Part shown: positions 1-64,000 of the stretch, in pieces | How the letters are laid out: each line of letters begins with the position of its first letter | Numbering within the stretch: position 1 is the stretch's first letter | Assembly: GCA_963965975.1 (NCBI GenBank) | Contig: OZ014417.1 | Location: 3,391,821 to 3,455,820 of the forward strand | Source: Xestospongia bergquistia | Taxonomy: Eukaryota > Porifera > Demospongiae > Haplosclerida > Petrosiidae | Length of the DNA: 64,000 nucleotides | Direction of reading: 5' to 3' | Notes under the pieces: model-generated | Told to the model about the DNA's origin: nothing | The model's input: only the letters and a program-made list of their open reading frames with translations | The model's database searches: none | Position numbers and translations under genes: made by a program

Positions 1-61
1 ATCAGCCATTTTGTTTATGGTACATGTGAACAAATGCCCCACCTACTTTAAGAAGTCACAC

Positions 62-292
62 CTCTGCTGAATACTGTAATAGTTTTGGTTAATACTGTAC
101 AATTTTAGTTTTAGTTTTAGTTAATGTCAGTCAAAATTACACTTATAGTTTTAGTTATAGTTAGACACCAGTAGTTATAGTTTTAGTTATTGTTATAAGC
201 ACTATGGAGTTTGAATTTTAGTTTTAGTTTTAGTATAGGAAAAGTGCCTTACTAAAATATGTTTTAGTTTTAGTTATTGTTAACTAAAACAA
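62..292. repeat. degenerate TTTTAG-type simple repeat
   Basis: The stretch upstream of the LIM-homeobox gene is built from imperfect repeats of ttttag and ttatagtt (for example tagttttagttttagtta at about 101-125 and again near 213-275). It has no coding potential and ends about 260 bp before the start codon. It is not the metazoan TTAGGG telomere motif. The remaining bases of 1-553 show no other gene and presumably hold the promoter. Confidence 0.6.
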
Positions 293-553
293 CACTATGA
301 CAAAACTACTGAACACATCTCTAATAGGCTATAAAGAATACATTCCTACCTCCTTGATACAATCTTGTGTAGTCTACAAAATTTAAGTTATTATTACTCA
401 CTTTTTCTCTCCATCCAAGAGAAGAAAAGACTCGAATGATGCTGGAGCGTTCATGATGTCTAATGGGCGTGGAGATACCACCCCTTTTGCTGTTTAAATT
501 CACAAGTGACTTGTGTTCTAGCTTTCTTAAACGAGTGGCACTGATCGTTGAAA

Positions 554-2818
554 ATGACTCCTTTTATATGTGCCGGCTGTCAGGAACCTATTATGGAAAG
601 GTTTCTGATGAAGGTGCTGGATAAATCATGGCATGTCCAATGTGTGAAATGCTCAGAGTGTCAATGTTTACTTAGTGAAAAATGTTTCTCTCGTGACAAT
701 AAGCTTTATTGCAGATCGGACTTCTTCAGGTTAGTAAATAAAGGACATTAAATCAAGAGTTTTGATGTTGCAAACCTTAAACTAAACCTCTAAAGTTTTA
801 AAGACAACTATAAATTGAATGTCAAATTATATTCTGACAATAAATATGTCATTTCTATGGCAGTTGATTTCACTGGAAATAGATGTTATGATAATAGCTA
901 GCTAATGATAATGGGATTGTCAAGGGTTCTTTACATGAAGATATATGTATGATTTAATAACCAACACATATCAAATAGTGGTTTTAATAATAATAGATAA
1001 TTATACTTTCTCTAAAACTTCAAGTTTTCATTTTATGTAGTGGCTAGTTATATTGCAAATGTACACAGAATTCGATCCTGTTAATGCATTTGAAAAATTA
1101 ATGTTATTAAATGATGCATTAATTCTGTCAGACACCTCTAATTTCAAAAAATGACAATCACATGCTTATAGAAGAAAGTGAGCAGTCAGGTGGAACGATG
1201 ATGTGTCCTTTTCTTTTTAGACATACCACTTTAAATTTTAATTTTTGGTCACTTTTTAAAAATGGAGTCACATCAGCAACTGCAATGATGCATTCCAACC
1301 AGGACAATATATTATATAACTTTAATTAGCTTCTGTATTTTGCATTTAGTAAAATATCTACTACCTGAAATCTGTGTACATGTCCTCTAAATAAGCATTT
1401 ATACATTGTACTTTATATTTAAAGATACACATTTATTCATTTTAAGTTAATATTTCTTTTATAAATTAGACAATATGGGACTCAGTGTGCATCATGTAAG
1501 CTAGGATTGTGTCCTGAAGATCTTGTCAGAAGGGCTGTTAATAAAATCTATCATGTACAATGTTTTAAGTGTTCAGTGTGTAAACGTCAACTAAACACTG
1601 GAGAACAACTCTATTTAGTTCAGGTATGTACTATAATAGATGTTATTATAACTGTTAGCTTTTGTACCGTAATTGTAGTAGGAGAATTTGTATATTTAAT
1701 AATGAATGACTGTTTATGATGTCTATTGACTTTATTGTGATAGGGTGAAAAATTCCTTTGTGATGGCTGTTATCCAGCTCCTGCTCCACCACAAGCTCCA
1801 GTGATGCAACCACCACCTCCTGCACCAGTATCTCAGTCAACTCCATCCACATCTGGAACACCTACTATATCTGATGTTAGTCAACCTGTTAGTCAAAGTA
1901 AGTATTGTTTGAGATAATAGACTAGTTGTTTGTTTAGGACCTATGATGTTAGTGTGTAGATATTTCAACTCTTTAAATTTTGTTTAGAGAAAGTGGGTAT
2001 CTATTCATTTTAAATTTTTACACTTTTAATGGTTACTCAGTTATACTTCTAATGGCTACTCACTGTACTCAGTATCACTTTAATAGGATTTCTATTGGTT
2101 TAAAGCAATCTTAAAATCACCTGACAAACAGATGTTTATGTGGTTGTGTCTGTTTGTGCACTTTGTGGTCCAATTTTGTAAACCAAATCTATTTATAGCA
2201 ATACTAAATAATTATATATTATGAATTATTGTAATGTCCCATACTGTTGTAGGTAACATGATAGGAGAGTTAGACAGTAGTTATTCACCAACTGTCAATG
2301 ACCCACTTCTTGGTGCAGACAACAGAAAAGGGAAGACCCGAACTTCAATTAATCCAAAACAATTGGTGATTCTTCAGTCAACATACGAGAAAGAACCTCG
2401 TCCATCACGTGTCATGCGAGAAGAGTTAGCTGCCCAAACAGGGCTTAGTGCTAAAGTCATTCAAGTCTGGTTTCAAAATAGGAGATCTAAAGAGAAGAAA
2501 GATGGTACTAAAGGGGAAGTAGGAGGTAATATGCTTCCTGGTGAGGCAGGTCTTCCAACACCACAACATAGTAAGTCTCGTATATATATATATAGTGCTG
2601 AAAATGAATATTAAATAAAATAAATGCTTAATAAAATTGAGAGTTTGTGCAACAAGCAGTATTTTTTGAATGCTAAGCTCTAAAGCATGATCATAAAACT
2701 ATATTGATCATAAAGTTTAGAGTCACAATACTCAAGGTTATTAGTAAGTTATTGTGTTAAGAATAACTATATACAATTAAATTTAATGATTGTTCTTATT
2801 TTTACAGGAGGTTTGTAA
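554..2818 (+). CDS. LIM-homeodomain transcription factor, Lin-11/Lhx1-5 type
   Basis: Five exons join in frame: 554-729, 1470-1623, 1744-1897, 2253-2570 and 2808-2818, giving about 270 residues. Residues about 5-57 form LIM domain 1 (CAGC, H-x2-C-x2-C-x2-C, final C-x2-D), and about 64-118 form LIM domain 2, containing [17 protein letters not shown], which resembles the Lhx1/5 and Lhx3/4 signature. A Pro-rich linker follows, then a homeodomain at about 188-247 with helix 3 [15 protein letters not shown]. The R-S-K-E tail favours Lin-11/Lhx1-5 over Lhx3/4 (usually R-A-K-E), but the rest is divergent. LIM domains recruit Ldb-type cofactors and the homeodomain binds DNA in the nucleus. The last exon codes only about three residues, so the protein lacks a long C-terminal activation region; a different last exon remains possible. 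The first ATG in the LIM frame is at 554. Confidence 0.88.
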
Positions 2819-2906
2819 AAGAAGAGAGCATCTCATGAAGTTTTGTCTTTGGTTATCAACATATAGTCATTAAAAATAGTCTTTAAATAATGAATTAAAA
2901 CTTAAC

Positions 2907-2924
2907 AATAAAAACACATTTATT
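2907..2924. terminator. convergent polyadenylation signals
   Basis: AATAAA on the plus strand at 2907-2912 lies about 90 bp past the LIM-homeobox stop. TTTATT at 2919-2924 is a minus-strand AATAAA, 18 bp past the antiporter stop at 2942. The two convergent genes are separated by only 123 bp, so their 3' ends probably overlap or abut. Confidence 0.55.
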
Positions 2925-2941
2925 CATTCATTGTTCCTATA

Positions 2942-5745
2942 TCACACCGATGTCTCTTTTCGGTGGTTATCTGAACCACTTGGTATTGCTCCTTCCATTT
3001 CAGTTGAATTGTCATGACCATCAGTTTTTGAAATAGTATCATTTTCACTTTCTTGTCTTTCCACTACATTATTTTCAAATATAACAGGTTGTCACATATA
3101 TACGTCATTGTCAGAGTATGCTACATAGTATATTAACAATGTGTGTCACTTTACCTTCTTTAGAATTAGAATCAAGTTCATGTTTCAAAAGAAATGGTCC
3201 TAAAACACCAGTTAAAATAGCACCAAGTGGGGCAGTTATTACAATAGCTAACACAGCAATAGTCAAAACCTGTGAAATAAATAGTTAGTACAGTCACAAG
3301 GCTCCTCCTACAAAGTTTCCCACATAAATCTAATAATCTAATATATTTGTCATAATGTTATTTGTGTAGGCCACTTTAGTAGCAGAAAAAAAAATTTTTT
3401 TTAGTAATCCACAAAGGGAATCACTTCATAAAAAGCATTGTGTCACATCAAAGTGGTGTCTGTTATAACTTACAATTTTTCCTAACTCTGTCTGCATCAT
3501 GTCTCCTCTTTCAATAGCAAGATCTAAAGCAACTGAGCCTAATGCAGCCTACATGATTAAGAAGTAATGTAATAATGACTTCATCATGTATATATATACC
3601 TGTACAGTTGCTTTAGGTAGCCAAGAGAAAGCTATAAACAGTTTCTCTTTCACATTGAATTTATTACCAGTAACAACTATAACCGCTACAGTAATCCTAA
3701 CTATAAGACCAGTTATAATGATCAACAAGGCCTTTCCTTGAATGTATGGAAATAAAAAGAATGAGTGCTGTCCTATTAATTACCTATTAACGATCCACTG
3801 ATATCACTAAGTTTGAGAGCAGCTCCAATGAGACCAAACAGAATTGGTTGAGCCAACTGCCATACTAAATAAAATGTCCGAGATATTGTTGTCTAAAATA
3901 AAAGGAAAACGTTTTTTTGCTGGAACAGAGTTTATGTTTCTTAAATTGTTGTATAGTCACTTTGATAATAACCTAAATTTTACCTTTTAATTTTAAATTT
4001 AGATTAGGACAGAAATATGAACTAAACCACAGTATCTTTGCAAAGAATATGCTGCTATAATTTCTACTTACTTTATCTGTAAGCTCCCACTTCTGTACTG
4101 CAGTGAAGGCTACAGTGAGTGTACCAAGTGCTCCAGCTCCAGCTAAACTAGCACCACCAATAACAACTCGACGACCACCAAATAGAGACAACAGCCCAAA
4201 CCCAAAAACAAGAAAGAACTGATTTCTGTTCCTGGATGCCTGTGTCTGTAAAAGAGTAAATTAACTATAAAGTTATAAATTTCTCACGTGAAATTTGGTG
4301 GGTAGAAACCACAAGAGGATGCCACTCAAAACACCATAAGCAATCCCTAGTGATAGTTCAATTGGAGCCCGAAAAATATCCAATACAATAGATCCTATAG
4401 TGTGAGATCATGATATCACAACTGTTGTCACATCTATTGTTTAATTTAAGTCCAGGATATACTAATTATATTCAAGACAGAACACAGGATGTCTGTAAGA
4501 CAACTGTATAATCTATACTATATAATCTATATATAACATTGGAGAAGCTGTAATATGATAACTGCATTACCTTCAGAAAAAACCAATCCTAGGAAGATAC
4601 TGAACAGACTAATAGCAATGACAACATCAATGTTAGCAGCTGCAACAATTAAGGTGGTTATTCCTATACAAACAGATAACACACAATAAAAGGACATATC
4701 TAAACATAATATAAATACCTTCATTAATTCCTTTGACACTCTCCTTTAGTGTTAATATTGTAGGTACAACTACAGCAGGAGATATAGCTGATAGAAGATA
4801 TCTAATAACAAAAAAATGTACAAAGAATTTGAAAATAGTCATCATCTCTTACCCTGTAGTTAGACCCCATTGCCAAGGCATGTTTAGATAAAATATTGAA
4901 ATTGTACCATCAACACTGCCTTCAAAAACACATGGTAAGATAGCTAACAATGGCAGCACAAATTTTAATCTCCATAATTTCTTTGCGTCTAATGCTAAAC
5001 CACCTCTTATTAAAATGATTACCAGTGCTGTGTTTCTGAGAGTTGAACTCCATAATGGACTAATACTTTCCACAACAAGATCAGTAGAAGGAATATTACG
5101 AAGTATAAACCCAGCTAACATCATTCCCAAGAGAGGAGGTAGTTTTATGAGATTCATAAGGAAGCCGCCAAGTGAAGAACAAAGAACTAAAATGATTAAT
5201 CCAAAAAAGTGGCCCTCTGGAATATCTGCTAATGTTTTAGGAATTGTATTCTGTTGATTAAGCTGTTTCTGAACTTCCTGAAAAATATCAAAAGACAGAG
5301 TAACATTGTCATAAAAATTGGATGGATTAGTTAAATCGTTGAACAATTGAACAGTCAGTGATATATGTGTAGCACATGTTTCACTAAAAGTAAAGGTAGT
5401 CAAACAATACTGATATGATGTATCACTTTCATTGCAAATAAAGACATAAGTTTGTGATATATTTTTTAGTACTGGTAATTGTAATACATCTGAGAGATTA
5501 GAATTGTTCTTTAAATACAAAACAGGAAGACATACGATTCTTCCAGAATTAGGGTTCGTTCCTGTAACGAAATAAGGATATATAAGACTCCCTAAAATAG
5601 CCCAAATAACTCCACACCATACTAATGTAACGACTAATCTAGTAGCGTAAAATCCAAGGAAAGTTAGGATCTCTTTTTGATTTGGTTTTCTGAATGATTC
5701 AGACCGCAAACGATGACAGGAAAAACAAGTTTTAAAATCAGGCAT
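2942..5745 (-). CDS. SLC9B/NHA-type Na+(Li+)/H+ antiporter
   Basis: Ten exons join in frame (5745-4853, 4801-4719, 4663-4571, 4394-4288, 4245-4072, 3892-3784, 3736-3600, 3548-3474, 3269-3155, 3063-2942) for 635 residues. It is a polytopic membrane protein of the CPA2/NHA family that exchanges Na+ or Li+ for protons. Family hallmarks are IRGGLALDAKKL, the PWQWGL and SPAVVVP pair, QPILFGLIGA and FSWLPKATVQAALGSVALD. The cytosolic N-terminus is followed by an early membrane segment and a long Asn-rich, probably extracellular loop (about residues 80-170). The ion-binding position reads AAANIDVVIAI (Asp338, Val339) where the family usually has two adjacent aspartates, so transport stoichiometry or activity may differ. 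The start at 5745 is the first ATG; the AUG lies 108 bp from the divergently transcribed LRP2BP-like gene. Confidence 0.9.
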
Positions 5746-5853
5746 TTTCACTTCTTAATTAGTATCGGAGACGAATGGGTTAAATTACGTTGTCATGGTA
5801 ACTTAATACAGCTTACTTGTTACTGAACTATCTTCTTTCTTGTCCCAGTCACA
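5746..5853. promoter_or_regulatory. 108-bp divergent (bidirectional) promoter region
   Basis: Only 108 bp separate the start codons of the minus-strand antiporter and the plus-strand LRP2BP-like gene. Both genes must start transcription within or next to this gap. In duplicate block 2 this interval and both 5' gene ends have been deleted (junction at 17347/17348). No specific core element was identified. Confidence 0.45.
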
Positions 5854-7937
5854 ATGAATTTACTTTCAGAGAGTTTAGAGCTATTACAGAAGCCATTAGA
5901 AGATGGAAATGTAAAGGAAGATGAAATGGCTTTAGTTGAACATTTAATTGAACATGGAGACAGAGGAGACACAGAAGCTCTATTCTCTCTAGCCAAATTG
6001 TACTTGAGCCAACAACAAACTGAAAAGGCACTTACTTATTTACGTAAAGGAGCTGAACTAGATGACATTCAAGCATTATATCAATTGGCTGTCATGTACT
6101 ATGATGGTCTTGGGACAGAAACATGTCCTGTAAGTTATATTAATTAATTCTAGAATTAAGATAGGTTCTACTTTTCTAATTAAAATTAATAATGATTAGC
6201 TTAGTCTTGTAAGCCTCAATCAAGTAGTACAATGATTGGGTCTAGACAAGTCGAAAACCTGGCCCAGTACTTATTTTATTAAAATATTATGATTTGGGGA
6301 TTCTTAATATTATGTCTCTGGTCCTTTACACAGAGGGATCTGGCATCCCCTTTGTGTCATGCATCAATGTTTAATTCACATATGTCAAAGTGTACTCATT
6401 CTGATAAGGCTAGAATTCCTAATCCTATGTCTCTAGTCTATCCTTCTATTGTCATGTGTCAATGTTTAATTTAATTTAATTTAGTCTTTTTGTACCATTT
6501 TTTGAAGAATGGTCTCCCTCCAAAGTAGTCCCATATATTAAAAATGTCCATCATAGGATAGAAAGCTTTGGTCCTGGGAACATTTTTCATGAATAAAATT
6601 GTCCTAGGAAATTTGTCCTACCATGCACAAAAAGGGCCACAGTTTCTTACTGAAAAGTAGTAAATAAAGAAAATGAATGTAGGAACAATAACTATAATAT
6701 AATATAATTTAGAATGACAATAACCTTGAATAAGGTAATAAAAACATTATTAACAAGTTTATCAGATATTCCAATAGTCTCTACTTACTTTGTAAAATAA
6801 ACAAATATTATTACTATTTATTAGCTGTTGTGTGTTCATGTGTCATTTGGAATAAATTTGCCATGACAGTATTCTACACTTATAATTCCAAATTGTTTAT
6901 CACAGGAAAAAGGATTTCATTTAATGTTGAAAGTTGCTAAATCAAATGTTAAAGGAAGTCATCAAGTTGTCCCTGCTGCACAATTCAATGTTGGCAGAGC
7001 TTATTATCAAGGTGAAAAACTTGAATGGTCATATTATATAATTATAAACTATAAATTGTTCATTTGCAGGATTTGGTGTTAAACAAAGCAATGATGAGGC
7101 GACAAAATGGTGGGAATTGTGTTCTCATTCTGATTCAGTCTCTTCTGTTCGAGCAATGAACACTTTAGCTTTGTATTATTCACTAATTGACAAAGAGAAG
7201 GTACTACATAGTTAATTATGGTTGAAGGTATGTTCTTTAAATAGGCTTTCTCTTGGCATGTCAAAGCTGCAGAGAATGGCCACTCAGATTCAATGGGTAT
7301 GTCAATGTCAAGAAATAAATAAAGTTTTCTATAACAGACTGTGTGCATGTGTGGGTGTTCATGAGATATTATTCTAGGTACTCTTGGGTTGTTGTATACA
7401 AAAGGAGAGGGTTGTGCAGTTAATAAAGAATTATCTCTAAAGTGGTTAAAGAAGTCAGCTGAAAGTGGTAGCATATATGGATCAGGTCTCTTATCTCATT
7501 ATTATTATACAATGAAGATGTATAGTAAAGCTGTAGAAATAGCTAAAAGGTATCTCTTTTCATAATGTCATAATTTTCTACTACATATAATATTAGTGTT
7601 TGTGACATCAGTGGAAATGTTGAGAGCCTTGCAGCTCAAAGTGGAAGTTTACCTACCCTAGTGTCTGAAGGATTGGCAATTGCATATTTTGTATATGCTC
7701 AATGTCTCTATCTTGGACAAGGGATTATAAGAGATGTTCAAAAAGCTAATACATGTTTCACTAAGGTACATTTATAGTGAGAGAATAATAATAATACTTA
7801 TAGCTCATATCTGATAGATAATACACTAATAAAATGAACATTTATTTAGAAGAAACATGTTTCTTTTATAGGCAAAAGAAATCAACAAAACTGTTACAGG
7901 AGATTTACACACAAGAATGATGTATGGAAGACTTTGA
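5854..7937 (+). CDS. LRP2-binding-protein-like Sel1-repeat protein
   Basis: Seven exons join in frame: 5854-6129, 6906-7011, 7070-7200, 7245-7296, 7378-7549, 7597-7765 and 7872-7937, giving 323 residues. The chain is a string of Sel1-like/TPR helical repeats: ALFSLAKLYLSQQQTEKAL, ALYQLAVMYYDGLGT, AAQFNVGRAYYQGFGVKQS and TLGLLYTKGEGCAVNKELS. The order and the segment EKGFHLMLKVA resemble animal LRP2BP, an adaptor reported to bind the megalin tail; the assignment is by recalled similarity. No signal peptide or membrane segment is seen, so it should be cytosolic. The start ATG sits 108 bp from the divergent antiporter. Intron 1 (6130-6905) is unusually long and carries a partial 95-bp repeat. 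Two broken paralogues lie at 17.4 and 26.3 kb. Confidence 0.85.
6355..6480. repeat. partial 95-bp tandem repeat in LRP2BP-like intron 1
   Basis: About 1.3 units of the 95-bp repeat (key phrases gtcaatgtttaattcacata and gctagaattcctaat); equivalent points recur at 6356 and about 6451. The same repeat is expanded to more than three units in the paralogous intron at 17678-17990. Confidence 0.65.
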
Positions 7938-8347
7938 AATTAAACACAAATCATATTTTATAGAAAACAATCAAGTCAATATGTATCATAAATGACAAGA
8001 CCTATAAGATTAATATTTCTTGAAATTGTGTTAATCCTAAGACCAGTAAAATGGTGATCTTATAATGAAAATCTTTTGTTCAGTTTTATTTGCTAATCTT
8101 TAAATTTTTACTATATAATATATCTAAATAGATGTTGTTATGTCAATACACAGTTGTTGTTATGGAAATTTAACACAATAGATCCTATAAACCTTGGAAT
8201 GTAGATGATCTATAATTATATCGATCCAGAATTGAGGCGTGGCTTAATTGAATAAAATTAATATTAAACATCATTTGCAATAAGAAAACATGTTATTTTG
8301 GGTTAGCATTATAAAGACCAAGTAATAATAATTTATAATAATTATAT

Positions 8348-10965
8348 TCAGCAAGATTTATTACATGGATAGGGGCAGTCAACTTCTTTTGACTCTCCAG
8401 AAGTCTTAAAATACCAGTTACTAAAAGTCTTACTGGCACTTTGACCTCCTATTTCTATTGAATTCCAAGATTTGTCATTCAGAGATTGACAGTGAGTCAA
8501 ACAAGAGTCTAGAAAAGCACCATTACTCTCAGAAATTCTGATGGGATCAGCAGCTTGTTGAAACTCCTATTAGTTATATCAAGGATGGTATGTTAATACA
8601 TGATATTTTCTACTCACATGAAAAAACTGTTCAACTTTTTCTAATTCATCAGGAGTACAATGAGGTGGAATGCATTTAAGTTGGAGAATTTGACTAAGTT
8701 GCCATGTGTCATATTGAGAATTTAATGCAAATATTGGACTGGATATATGAGGATAAGTATACTAAATGAACAATAGAAACTATTTGATTGGACTATACAG
8801 ATCCACTATACCTGAGCCATGAAACATTTCCAAGTTTCATTTCCATTAGCCTTGATGCAATTCTGATTAACTCCATTAGTACAATTCTGCATATTATATA
8901 CTGAAATTGAATACAATAGAAAGTATATTGTCAATATTAATTAAAAAATAATATTATAAAGATTGTTGCCAAGTACTTTAGTGTAAGGCAATTAATTTGA
9001 ACAAAGCAGACATAATTAAAACAATTACAAGATATGTATAAGATATTTAGAGCAATGAGAAGGTTAATAAAACCATAAGACTAAATTAGGAGCTAGGCAT
9101 ACAAAATTATGCTACAATTGCTATAGCTTACTTTATTCTAGATCTAGACAAACTAAAGAGATCAAATCTAGAGCCTATCACTGTGTGAGGGACCTTGTAT
9201 ATCTACATATTCATAGTATTAATTAAGACATTTCAATATCAGTAGAAAATACAGTGACATGTATAAAGTAATACTGACACTGCAGGAGTCATACATAGTT
9301 TCAAATCATTAATAAGTATATCCAAAATTATTGTGTTTGTGATAAAAACAAACAGTGTACCTATTTACTGCATTGGTATATATACAATTAACAGTCTGTG
9401 GGTTAAGTATAATGTCTTCACTATCTTCACTAGTCACATTCATTGATCTATGGTGACATGTTAATTACATTACAAATATTACATCATGTATAATCCTAGC
9501 AGGCAAAGTACGTCATCAGATAAAGATACTAACCATATTGATATAATCCTCTGATGTACATTTGGCCATTAATATTTGGAGCATCAATAAAATATCTATC
9601 AAATAACAAAAAGTATGAAACATACCAATAATTACTGAATATACTATATAATATTAGGCTCTCAAGATTATGACATCATTGAATCATGACTTACCCAGCA
9701 TCAGCTATAGCATGATATTTAGTTGAGGATGGAAGAACGCTTTGGACATAGTCAGCATGAAGATAAGTAGCTAATCCACCAGCTATAATAATGAACACAA
9801 ACTAGATAAACAATAATATCAATTATATTTATATTAATAATATAATATGATCTTAATTTTATTTATTTGCTTAACACTTATACAAACATAATATTTAATT
9901 GGTAATGAATATAATCAGTACTTAAAGCAGTTACAATGCATTATAATGTCAGTCTCAAAACTCTCTGTATATCTAAACAATGCACAAACAAGACATATAT
10001 GTCAATAGCATCAATGTAGGGACTATTATTATAGGTATAAAATGCATCACTGATATATTTTAAGTGATTTAGATATCATCAATTTGTCAGATATAGAATA
10101 CTGGTTTCATGATTATTAGTTTTAAAGTGCCTATATTGAAACACCATATTTTAATGGGAAATCAATATAATTTTAGATCCTTGATCATGACCCTGACATT
10201 AAAGGAATTGTACAGAGGTACAAAGGATAAAAGTAGTAACAGTGAATGCTGCTCTGTAATACCTATTATGATAAAATTTGTAATACCTATTATGATAAAA
10301 TCAACTAGAACATTGTATACCTGAACAACCAGTTAGAATCACTTCTTCAGATTTATTCATTCCAGCTATCATTAGTCCACCCAGTATTGATTGAAGTATT
10401 CTGAAGCCTCTAAAATAGATTGGAGTCCCTTCTACATCAACTGGATGGTCACTATAGGATAATTCATGTGTACACAATCATTGATGTTATATTATAACTT
10501 ACACATTGCCAGTAAATGATGCTCCATCACAATAGTTAATAAAAGCTAGATTCCAATTATAAAAGTCAGGATTAGTGTCTTGATTATCAGAAAGAAAACC
10601 AGAGAATGAAGCAGTAGCTGGCCAGGACTTTGATGACCCAAGACTGGATTTACTTCGATCTAAACAAGCTCCTTCATCATAACACCATCCTCCACCTTCC
10701 AAATGAATAATCCATTTACTAGCACCAGTTCCTGAACCTACATATAAGTAATGTGGAAAAGTGCGTCGCGTATATATCATATATAGGCAGCCCATCCTTT
10801 GCTATATCACAACTAACCTTGCCTAAAATAATAGCCTGGAGGTGAGCCATCTAGACATAAAGCTTCTTTTTCATCTTTTAAGAGCACTAACTTCGCTGGT
10901 TCACTATATACAGCTATCAAAAATGTATGTAAAGCAAGGACTATAAAGAGAAAAGAGTTCTTCAT
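8348..10965 (-). CDS. pectin acetylesterase/Notum-family secreted carboxylesterase
   Basis: Nine exons join in frame: 10965-10818, 10737-10503, 10451-10321, 9782-9695, 9595-9534, 9424-9386, 8900-8812, 8761-8618 and 8566-8348, giving 384 residues. A hydrophobic N-terminus (MKNSFLFIVLALHTFLIAVY) is a signal peptide, so the enzyme is secreted. Family motifs are LEGGGWCYDE near residue 61 (oxyanion loop), YCDGASFTGN, and GCSAGGLATYLHADYV with predicted nucleophile Ser171. Asp282 (NSQYDTW) and His337 (SCLTHCQS) complete the expected alpha/beta-hydrolase triad. The many cysteines fit a disulfide-rich extracellular protein. The YCDGASF signature is closer to the plant-type pectin acetylesterase branch than to Notum, so the substrate is uncertain. 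Exon 6 borders were chosen to keep frame and to align the segment after the donor at 9385; this is the weakest junction. Confidence 0.85.
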
Positions 10966-11469
10966 CTCTACTCACAGAATCGGGAACGCCCTTACAGAAG
11001 CTGTCCTAATTCTACAGACTCCGCCTCTTTAGTAAGATTGTTATAGGGAGGGATATTTGTGTAATGTACAGATATGTTCATAAGTTCTGCAGGTTCGTTC
11101 ATATTAGTTTATCACTTTTAGCATCATAACTAGGGCATAAATTGTATGACTGAACTAGAATGATACAGTTGCAACTTGTTGGGGGCATATAAATCAATGA
11201 AATTTTAAAACATTTAGGGTTAGTGACCTTGCAGTAGACTGTGATGCTTATCAGACTTCTAAGTAGCATCATAAATATCTATGGTAGGTTAAAAATCAGA
11301 CGTTTTTTTTTCCTCTACAAGTTTCTCAATTAATAATCATTGTTTAATATTTTATTACCAATTTATAGAAGACATAATAGTTTAATGTGAAATTAATTAT
11401 AGACCTAGCGCATTCAGCAAAAATGTTCAGACATGCATCCGGTAGGAGGAGATTGGAGCCTTTGCTGAA
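10966..11469. promoter_or_regulatory. divergent intergenic region, esterase / receptor
   Basis: These 504 bp separate the divergent start codons of the esterase (-) and the receptor (+). No ORF or RNA is apparent. Similar sequence precedes both genes in blocks 2 (22804-23599) and 3 (31236-31959), each time with different insertions, so the conserved parts of the three copies would be the best candidates for shared promoter elements. Confidence 0.4.
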
Positions 11470-12525
11470 ATGGAGTCCTTACCGCTTTCCAATCATTGCA
11501 ACGGATCTTTTACCAAGAGTCAAATGAACTATTTGCTGATAGCAATGACAAGTACTAGTGCTGTATCAACTCTGATGTGTATTGTGACAATAGCAATAGT
11601 TCTTTGTCTAAAGTTATACAAATATTTTGTTTATCGATTGGCAATTTACCAAGTTGTCGCTGCGTTATTGTTTAGTATGACAGTCTTGATAGAATGTCTG
11701 GTTGTATTAAATATGAACTATAGAAGCACTCTATTTCATTCTATTGCCTGCAAGACAATAGCTTTTCTTATCCAATATACAATGTGGGTAAAACTTCTAT
11801 TTACATTGTGTCTAGTCTCTCATTTGTTTTGTCTGGCTGTGTGTTTGAAAAACTTTGTGAAACTAGAAGTCATCTACATTTTGCTATCTGTGCTGTTTCC
11901 TTTACTTCATGTCTGGATTCCATTTATTCACAACTCATATGGCATAGCAAATGCATGGTGTTGGATAAGAAATTGGAATGACAACTGTCCTAATAGGAAG
12001 TACAAGGAAGGAATTATAGAACAATTTGTATTGTGGTATGGACCTCTCTTTGTCTCTCTTACTGTCTGTTTGTTTATGGTCATTGGCATCCTTTTTGTTT
12101 TAACTTGTAGAGCTTGTAGACACCATGAGACAGAGGCTGAACCACTGATGATTAATCAAGAACAAAATCGTAACAAGACTGTTTTAAAACAACTCCTACC
12201 ATTGCTGGCATATCCAATTGTGTTCTATATGCTAGTTCTCTTTCCCTTAATTGATCGGATCTATGGAGCTATATCTTCACATGGGAGCTATAATTTAGCA
12301 ATGGCTCATTTAGTGACATATCGGCTGCTAGGATTTTTCTCCGGACTAGCACTTCTAGTTCATGTCACTTTTCTACGGAAACCTCATAATTATCAGATGA
12401 ACCGTCCTTCTTCTGTCAACAAAGTAGTAGAAGATACAGCAGTTTACACAAGATACACTACTGCATCAACTAATGCCATAACTGAATGTGTAATCGAAGG
12501 AACAAATTCAGAAAATAATGAATGA
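11470..12525 (+). CDS. intronless seven-transmembrane receptor, copy 1
   Basis: A single exon of 351 residues with seven hydrophobic segments. The N-terminus is short and has a glycosylation-type site (NGS). Segment 1 is at about 20-47, a basic loop KLYKYFVYRLA follows it, and segment 7 ends near HVTFLRKPHN. The intracellular loop before segment 6 is rich in charged residues and a Ser/Thr-rich tail follows segment 7, typical of a G-protein-coupled receptor. Topology and the WCWIRNWNDNC loop recall the cAMP-receptor-like/GPR157-like or secretin-like groups, but the class and ligand are not settled. The start ATG at 11470 is the one conserved in the other two copies. AATAAA follows near 12672. 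Confidence 0.8.
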   Translation: MESLPLSNHCNGSFTKSQMNYLLIAMTSTSAVSTLMCIVTIAIVLCLKLYKYFVYRLAIYQVVAALLFSMTVLIECLVVLNMNYRSTLFHSIACKTIAFLIQYTMWVKLLFTLCLVSHLFCLAVCLKNFVKLEVIYILLSVLFPLLHVWIPFIHNSYGIANAWCWIRNWNDNCPNRKYKEGIIEQFVLWYGPLFVSLTVCLFMVIGILFVLTCRACRHHETEAEPLMINQEQNRNKTVLKQLLPLLAYPIVFYMLVLFPLIDRIYGAISSHGSYNLAMAHLVTYRLLGFFSGLALLVHVTFLRKPHNYQMNRPSSVNKVVEDTAVYTRYTTASTNAITECVIEGTNSENNE

Positions 12526-12719
12526 AATTTACTTTGTATTGAAATTATGATTATAGTATCAGCATTTCTTATTTTACTTGTTTTATTACTTAGCAGTTTA
12601 CTTGCTATAGATGTTAGCTTAATGAATTTTCTATACAGTATAAAGTAATCCATTAGAATTACTTTTCATTAATAAAAACTTAACCAGCAAGCAATTAAGT
12701 ATTGTTCACTTGTATAATG

Positions 12720-12990
12720 TGGATACTGTAGTGGTAGGAGGATTGTGTGGCCATGGCTATTGTCTATTGAGAAGTTATACAGTATCTCATAATTCTGACA
12801 ATCTCTATAAATTATTGGTCATTACTATATATTAGCAATGAGAACAGAATGGAGTTTACTGTACCCATCAGTATCTCATCAAGTACAAATAACTAATTTC
12901 TACTAAACCCAGACTTATTTGGAGATATGATTATGTAAACTAGAAAGAGGTTGTGATTTAATTGCTGAATCAGACTTGATAACTGATAAT
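12720..12990 (+). repeat. 3' flank of duplicated block, shared with 33480-33720
   Basis: The flank downstream of receptor copy 1 matches the flank of receptor copy 3 (for example gtgtggccatggctattgtc here and gtggccatgcatagctattg there, and cttatttggagatatgatta). It shows that the duplicated segment extends past the receptor gene into neighbouring LINE-like sequence. No gene is seen. Copy 3 carries about 245 extra bases at 33232-33477 at the matching point. Confidence 0.6.
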
Positions 12991-14090
12991 GTTAACAAAT
13001 CTTGCATATCATATGTTCAATCGGAAAAACCAATTTTTGAATATTATGTCTGAAGTAATCCTAACAAAGTCATGTCAAAGAGGTCAAATCTTCCATGGCT
13101 AAATAAATCCTTAATTAAAGATATGAGGAAAAGAAATAGACTGTATTTTGTTTGCTGGTGACAAATCCAATTTAAAGAAACAAAACACTGAACAATTTGC
13201 GAATGGCATTTATTTGTAGTTTAGATCTGAAGGATTCCAAAGTTTTTGGATATCATTTAAATGTATCAACAATGCTTACTCTTCTATACCTACATTATCT
13301 GATGGAAATGGTACTATTGCCAAGACAGACCCGGAAAAGCGAGTTTACTAAAGATATATTTTTAATCATATTTTAATTGATCATGTCTACCACTTGAATA
13401 TCATGTGAATTAGGAGAATTCATTGTCAGATTTTGAAGCCTGTTGTATTGAAAGTTAAGTTTATCTAATCTTAAGTTCATGTTGCCAGTCGACCAGATGA
13501 CATTTCAGCTAGACTGTTTAACAGTTAAAACATACAGATGGTTTTGCAACTTCATCAATTACCAAACTATTTATTTTATCATTGAGATCATAATCAAATA
13601 GTGGAAGAATGGAAAGTTGGCCATATTGTGTCCATTTCAAAGTCATCTAACATTAATTCACAGAATTGATTATCGAGCTGTGTCATTGTTAAGTATTTTA
13701 AATAAAGTGCTGGAATATGACATATATTCACTACTATTGGAACATTTAATACTAACTACCCTCTCTCTGACTTTCAATAGGAATTTATAAATGGTTGATC
13801 CACTGCTACTGCAACACTATATATAACTGATAATAGTTACAGACACTAGAAAATAGAGATAAAATCTGCATGTGCTGTTATCTTTGACTTTAAGTTTTGA
13901 CTGTCCCCATGCTCCACTACACAGCATATTATAGTTTAATGGGTTAAATAGTTGGATTATTATGTGGATTACCAACTACTTCACAAACAGAAGACAGGCT
14001 GTTGTTGTTGTAGCTGTTGTTATATAGTTGTAGGTAATAGATCAGACACTGCACCAGTTCAAATGTCTGGGGACAAGGCTAATGGTATCA
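12990..14090 (+). mobile_element. decayed non-LTR retrotransposon (LINE) remnant
   Basis: Broken plus-strand reading frames carry LINE reverse-transcriptase features: the pre-RT phrase PWLNKSLIKDMRKRNRL near 13090-13150, an SDGNGTIAKTDPEK-like segment near 13300, P-D-D-I-S near 13495, a DYRAVSLLSILNKVLE motif at about 13664-13715 and the EFING/FMKG region near 13780. Stops and frameshifts are everywhere. The same family recurs at 15840, 38862 and 58930. Confidence 0.7.
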
Positions 14091-14720
14091 TATCCTACAA
14101 CAGCCATCTTAATTTTTTTTAATCAAGTTGTTATCAAAATTGGAACCCTTCCAGTTATCAATTTAGATGAGTCCCAACCACTGTCCTTTTAATAGAACCA
14201 TTTTAGTTTAGCTTTTAATTCCTCAAATCCCTGTACCTGATTCTTTGTATGTTCATGTTTGTCCTGTTGGTCTTGACCCATTTCAGCAAACCTTGTATTA
14301 CAAGGACAAATGTTGTAAAGTGCCAGTAACATGACTTTTTTGAATCATGAGACGACACTAGAAAGTACCAAAAGAAAAAATGAAGGAGAGTTGACACTGA
14401 AAGTCATTGGTCATAGTGAGTCAGTTAACAAAAACGTTTTGGGCAACTTATGTATAATTATAGAAATAGTGATGGACAAGAGTCTCTAAGTTAGCTACAT
14501 TGATTACTGTACGCTTTCTTCTACAATATGCTTAACATCATCAAATGATCTTGCAATATCAAGTTGAGGGTTCAGCTCATGGACTCATCTTAGAAGATAT
14601 ATTTTGAGTTCTTCTAGTGATGAGTGTTTGTCTACTAAAAGTGGTTTGTGGCTTTAGCACTGTGTCTGCTTGACATGCTTAAAAATAAGGAAGTTGTGAA
14701 CAGTATAATAGTTGTGAATG
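14090..14720. mobile_element. LINE C-terminal remnant joined to a minus-strand ORF-like repeat
   Basis: Plus-strand 14090-14290 has the W-N-S-L-P-like segment and a Cys-rich finish typical of LINE ORF2 C-termini. From about 14330 to 14720 the minus strand holds an ORF-like remnant with the phrase PQLDIARSFDDV. The same pair recurs at 24100-24651 and 61715-62770, so it was duplicated as one piece. The ORF-like part is not recognised; it may be an exon of a multigene family. Confidence 0.5.
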
Positions 14721-15041
14721 AACCAAAATGTTAACAGAAGATGATGACTGCCTCCCATGAAAGTCTGTTAGCCTTAATGTACATTATAAAAACTGATTGG
14801 TTGATTTAACTATTAAAAAGTTTGCATGTAGCAAACTGTAAGTAAACATAATACTGTTTTAATTACTATTGTTCACGAATTGATTGTTTATCAATTGAAA
14901 TTGTTTTTATTTCTTTAAAAAAATCATTTTTAGTTCTAATATTTTGTAAACAGTTTGATTCATGCAACCTGGATAACAATATAATGGTTAAGTCAACCAA
15001 TCAGTTTTTACTGTGTATGTGAAGAACACATTAATGTAAGT

Positions 15042-15085
15042 TGTAAGCATGTTACAATAGTAAGACCCATTGTAACATGCTTACA
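15042..15085. repeat. perfect 17-bp inverted repeat
   Basis: Arms at 15042-15058 (tgtaagcatgttacaat) and 15069-15085 are exact reverse complements around a 10-base spacer. The related sequence near 25430 (agtaagacctattgtaacat) has only the spacer and right arm, so the left arm looks newly made. Confidence 0.85.
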
Positions 15086-15240
15086 GCCAGAGAGGTACAT
15101 GCAACTGGATGTACTCTCCACATATGTAATCATCAAGGTCTCAGATTATCAGTTTATTAATTACTAAGCTTACATAATTATGAACAGTAAATGATTTGTC
15201 TATATGTACTAATGCACATAAACAAATCATTTAATTACTA

Positions 15241-15540
15241 CTATCCTAAAGGTGGAGAAGACCAAGTTAACATTGCCATCCATCCAGTATCATTACTTTG
15301 CTCAATATCTAACATCATTGAAATAATTATATTTGATGCAATTTGTAAATTTGTGCTACCATCACTTTCTGCTAGTCAATTTGGTTTCATGAAGGGCAGG
15401 AAGATTGTGTTTGAAACAATTATTACCTACATTTCAACTATATACAGTAATATTTGTGATCATAATATAAGCAGACAAATGTAGTATACTAGACTACAGA
15501 AAGCATTTACTTTGACAGTATATCACAATCAAATTTGCTA
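15241..15540 (+). mobile_element. reverse-transcriptase fragment of a second LINE family
   Basis: A short frame carries HPVSLLCSISNIIEIIIFD and SQFGFMKGRKIVFETI, which fit the RT fingers region (P-V-S-L-L and Q-F-G-F). It is then interrupted by a stop at 15481 followed by LQKAF. The wording differs from the other LINE remnants here. No intact element surrounds it. Confidence 0.55.
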
Positions 15541-15839
15541 ATAAAGTTGTGGCAAATTAATGAAAAACATCGGTTCAATTGAAAGTAGTTCAAAATTATC
15601 TTTCATCATCTGTATCTTAACATGTTAAAAGTTTAAGACTTGTACTGAGTACAAAATGAATGAAAATATTTGAACTGACATAATTATAAGTGAAATGTTT
15701 AAGAGATTGTTGAATGTGTTCAATGTTGTACTAATGTTATTATTATGTTTTTTTACCTGACTTCCTATATTACATCTGTTTAATGACACCATTATTATCA
15801 TTAGTGTTTGACCAATTTTGGTTTTTGTTTTCCTGTAGT

Positions 15840-16796
15840 TTAATCCTAAGGATTTCTAAAGTGTTTGGAAGCCAATTAAATATATCAAAAAAGGTAATTT
15901 TGTATACCTAAATTAGCTGATGGAAATAGTACTATTCCCAGGACAGACTTCGAAAAGGCAAATTCACTAAATACATTTGTTATCATATTTTAATCAATCA
16001 TGTTCATTACTTGAATATCATGTGAATCAGACAGATTAATATTCATTGTCAGATGTTGAAGCCTATTGTACTAGAGGTGAAGTTTGTCTAATCTTAAGTT
16101 CTTGAAGACATACAAAGCCAGTGGACCTGATGACATTTCAACTCTAGAATGTTTAAACACACAAATGCATGGTTTTTCAACTTCATCAATTACAAACTAT
16201 TTATCATGAAGATCACTTCATATACCAGATGAATGGAAACTTAGTCATATTGTGCCCATTTCAAAGTCTCCTTACATCAATTCACCAAATGATTATTGAC
16301 CTGTGTCATTTTTAAGATATATAAGTAATGTGTTGGAATGTGACATATGATACACTACTATTAGAAATCTTTGTATCAACTAGCTCCCCTCTCACTCTCT
16401 TACTTTCAATGTGGATTTATGAAAGATCAATCCACTGTTACTACATTACTGTCTATAACTGATGAATAGTTACAGACACTTAGAAATAGAGATGAAGTTT
16501 GTGCTATTTTCTTTGACTTTAAAAAGGCTTTTCACTCTGTCCAATGTCATGCTCCACTACTCAGCATAATATGATTCATTGAGTTAAATAATGACATTAT
16601 TAAGTGGATTACCAACTACCTCAGAAACAGAAGACAGGTTGTTGTAGTTAATATAGTAGTAAAACAGACACTGCACTAGTTCTTTCAGGAGTTCCTCAGG
16701 GATCAATTTTGGATCTAATATTATTTTTTGTTTATTATTAATAGCATAAATGAATTAACACTCAATGGAAAGTTGACACTCTGGCAGATGACTTGT
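15840..16796 (+). mobile_element. decayed LINE reverse-transcriptase remnant
   Basis: Matches the family at 12990: A-S-G-P-D-D-I-S near 16115, NDY-PVSFLR near 16285, FQCGFMKDQSTVT near 16400, DFKKAFHSV near 16520 and GVPQGSILDLI near 16690, all on the plus strand with interrupting stops. It ends abruptly within the downstream phrase L-A-D-D-L-L, where the duplicated antiporter fragment begins at 16800. Confidence 0.7.
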
Positions 16797-16799
16797 TGT

Positions 16800-17347
16800 C
16801 TAATAGCAATGACAACATCAATGTTAGCAGCTGCAACAATTAAGTTGGTTATTCCTATACAAACAAATAGTACACAATAAAAGGACATATCTAAACATAA
16901 TATAAATACCTTCATTAATTCCTTTGACACTCTCCTTTAGTGTTAATATTGTAGGTACAACTACAGCAGGAGATATAGCTGATAGAAGATATCTAATAAC
17001 AAAAAATGTACAAAGAATTTGAAAATAGTCATCATCTCTTACCCTGTAGTTAGACCCCATTGCCAAGGCATGTTTAGATAAAATATTGAAATTGTACCAT
17101 CAACACTGCCTTCAAAAACACACGGTAAAATAGCTAACAATAGCAGCACAAATTTTAATCTCCGTAGTTTCTTTGCATCTAATGCTAAACCACCTCTTAT
17201 TAAAATGATGACCAGTGCTGTGTTTCTGAGAGTTGAACTCCACAATGGATTAATACTCTCCACAACAAGATCAGTAGAAGGAATATTACGAAGTATAAAT
17301 CCAGCTAACGTCATTCCCAAGAGAGGAGGTAATTTTATGAGATTCAT
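16800..17347 (-). pseudogene. antiporter (NHA) fragment, block 2
   Basis: The minus strand holds the second half of NHA exon 1 (17347-17044, beginning MNLIKLPPLLGM), all of exon 2 and the start of exon 3, nearly identical to 4610-5157. It carries the same NIDVV motif. Both ends are abrupt: into a LINE at 16800 and into LRP2BP exon 1 at 17347. There is no start, promoter or C-terminal half, so it cannot make a transporter. Confidence 0.9.
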
Positions 17348-19411
17348 TCAGAGACTTATTTACGTGAAGGAGCTGAACTAGATGACATTCAAGCATTATA
17401 TCAATTAGCTGTCATGTACTATGATGGTATTGGGACAGAAACATGTCCTGTAAGTTATATTAATTAATTCTAGAATTAAAATAGGTTCTAGTTTTCTAAT
17501 TAAAATTAATAATGATTAGCTTAGTCTTGTAAGCCTCAATCAAGTAGTACAATAATTAGTCTATACAAGTTTGTTTGTATGAAAGCTCAGTATTTTGTAT
17601 TTTATTAAAATATGATTTTGACAAGAATAGGATTCCTTCTCTGGTCCTTTACACAGAGAGATCTGGCGTCCCCTTTTTGTCATGTATCAATGTTTAATTC
17701 ACATATGTTAAAGTGAACTCATTCTGATAAGGCTAGAGTTCCTAATTCTATGTCTCTAGTCTATCCTTCTATTGTCATGTGTCAATGTTTAATTCACATA
17801 TGTTAAAGTGAACTCACTCTGATAAGGCTAGAATTCCTAATTCTATGTCTCTAGTCTATCCTTCTTTTGTCATGTGTCAATGTTTAATTCACATATGTTA
17901 AAGTGAACTCATTCTGATAAGGCTAGAATTCCTAATTCTATGTCTCTGGTCTATCCTTCTTTTGTCATGTGTCAATGTTTAATTAAAAATGTTAAAGTGT
18001 AGTCATTTGGTACTGTTTCTTTAGAATGGTCCCCCACAAAAGTGGTCAGAGGTATTTAAAATGTCAGTCCTAGGATAGAAAGTTTTGGTGCTGGGAACAT
18101 TTTTCATGAATAAAATCGTCCCAGGAAAATTTGTCCTAACATGCACAAAAAGGGCCACAGTTTCTTACTGAAAAGTAGTAAATAAAGAAAACGAATCTAA
18201 GGACAATAACTATAATATAATTTAGAATGACAATAACCTGGAATAAGGTAATAGAAACAGTATTAGCAAGTTTGTCAGATATCCCAATTAGTCTCTACTC
18301 AATCAACAGATAGTATTACTATATATTAGCTGCTATGTTCATGTGTCATTTGGAATAAATTTGCCAAATTGTTTATCACAGGAAATAGATTTCATTTAAT
18401 GTTGAAAGTTGCTAAATCAAATGTTAAAGGAAGTCAACAAGTTGTTCCTGCTGCACAATTCAATGTTGGCAGAGCTTATTACCAAGGTAAAAAATTGAAT
18501 GGTCATATTATATAATTATAAACTATAAATTGTTCGTTTGCAGGATTTGGTGTTAAACAAAGCAATGATGAGGTGACAAAATGGTGGGAATTGTGTTCTC
18601 ATTCTAATTCAGTCTCTTCTGTTTGAGCAATGAACACTTTAGCTTTGTATTATTCACACATTGACAAAGAAAAGGTATTACATAGTTAATTGTGGTTGAA
18701 GGTATGTTCTTTAAATAGGCTTTCTCTTGGCATGTCAAAGCTGCAGAGAATGGCCACTCAGATTCAATGGGTATGTCAATGTCTAGAAATAAATAAAGTT
18801 TTCTATAACAGACTGTGTGCATGTGTGGGTGTTCATGTGATATTTTTTTAGGTACTCTTGGGTTGTTGTATACAAAAGGAGAGGGTTGTGCAATTAATAA
18901 AGAATTATCTCTAAAGTGGTTAAAGAAGTCAGCTGAAAGTGGTAGCATATATGGAACAGGTCTCTTATCTCATTATTATTATGCAATGAAGATGTATAGT
19001 AAAGCTGTAGAAATAGCTAAAAGGTATGTCTTTTCATAATGTCATAATTTTCTACTACATATAATATTAGTGTTTATGACATCAGTGGAAATGTCGAGAG
19101 CCTTGCAGCTCAAAATGGAAGTTTACCTACTCTAGTGTCTGAAGGATTGGCAATTGCATATTTTGTATATGCTCAATGTCTCTATCTTGGACAAGGAATT
19201 ATAAGAGATGTTCAAAAAGCTAATACATGTTTCACTAAGGTACATTTACAGTGAGAGAATAGTAATAATACTTATAACTCATATCTGATAGATAATACAC
19301 TAATAAAATGAACATTTATTTAAAAGAAACACATTTCTTTTATAGGCAAAAGAAATCAACAAAACTGTTACAGGAGATTTACACACAAAAATGATGTATG
19401 GAGGACTTTGA
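17348..19411 (+). pseudogene. LRP2BP-like pseudogene, block 2
   Basis: Contains the last third of exon 1 and recognisable exons 2-7 of the gene at 5854. The start codon and first part of exon 1 are missing, replaced by antiporter sequence. Exon 2 has lost one base (gaaatagatttcat against gaaaaaggatttcat), and exon 3 has TGA where copy 1 has CGA (Arg). Splice sites remain largely intact. The TGA is shared with the copy at 26.3 kb. Confidence 0.9.
17678..17990. repeat. 95-bp minisatellite, about 3.3 units
   Basis: Equivalent tgtcatgt points fall at 17678, 17773, 17868 and 17963, a regular 95-bp spacing. Units are nearly identical (core gttaaagtgaactcattctg). It lies in intron 1 of the LRP2BP pseudogene, and the parental intron at 6355-6480 has fewer units, so it expanded after duplication. 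Confidence 0.85.
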
Positions 19412-19820
19412 AATTAAACGCAAATCATATTTTTAGAAAACAATCAAGTCAATATGTATCATAAATGACAAGACCTATAAGATTAATATTTTTTGAAATT
19501 GTGTTAATCCTAAGACCAGTAAAATGGTGATCTTATAATGAAAATCTTTTGTTCAAGTTTTATTTGCTAATCTTTAAACTTGTACTATATAATATATCTA
19601 AATAGATGTTGTTATGTCAATACACAGTTGTTGTTATAGAAATTTAACATAATAGATCCTATAAACCTTGGAATGTAGATACTCTATAATTATATTGATC
19701 CAGAATTGAGGCGTGGCTTAATTGAATAAAATTAATATTAAACATTATTTGCAATAAGAAAACATGTTATTTTTGGTTACCATTATAAAGATCAAGTAAT
19801 AATAACTTATAATATTATAT

Positions 19821-22803
19821 TCAGCAAGATTTATTACATGGATAGGGACAGTCAACTTCTTTTGACTCTCCAGAAGTCTTAAAGTACCAGTTACTAAAAG
19901 TCTTACTGACACTTTGACCTTCTACTTCTATTGAATTCCAAGATTTGTCATTCAGAGATTGACAGTGAGTCAAACAAGAGTCTAGAAAAGCACCATTACT
20001 CTCAGAAATTATGATGGAATCAGCAGCTTGTTGAAACTCCTATTAATTATATCAAGGATGGTATGTTAATACATGATATTTTCTACTTACATGAAAAAAC
20101 TGTTCAACTTTTTCTAATTCATCAGGAGTACAATGAGGTGGAATGCATTTAAGTTGGAGAATATTTTTAAGTTGCCATTTGTCATATTGAGAATTTAATG
20201 CAAATATTGGACTGGATATATGAGGATAAGTATACTAAAAGTAACAGAAACTGTTTGATTGGACTATATAGATCCACTATACCTGAGCCATGAAACATTT
20301 CCAAGTTTCATTTCCATTAGCCTTGATGCAATTCTGATTAACTCCATTAGTACAATTCTGCATATTATATACTGAAATTGAATACAATAGAAAGTATATT
20401 GTCAATATTAATTAAAAAATAATATTATAAAGATTGTTGCCAAGTACTTTAGTGTAAGGCAATTAATTTGAACAAAGCAGACATATTTATAACAATCACA
20501 AGATATATATAAGACATTTAGACTCTAAATGTCTTATATATATCTTGTGATTGTTTTTTAGAGCAATGAGAGGTGAATAAAACCAAAGACTAAATTAGGA
20601 GCTAGGCATACAAAATTATGCTACAATTGCTAGAGCTTACTTTATTCTAGACAAACTAAAGAGATCAAATCTAGAGCCTATCACTGGTAAGGAACCCTGC
20701 ATGTTCACATATTCATATATCAATTAAGACATTTCAACATCAGTAGAAAATACAGTGACGTGCATAAAGTAATACTGACACTGCAGGAGTCATACATAGT
20801 TTCAAATCATTAATAAGTATATCCAAAATTATTTGTTTTTTGATAAAAACAAACAGTGTACCTATTTACTGCATTGGTATATATACAATTAGCAGTCTGT
20901 GGGTTAAGTATAATGTCTTCACTATTTTCACTAGTCATATGCATTGATCTATGGTGACATGTTAATTACATTACAAATATTACATTATGTGTAATCCTAG
21001 CAGGCAAAGTATGTCATCAAATAAAGATACTAACCATATTGATATAATCCTCTGATGTGCATTTGGCCATTAATATTTGGAGCATCAATAAAATATCTAT
21101 CAAATAACAAAAAAGTATGAAACATACCAATAATTAATGAATATACTATATAATATTAGGCTCTCAAGATTATGACATCATTGAATCATGACTTACCCAG
21201 CATCAGCCATAGCATGATATTTAGTTGAGGATGGAAGAACACTTTGGACATAGTCAGTATGAAGATAAGTAGCTAATCCACCAGCTATAATAATGAACAA
21301 AACTGGATAAACAATAATATCAATTATATTTATATTAATAATATACGATATTTTCTTAACACTTATAGAAACATAATATTTAATTGGTAATGAATATAAT
21401 TAGTGTTTTGCAAACAGTTACAATACATTATAATCTCAGTCTCAAAACTCTCTGTATATCTAAACAAAGAACAAACAAGACATATATGTCAATAGCATCA
21501 ATGTAGGGACTATTATTATGGGTATAAAATGCATCACTGATATTTTAACTGATTTAGATATCAATTTGTCAGATATAGAATATCAGTTTCATGATTATTA
21601 GATTTAAAGTGTCTATATTGAAACACCATATTTTAATGGGAAATCAATATAAGTTTAGATCCTTGATCATGATCCTGACATTAAAGGAATTATACAGAGA
21701 TACAAAGGATAAAAGTAGTAACAGTGGATGCAATTCTTTTATAAAATGTTTACCGATATTTCTTTGTATACAATAGTAAATAGCACACATTTCTGGTATA
21801 TATTACTATTTTTCTTGTTTACGCACCACTACAATTCCAAACACTGAAACTAAAAGTATGGTATTCTATTAGTGGAACTCTAAACACTGACTTGTTAAAA
21901 TATTTAGCACTAGTTATTTTTATAAAGTAGATTTGTATTAGTTCCATTACTATTGTTGAAAATATATTGATTATTAAAATGTTGTGCTTTTATTCTATCC
22001 AGTATGTCCTATATTATATTATATGTATGTCTTACATGAATCTATATGAATAATAATAGCTTGCTCTAATATAATTACAGACTAATTAAATAAAAAAGAA
22101 AGGCATTGCTATTGTGTAATACCTATTATGATAAACTCAACTAGAACGTTCTATACCTGAACAACCAGTTAGAATTACTTCTTCAGATTTATTCATTCCA
22201 GCTATCATTAGTGCACCCAGTATTGATTGAAGTATTCTGAAGCCTCTAAAATAGATTGGAGTCCCTTCTACATCAACTGGATGGTTACTATAGTATAATA
22301 CATGTATACACAATCATTGATGTTATATTATAACTTACACATTGCCACTAAATGATGCTCCATCACAATAGTTAATAAAAGCTAGATTCCAATTATAAAA
22401 GTCAGGATTATTGTCTTGATTATCAGAAAGAAAACCAGAGAATGAAGCAGTAGCTGGCCAGGATTTTGATGACCCAAGTCTGGATTTACTTCGATCTAAA
22501 CAAGCTCCTTCATCATAACACCATCCTCCACCTTCCAAATGAATAATCCATTTACCAGCACCAGTTCCTGAACCTACATATAATTAATGTGGAAAAATGT
22601 GTCACATATATATATTATATATAGCCAGTCCATCCTTTGCAATATCACAACTAACCTTGCCTAAAATAATATCCTGGAGGTGAGCCATCTAGACATAAAG
22701 CTTCTTTTTCATCTTTTAAGAGCACCAACTTCGCTGGTTCACTATATACAACTATCAAAAATGTATGTAAAGCAAGGACTATAAAGAGAAAAGAGTTCTT
22801 CAT
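19821..22803 (-). CDS. pectin acetylesterase/Notum-family esterase, block 2 copy (possibly damaged)
   Basis: All nine exons of the block 1 esterase are recognisable, from the start codon at 22803 to the stop at 19821, including the signal peptide, LEGGGWC, YCDGASFSGN, GCSAGG and the Ser-Asp-His set with SCLTHCQS. Coding differences are mostly substitutions. Two cautions apply. The acceptor I use for exon 6 in copy 1 (gaag before the exon) reads gaaa here, which would abolish it. The intron between exons 6 and 7 holds a 65-bp palindrome. If another acceptor is used the gene could still be active. Introns are larger than in copy 1 near 21780-22140. Confidence 0.65.
20491..20555. repeat. perfect 65-bp palindrome (32-bp arms)
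   Basis: Arms 20491-20522 and 20524-20555 are exact reverse complements about a single central base. The matching place in the other two esterase copies (about 9027-9055 and 28436-28460) has only one arm, so the second arm was added in this copy. It sits in an intron. Confidence 0.92.
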
Positions 22804-23284
22804 CTCTACCAAGTCAACGAAGAATATGGAACCCCCTTACAGAAGCTGCCCTAATTCTACAGGCTCCGCCTCTTTAGTAAGAGGAGCATATAAGTGTAAT
22901 AAATCTATAAGTTCGAATTCTGCAGATTCCGACCATTCGTTCATATTATTTTGTCAATTTTAGCATCATAAATGGAAATAAATTGTATGACTGAACTAGA
23001 ATGATACAGTTGGAACTTGTTGGAGTACATAAATCATTGAAATTTTAAACCATTTAGGGTTAGGGCCTTGCAGTAGACTATGGATGCTTATCACATTTCT
23101 AAGTAGCATTATAAATATTTATTGTAGCATAAAAACCAGACATTTTTGTTACTTGTACAAATTTCTCAATTATTGTTTCCAGAGCAACAACACAAGCGTA
23201 CAAAAAATCAGTACTGTGGTCTAGACCTTCATTTATGTTGAAGACTCAAAAGTTAATATTTATAACGTGGCTAGATTCCGCTAG

Positions 23285-23350
23285 AATAAAGCCATACTTT
23301 AATGTGAAATTAGTTATATAGCTAATTTCACATTAAAGTGTGGCTTTATT
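23285..23350. repeat. near-perfect palindrome, ~29-bp arms
   Basis: The left arm starts aataaagccatactttaat at 23285 and the right arm ends in gtgtggctttatt at 23350; there is one arm mismatch plus one near the centre. The corresponding block 3 sequence near 31706-31745 has a single arm. It lies upstream of receptor copy 2. Confidence 0.85.
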
Positions 23351-23599
23351 TTATTTTATAATATATAATAAAATAAAATAAAATAATTATGTCTTATTAA
23401 ATGCCACTTGTGACAATCACAAATTATAATAATAGCAAATGAAAATACTTTATTACCAATTTATAGAAAACATAATAGTTTAATGTGAAATTAATACTAC
23501 TTGTATAGACCTACCCTAGATTAACTGCATTCAGCAAAAATAGTTATATTTAGACATTATGGTTTGCATCCGGTAGGAGGAGGTTGGACCATTGCTGAA

Positions 23600-24010
23600 A
23601 TGGAGCTCTTACGTTCCAACTCGCTTTCCAATCATTGCAATGGATCTTTTACCAAGAGTCAAATGAATCATTTGTTGATAGCAATGACAAGTACTAGTGC
23701 TGTATCAACTCTAATGTGTATTGTGACAATAGCAATAGTTCTTTGTCTAAAGTTATACAAATATTTTGTTTATCGATTGGCAATTTACCAAGTTGTCGCT
23801 GCGTTATTGTTTAGTATGACTGAATGTCTGGTTATAATAAATATGAACTATAGAAGCAGTCTATTTTATTCTATTGCCTGCAAGACAATAGCTTTTCTTA
23901 TCCAATATACAATGTGGGTAAAACTTCTATTTATACTGTGTCTAGTCTTTCATTTGTTTTGTCTGGCTGTGTGTTTGAAAAACTTTGTGAAACATTTGTT
24001 GAAATTGTAG
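23600..24010 (+). pseudogene. truncated seven-transmembrane receptor, copy 2
   Basis: The first 130 or so residues match receptor copy 1 through the third membrane segment (CLKNFVK), then sequence changes abruptly and a stop follows at 24008-24010. Four of seven membrane segments are missing. Inserted and deleted residues near the N-terminus are as in copy 3 (LRSNSLSNHC and MTECLV), placing copies 2 and 3 closer to each other than to copy 1. Confidence 0.9.
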
Positions 24011-24060
24011 GTTGTGATAGTTTGCTCTCTTATGAGAAATGCTCGTTACATCTACAACCT
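23993..24060 (-). pseudogene. fragment of the acidic-tail gene found in the PRDM cluster
   Basis: Directly after the receptor breakpoint, gttgaaattgtaggttgtga resembles the repeated tail sequence at 43700, 52145 and 55555, whose minus strand reads KRAKLSQPTISTDD. This ties block 2 to material from the region 20-30 kb further right. It is too short to code. Confidence 0.6.
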
Positions 24061-24099
24061 AACCTGATCCTCTTCCCTAAAATATACTCTCTGTCTTTT

Positions 24100-24651
24100 C
24101 TACAACAACCATATTAACTTCTTTATTTCAATCAACTTGTTATTAAGATTTGGAATTCTCTTCCTGTTATCAAATTAGATAAGTCCACATGACTGTTCAA
24201 AAGTTCTTTTTATGGAACCATTTATTTTAGCTTTTAAGTTCTCAAATTCCTGCACATAATTCTTTGTCTGTCCATGTTCATCCTGTTAGTCCTGACCTAC
24301 TCCACTGAACTTTAGCCGATCAAGGTACATAAATATGTTAACAGTCACTTGTATATATGCTTTTTGGGCTCCTCCAGAGCTTGTGAGATGGTCTTCAACT
24401 AATAATATCCATAACATCATCAAATGACCTGGCAATATCAAGTTGAGGCATTAGCTGATGGAATCATCTTAGAAAACATATTTGGAGTTCTTTTACTTGT
24501 GGACATTTGTCTACTAATGATGCATTTGGTTTGTGGCTCTTGTGCTGTATCTGCTTTACATGTTTAAAAAATAAAGTAGTTTTGAACAGTATAATAATTG
24601 TAAATGGATTGAGGAGATATATAACAACTATTTTAATGTTAACAGATGATG
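24100..24651. mobile_element. LINE C-terminal remnant with minus-strand ORF-like repeat
   Basis: Second copy of the pair described at 14090. It starts with ctacaacaaccatattaact, also present at 61718, continues through a LINE W-N-S-L-P type segment (about 24130-24310), then minus-strand text with PQLDIARSFDDVMDI near 24410-24480. It is interrupted at 24660 by the hAT element. Confidence 0.55.
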
Positions 24652-24659
24652 ACTGTATC

Positions 24660-25376
24660 CAGAGAGCCAATAATATTGGGGGGGGGGGGGGGGGGGGCTG
24701 ACCATGCAGGGAGTATATATAAATATTTATCAGTGATTTTAGGTCATGAAAATTTAACTATAATTATATGTTAGCTTTTTTTAAATATGAATGTTAAATA
24801 TTTGTGAATGTAAAGCTTTCTTTCAGCATTAATAGCAATAAATTCCTTGGCAATTTGCATAAAATCAGTTAACTGCTTGTGTATGTGGAGTTACATACAG
24901 TTGTTCAAACTCTGTTCAGTCATAGATGAGCGTAAGTAAGTAAGAACATTTCGCAGTGCAGAAAATGACCTCTCATCTGCAGCTGATGTTATAGCAATTG
25001 CTAAATACAATGTTAAAAGATTATGTGCTTCACATACCATTGATTTATAAACTTGCTGTGTGTTTATAAATCAATGGTATGTGAAGCACAGAGGTAACAC
25101 TAGGAAGGGCTTGTCAAAACAAATCAGGACAAAGGGGAAGTTGTTTTTGTAAGTGATCAAAATTGATATCATCCTTATAGCAAGAAATTTTAGCCTTTTG
25201 AAAATCTTCTCCGTAAACTTCACCATTTGCAGCCTTTAACAGAATATTTTCAATGGATAGACTAGGTAGCTGTACCAAGACTATAGACCCAACAAATAAT
25301 ATCGGGGGCTTGCCCCCCTTCAAAAATATTGGGGGCTTTAGCCCCTTCAGCCCCCCCCCCCCTTCATACGCCTATG
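24660..25376 (-). mobile_element. internally deleted hAT transposon with 8-bp target duplication
   Basis: Flanked by ACTGTATC at 24652-24659 and 25377-25384. Removing it restores a sequence like the paralogous repeat near 14740 (gatgactgcctcccatgaaa). The right end, read on the minus strand, starts CATAGGCGTATGAAGGGGG, a common hAT-type terminus. The minus strand carries the C-terminal dimerisation region (SADERSFSALRNVLTYLRSS, then a stop, then LHIHKQLTDF) and a second piece ending KQLPLCPDLF. There is no DDE core, so it is non-autonomous. A run of 21 G lies at 24676-24696 and C-rich runs near 25351. Confidence 0.8.
25024..25090. repeat. perfect 29-bp inverted repeat inside the hAT remnant
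   Basis: Arms 25024-25052 and 25062-25090 are exact reverse complements separated by ttgctgtgt. It interrupts the transposase-like frame between two recognisable segments, so it arose after the coding sequence. Confidence 0.92.
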
Positions 25377-25544
25377 ACTGTATCCCATGAAAGATTGCTA
25401 CCCTTATTGTATGTAAATAACATCTAATTAGTAAGACCTATTGTAACATGGTTATAGAATTTCAAAAAAATTTTTTGTAATATATTATTTACACTCCTGG
25501 CTTTAGTGATCATGATTTAACAATTATGGTATATGGAGTCTCCT

Positions 25545-26075
25545 TCAGATTATCATGTCCCACAACTAAAATATCAGTTACTAAAAATCTTACTAGAACT
25601 TTGGCCTCCTATTTCTATTGAATTCCAAAATTTGTCACTCAGAGATTGACAGTGAGAGTCTAGAAAAGCTCCATTACTCTCAGATGTATAATGATAAGAT
25701 AAGCAGCTTGCTGAAACCCCTATATAATTTTGTCAACACAAAGCATGATTAGTTGCTACTAAACTTAAGCTTACTTGAAAGAATTGTTTGACTTTTCCAT
25801 CTCCTCAGGAGTACAATATGTTGGTGTGCGTTTTAGTTGGAAAGTTTTATGAAGTTGCCATGTGTCATATTGAGAATTTAGTACAAATATTGGACTATAG
25901 AAATGTAAGGATAAGTATACTAACGGAAGAAAAGGAAGTGTTTTCAAGTGGTACTAATATTCCATCAACATTAAATGTCTATGTACCTGAGCCATAATAC
26001 ACTTCCAAGCTTCATTCCTGTTAGCCATGATACTTTTCTGAATTGACTCTATTAGTACAATTCTGCATCTTAAAC
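25545..26075 (-). pseudogene. esterase 3' remnant (exons 7-9), diverged copy
   Basis: Minus-strand pieces match esterase exon 9 (25550-25715), exon 8 (25780-25930) and exon 7 (25985-26070), more diverged than the three main copies. Part of the region around the catalytic His is deleted (gattgacagtgagagtctag). It resembles the remnant at 62880 more than the complete genes, so it belongs to a separate duplication. Confidence 0.75.
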
Positions 26076-26325
26076 ACTATAAATAGGAAACTATGTATAC
26101 TTATATAATATGAATCAGCACATATTGTAATTAATTATTGTACCGAAAATCAGTACTGTGGTCTTAGCAAGTATTAACAAGTTTATCAGATATTCCAATA
26201 GTCTCTACTCACTTTGTAAAATAAACAGATATTATTACTATATATTAGCTGTTGTGTGTTCATGTGTCATTTGGAATAAATTTGCCATGACAATATTCTA
26301 CACTTAAAATTCCTAATTTTTTATC

Positions 26326-27361
26326 ACAGGAAAAAGGATTTCATTTAATGTTGAAAGTTGCTAAAATTAATCAAATGTAAAAGGAAGTCATCAAGTTGTC
26401 CCTGCTGCACAATTCAATGTTGGCAGAGCTTATTATCAAGGTGAAAAACTTTAATGGTCATATTATATAATTATAACCTATAAATTGTTCATTTGCAGGA
26501 TTTGGTGTTAAGTAAAGCAATGATGAGGCGGCAAAATGGTGGGAATTGTGTTCTCATTCTCATTCAGTCTCTTCTGTTTGAGCAATGAACACTTTAGCTT
26601 GTATTATTCACTCATTGACAAAGAGAAGATACTACATAGTTAATTATGTTTAAAGTTATGTTCTTTAAATAGGCTTTCTCTTGGCATGTCAAAGCTGCGG
26701 AGAATGGCCACTCAGATTCAATGGGTATGTCAATGTCAAGCAAGAAATAAAGTTTTCTGTGACAGATTGTTTGTCTGGGTGTTCATGTGATATTATTCTA
26801 GGTACTCTTGGGTTGTTGTATACAAAAGGAGAGGGTTGTGCAGTTAATAAAGAATTATCTCTAAAGTGGTTAAAGAAGTCAGCTGAAAGTGGTAGCATAT
26901 ATGGATCAGGTCTCTTATCTCATTATTATTATACAATGAAGATGTATAGTAAAGCTGTAGAAGTAGCTAAAAGGTATCTCTTTTCATAATGTCATAATTT
27001 TCTACTACATATAATATTAGTGTTTGTGACCTCAGTGGAAATGTCGAGAGCCTTGCAGCTCAAAGTGGAAGTTTACCTACCCTAGTGTCTGAAGGATTGG
27101 CAATTGCATATTTTGTATATGCTCAATGTCTCTATCTTGGACAAGGGATTATAAGAGATGTTCAAAAAGCTAATATGTGTTTCACTAAGGTACATTTACA
27201 GTGAGAGAATAGTAATAATACTTATAACTCATATCTGATAGATAATACACTGATAAAATGAACATTTATTTAAAAGAAACATGTTTCTTTTATAGGAAAA
27301 AGAAATCAACAAACCTGTTACAGGAGATTTACACACAAGAATGATGTATGGAAGACTTTGA
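26326..27361 (+). pseudogene. LRP2BP-like pseudogene, block 3
   Basis: Exons 2-7 of the LRP2BP-like gene are recognisable; exon 1 is absent. Exon 2 has an insertion near 26365 (gctaaaattaatcaaatgta), and exon 3 has TAA at 26511-26513 and the same CGA-to-TGA change as block 2. Exon 5 remains open (TLGLLYTKGEGCAVNKELS). No protein could be made from this start-less copy. Confidence 0.88.
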
Positions 27362-27764
27362 AATTAAACACAAATCATATCTTATAGAAAACAATCAAGT
27401 CAATATGTATCATTAATGACAAGTCCTATAAGATTAATATTTTTTGAAATTGTGTTAATTCCTAAGAGTAAAATGGTGATCTTTAATGAAAATCTTTTGT
27501 TCAGGTTTTATTTGCTAATCTTTAAACTTGTACTATATCAAAATAGATGTTTCTTTATGTCAATACACAGTTGTTGTTATGGAAATTTAACATAATAGAT
27601 CCTATAAACCTTGGAATGTAGATGATCTATAATTATATTGATCCAGAATTGAGGCGTGGCTTAATTGAATAAAATTAATATTAAACATCATTTGCAATAA
27701 GAAAACATGTTATTTTTGGTTACCATTATAAGGATCAAGTAATAATAATTTTTAATAATTATAT

Positions 27765-30700
27765 TCAGCAAGATTTATTACATGGATAGGGACAGTCAAC
27801 TTCTTTTGACTCTCCAGAAGTCTTGAAGTACCAGTTACTAAAAGACTTACTGGCACTTTGACCTCCTATTTCTATTGAATTCCAAGATTTGTCACTCAGA
27901 GATTGACAGTAAGTCAAACAAGAGTCTAGAAAAGCACCATTACTCTCAGAAATTCTGATGGGATCAGCAGCTTGTTGAAACTCCTATTAATTATATCAAG
28001 GATGGTATGTTAATACATGATATTTTCTACTTACATGAAAAACTGTTCAACTTTTTCTAATTCATCAGGAGTACAATGAGGTGGAATGCATTTAAGTTGG
28101 AGAATTTGACTAAGTTGCCATTTGTCATATTGAGAATTTAATGCAAAAATTGGACTGGATATATGAGGATAAGTATACTAAATGAATAATAGAAACTGTT
28201 TGATTGGACTATACAGATCCACTATACCTGAGCCATGAAACATTTCCAAGTTTCATTTCCATTAGCCTTGATGCAATTCTGATTAACTCCATTAGTACAA
28301 TTCTGCATATTATATACTGAAATTGAATACAATAGAAAGTATATTGTCAATATTAATTTTAAAAAAATATTATAAAGATTGTTGCCAAGTACTTTAGTAT
28401 AAGGCAATTAATTTGAACAAAGCAGACATATTTAAAACAATTACAAGATATGTATAAGATATTTAAAGCAATGAGAAGGTTAATAAAACCATAAGACTAA
28501 ATTAGGAGCTAGGCATACAAAATTATGCTACAATTGCTATAGCTTACTTTATTCTAGATCTAGACAAACTAAAGAGATCAAATCTAGCCTATCACTGTGT
28601 GAGGAACCTTGTATATCTACATATTCATAGTATTAATTAAGACATTTCAATATCAGTAGAAAATACAGTGACATGCATAAAGTAATACTGACACTGCAGG
28701 AGTCAAATCGTTAATAAGTATATCCAAAATTATTGTGTTTGTGATAAAAACAAACAGTGTACCTATTTACTGCATTAGTATATATACAATTAGCAGTCTG
28801 TGGGTTAAGTATAATGTCTTCACTATCTTCACTAGTCATATGCATTGATCTATGGCGACATGTTAATTACATTACAGATATTACATCATGTATAATCCTA
28901 GCAGGCAAAGTATGTCATCAGATAAAGATACTAACCATATTGATATAATCCTCTGATGTACATTGGCCATTAATATTTGGAGTATCAATAAAAAATCTAT
29001 CAAATAACAAAAAGTATGAAACATACCAATAATTAATGAATATACAATATAATATTAGGCTCTCAAGATTATGACATCATTGAATCATGACTTACCCAGC
29101 ATCAGCCATAGCATGATATTTAGTTGAGGATGGAAGAACGCTTTGGACATAGTCAGCATGAAGATAAGTAGCTAATCCACCAGCTATAATAATGAACACA
29201 AACTAGATAAACAACAATATCAATTATATTTATATTAATAATATAATATGATCTTAATTTTATTTATTTGCTTAACACTTATACAAACATAATATTTAAT
29301 TGGTAATGAATATAATCAGTACTTAAAGCAGTTACGATACATCATAATGTCAGTCTCAAAACTCTCTGTATGTCTAAACAAATCACAAAAAAGACATACA
29401 TGTCAATAGCATCAATGTAGGGACTAGGAACAAAATGCAATAATATATTACTGATATAATTTAAGTGATTTAGATATCATCAATTTGTCAGATATAGAAT
29501 ACCAGTTTCATGATTATTGGGTTTAAAGTGCCTATATCGAAACACCATATTTTAATGGGAAATCAGTATAATTTTAGATGCTTAATCATGACCCTAACAT
29601 TAAAGGAATTATACAGAGATACAAAGGATAAAAGTAGTATAACAGTGGATGCTGCTCTGTAATCCTTTTATAAAACTTTTACAGATATTTCTTCATGTAC
29701 AAAAGTAAATTGTATGCATTTCTGGTGCTACCATTTTCATTGTTTATACGCCACTACAATTCCTTTAAGCACTGGGACTAAAAGTATGGTATTCTATTAG
29801 TGGAACTCTAAACACTGACTTAATAAAATGTTCAGCACTAGATATTTATAAAGAAGATTTGTATTAAGGTCTGTTCGCGTTCACCTTGCCGGTAAAAAAA
29901 TTATCATAACTTTCTAATAACTCGACCAAATTCAAAATTTCAAAGTCAAGTGGTTTCCTGACGACCATCCGGTTCTTTTGACGTCATTTTTTATATGATA
30001 AGACCCACAACGACAAGATTTTGTTGTACTTTCCATAAGCAAAGTATAGGAGATGCCATTGACCACGAGGAATGTGATCTCGTGAATTTCGTTAATCAAT
30101 AAAATGGCTGCCGTTTGAAGAGAGAAAACAGTATGGTTAGAAATTCATTCTAACTGTAAAACTTTAATCATATAGATATAGATAAAAGTACTATACTACT
30201 GTAGTTAATAAATTTTTCTTACAAGAAAAGAAAATCAACAATATACACACGGACACGTGGGCTTTTATTTTCATGAAATACACCACAAGTATTTAATTTA
30301 TGATCTGTGGTATGTGTTATGTATACTACTTACACTCACTATTAATTTCCGTCGGCAAGGTGAACGCGAACAGACTATAGTTCCATTACTATTGTAATTA
30401 TTGATTATTAAAATGTTGTGCTTTTATTCTATCCAGTATGTCCTATATTATATATGTATATCTTACATGATTCTATATGGATAATAATAGCTTGCTCTAA
30501 TATAATTACAGACTAATTAAATAAAAGGCATTGCTATTGTGTAATACCTATTATGATAAACTCAACTAGAACATTGTATACCTGAACAACCAGTTAGAAT
30601 CACTTCTTCAGATTTATTCATCCCAGCTATCATTAGTCCACCCAGTATTGATTGAAGTATTCTGAAGCCTCTAAAATAGATTGAAGTCCCTTCTACATCA

Positions 30701-31235
30701 ACTGGATGGTCACTATAGTATAATACATGTATACACAATCATTGATGTTATATTATAACTTACACATTGCCACTAAATGATGCTCCATCACAATAGTTAA
30801 TAAAAGCTAGATTCCAATCATAAAAGTCAGGATTAGTGTTTTGATTATCAGGAAGAAAACCAGAGAATGAAGCAGTAGCTGGCCAGGAATTTGATGATCC
30901 AAGACTGGATTTACTTCGATCTAAACAACCTCCTTCATCATAACACCATCCTCCATCTTCTAAATGAATAATCCATTTACCAGCACCAGTTCCTGAACCT
31001 ATATATAAGTATTGTAGAAAAGTGTGTCACATATATATTATATATAGCCATCCCATCCTTTGCTATCACAACTAACCTTGCCTAAAATAATATCCTGGAG
31101 GTGAGCCATCTAGACATAAAGCCTCTTGTTCATCTTGTAAGAGCACCAACTTAACTGGTTCACTATATACAACTATCAAAAATTTGCAAAGCAAGGACTA
31201 TATAAAAAGAAAGAAAATAGAAAAGAGTTCTTCAT
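27765..31235 (-). pseudogene. esterase pseudogene, block 3 (catalytic His lost)
   Basis: All nine exon positions of the esterase are present from the ATG at 31235 to the stop at 27765, but several lesions occur. Exon 8 has five instead of six T at its end, shifting frame into exon 9. The predicted catalytic histidine in SCLTHCQS is tyrosine (SCLTYCQS), and the oxyanion-loop phrase LEGGGWC reads LEDGGWC. A 501-bp MITE sits in the enlarged intron at 29877-30377. The signal-peptide exon and GCSAGG region look preserved, so decay is probably recent. Confidence 0.8.
29877..30377. mobile_element. MITE family 1, copy 1 (501 bp)
   Basis: Inverted ends share a perfect 23-bp core (GTCTGTTCGCGTTCACCTTG, then CCG). 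A TA dinucleotide flanks both sides (29875-29876 and 30378-30379). The block 2 paralogue near 21935 (tttgtattagttccattact) is the empty site and confirms a TA target. There is no ORF of note. A sister copy lies at 34044-34550. Confidence 0.88.
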
Positions 31236-31959
31236 CTCTACGAAGTCAACGAAGAATATGGCACGCCCTTACAGAAGCTGTCCTAATTCTACAGGCTCCG
31301 CCTCTTTAGTATGTATAAGGAGGATATTGCAGATATGTCTGTCTATTAGTTCTGGAGATGCTGTCATATTATTTTGTCAATTTTAGCATCATAACTAGGA
31401 AATAAATTGTATGACTGAACTAAAATGATATAGTTGCAACTTGTTGGGGTATATAAATCAATGAAATTTTAAAACATTTAGGGTTGATAGACTATGGACG
31501 CTTATCATATTTCTAAGTAGCATCATAAATATCTATTGTAGCATAAAAATGATACATTTTTGTTTCCTAGCCTGCACAAGTTTCTCAATCAATTATTTTT
31601 ACCAGAGCAATAACACAAGCATACAGAAAATCAGTACTGTGGTCTAGACCTTCATTTATGTTGAAGACTCAAAAGTTAATGTTTATAATATGGCTAGATG
31701 CTAGCAAAATAAAGCCACATTTTGATGTGAAATTAGCTATAATAAAATAAAATAAATGGTCTTATTAAATGCCACTTACCTGATCACAAATTACAATAAT
31801 AGCAAATGAAAATACTTTATTACCAGTTTATAGAAAACACAATAGCTTAATGTGAAATTAATACTACTATATATATACCTATCAGACATTCAGCAAAAAT
31901 TAGTTATGTTTAGACATTACGGTTTGCATCCGGTAGGAGGAGTTTGGATCGTTGCTGAA

Positions 31960-33015
31960 ATGGAGTCCTTACCTTCTAATTCGCTTTCCAATCATTGCAA
32001 TGGATCTTTTACCAAAAGTCAAATGAACCATTTACTGATAGCAATGACAAGTACTAGTGCTGTATCAACTCTGATGTGTATTGTGACAATAGCAATAGTT
32101 CTTTGTCTAAAGTTATACAAATATTTTGTTTATCGATTGGCAATTTACCAAGTTGTCGCTGCGTTATTGTTTAGTATGACTGAATGTCTGGTTATATTAA
32201 ATATGAACTATAGAAGTAGTCTATTTTATTCTATTGCCTGCAAGATAACAGCTTTTCTTATCCAATATACAATGTGGGTAAAACTTCTATTTACATTGTG
32301 TCTAGTCTTTCATATGTTTTGTCTAGCTGTGTGTTTGAAAAACTTTGTGAAACTAGAAGTCATCTACATTTTGCTATCTGTGCTGTTTCCTTTACTTCAT
32401 GTCTGGATTCCATTTATTCACAACTCATATGGCATAGCAAATGCATGGTGTTGGATAAGAAATTGGAATGACAACTGTCCTAATAGCAAGTACAAAGAAG
32501 GGATTATAGAACAATTTGTATTGTGGTATGGACCTCTCGTTGTCTCTCTTACTGTCTGTTTGTTTATGGTCATTAGCATCCTTTTTGTTTTAACTTATAG
32601 ATCATGTAGACACCATGAGACAGAGGCTGAACCACTGATGATTAACCAAGAGCAAAATCGTAACAAGACTGCTTTAAAACAACTCCTACCGTTGCTAGCA
32701 TATCCAATTGTGTTCTATATGCTAGTTCTCTTTCCCTTAATTGATCGGATCTATGGAGCTATATCTTCACATGGGAGCTATAATTTAGCAATGGCTCATT
32801 TAGTGACATATCGGCTGCTAGGATTTTTCTCTGGACTAGCACTTCTAGTTCATATCACTTTTCTACGGAAACCTCATAATTATCAGATGAATCATCCTTC
32901 TTCTGTCAACAGATTAGAAGCAGATACAGCAGTTTACACAAAATATACCACTGCATCAACTAATGCCATAACCCAATATATAATTGAAGGAACAGATTCA
33001 GAAAATGATGAATGA
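31960..33015 (+). CDS. intronless seven-transmembrane receptor, copy 3
   Basis: An intact single-exon frame of 351 residues from the conserved ATG at 31960, very close to copy 1 through all seven membrane segments. Differences include an N-terminal insertion (SNSLSNHC), loss of three residues after the second hydrophobic stretch (MTECLVI against MTVLIECLVV), and scattered conservative changes. An in-frame upstream ATG at 31906 could add 18 residues, but that segment is out of frame in copy 1, so the conserved start is preferred. The cysteines in the WCWIRNWNDNCPN loop are kept. This is the only clearly intact gene of block 3, so it may still be under selection. Confidence 0.8.
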   Translation: MESLPSNSLSNHCNGSFTKSQMNHLLIAMTSTSAVSTLMCIVTIAIVLCLKLYKYFVYRLAIYQVVAALLFSMTECLVILNMNYRSSLFYSIACKITAFLIQYTMWVKLLFTLCLVFHMFCLAVCLKNFVKLEVIYILLSVLFPLLHVWIPFIHNSYGIANAWCWIRNWNDNCPNSKYKEGIIEQFVLWYGPLVVSLTVCLFMVISILFVLTYRSCRHHETEAEPLMINQEQNRNKTALKQLLPLLAYPIVFYMLVLFPLIDRIYGAISSHGSYNLAMAHLVTYRLLGFFSGLALLVHITFLRKPHNYQMNHPSSVNRLEADTAVYTKYTTASTNAITQYIIEGTDSENDE

Positions 33016-33807
33016 ATTTACTTTGTATTGCAATTATGATTATTATAGTATCTGCATTTCCTATTTTGCTTGCTTTATTACTTAGCAGTTTACTTGCTAT
33101 AGATGTTAGCTTAATAAATTTTCTATACAGTATAAAGTAATCTATTACAATTACTTTTCATTAAAACTTCACCAGCAAACAATCAAGTATTGTTTGCTTG
33201 TACAGTGTGGATGATATATATATAGTTCTGGAGGATTTTGTGGCAAGATATAAAACTACAAAGAGTACACCAGTGATAAATATAAAATACCACTTGTTTG
33301 ATGTACATTTATTTGATTGCTAAAACAATTGGCCAAACATTAGTGATAGTAATGGTGTAATTAAACAGATGTAGGCAATAGATTCTCTATTAAGAGAAAG
33401 CAACAGATGTTCTTACTTGTAACTGCAATGTATGTGTAAAGATAACAGGGAAATAGATTGTATAGTATATAAAGATTAAAGTGGCCATGCATAGCTATTG
33501 TCTATTGAGATATTATACAAAATCTTATAATTCTGACAAACAACTAAATGACTGGTCATTATTATATTAGTAATGAGAACAGAGTCAAGTTTACTATACC
33601 CCTCAGTATCTCATCATGTACAAATAACTAATTTCCACTAAGCGCAGACTTATTTGTTGGAGATATGATTATGTAAACTGGAAAGACCTTGTGATTTAAT
33701 TGCTGAATCTGATTTAATTGTTCAATCAATTTTGGAATATTTATGTTTGAAGTAATCCTAACAAAGTCATGTCAAAGATGTCAAATCTTCCATGGCCAAA
33801 TGAATTC

Positions 33808-34040
33808 TTAATTAAAGATATATATCCTAATACTGCCAATGTTTCTCCTGTATAGGTACAAAGGGAAACATCTGTAGGTTGTCAGTAACACTACTAATGA
33901 TTTATAAGTAATTAAGGACAGGGAAGCCCCTGTGTCTAGTTCCATCGAAAGAACTGCCTTGTTTACATGAACTGTCAAAACAATAGGGTTGGTCTTGCCT
34001 TTGACTGGGAAGGGACTGAAATGATTGTTCAAGGTTTGAA
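33808..34040 (-). mobile_element. Ty3-type retrotransposon protease remnant
   Basis: The minus strand reads PIVLTVHVNKAVLSMELDTG then ASLSLI, the D-T-G-A active-site setting of a retropepsin. The frame degenerates after it. MITE family 1 copy 2 abuts it at 34044. No LTRs were found. Confidence 0.65.
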
Positions 34041-34043
34041 CTA

Positions 34044-34550
34044 AGGTCTGTTCGCGTACCTTGCCGGTAAAAAATTATCATAACTTTCTAATAACTCGAC
34101 CAAATTCAAAATTTCAAAGTCAATTGGTTTCCTGAGGATCATCCGGTTCTTTTGACGTCATTTTTATATGATAGGACCCACAACAACAAGATTTGTTGTA
34201 CTTTCCATAAGCAAAGTATAAGAGATGCCATTGACTACGAGGAATGTGATCTCGTGAATTTCGTTAACTAATAAAATGGCTGCCGTTTGAAGAGAGAAAA
34301 CAGTATGGTTGGAAATTCATTCTAACTGTAAAACTTTAATCATATAGATATAGATAAAAGTACTATACTACTGTAGCTAATAAATTTTGCTCTTACAGAA
34401 AAGAAAATCAACTCTGTACACGCAGACACGTGGGCTTTTATTTTCAATAATAACACCACAAGTATTTAATTTATGATCTGTGGTATGTGTTATGTACACT
34501 ACTTACACCCACTACTAATTTCCAGCGGCAACGTGAACGCGAACAGACTA
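34044..34550. mobile_element. MITE family 1, copy 2 (507 bp)
   Basis: Same element as 29877-30377 along its whole length, with TA at 34042-34043 and 34551-34552. Its left end lacks part of the inverted repeat (ttcgcgtaccttgccgg). It lies next to the retropepsin remnant. Confidence 0.88.
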
Positions 34551-34579
34551 TAGTAGGCATTTTAAGTGCTCAAAACTTA

Positions 34580-35140
34580 CAAAAAAAGAATCAATATTAT
34601 CAATATCACTTTGAACATATGATCATGGCATCACATACCACATAATTGACATTCAATCAACTTTACAAGTCCTTCACCACCACCACCACCATCATCATCA
34701 TCATCGTCATCATCATCATGGTAACACACACCACACTCTTCAATATTAATTTCATCAATTTTCTCGATACACTTCTCTATATGTTGTTTTTTGTTGAATG
34801 AACTTAAATCAAATTTGTCTTTAACTGAGCTGGTCTTTTTTGAGTAGGGAAACTCGAGTTGCTTTCTTTACCACTAATAGCCTTGACAACTGTCAAGGCA
34901 GTATTCATGTGATCCTTACAACCAATCTATTCATTCACATTATCTCTTAATGAATCAAGTATAGATGATATTCAACACCATCATTGAGCTTTGCAACTAC
35001 CATTTGTCTTGTTGAATTGGAAGACACAAATGTATGTGCTAACTGAAAGTTGTGCATGTGCTAATTACACATCTTTACATCAACTCCTGATACGTGCTCT
35101 TATGTACACAATACAATCCAAACCAATCTTTTCCTTTTCC
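34580..35140 (-). pseudogene. degraded PHD-like gene or transposon remnant
   Basis: Minus-strand text near 34620-34760 reads EECGVCYHDDDD, then a Gly run, then LIECQLCGM, a stop, CHDHMF. This resembles a PHD finger with its Trp codon mutated to stop. Codons around 34790-34970 (SGKESNSSFPTQKRPAQLKT) are open but unrecognised. Such PHD fingers occur at the ends of some transposases, which is one possibility. Confidence 0.4.
34675..34719. repeat. CAC/CAT trinucleotide repeat
   Basis: A run of cac then cat codon-like triplets with one cgt. Read on the minus strand it codes the Asp/Gly run of the PHD-like remnant. Confidence 0.85.
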
Positions 35141-35300
35141 CTGGGAAATGTATTTATCAGTCCTATTACAGAAATAGCAGTAGACCACATAATGCACTCA
35201 TTGCTTTGGAGAAGATTGTAACATGAATGAAGATAAAGAACAAATATCATAATCCTCTTTCCATTTCAGAAATTCCTTAATATAATTGAGGAACCTTTCT
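35140..35300. repeat. direct repeat flanking the desaturase, left copy
   Basis: Nearly identical to 37738-37905 (for example accacataatgcactcattg and catttcagaaattccttaat). The pair marks the junctions of a ~2.6-kb tandem duplication that includes the desaturase 5' half. Confidence 0.8.
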
Positions 35301-35481
35301 GTATTGATTTTAAGTTGTTGGTTAAACAAAACAATTATAAGGCAGACTTAAAATTAAACTACGTTGTTCTGGTGTCACTGCATCTGTAATCCACATAATA
35401 ATTAGATTAATAATTCTTAATAGGTATCAATTTCCGCCATTCCTGCACTTCCGCTGAACTTTTAAGGGCTGCTTAGTTTAA

Positions 35482-37689
35482 ATGGCCAGAAAATTCACGT
35501 GGAAAGAGTTGAAGCAACTTAATCGTAGAGAGAATGCTCATGTAGCTTATAGAGGGAAGGTTAGTTTATTGGAAGGAGAAAGGGAATTGTTGAATTATAG
35601 TCTATTAATTATTTTCAGGTATATGATGTTAGTAGTTTTGTCTCTCAACATCCTGGAGGTATGGATCAAATAATGTTAGGAGCTGGTAGAGATATAACAC
35701 AATTATTTGAGTCCTATCACAAAGTAGATACAGTCAAGTATGTGTTGTTGTAGAGAATTGTAAGATGAAATGAATGTGTTTGTAGGATATTAGAGAAGTA
35801 CTATGTTGGAGAACTTGTTGATAATGAAATGGCTGTCTTTTCCAAGAGAAGGTAAGTTGAATTTAATAATTTATCTGAATAGTTTGAACCCTTTTCAGTG
35901 AATTTTATACAACATTAAAACAAAGAGTGGATGACTATTTCAAGAAGAACAACATTGTAAGTTCAGATATATTCATAACTGATACTGGTTCTGATATTTT
36001 TACAGGATCCTAAAATAGATTATTGGATGTTTTTAAGATGTTTTACTATTTTTGCAGTACTTGTCCTTAGTCACTGTGGTGTGGTAAGTAATATATCAAA
36101 TTGTTATTAAATTTTTCTCTTTACTTCTAGATTTTATTTCAAGCATCCTGGATTCTAGGAATTCTCTTTGCTGTCTGTCGGGGGTTCTTTGCAACTTTGT
36201 TCATGATTAGCGCTGCACATGACTGCAGGTATCACACATAATCCTTCTTCATAATATGTCTGGAGTCTTTGGTCACAATGATTCCTATTCACAAATTGTC
36301 TATCTAGTGATTAGATTTAATGAGGTTTAATAGAACTTTCCTAGGTGTAAATTTTCTAGTGATTATAATGTTTATATTATATATTAAATTTTTCATTACG
36401 TTATAGTCATTTTGCTATCACACATAATCCTTGGGTATGGCAGGTTTTTGGGAGCATATTCCTTGATTTTAGTCAAGGAGCTTCTATGTTGATATGGAAA
36501 CATCAAGTGAGTTAAAGTTATACTAGTTGACTATTATTAGTAGTATTATATAGCATATATTGGGTCATCATATTTATACTAATGTTGATGGATTAGATCC
36601 TGACATAGTAACTGCCCCTCCTGTAAGATTTATTAATTTATTTTGTTTATTTAATGCATCCTTTCTTTCTTAGGAAGAGCCTGATTTTCGGAGAATAAAA
36701 TATGTTCAAAAGTGGATATCTCTATATCCTTATCAACACATTTATGCACCAATATTATATGGTTTAGTAAGTTCATTTTATCCTATACATTTTCATTAAT
36801 GACATCTGTTAATAGCTTGGCGTTAAAACAAAAATACAAAATCTGTTTTTCATTTTTGCTGGAAAAGTTGGTCAGTTATACTAGCACTATCAAACTTTAG
36901 TTCTAAATTTAATAATTATCTAGATGACATTCATATTAATCCTCTAACATTTAGACAGTGGTTGATGTTCTTTGGAGGGAAATTTTTTTATTGTATCACT
37001 CATTATTATATACCTTATCAATTCATGCCTTTAACATCAGTGGTAAGTTATAGAAATAATATATTATTAATAACATGACATTTATAATTTGTAATAGTCT
37101 ATTAATAATAACATGGCTTTAGTCTATTATTAGTAACATGACCTTTTCTTTTAGATATTTTATAGTATAGTAGCTGAATTGTCAATGAGTTATTGGCTGG
37201 TTTTGGTATTTGAAGTATCACATGTTATCAGTGAAGTGAGAATTTAACATATAATACTGACTGCTGTGTTTATAACTAAATGTAGGTAGAATGGACTACA
37301 AAAGATGAAAATAATACAATACAAAAAGACTGGTCAGTTCTTATTGGTAATGATGAGCCCACCATGTTACTATTATTAGTAACAAGATAGTCAGTATATT
37401 AGATATGTTGCACTATAGGGCTGAGCTACAAGTAGAGTCTACTCAAGATTACAGCACAGACAGTTGGTTTTGGACTGTGTTTACCGGTGCAATCAATCAT
37501 CATGTTGCTCACCATCTTTTTCCTGGTGTTATTCAATCATATTATCCACATATCACACCAATTGTCAAGCAAACGTGTGAGGAGTTTGGTATACAATACC
37601 ATTATGTGGAAACAGCTGGAGAGGCTTTAGCCTGTCATATCAATCATTTACGAAAACTTGGACAGGAACCAGAAAAGAAAGAGAATTAA
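35482..37689 (+). CDS. cytochrome-b5 front-end fatty-acid desaturase
   Basis: Fourteen exons join in frame (35482-35559, 35619-35737, 35786-35851, 35899-35956, 36006-36083, 36131-36228, 36407-36506, 36554-36622, 36674-36766, 36816-36844, 36901-37042, 37155-37235, 37286-37332, 37419-37689) for 442 residues. An N-terminal cytochrome b5 domain has the heme-binding HPGG at 37-40. Three His boxes follow: HDCSH at 163-167, HILGHH at 200-205 and HVAHH at 381-385, with membrane segments between them, so it should sit in the ER membrane and introduce a delta-5/6 type double bond in polyunsaturated acyl chains. Box 3 begins with His where front-end desaturases normally have Gln. Ending exon 10 at 36844 with a 56-bp intron keeps the frame; an earlier reading seemed frameshifted. 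Confidence 0.88.
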
Positions 37690-37737
37690 TTAATATGCAT
37701 AAACCTGATGTTGACATGATGTAATTAATTGTTTGTT

Positions 37738-37905
37738 TGAAAAATGTATTTATCAGTCTTATTACAGAAATAGTAGTAGACCACATAATGCACTCATTGC
37801 TTTGGAGAAGATTGTAACATGAATGAAGATAAGGAACAAATATCGTAATCCTCTTTCCATTTCAGAAATTCCTTAATAATTGTGGAACATTTTTGTAGTG
37901 TTTGT
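37738..37905. repeat. direct repeat flanking the desaturase, right copy
   Basis: Right-hand partner of 35140-35300. It precedes the duplicated desaturase start. Confidence 0.8.
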
Positions 37906-38007
37906 GACTATTATGCTAATGTTCAATCGAGCCTGCTGAGCTTCTGCTGTTTCTTGATCTAAACTTGTAAGGGCTGGCTTGTACTTGAAGTTATTATTTT
38001 GTCTAAG

Positions 38008-38861
38008 ATGGCCAGAAAATTCACTTGGAAGGTGTGATAACTGTATAAATATTCATTTTGAGTTATTATTTCTGTTAGGCCTTTTTTATTTAATTTCCCG
38101 TGAAATCTTATAATATATATATGTATATAGCTCTGTAATATTTTTAGTTGAATCAGTTCTGTTAGTTATGTAAAAAGTTCTTTACAGTTAAAGTTTGTTT
38201 TCATCGCGTGCTCAGCTACAAAAGGAGTTGAGTCAACTTAATCGTAGAGAGAATGCTCATGTAGCTTATAGAGGAAAGGTTCGTTTATTGGAAGGAGAAA
38301 GAGAATTGTTGAATTATAGTCTATTAATTATTTTCAGGTATATGATGTTAGTAGTTTTGTCTCTCAACATCCTGGAGGTATGGATCAAATAATGTTAGGA
38401 GCTGGTAGAGATATAACACAATTATTTGAGTCCTATCACAAAGTAGATACAGTCAAGTATGTGTTGTTGTAGAGAATTGTAAGATGAAATGAATGTGTTT
38501 GTAGGATATTAGAGAAGTACTATGTTGGAGAACTTGTTGATAATGAAATGGCTGTCTTTTCCAAGAGAAGGTAAGCTGACTTTCTAATAGTTTAACTGAA
38601 TATGTTGAACTCTTTACAACATTAAAACAAAAAGAGTGGATGAATATTTTAAGAAAAACAAAATTGTAAGTTCAGATATATTAATAACAGATACTGTTTC
38701 TGATATTTTTACAGGATCCTAAAATAGATTATTGGATGTTTTTACGATAGTTTATTTTCTTTGCATTATGTGTCCTTAGTCAGTGTGGTGTAATAAGTTA
38801 TAATATCAGATTGTTATTAAATTTTTCTCTTCACTTCTAGATTTTATTTCATGCATCCTGG
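38008..38861 (+). pseudogene. truncated tandem copy of the desaturase
   Basis: Starts MARKFTWK, then an intron with acceptor before 38215 and the exon LQKELSQLNRRENAHVAYRGK (split here only for reading), followed by copies of exons 2-5 and the first bases of exon 6. Exon 4 has lost its acceptor context, exon 5 contains an in-frame TAG, and sequence runs into a LINE at about 38862. The HPGG b5 half survives but the desaturase core is gone. Unlike the intact gene, its first coding segment is interrupted by an intron. Confidence 0.85.
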
Positions 38862-39950
38862 GTTAAAGCCAATGAACCTGATGACATTTCAGCTAGAGTG
38901 TTAAAACATACAGCTGTATGGTCTTTCAACTTATTCAACTACCATAACTGTTTATGATGAAAATCAGGTCAAATACCAGATAAATGGAAATTTAGTCATA
39001 TTGTGTCCATTTAACACTCTTCTAACATCAAATCACCAAAATTAATGATTATCGACCTGTGTCATGTTAAAGCATTAAAGGTAATGTGCTGGCTTTTAAA
39101 TGATATATAATATACTACTACTGGAAATCTTTATACCAACTCCCTTCTTTCTCTTATTTTCAATGGGGATTTATGAAAGGTCAATTCACTGTTACTACTT
39201 TACTGTCTATAACTGACAAATAGTTACAGACACTTAAAAATAGAAATGAAGTTTGTGTTGTTTTCTTCAACTTTAAAAGGCTTTTCATTTTGTCCCCACA
39301 CTTGCTTCACTATTCAGCATAATATGTCTGTGTTAATAAATAATTACATTATTAAGTGGATTACCAACTACCTCAAAAACAGATAACAGGCTGTTGTAGT
39401 TAATATAGTAGTAAAGCAGACACTGTGCTAGATCTTTCATGAGTTCCTCAGGGATCAATTTTGGGTCTAATACTATTTTTTATTTAATTTAATGACATAA
39501 AAGAATTAACATGTAATGGAGAGTTGACACTCTAGCAGATGACTTGTTGTTGTATCAGAGGATCTCCTCAGTTGATGACTTTACTTTTGTTCAAAATGAT
39601 ATTTCATCCATAGACAGGTTGTAGGAAGCAAACTATCTATCAGTAAATACATCAAAACACAATGTATGCTGTCTTTAATTTTTAAAATAGTGAATGAAAT
39701 GATTTATTTCAAGTGGTGCATGGGATAAAACACTTAAAGAAGAATTACCATATGAATTTTGTTCTTTCAGATCACTAACTTTTCTCTTCCACTAGCACAT
39801 ATTATAACTCATTTATCCAGCAACTGTTAGACAAGGGAATCTATTGATCATGAATGAATCCCAAATAAAGCAATCTTGACATCTTTTAAATCTAAATTAT
39901 TTATTTATAATATTATAAATACCATATCAATTTTTTTTACTAGGGATTTA
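38862..39950 (+). mobile_element. LINE reverse-transcriptase remnant
   Basis: Same family as 12990: the P-D-D-I-S-A-R phrase at 38880, the FMKGQFTVTTLLSIT region near 39170, and LADDLLLYQRISS near 39530 corresponding to the RT catalytic Y-A-D-D box. Many stops. This stretch, with 39950-40300, is also duplicated at 58930-60050, showing that LINE plus flank moved together. Confidence 0.75.
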
Positions 39951-40289
39951 ATCTTATTAGTTCTCACTATGTAAATGTCCCGTGGTTATTATTATCAACA
40001 CAAGTTTTCATTTAAAAAAGAAAGATAGTTTCAGATAGTTAGCCCCTCCTTTAAGGAAGGCTGGCTATGTGAGACTAGTGGTGGCTGTGAATTCTAATAA
40101 ATTAATAGTGGGTGGTACAGTGAAAATAGGAATGCCAGACATATATGGTATTATATGCAACAAAAATGACCATTGATATGGTTAAACCAACCAATTTATT
40201 TTTACAATGATATATTAGAGGACTAATTACACAATTACTCTATCAACTTAATAATATATAATACCAGTTTTGTAGTATATATTTGACTA

Positions 40290-40700
40290 AATCCTTGCAA
40301 TACTGACATTGGTAAGGTTTATCACAGATATGTATACAAACATGGAGATGACTGCTTTGATTAAATCCTTTTCCACAGTACTGTTTTGAAATGACTATTA
40401 TTACTAAATAGTTTTCCACAGTTCTGACATTGGTAAGGTTTATCACCAGTGTGTATGCAAAGATGAGTTTGGAGATGACTATTGTTACTAAATCCTTTTC
40501 CATAGTTCTGAAATTGGTTAGGTTTATCACCAGTGTGTACGCAAAGATGAGTTTGGAGATGACTATTATTATTAAATAGTTTTCCACAGTTCTGACATTG
40601 GTAAGGTTTATCACCAGTGTGTATACAAATATGAGTTTGGAGATGACTATTATTACTGAATAGTCTTCCACAGTTCTGATATTGGTAAAGTTTATCACCA
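40290..40700 (-). pseudogene. C2H2 finger remnant of a lost PRDM9-like unit (Z)
   Basis: About five decayed fingers of the cluster's 84-bp type, e.g. PYQCQNCGKLFSNNSHLQTH. Cysteine or tyrosine codons are mutated in several fingers (NQFQNYGKGF). No SET or upstream exons are attached. It is the leftmost trace of the cluster. Confidence 0.8.
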
Positions 40701-40719
40701 GCATGATATAATTTTTGTG

Positions 40720-41060
40720 TAATGTTCTAGTTAAATTCAAAATTTTATTACAGTTTTTGAAATATACTAGCATTATTGGCCCTCTAACATAGACAAAATA
40801 ATAATCATGCTATCCTTGAATATTATTATAGAATGAAATATAACAAGTTGTATTTTTTTATAGACTAAAATGTAGCAAGTCATTTATTGCCCTAGGATAT
40901 AATATTGCAAGCCAAAGTATTTTTGTTCTAGGATAAATTTTGTGCTGGTAGGACAAAAAAAACCTTGCAGCAATATTTTATCCTAGTATATAATAATTTT
41001 GCAATATTTTATCAGGTGGGACAAATTTAGGTAGGATAATAATTGTTATGACAAAACAAT
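40720..41060. repeat. foldback repeat (shared with 52290-52570)
   Basis: Contains repeated and inverted forms of atattttatcctag and ctaggataaaatattgcaag. A related and clearer foldback lies at 52290-52570, where ccattttttat and ataaaaaatgg pair. Possibly a MITE; termini were not resolved. Confidence 0.5.
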
Positions 41061-41266
41061 TTACATCAACTTTAATTGTATAATAAACACTGCTATCACT
41101 GGTTAGAAATGTTGAATTCACTTCCTTCACTAGCTACAGTGACATTGTATTCTGTTACAGTGCTCTGGACCTTTGCTTCTCTAGATGTATATTGTCCAAT
41201 GTGTGTGTAGTGTTGTTACTATAGTACCTTAATAAAGTGATAATGAATAATGATTAGCAAAAATAG

Positions 41267-43555
41267 TTAATTTATTTTAAGATGAACACGAAGATGACTT
41301 TGGAGACTACCATTCTGACTAAATTCTTTTCCACAGTGTTGACATTGGTAAGGTTTATCACCAGTATGTATACGAAGATGAGTTTTGAGAGGACTGCTTT
41401 GATTAAATCTTTTTAAACAGTACTGACATTGGTAAGGTTTATCATCAGTGTGTATATGAAGATGAGTTTGAAGATTACAATTCTGACTAAATCCTTTTCC
41501 ACAGTAGTGACATTGGTAAGGTTTATCAACAGTGTGTATATGAACATGAGTTTGAAGATCACCATTCTGACTAAATCCTTTTCCACAGTACTGACATTGG
41601 TAAGGTTTATCACCAGTGTGTATACGAACATGAGTTTGAAGATCACCATTCTGACTATATCCTTTTCGACAGTACTGACATTGGTAAGGTTTGTCACCAG
41701 TGTGTATACGAAGATGATACTTCACTGATGACTGACGCAAAATTTTCTTTCTATAATAATCACAATTGTTATCTGGATTTCCAACTACCAGTTTATCATT
41801 GGAAACGAGCCCCATTTTTTGCTTTTCTTCTTCTACATCAAATAGCTCATGTTTACGAATGTGGTCTTGTAACTGATACAATTCACAAAAGCTTTCTTGA
41901 CATTTTTGATAACTAAAACATTGAGGATTAGCAGCAAAACAATTAGGATTATGTCAAAGATGCAAATCAAAATTAGATTTCAAAACAAAGCTACTTCCAC
42001 AGTTTTTGCAATTATAAAGTTGACAATCATCTAAATAGTTATAATTAGTAAAGTTATTACTGTCAAAAGAGTTACCTTACCTTCTTCAAAACTAGTTGTA
42101 ATCCCAAGTTCTCTTGCATATTGTTCACCATACCATACATAGAGTTCATTACCAGGATAGATATGCTTGAATGAACGATAATAGATGTTACCATGATACT
42201 GAAAACTACTAAATTCTGCTCATCTTCATTTCGAGCACAGTTAATAAATCGTAACCAATTACTTTCCTTATCTGATTGACCATCAATATAATATGACTCC
42301 TTTCCAAAACGCTTTACCTGAATAAATTAAAATAATTAATACTTTCTATTAGTTTATTATAGTACCTCCCACATGTAGCTAGTATCTTCTCCTTCAGTCA
42401 GCTCTTCTTTTAACACTCTCCTTCCTTCATAAGGACCAAATCTAACTCTACGAGGTATAAACTGTGTAGCAAAAACACCCAGACCAGCATTGGGTATCTT
42501 AGAAGGTTTAACAGTTAATTCAGCTGGAACAAATACACTACTGTATTGTAGAGATGCTTCATCATGACCACTAGAAGGATCTAGAGTTAGTAAGGGTCCA
42601 TGAGTAGGACAATCACCATGACGAAATTCCTCACAGTCCTCACAAACTAGTAATAAAAGTTGTAGAAGTAACCATATCGATACTGAACTTACAGAGATAT
42701 TCATCTTCATCAGATAGTTCATGATCTTCTCTGTGTTCTTTTTGGTGACTTAATCTATTAGGATATCTTTTACTAACTGGACACTGAGGTACATCACCAC
42801 TGTATTAAGAAAATAACATGAGCAATACTGGAACTAAACACAATAAAATGACATTCATATTTAATTTAAAATTTTAGTACCTTGCGTGATATTATTTGGC
42901 TTTTTCTTATAATCTAACTTACACATCTTCAATATCAAATCCTTCAAAGTCTTCATATTCTTCAATATCATCATCTCCAAATAACTCAAAAAACTCGTTA
43001 GACAACTTGCAATCAAGGCTCTCAAATGAAGGCTCCCCCCCTTCTACAGGTTGGTAATATTTCTTTTTTTGTGGTTTTTGCTGCTTCAAGACACTCATAT
43101 GTTGATAATCCTAACATTATTGAGAGGGATAGCCCAACATTACAGTTGTATCAAACACTTACCACATGTTCTGCTATATGACACAGAGGATCTCTCACTG
43201 TAGTCTCAACTACTGGAACTAAACACAATAAAATGACATTCATATTTAATTTAAAAGTTTATTACCTCTTGTGATATCATTTGGTTTTCTCTTCATCACA
43301 TAAGTCTCTAGAGCAGGTGTCCATTCATCTTTACTATCACTGCTACTATTACTACAATTACTATATCGTCTCCTTCTCTTTTTTCTAACTCTACTCTTGT
43401 TTTGGGACTTAACATCTAAACCTACACACAATCTTTATCACTTTTATTTACCTTGTAATAGTTTTTTACCTAAAATTTTCATGTATTCAATATTTTTTAA
43501 AATATTCTCTAGTCTTCTCTTCTCGTACACATAGTTCTTGCAGTACATGTGCCAT
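41267..43555 (-). pseudogene. PRDM9-like unit A (pseudogene)
   Basis: Recognisable exons: N-terminal exon (ATG at 43555), basic exon ending DEWTPALETYVMK, a VVETTV exon near 43160-43220, the acidic exon, the SSXRD-like exon, zinc knuckle plus first SET half (42722-42367), second SET half and finger exon. Lesions seen: a 2-base deletion in exon 1, a 1-base deletion in the second SET exon (gtagttttcag), and TGA for the Arg codon in DLHLRH. Five good fingers remain (helices such as QNGDLQT, QNCNLQT, QSSPLKT), plus one degenerate finger. Confidence 0.85.
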
Positions 43556-43691
43556 TTTGAACACCTCAGACTAGCTGATAACAGACCATTATTTCCGTTA
43601 AAAATACTAGCCCCTCCCACTTAAACTTTATTGGTTCTTACCAAAATACATTAATTAATAATAATTTTTTTCTAATTAAAATTAAGAGGGT

Positions 43692-43880
43692 TTAATCATC
43701 ATCTGTTGATATTGTAGGTTGTGATAGTTTTGCTCTTTTACGAACTAAATATCTTTCTTTAGCAGACACAGCAGTATCTTCATTTGATCTCTTAGCAGAC
43801 AAACATTGTCTTTTCTCCTCTTGACTCTCCTCAACTACACTGGCTACATTTATAGGAAGATTATCACTATGATCCTCCAT
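43692..43880 (-). pseudogene. acidic-tail gene fragment (unit A side)
   Basis: A minus-strand frame ends SAKERYLVRKRAKLSQPTIS then TDDD and a stop; upstream it is acidic. Near-copies lie at 52137 and 55534, each just upstream of a PRDM9-like unit. It appears to be the 3' exon of a separate same-strand gene whose body (see 44090-44500) is broken. Function is unknown. Confidence 0.55.
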
Positions 43881-44089
43881 GAGTTGTTTGTCATCATGTT
43901 CAGGTGATAAATCTGATGACAGTTCTCTAGATTCTTTATTATCTACTACATTATCTATAACATCATTTTAAGTGTCATCCTCTACATATTGAGATAATTG
44001 TATTGTCTTTATACTTTGTTTGTCCTCTTTTGTTTTTATTTTCATTTCAGTTTTACTGTTGCTCTTCTTTTAAGAATATTTTGATAAAA

Positions 44090-44500
44090 TTGACTCAAAT
44101 CATTTTGTTTAGTGACATCATCATCATGATTGAACAATCATTATAACTAACTTCAATTGAAGAGAGCCAGGTGATATGTCTAGTTGAGAGGCAAGCCTCA
44201 CTGGATGATAAACATTGTATAGACACTGTGTAAGTTTTAGTTGAGTGACCATCTTCAGCAGCGACAACAATATCTATCATTGATGTAGTATCTTCAGTTA
44301 ACTGAACTGTTTTACTTGTAGCATCTCCCTAGAATTAGTAAGACTTAAAAAGTGTAGCTAGAAACAATTTACACCTTGTAAAAGAAGCACCACTGTCACT
44401 GGTTAGAGGCGTTAACTTGACTTACTCCACTAGCTACAATGACACTGTATTCTGATACTGTGCTCTGAATCTTAGGGACTAGTCACCCTGGAACTACTTA
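44090..44500 (-). pseudogene. Cadherin-like beta-sandwich exon fragments
   Basis: The minus strand reads DIVVAAEDGHSTKTYTVSI (44280-44200) and, upstream, TVSEYSVIVASGVSQVN, ended by a stop (44470-44400). Both match the Y-t-v-t and a-e-D-G-t pattern of the Cadherin-like beta-sandwich domain family (PF12733 from memory). Equivalent fragments recur at 48620, 52600 and 56440, one set per PRDM unit. Confidence 0.55.
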
Positions 44501-44600
44501 AATTTCTCTAGGTCTGCCTTGTCCATTGTTTGTGTAGTGTTGTTACTATGGTAACTAAATAAATTATAATAAATAATGATTAGCAAAAATAAATAATTTG

Positions 44601-46511
44601 TTACTTTAAATGAATACGATGTCTTTGGAGACTATAATTCTGACCAAATCTTTTTCCACAGTACTGACATTGATAAGGTTTATCACAAGTGTGTATATGA
44701 AGATGAGTTTGGAGACTACAGTTCTGGCTAAATCCTTTTCCACAGTACTGACATTGGTAAGGTTTATCACCAGTGTGTATATGAAGATGTTTTTTGAGAT
44801 TACTGCTTTGATTAAATCTTTTTCTGCAGTACTGACATTGGTACGGTTTATCACCAGTGTGTATACGAAGATGAGTTTGAAGATTACTGTTATTACTAAA
44901 TCCTTTTCCACAGTACTGACATTGGTAAGGATTATCACTAGTGTGTATACGAAGATGAGCCCTCAATGATGACTGCATTATCAACTAGCAGTTTATCATT
45001 GGAAATGAGTTCTTTTTTATGATTTCTTCCTTTTACATCAAGTTGCTCATGTTTACGAATATGGTCTTGTAACTGATGCAATTCACAAAAACTTTCTTTG
45101 CATTTTTGACAAGTAAAAACATTGAGGATTAGCAGCAAGACAATTAGGATTATGTCGAAGATGCAAATCAAAATTATCTTTCAAAATAAAACTACTTCCA
45201 TGCAATTAAAAAGTTGACAATCATCTAAAAATAAATAGTAAATTTTATTTCTGCCAAAAGAATTACCCTACTTTCTTCAAAACTAGCTGTAATCCCAAAT
45301 TCTTTTGCATATTGTTAACCATACCATACATAGAGTTCACTACCAGGATAGATATGTTTGAATGAGCAATAATAGATGTTACCATGATACTGAAAAGCTA
45401 TTAAATTCAATTCATCTACATTGCGAGTACAATGAACAAATCGTAACCAATTACTTTGATTATCTGACTGACCATCAATATAATATGACCTCTCTCCAAC
45501 ACGCCTTACGTGAATAGATTAAAATAATAAATGCTTTTTATTATTTTAGTACAGTACCTCCCACATGTAGCTAGTATCTTCTCCTCTAGTGACCTCTTCT
45601 TTTAACACTCTCCTTCCTTCAAGCCTAACTCCACGAGGTATAAACTGTGTAGCAAAAACACCCAGTCCACCATTAGGTATGTTAGAGGGTTTAACAGTTA
45701 ATTCAGATGGAACAATTACAGTAGTGTTTTATAGAGATGCTTCATTGTGACCACTAGAAGGATCTAGAGTTAGTAAGGGTCCATGAACAGGACAATCACC
45801 ATGATGAATCTCCTCACAGTCCTCACAAACTAATAATGAGTATAGAAGTAACCATATTGATACTGAACTTACAGAGATATTCATCTTCATCAGATAGTTC
45901 GTCTTCTCTGTATTCTTTTTGTTGAATTAATCTCTTAGGATATTGTTCACTAACTGGACACTGAGGTACATCACCACTGTATTAAGATAAATACATCATC
46001 AATACTGATATAATCTAACTTACACATCTTCAATATCAAATCCTTCAGAGTCTTCATATTCTTCATTATTATTATCTCCAAATAATTCAAAAAACTTATT
46101 AGATAACTTGCGATCAAGGCTCTCAAATGAAGGCTCCTCCCCCTCTACAGGTTTGTAATATTTCTTCTGCTGTGCTTTTTGCTGCTTCAAGATTCTCGTA
46201 AGTGATATAAACACAAAGAATAGTGTCCATATTTTATCGACAAGTCTTTTACCTCTCATGTCATTTGTTTTTTCTTCATCACACAAGTCTCTAGATCAGG
46301 TGTATTACAATTACTATATCGTCTCTTTCTCCTTTTTCTAACTCTACTCTTCTTTTGGGACTTAACATCTAAACCTACACACAATCATTATGACTTTTTA
46401 TTCATCTTGCAATAGTATTATACCTAAAGTTTACATGAGTTCAATATTCTTTCCAACATTTTCTAGTCTGCTTTTCTCATAGTCACATAATTCTTGCATT
46501 ATATCTGCCAT
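44601..46511 (-). pseudogene. PRDM9-like unit B (pseudogene)
   Basis: All major exons are traceable from an ATG at 46511 to the finger stop at 44601. Lesions: stop in exon 1 (ATG TAA where C has ATG AAA), deletion of most of the Ser/Asp-rich part of exon 2, a stop in the SET exon (CTA TAA), loss of the G-P-Y segment before E-G-R-R, and TAA after VWYG. The array is short, about four fingers (helices NNSNLQT, QSSNLKK, QNCSLQT, QNYSLQR). Confidence 0.85.
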
Positions 46512-46735
46512 TTTGAACACCTCAGACTAGCTGGTAAACTTAGCCAGACGTTCTGCAAGGGGAGGCAACGTCTGACAAACTCGCATTGAATGTTATTATA
46601 GTTGAAGATCACAACACTTCCTGGTACACGTGACACCTCGTGGTACTTTGTTTTAACACTCCTACGTTACTCTGTCTAGTTTGAGTGTGCGATCAAAAAG
46701 TCATTTGAGAAGAGAAAGTTGTAGTCATTTTCTTT

Positions 46736-47404
46736 ATAGGTCCTTGTTATGTGATGTTATTATTACTGCTCAAAAATGCTGTGTTTCATATTTAAGAATA
46801 TTTATATAATGTCCTCTGTTCTACTAATAAATGTACATGTAAATTAAAGAATCTGTTTAGATTTTTTTACAGACTTTAACATCGTTTCTGGACACAGACA
46901 ATTACTCTACTTAAGAAAGACCTATATAGCTAACTTCATAAAAAATTTGAAGTGATTTCACTACCTATCTATATTTAGTCTAATACCATAGACCAAAAGG
47001 TTAAAAATTGAGAATTTGGTCCATGTCACTAAATCATTTAAAATTTTTTGTGGAGTTAGCTATATAGGTCCCTGTTAAGTGACATTATTATTACTGCTCT
47101 AAAATGTTGTGTTTCATATTTTAAAATATTTATATAATGGCCTTTGTTTTACTAATAAATGTCCATGTAAATTAAAGAATCTGTTTATTTTTTTATAGAC
47201 TTTAATATCATTTCAGAACACAAACAATTACTCTACTTAACAAGGACCTATATAGCTAACTTCATAAAAAATTTGAAGTCATTTTGCTACCTATCATTTT
47301 AGGCCATTTTAAGCTCAATACCATGGACCAAAAGGTTAGAAATTGAGAATTTGGTCCATGTCACTAAATCACTTAAACGTTTTTGTGGAATTAGGTATAT
47401 AGGT
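46736..47404. repeat. two tandem ~330-bp units, each with a foldback element
   Basis: Unit 1 begins ataggtccttgttatgtgat at 46736 and unit 2 ataggtccctgttaagtgac at 47064; a third start appears at 47398. Inside each, gacctatatagctaacttca and its near reverse complement ggagttagctatataggtc bracket ~150 bp (46917-47072 and 47246-47404). The pattern suits a foldback MITE amplified in tandem. No coding sequence. Confidence 0.75.
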
Positions 47405-47589
47405 CCTTGTACAGTACTCAAAGGTCACGAAAAGAAAAGAAGACAATTTTAATTGCAAGAAAGAACTAATTCTGTTGTTGTTCCAAACATAACTGTACAT
47501 GTACACTTACCAACAATATAACTTAAGTATTAGATTCCACCTTTCATCTATAATTCATTTGTCTATTCAATTTCACACATAATAGTATG

Positions 47590-48270
47590 CCATAAGCAAC
47601 TGATTACACATACCTGTGGATGATAGGGTGTGGTATAGTGTCACTTTATGCCAGGAAGTTTTATAAGATCTTTGTCAAGTTGGCATCTAAACTCTGCCTT
47701 AGTTACTTGTCAACAGTTTAGGAAGACCCATTCTTATAAAAATCTGTGAGAAATATGCATATGAATTATATAAATATTGAATAATAACAATATGAATATT
47801 TACTTTTAATAATAATCATTACCTTGAATAAATTTTCAGTGACACTATGGGCAGATTTACTAGGCAAGGGAACAGCCTCTACCCATATTGTAAAATAATA
47901 TAACATAGTGAGATAAAATGATTCCTATTTCTGGATGTTGAACATATTGGACTGATGAAGTCAATTGCTACATGTTACCATGGAGAATGTGCTGGTATTG
48001 GATGAAGCTCTCTGTTAATGACAATTAGTTTTTTGTTCATCCTATGACATTCATTACAGGTAGCAACCTACATGTGTTGATATAAAACAATGCTAACTCT
48101 TAAACAAACTTGCCATTTCTTTGACATCATTCCATATACCTTTCCAAATAAATAATTCCCTGATTTGTTTTATTGTTTTTAAACCCAATATGTCCCTATG
48201 TTTGGACTATTGTAATGTGTTTCACAATCCTTAATTGCTCACTTTGAGATTGTATGTATTTAACTATGTA
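47590..48270 (-). mobile_element. Ty3-type integrase remnant
   Basis: The minus strand reads, with stops, VATCNECHRMNKKL (integrase zinc-finger end), then ELHPIPAHSPW and HVAIDFISPI (first catalytic Asp region), and further on a segment recalling R-M-G-L-P and the S-N-Q-G turn. These fit a chromovirus/Ty3-like integrase. No LTR or intact frame. Confidence 0.6.
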
Positions 48271-48619
48271 CAGTATTTTTAACACTCTCCTTCCTTCATA
48301 AGGACCAAACCTAACTCCATGAGGTATAAACTGCTAAGCAAAAAAAAAAAACAATTTACACCTACATTAATTGTACCATACAGAAGCACTACTGTCACGG
48401 GTTCGTTAGACTTCACTACTCCAATAGCTACAATGACACTATATGACACTATATTCTGTTACTGTGCTCTGGATCTTTGGGACTAGTCGTCCTGGAACTA
48501 CTTTAACTTCTCTAGATCTGTATTGTCTATTGTTTGTGTAGTGTTATTACTATGGAAACTTAATAAAGTCTAATGTATATGTAAATAATTATCAAAAATG
48601 GTCACTAACTATTTTAGAT

Positions 48620-49070
48620 GAATAAGATAGAGATTGCCATTTTAGTTGAATCAGCAGTGACAACAATCTCTATCAACTAGTATCTTCATTAAACTGTTTT
48701 CTTTTTATGTCAGTGTGTTAAGAGAGCCAAGCATCACTGGGTGATAAACATTGTATAGATATTGTGTAAGTTTTAGCTGAGTGAACATCTTCAGCAGTGA
48801 CAGCAATCTCTATCAGTGAAGTAGTACCTTCAGATAATTGAAATGTTTTACTTGTAGCATCTCCCTAGAATTAGTAAGACTTAATTATAATTAAAGTCTA
48901 GCTAGAAACAACTTACACCTACTTTAATTGTATAACAACAGTAATCTCCAAGCTCATCACTATCACTGGTTAGAGGTTTTAATATGACTTCACTTACTCC
49001 ATTAGCTACAGTTACCATATATTCTGTTACTTTGCTCTGGAACTTTGGGACTAGTCACATTGGAGCTACT
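48620..49070 (-). pseudogene. Cadherin-like fragments (between units B and C)
   Basis: Same family as 44090-44500. The exon with EDVHSAKTYTISIQ lies near 48720-48800, and one with a VTVANGVSEV-like frame lies near 48960-49020. Internal partial duplication of the first exon is seen at 48640-48690. Confidence 0.5.
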
Positions 49071-49156
49071 TTAACTTGCATTGTCCATTGTTTGTGTAGT
49101 GTTGTTATTATGGTAACTTAATGTGTAATGAAAATGATTAGTACAAAAAAATATTA

Positions 49157-51740
49157 TTATTTTAGATGAATATGAAGATGTCTTTGGAGACTACCATTAT
49201 GACGAAATCCTTTTCCACAGTACTGACATTGGTAAGGTTTATCACCAGTGTGTATACGAATATGAATTTGGAGACTACTACTATGATTAAATCTTTTTTC
49301 ACAGTGCTGACATTGGTAAGGTTTATCATCAGTGTGTATACGAACATGACTTTGGAGATTACCATTCAGACTAAATCTTTTTCCACAGTACTGACATTGG
49401 TAAGGTTTATCACCAGTGTGTATACGGACATGAGTTTGGAGATTAAAGCTTTTTTTAAATCCTTTTCCACAGTACTGACATTGGTAAGGTTTATCACCAG
49501 TGTGTATACGAAGATGAGTTTGGAGACCTCCATTCTGACTAAAACCTTTTCCACAATACTGACATAGGTAAGGTTTATCACGAGTGTGGATACGAAGATG
49601 TTTTTTAAGATTACTATTCTGAATAAATCCTTTTCCACAGTACTCACATTGGTAAGGTTTATCACCAGTGTGTATACAAAGATGAGTTTGGAGATTACAA
49701 TTCTGACTAAATCTTTTTCCGCAGTACTGACATTGGTAAGGACTATTACCAGTGTGTATATGATGATGTCTTTGGAGACTACTATTCTGACTAAATCTTT
49801 TTCCACAGTACTCACATTGGTAAGGTTTATCACTGTGTGTATAAAGATGTCTTTGGAGATCATTATTCTGACAAAAATCTTTTCCACAGTACTGACATTG
49901 GTAATGTTTATCACCAGTGTGTATATAAAGATGTTTGCAGAGATTACTCTTGTTACTACATCTTTTTCCACAGTAATGACATTGGTAAGATTTATCACCC
50001 ATGTGTATAGGAAGATGTTTTCGAAGACTACCATTATGATTAAATCCTTTTCCACAATACTGACATTGGTAAGGATTATCACCAGTGTGTATATGAAGAT
50101 GAGTCCTCAACGATGACTGACGAGAAAATTTCTTTCCACAATAATCACACATATAATCTTCATTCTCAACCAGCAGTTTGGAAATGAGCCTTTTTTTATT
50201 TATTTCTTTTTCATCAAGTTGCTCATGTTTACGAATGTGGTCTTGTAACTGATACAATTGACAAAAACTTTCTTGACATTTTTGACAAGTAAAACATTGA
50301 GGATTAGCAGCAAGACAATTAGAATTATGTCGAAGATGCAAATCAAAATTGGCTTTCAAAACAAAACTATTTCCACAATTTTTGCAATTATAAAGTTGAC
50401 AATTATCTAAAAATAGATAGTAAATTTTATTTCTGCCAAAAGAATTACCTTACTTTCTTCAAAACTAGCTGTAATCCCAAGTTCTCTTGCATATTGTTCA
50501 CCATACCATACATAGAGTTCATTACCAGGATAGATATGCTTGAATGAGCGATAATAGATGTTACCATGATACTGAAAAGCTATTAAATTTTGTTCATCTA
50601 CATTGCGAGCACAGTTAATAAATCGTAACCAGTTACTTTGCTTATCTGATTGACCATCAATATAATATGAACCCTCTCCAAAACGTCTTACCTGAATAAA
50701 TATAACTAATTAATAATTTTGTATTTATTACAGTACCTCCCACATGTAGCTAGTATCTTCTCTTTTAGTGAGCTCTTCTTTTAATACTCTCCTTCCTTCA
50801 TAAGGACCAAACCTAACTCCACGAGGTATAAACTGTGTAGCAAAAACACCCAGTCCAGCATTGGCTATCTTAGAAGGTTTAACAGTTAATTCAGATGGAA
50901 CAAATACAGTAGTGTATTGTAGAGATGCTTCATTATGACCACTAGAAGGATCTAGAGTTAGTAAGGGTCCATGAACAGGACAGTCACCATGATGAAATTC
51001 CTCACAGTTGTCACAAACTAGTAACAAAAGTTGTAGAAGTAACCATATTGATACTGAACTTACAGAGATATTCATCTTCATCAGATATTTTATCTTCTCT
51101 GTATTCTTTTTGGTGAAATAATTTCTTAGAATATCGTTCACTAACTGGATACTCAGGTACATCACCACTGTATTAAGAAAAATATATCAACAATACTGAT
51201 ATAATCTAACTTACACATCTTCAATATCAAATCCTTCAAAGTCTTCATATTCTTCATTATTATCATCTCCAAATAACTCAGAAAATTTTTTAGACAACTT
51301 GCAATCAAAGCTCTCAAATGAAGGCTCCTCCCCCTCTACAGGTTGGTAATATTTCTTCTGCTGTGTGTTTTGCTGCTTCAAGATTCTTGTAAGTTGGTTA
51401 TCTAAATACAAAATAAAGGTGTTCATATTTTATTTACAAGTTTATTACCTATCATGACATCATTTGGTTTTTTCTTCATCACATAAGTCTCTCTAGCAGG
51501 TACCCATTCATCTCCAGTATCACTGCTACTATTACTACAATTACTATATCGTCTCCTTCTCTTTTTTCTAACTCTACTCTTTTTTTGGGACTTAATATCT
51601 AAACCTACTCACAAACTTTATCACTTTTATTTACCATACAATAGTATTATACCTAAAGTTTTCATGTGTTCAATATTCTTTTCAACATTCTCTAGTCTTC
51701 TCTTCTCATAGTCACATAATTCTTGCATTACATCTGCCAT
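49157..51740 (-). CDS. PRDM9-like histone methyltransferase, unit C (apparently intact)
   Basis: Seven exons join in frame: 51740-51653, 51604-51449, 51401-51215, 51167-51064, 51017-50737, 50691-50454 and 50406-49157, giving 767 residues. Exon 1 (ending LENVEKNIEHMKTLG) and exon 2 (ending with D61-E62-W63) resemble the KRAB end and S-D-E-E-W-T-P stretch of vertebrate PRDM9. An acidic exon and an SSXRD-like piece (ERYSKKLFHQKEYRED) follow. A zinc knuckle starts at Cys180. The PR/SET domain (about 200-350) has FGPYEGR, INCAR, NLIAFQYHGNIYYR and VWYGEQY with the expected catalytic Tyr335. A solitary proximal finger, a second finger and twelve arrayed fingers complete the protein. Expected role: nuclear H3K4/K36 methylation at sites chosen by the fingers; in this animal that is inference. 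It lacks the VVETTV cassette exon seen in A, D and F. Confidence 0.88.
49160..50155 (-). repeat. 84-bp zinc-finger minisatellite, unit C (12 fingers)
   Basis: Twelve tandem fingers, almost all 28 codons, with a near-constant frame HTGDKPYQCQYCGKGF. Helix sequences (-1 to 6) in order: RQSSLRT, HNGSLRK, NKSNLCK, QNNDLQR, QNSSLQR, QNCNLQT, QNSNLKK, QNGGLQT, KSFNLQT, LNGNLQS, HSSSLQI, HNGSLQR. Finger 3 has Cys for the core Phe and finger 4 a shortened linker. Variation is concentrated at -1, 2, 3 and 6. Confidence 0.9.
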
Positions 51741-52136
51741 TTTGAATTATTCAGACTAGCTAGTTTCGAGGCCAGAGGTTTTGCAAGGGGAGGGAATATC
51801 TGGACAACTCGCACTCAAGTCTGTGCAACTATGAATATTATTATATCTAAAGATCACATGACTTGTGATAAATTTGTAATCCTTTTTTATAACACTTTCC
51901 AGTCTGCTTGAATCTTAATTAGTTTTATTTTAATTAGATCGTCGTGTGGTCCCTTACAATCACATGACATAAACAATTTCATTGTTCTGCAAGAAATCAG
52001 TTTAGAACACCAACTAATCAAACAAATTTGACAGAACACCATTTTTGTTAATAAAAGTACTAGCCCCTCTTACTAAAAATTTTATTGGTTGTTATCAAAA
52101 ATAATAATAATTTTTTAAATTAAAAATTGAGAAGTT

Positions 52137-52283
52137 TCAATCATCATCTGTTGAAATCGTAAGTTGTAATAGGTTTGCTCTCTTACGAGCTAAATATCTT
52201 TCTTTAGCAGACATAGCAGTATCTTCATTTGTTCTTTTAGCACACAAATGTTGTCTTTTCTCCTCTTGACTCTTCTCAACTGT
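52137..52283 (-). pseudogene. acidic-tail gene fragment (unit C side)
   Basis: The minus strand ends SAKERYLARKRANLLQLTIS then TDDD and a stop, matching 43692 and 55534. Upstream (52290-52570) it is cut by a foldback repeat like that at 40720. Confidence 0.55.
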
Positions 52284-52289
52284 AATAAA

Positions 52290-52570
52290 ATTTCTGTACA
52301 ATGTTCTAGATAATTTCAAAAGTTTATTACATTTTTTAAAATATGCTAGTATACCTCTAACACAGACAAAATGATAATCATGCAATCCTAAAATATAGCA
52401 AGACATTTATTGTCCTGGGATAAAGTAATCCAAACCATTTTTTATACAAGGATAAAATATTGCAAGTCAAAATTTTTTTGTCTTTAGATAAATTTGTGAC
52501 AAAATCTTGCAGCAATATTTTATCCTAGGATAAAAAATGGTTTGCAATATTTTATCTGGTGGAACAAATT
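52290..52570. repeat. foldback repeat with atattttatcctag motif
   Basis: The left half (caaaccattttttatacaag, then gataaaatattgcaag) pairs with the right half (cttgcagcaatattttatcc, then ataaaaaatggtttg). A related copy lies at 40720-41060. Probably a short non-autonomous element. Confidence 0.6.
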
Positions 52571-52599
52571 TTAGATATGATAATAGTTGTCATGATAAC

Positions 52600-52790
52600 A
52601 CCTCTACTACTTGTTAAAGGTGTTAACTTGACTTCACTTACTCCACTAGCTACAGTAACACTATATACTGTTACTGTGCTCTGGAACTTTGGAACTAGTT
52701 TTCAAGGAACTACTTTTGACTTCTCTAGATCTGTATTGTCCATTGTTTGTATAGTGTTGTTACTATAGTAACTTAATGAAGTGTTAATAA
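52600..52790 (-). pseudogene. Cadherin-like fragment (between units C and D)
   Basis: A minus-strand frame of the TVTVYSVTVASGVSEVK type lies at about 52620-52690, followed on that strand by the shared 3' sequence leading away from the finger exon. Only one exon of the set survives here. Confidence 0.45.
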
Positions 52791-52824
52791 ATAGTCATTA
52801 GAAAAAATAGTTAATTATTTTTAA

Positions 52825-53700
52825 GATGAACATGAACATGACTTTGGAGACTAAGATTCCCACTAAATCCTTTTCCACACTACTGACATTGGTAAGGTCT
52901 ATCACCAGTGTGTATACGAAGATGAGTTTGGAGATTACTATTATCACTAAATGCTTTTTCACAGTACTCACATTGGTAAGGTTTATCACCAGTGTGGATA
53001 CGAAGATGAGTTTGGAGATTACCATTCTGACTAAATCCTTTTCCACAGTAGTGACATTGGTAAGGTTTATCACCAGTGTGTATACGAAGATGAGTTTGGA
53101 GACTACAGCTTTGATTAAATCCTTTTCCACAGTACTCACATTGGTAAGGTTTATCACCAGTGTGTATACGAACATGAGTTTGTAGATTACAGCTTTGTTT
53201 AAATCCTTTACCACAGTACTGACATTGGTAAGGTTTATCACCAGTGTGTATAAGAAGATGAGTTTGGAGACTACTATTCCGACTAAATCCTTTTCCACAG
53301 TACTGACATTGGTAAGGTTTATCACCAGTGTGTGTACGAAGATGTCTTTGGAGATCAATATTCTGACAAAAATCTTTTCCACAGTACTGACATTGGTAAC
53401 GTTTATCACCAGTGTGTATACGAAGATGTTTTTGGAGATTACTCTTATTACTACATCTTTTTCCACAGTATTGACACTGGCAAGTTTTATTACCAGTGTG
53501 TACACGAAGATGTTTTTGGAGATCACCATTCTGATTAAATCCTTTTCTACAGTAATGACATTGGTAAGATCTATCACCCATGTGTATAGGAAGATGTTTT
53601 CGGAGACTACCATTATGACTAAATCCTTTTCCACAATACTGACATTGGTAAAGATTATCACCAGTGTGTATACGAACATGAGTCCTCAATGATGACTGAC
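52825..53700 (-). repeat. 84-bp zinc-finger minisatellite, unit D (10 + 1 fingers)
   Basis: Helix sequences in order: CQSSLRT, HNGSLRK, QNGDLQK, NKSNLQK, QNIDLQR, RNSSLQT, QSCNLQT, QSCSLQT, QNGNLQT, DNSNLQT, then an untranslated GNLSLQS. The framework between helices is almost invariant at DNA level. Confidence 0.88.
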
Positions 53701-55413
53701 AAGAAAATTTCTTTCCACAATAATCACACATATTATCTGCATTCTCAACTAGCAGTTTATCATTGGAAATCAATTCTTTCTTATAATTTCTTCCTTTTAC
53801 ATCAAGTTGCTCGTGTTTACGAATGTGGTGTTGTAACTGATACAATTCACAAAAGTTTTCTTGACATTTTTGACAAGTAAAACATTGAGGATTAGAAGCA
53901 AGACAATTAGGATTATGTCGAAGATGCAAATCAAAATTGGCTTTCAGAACAAATCTACTTCCACAATTTTTGCAATTATAAAGTTGACAATTATCTAAAA
54001 ATAGATAGTAAATTTTATTTCTGCCAAAAGAATTACCCTACCTTCTTTAAAACTAGCTGTAATCCCAAGTTCTCTTGCATATTGTTCACCATACCATACA
54101 TAGAGTTCATTACCAGGATAGATATGCTTGAATGAGCGATAATAGATGTTACCATGATACTGAAAAGCAACTAAATTCTGTTCATCTTCACTGCGAGCAC
54201 AGTTAATAAATCGTAACCAATTACATTGCTTATCTGATTGACCATCAATATAATATGACCTCTTTCCAACGTGCTTCACCTAAATAATTTAAAAAATTAA
54301 TTTTTTTTTATTATATTATTACAGTACCTCCCACATGTAGCTAGTATCTTCTCCTTTAGTGAGCTCTTCTTTTAACACTCTCCTCCCTTCAAAAGGACCA
54401 AACCTAACTCCACGAGGTATAAACTGTGTAGCAAAAACACCCAGACCTGCATTGGCTATCTTAGAAGGTTTAACAGTTAATTCAGATGGAACAAATACAC
54501 TAGTGTATTGTAGAGATGCTTCATCATGACCACTAGAAGGATCTAGAGTTAGTAAGGGTCCATGTACAGGACAATCACCAAGATGAATTTCCTCACAGTT
54601 GTCACAAACTAATAATACAAGTTGTAGAAGTAACCATATTGATACTAAACTTACAGAGATATTCATCTTCATCAGATAGTTCATCTTCTCTGTATTCATT
54701 TTGGTGAATTAATCTCTTAGGATATCGTTCACTAACTGGACAATGAGGTATATCACCACTGTATTAAGAAAAAACATCAGCAATACTGATATAATCTAAC
54801 TTACACATCTTCAATATCAAATCCTTCAAAGTCTTCATATTCTTCATTATTATCATCTCCAAATAACTCAAAAAACTCATTAGACAACTTGTAATCAAGA
54901 CTCTCACATATAGGTTCCTCCCCTTTTAAATTTAAAGGTTTGTAAAATTTCTTCTGCTGTGGTTTTTGCTTTTTCAAGACTCTCGAGACTTGATGATCCT
55001 ACCATTATAAAGAGATAGTACAACATTACATCTGCATCAAATACTTACCACATGTTTTCCTATATTACACTGTATTACTACTGGAACAAGCATAAAGAAT
55101 TAAATCCATATTTTATATATATATTATTACCTCTCATGCTATTTGTTTTTTTTTTCGTCACACAAGTCTCTAGAGCAGGTGTCCATTCATCTCCACTATC
55201 ACTGCTACTATTACTATATTGTCTCTTTCTCCTTTTTCTAACTCTACTCTTCTTTTGGGACTTGACATCTAAACCTATAATACAATCTTTATGACTTTTA
55301 TTTATCATGCAATATAGTATTTTACCTAAAGTTTTCTTGGGTTCAATACTCTTTTCAACCTTCTCTAGTCTTCTCATCTCATACTTGCATAATTGTTCCG
55401 TTACATGTGCCAT
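52880..55413 (-). CDS. PRDM9-like histone methyltransferase, unit D (intact frame, last finger cut)
   Basis: Eight exons join in frame: 55413-55326, 55274-55131, 55080-55049, 54998-54805, 54758-54655, 54608-54328, 54279-54042 and 53994-52880, giving 731 residues. Domain order is as in unit C: KRAB-end-like exon (LEKVEKSIEPKKTLG), basic exon ending SSSDSGDEWTPALET, a short cassette exon (VVIQCNIGKHV), acidic exon, SSXRD-like exon, zinc knuckle, PR/SET with FGPFEGR, INCARSEDEQ, FQYHGNIYYR and VWYGEQY, proximal finger, second finger and ten arrayed fingers. An eleventh finger follows but its first Tyr codon is TAG, so translation stops at PYQCQ. Fingers differ from those of C, predicting another DNA target. 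Confidence 0.85.
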
Positions 55414-55533
55414 TTTGAACACCTCAGACTAGCTGATAAACAAAATAACAGCCACTATTTCCGTTAAAAATACTAGCCCCTCCCACTAAAATTTTATTGG
55501 TCTTACCAAAAAAGTAATAATAATTATTTTTAA

Positions 55534-55785
55534 TTACAAGTTAAGAGGATCATCTGTTGAAATGGTAGGTTGTGATAGTTTTGCTCTTTTGCGAACTAAA
55601 TATCTTTCTTTAGCAGACATAGCAGTATCTTCATTTGTTAGCAAACAAACGTCGTCTTTTCTCCTCTTGATTCTCCTCAACAACACTGGCTGCACTTTCA
55701 GGAAGATTATTACTATGATCCACCTTGAGTTGTTTGTCATCATGTTCAGGTGATCAATCTGATGACAGTTCTCTACATTCTTCAT
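55534..55785 (-). pseudogene. acidic-tail gene fragment (unit D side)
   Basis: The minus strand has SAKERYLVRKRAKLSQPTIS then TDDP; the frame is shifted relative to the copy at 43692 (NEDTAMSAKERY preceded by altered text). Same gene as 43692 and 52137. Confidence 0.5.
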
Positions 55786-56439
55786 TATCTACTACATTAT
55801 TTATAATATCATTTTGAGTTTCATGCTCTATGTCTTGGAATAATTCTATTGTCTTTATACTTTGTTTGTCCTCTTTTGTTTTTATTTTTATTTCAGTTTT
55901 AATATTGCTCTTCTTGTCAAGAATATTTCAATAAAATTGACTTCAATCATTTTTTGTTTAGTGACATCATTCAACTCTATTGCAAGATTAACATAATTAT
56001 ATTTAACAATCATTGTAACTAACTTAACAATTATTGTAACTAAATTAACAGTCATTGTATACGTAATTAACTTTCTTTGGAGAGAACCAAGTTGATACGC
56101 ATCTAGTTGACTAAGTTGAGATAGCCAAGCATCACTGGGTGATAGACGTCATTTATAACTAACAGCCTTCCATTAATTATCATTATTTTATACAGGAGGA
56201 TATTATAGTTACTATTGATACTCTAACAGGTCAAAGAAAATCCTTGTTTGGAAATGTGAAAAAAATATAGAAGTAGTACAGTAGAAATAAAAAGAACAAT
56301 ATGGTGTCAGATATATACATGATATATTACATGTTTTTACTACATACAATTGTAACATTGTAACATTATTGTGATATTTATTTATTTATTTATTCATTTA
56401 GAGTGCCATCCTCTACATGTTCAAATAATTCTATTGTCT

Positions 56440-56860
56440 TTAGACTTTGTACTCTTTTATTTCAGTTTGTTAAGAGAGGCCAACATCACTGGATGATAAA
56501 CATTGTATAGATATTGTGTAAGTTTTAGTTGAGTCACCATCTTCAGCAGTGACAACAATCTCTACCACTGTAGTACCTTCAGATAACTGAACTGTTTTAT
56601 TTGTAGCATCTACTTAGGATTAGTAAGACTTAATTATAATTAAAGCCTAGCTAGAAACAACTTACACCTACTTTAATTATATAATAATAGTAATATCCAA
56701 GCTCATCACTATCACTGGTTAGAGGTTTAACATAACTTCACTTACTCCATTAGCTACAGTGACCATATATTCTGTTACTGTGCTCTGGAACTTTGGGACT
56801 AGTCACATTAGAGCTACTTTAACTTCTCTAGACTGCATTGTCCATTGTTTGTGTAGTGTT
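56440..56860 (-). pseudogene. Cadherin-like fragments (between units D and E)
   Basis: Minus-strand pieces with VEIVVTAEDGDSTKTYTISI near 56580-56480 and EYMVTVANGVSEVM near 56780-56730, as in the other intergenic intervals. No start or complete domain. The 56160-56400 stretch to the left shows nothing recognisable. Confidence 0.55.
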
Positions 56861-56911
56861 GTTACTATGGTTACTTAATGTGTAATGAAAATGATTAGTA
56901 CAAAAAACTTA

Positions 56912-58870
56912 TTATTTTAGATGAATATGAAGATGTCTTAGGAGACTACCATTATGACGAAATCCTTTTCTACAGTACTCACATCGGTAAGGTTTATCAC
57001 CAGTGTGTATACAAAGATGCGTTTGGAGATTACAATTATCACTAAATCCTTTTCCACAGTACTTACATTGGTAAGGTTTATCACCAGAGTGTACATGAAG
57101 ATGAGTTTGGAGATTACCATTCTCACTAAATCCTTTTCCACAGTACTCACATTGGTAAGGTTTATCACCAGAGTGTATATGAAGATGTCTTTGGAGACTA
57201 CCATTCCGACTAAATCTTTTTCCACAGTACTGACATTTGTAACGTTTATCACCAGTATGTATACGAAGATGTTTGCGGAGATTAGTCTTATCACTACATC
57301 TCTTTCCACAGTACTGACACTGGCTAGTTTTATCACAAGTGTGTATACGAAGATGTTTTTGGAGATCACCATTCTGATTAAATCCTTTTCTACAGTACTG
57401 ACATTGGTAAGATTTATCACCCATGTGTATAGGAAGATGTTTTCGGAGACTACCATTATGACTAAATCCTTTTCCACAATACTGACATTGGTAAGGATTA
57501 TCACCAGTGTGTATATGAAGATGAGTCCTCAACGATGACTGACAAGAAAATTTCTTTCCACAATAATCACACATATTATTTGCATTCTCAACTAGCAGTT
57601 TATCATTGGAAATGAGCCTTTTTTACATCAAGTTACTCATGTTTATGAATGTGGTGTTGTAACTGATATAATTCACAAAAACATTCTTGACATTTATGAC
57701 AAGTAAAACATTGAGGATTAGCAACAAGACAATTAGGATTATGTCGAAGATGCAAATTAAAATTACCTTTCAAAACAAAACTACTTCCACAATTTTTGCA
57801 ATTATAAAGTTGACAATCTTCTAAAAATAAATAATAAATTTTATTTCTCAAAAAAACTACCCTACCTTCTTCAAAACTAGCTGTGATCCCAAGTTCTTTT
57901 GCATATTGTTCACCATACCATACATAGAGTTCATTACCAGGATAGATATGCTTGAATGAGCGATAATAGATGTTACCATGATACTGAAAAGCTATTAAAT
58001 TCTGTTCATCTTCATTGCGAGCACAGTTAATAAATTGTATCCAGTTACTTTGCTTATCTGATTGACCATCAATATAATATGACCTCTCTCCAATACGCTT
58101 CACCTGAATAAATTAAAATAATTATAACATTTTTATTATTTTATTACAGTACCTCCCACCTGTATTTAGTATCTTCTCCTTCAGTGAGCTCTTCTTTTAA
58201 CACTCTCCTTCCTTCATAAGGACCAAACCTAACTCCACGAGGTATAAACTGTGTAGCAATATCACCCAGACCAGCATTGGCTATCTTAGAAGGTTTAACC
58301 AGAGATAATAAATATCATATGATATTTATTATCTCTGGTTTCACAGTTAATTCAGCTGGAACAAATACAGTAGTGTATTGTAGAGATGCTTCATCATGAC
58401 CACTAGAAGGATCTAGAGTTATTAAGGGTCCGTGAACAGGACAGTCACCATGATGAAATTCCTCACAGCTGTCACAAACTAATAATGAAAGTTGTAGAAA
58501 TATCCATATTGATATTTGATACTGAACTTACAGAGATATTCATCTTCATCGGATAGTTCATCTTCTCTGTATTCTTTTTGATGAATCAATCTGTTAGGAT
58601 CTGAATATCGTTCACTAACTGGACACTGAGGTACATCGCCACTGTATTAAGAAAAAAACATCAGCAATACTGATATAATCTAACTTACACATCTTCAATA
58701 TCAAATCCTTCAAAGTCTTCATATTCTTCATTATTATCATCTCCAAATAACTCAAAAAACTCATTAGACAACTTGCAATCAAGGCTCTCAAATGAAGGCT
58801 TCTCCTCCTCTACAGGTTTGTAATATTTCTTCTGCTGTGGTTTTTTTCGCTTTAAGGCTCTTGTAACTTA
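56912..58870 (-). pseudogene. PRDM9-like unit E (pseudogene, 5' end lost)
   Basis: Begins with the acidic exon (58870-58690, FELFGDDNNEEYEDFEGFDI); exons 1-3 are missing, with a LINE remnant in their place. The zinc-knuckle/SET exon is split by a 44-bp palindrome at 58297-58340 that brings in TGA. The second SET exon (58103-57860, VKRIGERSYYIDGQ to VWYGEQYAKELG) is intact. The finger exon has GAG TAA where C and D have GAG CAA, plus a deletion before the array. Eight arrayed fingers remain (helices CQSSLRT, HNGSLRK, QNGDLQK, DKTNLRK, RNGSLQR, ENGNLQT, DNCNLQT, HNGSLLR). Confidence 0.88.
58297..58340. repeat. perfect 44-bp palindrome in a PRDM9-like SET exon
   Basis: Arms 58297-58318 and 58319-58340 meet at catatg without spacer. 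The other units read straight through here (gaaggtttaacagttaattc), so these bases are an insertion in unit E only. Confidence 0.93.
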
Positions 58871-58929
58871 GTGATTTAAACACAAAAGAATGATGTCCAT
58901 ATTTTATTGACAAGTTCATTATCTCTTGT

Positions 58930-59600
58930 GTCCTTTGTTTTAAGATTTATGAAAGGTCAATTCATTGTTACTACTTTACTGTCTATAACTTACGAATAGT
59001 TACAGACACTTGAAAACAGAAATGAAGTTTGTGTTGTTTTCTTCAACTTTAAAAGGCTTTTCATTTTGTCCCTATGCTTGCTTCACTATTCAGCATAATA
59101 TGACTGTGTTAATAAATAATTACATTATTAAGTGGATTACCAACTACCTCAAAAACAGAAGACAGGTTGTTGTAGTTAATATAGTAGTAAAGCAGACACT
59201 GCACTAGTTCTTTCAGGAGTTCCTCAGTGATCAATTTTGGGTCTAATACTATTTTTTGTTTAATTTAATGACATAAAAGAATTAACATGTAATGGAGAGT
59301 TGACACTCCAGCAGATGACTTGTTGTTGTATCAGAGGATCACCTCAGTCGATGACTTTACTTTGTTTAAAATGATATTTCATCCATAGAGAGGTTGTCAG
59401 AAGCAAAGTATCTATCTGTAAATACATCAAAATGCAAATATATGATGACTTTAATGTTTAAAATAATGAACGAAATATTTTATTTCAAGTGGTTTGTTCT
59501 TTCAGACCACTAACTTTTCTCTTCCACTAGTACATATTATAACTCATTTATCCAGCAACTGTTAGAAAAAGGGAATCTATTGAGTGAATCCCAAATAAAG
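58930..59600 (+). mobile_element. LINE remnant replacing the 5' end of unit E
   Basis: Homologous to 39165-39860 (atttatgaaaggtcaattca start, L-A-D-D-L-L-L-Y region near 59310, then tccagcaactgttag). Flank 59600-60050 also matches 39860-40290. Plus strand, many stops. Confidence 0.75.
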
Positions 59601-60049
59601 CAATCTATATTGACATCTTTTAAATTTAAATTATTTCTTTATATAATTGTAATATTATAAGTACCATATTAATTTTTCCTTACTAGGTCATTTCATCTTA
59701 TTAGTTAATAATACTATGTGAATGTCCTGTACTTATTATTATCAACACATTAAAATGTTTAAAATAATTAAAAAAGCAAAATAGTCTCACATATTCAGCC
59801 CCTCCTTTAAGAAGGTTTGGGTATGCAAGACTTGTGGAGGGCTGGCTATGTGAGACTAGTGGTGGTTGTAACTTGTAATAAATTAATATTTGGTGGTACA
59901 ACGAAAATTAACTTTGGGAATGCCCCACAATTTGCGAATATTTTCTTCTGCTGGGAAAATTCCTGACATATTGTATTATATGCAACAAAAATGACTATTG
60001 ACTCTAATAACTTAATAATATATAATACAAGTTTTTCAGTATATATTTC

Positions 60050-61603
60050 CTTATGATACTGACATTGATAAGGTTTATCACCAGTGTGTATACAAAGATG
60101 AGTTTGGAAATTTCTATGATTAACGAATCCTTTTCCACAGTATTGACATTTGTAAGGTTTATCAAAACACTACTTCCACAATTTTTGCAATTATAAAGTT
60201 GACAATCATCTAAAAATAGATAGTAAAGTTATTTCTGTCAAAACAATTACCTTACCATCTTCAAAACTAGTTGTAATCCCAAGTTCTCTAGCATATTGTT
60301 CACCATACATAGAGTTCATTACCAGGATAAATATGCTTGAATGAACGATAATAGATGTTACCATGATATTGAAAAGCTACTAAATTCTGTTCATCTTCAT
60401 TGCGAGCACAGTTAATAAATCGTAAGCAATTACTTTCCTTATCTGATTGACCATCAATATAATATGACTCCTCTTCAAAATGTTTTATCTCAATAAATTA
60501 AAATAATTAATATTTTTTAATTTTATTACAATACATCCCATGTGTGGCTAGTATTTTCTCCTTTAGTGAGGTCTTCTTTTAACGCTCTCCTTCCTTCATA
60601 AGGACCAAATCTAACCAGCATTGTGTATCTCAGAAGGTTTAACAGTTAATTCAGATGGAACAAAGACACTAGTATATTGTAGAGATGTTTCATCATGACA
60701 CTAGAAGGATCTAGAGTCAGTAATGGTCCATGAACAGGATAATCACCATGATGAAATTCCTCACAGTCCTCACAAACTAGTAACAAAAGTTGTAAAAGTA
60801 ACCATATTCATACTGAACTTACAGAGATATTCGTCTTCATCAGATAGTTCATCTCCTCTGTATTCTTTTTGGTGAATTAATCTCTTAGGATCCGAATATC
60901 ATTCACTAACTGGACACTGAGGTACATCACCACTGTGTTAAGAAAAAAACAACAGCAATACTGATATAATCTAACTTACACATCTTCAATATCAAATCCT
61001 TCAAAGTCTTCATATTCTTCATTATTATCATCTCCAAATAACCTGCAAAAAAATCATTAGACAACTTGCAATCAAGGCTCTCAAATGAAGGCTCCTTTCC
61101 CTCTACAGGTTGGTAAGATTTCTTTTGTTGTGGTTTTTGTTGCCTCAAGACACTTGTATCTTAATGATCCTAACATTATTGAAATAGAGAGATAGCCCAA
61201 CATTACAGTTGTATCAAACACTTACCAAATATTCTGCTACATCACATAGAGGATCTCTCACTGCAGTCTTAACTACTGGAACTGAAGACAATAAAATTAC
61301 ATTTATATTTAATTTAAAAGTTTATTACCTCTTATGATATCATTAGATTTTTTCTTCATCACACAAATCATTAGACAAGGTATCCATTCATCTCCACTAT
61401 CACTGCTACTATTACTACAATTACTATATCGTCTCCTTCTCCTTTGTTTTGGGACTTGTCATCTAAATCTACACAATCTTTATGATTTTTTATTTACCAT
61501 GTAATAGTAATTTACCTGAAGTTTTCGTGAGTTCTATATTCTTTTTAATATTCTGTAGTCCTCTTTTCTCGCAGTCACACAATTCTTGCATTACATCTGC
61601 CAT
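60050..61603 (-). pseudogene. PRDM9-like unit F (pseudogene)
   Basis: An ATG at 61603 starts MADVMQELCDCEKRGLQNIK. Exon 2 has lost about 16 bases of its basic stretch and is out of frame. The cassette exon reads VVKTAVRDPLCDVAEYL. The acidic exon is frameshifted (NDFFAGYLEMIIMK), the next exon has TGA for Arg (VSE stop), the first SET exon lacks several segments near 60610, and only about two fingers remain at 60050-60160. It is the most decayed of the multi-exon units. Confidence 0.82.
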
Positions 61604-61714
61604 TTTGAACGCCTAAGTCTAGCTGGTAAACATGATAACAGACCACTATATTTTCGTTAAAAATATTAGCAACTCCCTCTAAAATATAATTGGTTTTTGT
61701 CAAAAATAAATTTA

Positions 61715-62770
61715 TTTCCTACAACAACCATATTAACTTCTTTATTTCAATTAAGATTTGGAATTCTCTCTCAGTTAACGTTGTCAACTTATACAAGTCA
61801 AATTCTTTTTTATGAACCATTTTTTTTAGCTTTTAACTTCTCAAATTTCTGCACATTTGTCTGTTCATGTTCATCCTGTTGGTCCTGACCTACTCAACAA
61901 ACTTTGGCTGATCAATGTACGTAATTATATTAACAGCCACTGACTTGTATGTATGCTTTTTGGGCTCCTTCAAAGCTTGTGGGATGATCTTCAACTGGTA
62001 AAAACCTCTAAGTAATGATAGATTAATGATTTGTGGAAAGATAGACAAGAATACAAGGAGAAATGTTGATGAGGGAGCAGTTATATGACTTTTCTAAATG
62101 ATGAGATGATGACACAAGGCAGTACCTATAGGTGAGTTGGCACTAAAAGTCATTACTTGAAGGGAATCAGTTAACAAAAACGTTTTGGATAACTTATGAT
62201 GATAGAAATAGTGATTGACAACAGTCTCTAAGCAGGCAATATACCCTACACCGGGATTTATTGGCGACCGATAAAATTTGGCGAATTGGCGAATTTCGAA
62301 AAATCGCCAAATTAAATAACTGTTTTATCACGTATTACCACGCCCACATTTTTTTATCTGTACTCGTGAAAGATTATTTCATTAAAGTGGGTGTGGTAAC
62401 AAGACATATGCTAAATTCAAATCTCGCCAATTATAAAATTCCGCCAAATTTTATCGTCGCCAATAAATCCCGGTATACGGTACATTATTGTACACTTTTC
62501 TTCTCAATATCCATAACATCATCAAATGACTTGGCAATTTCAAGTTGAGGCATTAGCTGATGGAATCATCTTAGAAGACATATTTGGAGATCTTTTATTT
62601 GTGGACGTTTGTCTACTAAAGATGCACTTGGTTTGTGGCTCTTGTGCTGTATCTGCTTGACATGCTTAAAAAGAACCTAGTTTTGAACATTATAATAATT
62701 TTGAATGGAGTGAGGAGATATATAGCAACTATTTTAATGTTAACAGATGATGCATGACTGCCTCCCGTGA
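61715..62770. mobile_element. LINE C-terminal remnant with minus-strand ORF-like repeat, third copy
   Basis: Begins cctacaacaaccatattaac; plus-strand text to about 61990 has the LINE C-terminal Cys-rich finish (NFCTFVCSCSSCWS). From 61990 the minus strand has ORF-like text (HYFYHHKLSKTFLLTDSLQV near 62150-62200 and PQLEIAKSFDDVMDI near 62510-62560) matching 14330-14720 and 24410-24651. MITE family 2 is inserted at 62242-62482. Confidence 0.55.
62242..62482. mobile_element. MITE family 2 (241 bp, ~42-bp inverted ends)
   Basis: The left end taccctacaccgggatttat and the reverse complement of the right end taccgtataccgggatttat agree over about 42 bases with a few mismatches, continuing through ttggcgac and ataaaatttggcg. 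Internal inverted bits (accacgcccac and gtgggtgtggt) extend the hairpin. No protein. The same position in the 14.5-kb copy lacks it. Confidence 0.85.
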
Positions 62771-62879
62771 ATGAAAGAACCTCCTTAAGATTATAATGCC
62801 CCACAACCAAAAGAAACTAATTTGAATTCCAAATCAGTTTACAGTCAGCACTTTACAGATAAAGCAATAATTTTATAAT

Positions 62880-63445
62880 AATTTTGTTCAGCAAGATTTA
62901 TTACATGGATATGGACAGTCAACTTCTTTTGAGTTTCCAGAAGTCTTGAAGTACCAGTTACTAAAAGTCTTACTGGCACTTTGGCCTCCTACTTCTATTG
63001 AATTCCAAGATTTGTCACTCAGAGATTGACAGTGAGTCAATCAAGAGTCTAGAAAAGCACCATTACTCTCAGATGTAATGATAGGATAAGTAGCTTGTTG
63101 AAACTCCTATATAATTTTGTCAAGACCAAGCATGATCAATTGTTATTAAACTTACATCAAAGAATTGTTCAACTTTTTTCATTTCCTTAGGACTACAATA
63201 AGGTGGTATGTATTTTAGTTGGAGAGTGTTATGAAGTTGCCATGTGTCGTGTTGAGAATTGAGTACAAATATTGGACTGGAAATGTAAGAATAAGTATAC
63301 TAATGGAAGAAAGGGAAGTGTTTTCAAGTGGTACCAATATTCCTTCAACAGTACAGTAAAGTACCTGAGCCACTTCCAAACTTCATTCCTGTTAGCCATG
63401 ATACATTTCTGATTGACTCCACTAGTACAGTTCTGCATCTTAAAC
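62880..63445 (-). pseudogene. esterase 3' remnant (exons 7-9), right edge
   Basis: Minus-strand pieces match esterase exon 9 (62885-63105), exon 8 (63155-63300) and exon 7 (63363-63440). The Cys before the catalytic His motif is TGA (D-S-stop-L-T-H-C). It resembles the diverged remnant at 25545. No further exons appear before the window ends. Confidence 0.8.
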
Positions 63446-63449
63446 ATTG

Positions 63450-64000
63450 AAAAACAAATAAGAAACATTTTGTTATTATTATTGTAACAGTATTTTATTA
63501 TAAATAATTGCCTTTATGTGGTAATGTTACTGTTGACTACAGTTTGAGAAGAATAAATGTTCTATCTAAATTATGATCTTTCTAAGAAGTGAGCTATCTC
63601 TATAGAACATCAAGAAGATTGATTACAGAATTGAAAGTTGTGGTTACATTGGAGAATGTCCATTAATTGGTGTCACATTTGGGATATACAGATCTAGAGT
63701 ATAAATATACATGTAGACCAGAACAATCATGGACCACTTTATATAAAGTCATCACATGTATAGGGTGCCTACTTATTACTAATGTAGTGTGTATCAGCAC
63801 ATTACATTGGTAGTCAATGGGTACAATTTGTTTTATGTGTTGTCTTTACTATATAGTCACATGCAATAATAAAATTAAAAATGACTTATATTGAGCTGTG
63901 AAGTTATAAAGATAGGAACATGGACAGCTGTATCTATTTTCATGGAGTGACTATAGAATGCTAGAAATAATTTAAAAGAAGCTTCAAACTTTTGTATAAA
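63450..64000. other. no gene recognised
   Basis: AT-rich sequence after the last esterase remnant. I see no long frame, RNA gene or repeat that I can name. If the esterase pseudogene were complete, its upstream exons would lie here, but none are detectable. Confidence 0.5.

What the first reader, a model, noticed from the sequence alone, without database searches (positions are those of the whole stretch)
40290..61603. Tandem cluster of PRDM9-like genes in a probable sponge
Six multi-exon units and one finger-only remnant lie head to tail on the minus strand. Each multi-exon unit has the PRDM9 order: N-terminal exons, SSXRD-like piece, zinc knuckle, PR/SET, solitary finger, finger array. Two (49157-51740 and 52880-55413) assemble without a break and four are pseudogenes. 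PRDM9 directs meiotic recombination in many vertebrates but usually exists as one or two copies. A birth-and-death cluster in an early-branching animal would be a natural comparison for how the system evolves.
Basis: partly seen in the sequence, partly recalled or inferred. Interest (0 to 1): 0.9.

Follow-up and report, generated by a model that had tools for sequence, protein, structure and literature searches.

The report
Sponge genome with many PRDM9 copies
A sponge genome carries dozens of copies of PRDM9, the gene that chooses where chromosomes recombine in many vertebrates, and the complete copies examined differ in their DNA-reading part, which gives a natural test of how this self-eroding system evolves.

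Summary
Units C (49157-51740) and D (52880-55413) are seven-exon PRDM9-type genes; the other four units and a finger remnant are broken. The own-genome search gives 69 merged PR/SET places, about 67 of them PRDM9-like, 57 of the 69 on one contig. Of 42 units whose SET and finger exons I held, 21 read through with at least 4 fingers. The SET domains fall in the PRDM7/9/11 clade (96/90) inside a sponge clade (100/98). The second half of KRAB, SSXRD and zinc knuckle align to other PRDM9 proteins; the first half of KRAB seems absent. All three catalytic tyrosines are kept in 19 of 23 proteins; D has lost one. The four DNA-contacting finger positions are the four most variable, and in recent duplicates they change about 3.5 times faster than other positions. 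All 21 arrays with at least 3 fingers differ. The genome also holds two CW-PWWP loci, the layout of ZCWPW1/2. PRDM9 in sponges is already known; the massive multi-copy repertoire is a new variant. A meiotic role is inferred, not shown.

The parts
49157..51740 (-). Unit C: complete PRDM9-type gene, 7 exons (51740-51653, 51604-51449, 51401-51215, 51167-51064, 51017-50737, 50691-50454, 50406-49157), 767 aa, 13 C2H2 fingers by pattern
   Evidence: all three catalytic tyrosines present
52880..55413 (-). Unit D: complete PRDM9-type gene, 7 exons (55413-55326, 55274-55131, 54988-54805, 54758-54655, 54608-54328, 54279-54042, 53994-52880), 717 aa, 11 C2H2 fingers by pattern, last finger cut by an in-frame TAG; Tyr276-equivalent is Phe
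50454..51017 (-). Zinc knuckle and PR/SET exons of unit C
   Evidence: phmmer best PDB match PRDM9 (4c1q, 1.4e-44, 155.6 bits) against 107 bits for PRDM14 and 84 for PRDM11; tree
51064..51167 (-). SSXRD-like exon of unit C
   Evidence: profile-profile alignment to PRDM9 N-termini; no Pfam SSXRD match at E 0.1
51653..51740 (-). Exon 1 of unit C, second half of a KRAB-related motif (KRAB boundaries from my own knowledge)
   Evidence: profile-profile alignment from residue 5-6 onward; ATG at this position in 37 of 38 units that could be tested
49157..50406 (-). Finger exon of unit C: solitary fingers and tandem array (84-bp period)
41267..43434 (-). Unit A: broken PRDM9-type copy (exon 1 not found, SET exon 6 matched in two frames, stop in finger exon)
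44601..46511 (-). Unit B: broken PRDM9-type copy (stops in exons 1, 5, 6 and 7)
48277..48342 (-). 22-residue fragment of SET exon 5 in the spacer below unit C
   Evidence: similar fragments in three other spacers
56912..58867 (-). Unit E: broken PRDM9-type copy (exons 1 and 2 not found, stops in exon 5 and finger exon)
59846..61603 (-). Unit F: broken PRDM9-type copy (several stops and splits)
40361..40726 (-). Finger-only remnant, 84-bp period
43692..43967 (-). X: C-terminal coding fragment of an unidentified gene upstream of unit A, carried with the amplified unit (other copies within ORFs 52137-52406 and 55534-55788)
   Evidence: 68 genome matches of 81 candidates scored, all lying in the regions of the PRDM9 places

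Best explanation
This is a lineage-specific, birth-and-death expansion of the sponge PRDM9 orthologue. Shown: orthology of the SET domain, the exon order with part of KRAB, SSXRD, zinc knuckle, SET, solitary fingers and finger array, many complete copies, constraint on the SET domain, and fast change of the DNA-contacting finger positions between recent copies. Inferred: in germ cells each expressed copy binds its own DNA motif through its array, trimethylates H3K4 and H3K36 nearby, the marks are read by the CW-PWWP (ZCWPW-type) proteins, and double-strand breaks are placed there. With many copies, new specificities would arise by finger duplication, deletion and gene conversion among paralogues, so turnover of hotspots would run by gain and loss of genes as well as by alleles.
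For: SET tree: PRDM7/9/11 clade 96/90, sponge clade 100/98, own copies one clade 100/99. PDB comparison best to PRDM9 over zinc knuckle plus SET. N-terminal profile alignments: E 8.6e-16 to a vertebrate, 1.9e-30 to a cnidarian and 8.8e-36 to a third, mainly bilaterian, PRDM9 set. 21 of 42 units complete with at least 4 fingers. SET pN/pS 0.44 (codon bootstrap 0.29-0.66) among 22 copies with a frame over 500 aa. All three catalytic tyrosines in 19 of 23 proteins. Highest entropy positions of 184 array fingers are -1, +2, +6, +3 in that order. In three independent recent pairs the contact positions carry 23 of 43 nonsynonymous differences at non-structural positions, reached by 1 of 7315 sets of four positions. 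21 of 21 arrays with at least 3 fingers have distinct contact signatures. Two loci with CW finger followed by PWWP; presence of ZCWPW1/2 is coupled to that of PRDM9 in vertebrates (PMC8892340, title and start of abstract in the listing).
Against: No expression, histone or recombination data were available. Pfam KRAB and SSXRD models do not match at E 0.1, and the first half of KRAB is missing; in vertebrates partial PRDM9 lacking KRAB or SSXRD goes with slow fingers and is thought not to direct recombination (PMC5519329, passages). Of the window's two intact copies, D has lost Tyr276. SET constraint is moderate; 10 copies not counted as intact show 0.64 against a consensus, 21 intact ones 0.46. 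Most of the contact-position signal comes from one pair: 21 of 23 nonsynonymous contact differences, another close pair has none, and moving of whole fingers by gene conversion could add to the signal. On the N to S ratio alone the contrast is weak (Fisher 0.053). High variability of contact positions is also usual in other multi-finger genes (my knowledge), and no other finger family of this genome was measured as a control. Within-array identity (median 0.845) is lower than the over 90% of mouse PRDM9 (PMC2779102, passages). The C9 CW finger resembles MORC3 more than ZCWPW1/2.
Confidence: 0.55

Rival explanations
1. The family is a set of sequence-specific chromatin modifiers that act on transposable elements or satellite DNA, a sponge counterpart of the KRAB zinc-finger genes. 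The fast finger change would follow invading elements, not hotspot erosion.
For: Large tandem clusters, many complete copies and diversified contact residues are what an arms race with mobile elements would also give. The KRAB remainder is only partial.
Against: The SET domain keeps the catalytic tyrosines of PRDM9 in 19 of 23 proteins, and SSXRD, zinc knuckle and CW-PWWP loci are present, which fits the meiotic pathway. No link to any element was tested here.
Confidence: 0.22
2. Only one or a few copies work; the rest are a by-product of segmental amplification and are decaying, as for the alpha paralogues of salmonids, many of which are truncated or broken.
For: 21 of 42 examined units fail my criteria; near-identical pairs lie in opposite arms of inverted clusters; the unit carries along a fragment X that is broken in several copies; salmonid pattern (PMC11703093, passages).
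Against: SET pN/pS among copies with a frame over 500 aa is below 1 with a bootstrap interval of 0.29-0.66, and contact positions change preferentially, which neutral decay would not give.
Confidence: 0.2
3. The clusters are inflated by assembly: haplotypes or repeats laid out as separate copies.
For: Three copies on C7, about 19 to 347 kb apart, have SET dS of zero in all three comparisons.
Against: Median SET dS between the 22 compared copies is 0.11, and even the pair with pS 0 before the array differs in 7 of 12 fingers. Copies lie on several contigs.
Confidence: 0.03

Closest known systems
PRDM9 of Amphimedon queenslandica, Halichondria panicea and Dysidea avara (P0001, P0018, P0002-P0008, P0013, P0017, P0019, P0046)
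   Same: SET domains of 10 of these 13 (those put in the tree) form one sponge clade with the window copies; SET followed by a finger array in those with an array; Dysidea also has many (11 protein clusters)
   Different: Identity to unit C 63% for Amphimedon and 52-55% for Dysidea over the searched region; Halichondria came up only with the Amphimedon query. Own and Dysidea copies are separate clades. One cluster each was seen for Amphimedon and Halichondria, in searches that are not exhaustive
Vertebrate PRDM9 (human 4ijd/6nm4, mouse 4c1q)
   Same: Zinc knuckle, PR/SET with the three tyrosines, SSXRD, second half of KRAB; finger array in one exon
   Different: First half of KRAB absent, KRAB and SSXRD below Pfam detection, tens of copies
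Salmonid PRDM9 paralogues
   Same: Repeated duplication with many truncated or broken copies (PMC11703093, passages)
   Different: 6-14 copies, partly from genome duplications, at least one full-length copy per species; here about 67 places and at least 21 complete copies, mainly in clusters
Cnidarian PRDM9 (Hydractinia P0009, Nematostella P0022 and P0025)
   Same: Hydractinia has the same short N-terminus beginning in the second half of KRAB; Nematostella fingers show selection at -1, 3, 6 (PMC2779102, passages)
   Different: The 8 cnidarian rows are a clade next to the sponges (96/83); no expansion of this size appears in the protein lists, which are not a genome census

Membership tests
PRDM9 (PRDM7/9/11 group) | SET domain inside the PRDM7/9/11 clade | tested here: met
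   Support 96/90 against 9 other PRDM rows; sponge clade 100/98
PRDM9 (PRDM7/9/11 group) | Zinc knuckle before SET | tested here: met
   C-x2-C-x7-C-x2-H pattern in 21 of 23 proteins; aligned to human and mouse PRDM9
PRDM9 (PRDM7/9/11 group) | SSXRD domain | tested here: met
   Profile-profile alignment to three PRDM9 sets covers it; Pfam model gives no match at E 0.1, so met by alignment only
PRDM9 (PRDM7/9/11 group) | KRAB domain | tested here: inconclusive
   Only the second half aligns; no Pfam match; in-frame stop within 7 codons above the ATG in 34 of 38 units, but an upstream spliced exon is not excluded for all
PRDM9 (PRDM7/9/11 group) | Catalytic tyrosines 276, 341, 357 | tested here: met
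   All three in 19 of 23 proteins; C has all, D has Phe at 276; residues named in PMC5519329 (passages)
PRDM9 (PRDM7/9/11 group) | Tandem C2H2 array with rapid change at DNA-contact positions | tested here: met
   caveat that one recent pair carries most of the signal and that no control finger family was measured
PRDM9 (PRDM7/9/11 group) | Reader partners ZCWPW1/ZCWPW2 in the genome | tested here: met
   Two loci with CW then PWWP; exons joined by eye, no tree made, and the C9 CW finger scores higher to MORC3 than to ZCWPW1/2
PRDM9 (PRDM7/9/11 group) | Meiotic expression, H3K4me3/H3K36me3 activity, hotspot placement | not testable with these tools
   No RNA, chromatin or crossover data
KRAB zinc-finger transposon silencers | KRAB-A box that recruits TRIM28 | tested here: not met
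   No Pfam KRAB match and the first half of the motif missing; TRIM28 binding itself cannot be tested here
KRAB zinc-finger transposon silencers | Binding to transposable elements | not testable with these tools
   No binding data

The most novel reading that the evidence does not exclude
This sponge runs a multi-gene PRDM9 repertoire: many paralogues with different DNA specificities are active together in meiosis, spreading hotspots over many motifs and renewing them by gene birth, death and conversion instead of by successive alleles of one gene, which would answer the hotspot paradox in another way and would be an independent solution repeated in other sponges such as Dysidea.
Probability: 0.33. 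Interest if true: 0.9.

Novelty: new variant of a known kind. Interest (0 to 1): 0.74.

Why it matters
A 2026 review says that full-length PRDM9 homologues exist in cnidarians and sponges but that it is unknown whether the function was kept over 600 million years, and traces the hotspot role back only to the ancestor of bony vertebrates (PMC13186367, passages). A sponge with tens of copies, nearly complete architecture, fast-changing fingers and candidate reader proteins allows the question of ancestral function to be tested, and it offers a system in which the Red Queen turnover would act on a gene family. It also raises the possibility that the first half of KRAB is a later addition, since both this sponge and Hydractinia begin in the second half; loss in both is the alternative.

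Tried and rejected
Considered and rejected: (1) chance zinc-finger and SET matches, excluded by scores. (2) Another PRDM family: PRDM14, 12, 1, 2, 4, 5 and 10 form the other side of the tree. MECOM and PRDM16 have lower PDB scores but were not put in the tree. (3) X as a first exon of the PRDM9 genes: it ends in a stop before the ATG and is broken in several copies, so I take it for a carried-along fragment; its family was not found.

Led nowhere or went wrong: literature searches for the expansion. 'PRDM9, Porifera, zinc finger' gave 2 papers, 'PRDM9, Amphimedon' 4, 'PRDM9, tandem, copies, invertebrates, zinc finger array' 0, 'Prdm, Amphimedon, zinc finger, expansion' 3; by their titles and abstract starts none is about such a cluster, and I opened none of these. 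'PRDM9, sponge' gave 39 papers, 25 listed; I read passages of two of these (PMC13186367, PMC11577847). So 'not in print' rests only on these searches. The first assembly of C used two wrong splice points and broke the frame; replace it. A first splice-site check had an off-by-one error on the minus strand and was repeated. That check accepts an in-phase GT or AG within 18 to 21 bases of the expected point; in the 21 complete copies 94 of 126 donors and 114 of 126 acceptors are at the exact point, the other donors 3 bases away. A tree display failed and was repeated.

Full report
What is there. The window lies in a 146-Mb genome of 21 contigs (contig C7, bases 3391821-3455820). Between 40290 and 61603, on the minus strand, are six multi-exon units and a finger-only remnant. 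Units C and D splice into 767 and 717 aa with GT/AG introns. A, B, E and F are broken. D ends at a TAG in its last finger.

How many. PF21549 matches 96 exon pieces in the own genome; merged within 900 bases on one strand they make 69 places: 57 on C7, 8 on C1, 2 on C4, 1 each on C11 and C14. The C11 place looks by eye like a PRDM14-type gene and the weak second C4 match was not examined, so about 67 are PRDM9-like, fragments included; the search tool calls its counts lower bounds. I held 42 units with both SET exons and the finger exon: 6 in the window, 12 at C7 835-905 kb, 8 on C1, 1 on C14 and 15 short loci of the main C7 cluster. Of these 21 give an open reading frame from ATG of over 500 aa with at least 4 fingers. 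Not fetched: places of the main C7 cluster below the first 30 matches and outside the window, those at C7 4.0-4.34 Mb, and those on C4.

What it is. The zinc knuckle and SET of C match mouse PRDM9 best in the PDB (155.6 bits; next family PRDM14, 107; PRDM11, 84). In a 55-row SET tree the 46 PRDM7/9/11 rows are one side of a branch (96/90), the sponges one clade (100/98), the eight own copies one clade (100/99) and the eight Dysidea rows another (100/99). So the expansion here arose after the split from Amphimedon, and Dysidea expanded separately, or each lineage is homogenised. For this tree I used 8 of 23 own proteins and 37 of the 120 proteins found.

N-terminus. Pfam reports neither KRAB nor SSXRD. 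Profile-profile alignment of 22 own N-termini to PRDM9 sets of 9 vertebrate, 6 cnidarian and 7 other sequences (6 bilaterian, 1 sponge) starts in the second half of KRAB and runs through the DEWTP-type motif, SSXRD and zinc knuckle (E 8.6e-16, 1.9e-30, 8.8e-36). The limits of KRAB and SSXRD are from my own knowledge. Exon 1 starts with ATG in 37 of 38 units, with an in-frame stop within 7 codons upstream in 34 of 38. Hydractinia P0009 has the same short start.

Function of SET. Tyr276, 341 and 357 are all present in 19 of 23 proteins; three, D among them, have Phe at 276 and one has Phe at 357. Among 22 copies with a frame over 500 aa pN/pS is 0.44 for SET (bootstrap 0.29-0.66), 0.33 for zinc knuckle, 0.43 for the solitary fingers and 0.60 for the N-terminus. 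Against a consensus, 21 intact copies give 0.46 and 10 others 0.64; not all of these 10 are clear pseudogenes, some only fail my splice or length criteria.

Fingers. In 184 array fingers from 22 copies the most variable positions are -1, +2, +6 and +3. In the six closest pairs, which share units, pooled contact pN is 0.078 and pS 0.027, other non-structural positions 0.022 and 0.029. In three independent pairs contact positions have 23 changes over 281 nonsynonymous sites, the others 20 over 1247 (Fisher 1.5e-7), but the N to S contrast gives 0.053. One pair with no synonymous change before the array differs in 7 of 12 fingers and supplies 21 of the 23 changes; another pair differs in none of 8 aligned fingers. 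Within arrays median nucleotide identity is 0.845, lower than the over 90% of mouse fingers (PMC2779102, passages). Array C7_898169 contains, by contact signature, a duplicated block of four fingers. No other finger family of the genome was measured for comparison.

Partners. zf-CW matches two places in the own genome. The five PWWP exon matches are elsewhere, but reading 3.2 kb at each zf-CW place shows a PWWP next to the CW finger, confirmed by Pfam on the joined pieces. In the PDB the CW finger of the C6 locus is closest to ZCWPW1 (51.6 bits, MORC3 46.6), that of the C9 locus to MORC3 (45.8, ZCWPW2 35.4). The CW-then-PWWP layout is why I call them ZCWPW-type, which rests on my knowledge of these proteins and not on a tree.

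Known or new. PRDM9 homologues in sponges are stated in PMC13186367 (passages), which cites PMC2779102 (passages) and Ponting 2011 (not read). Multi-copy PRDM9 is known in salmonids, 6-14 copies (PMC11703093, passages), and is suggested by the protein lists for several invertebrates. I found no paper on an expansion of this size.

Verdict. Orthology: near certain. Large lineage-specific expansion with complete copies: shown. Role in recombination by a repertoire of specificities: best explanation at about 0.55 for a meiotic PRDM9 role, about 0.33 for many copies acting together.

Noticed in passing
window 11446-12525, 23525-24010, 31846-33015, + strand: Three similar ORFs that look by eye like seven-transmembrane receptors, in tandem, the middle one short; the first has no Pfam match at E 0.01, the others were not scanned.
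   Followed up: partly
window 4849-5754, - strand: ORF of 301 aa that looks by eye like part of a sodium/proton antiporter.
   Followed up: no
window 43692-43967, 52137-52406, 55534-55788 and 68 genome matches: Fragment X, a C-terminal coding piece ending STDDD, sits above exon 1 of many PRDM9 units; all 68 genome matches lie in the regions of the PRDM9 places; open in some copies, broken in others.
   Followed up: partly
C1 1.667-1.753 Mb and C7 3.43-3.95 Mb of the own genome: Both clusters consist mainly of a minus-strand arm and a plus-strand arm, with near-identical copies across the arms (C1_1670566 and C1_1738581; C7_3583224 and C7_3930334), an arrangement that could favour gene conversion.
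   Followed up: no
L047 5097-5412 and 5730-6537: SET exon and fingers that resemble by eye a PRDM14-type gene on contig C11.
   Followed up: no
P0009 and own exon 1: PRDM9 of Hydractinia and of this sponge both start in the second half of KRAB, so the first half may be a later addition or lost twice.
   Followed up: partly
window 17675-18007: Tandem repeat of 95 bases, 3.5 copies.
   Followed up: no
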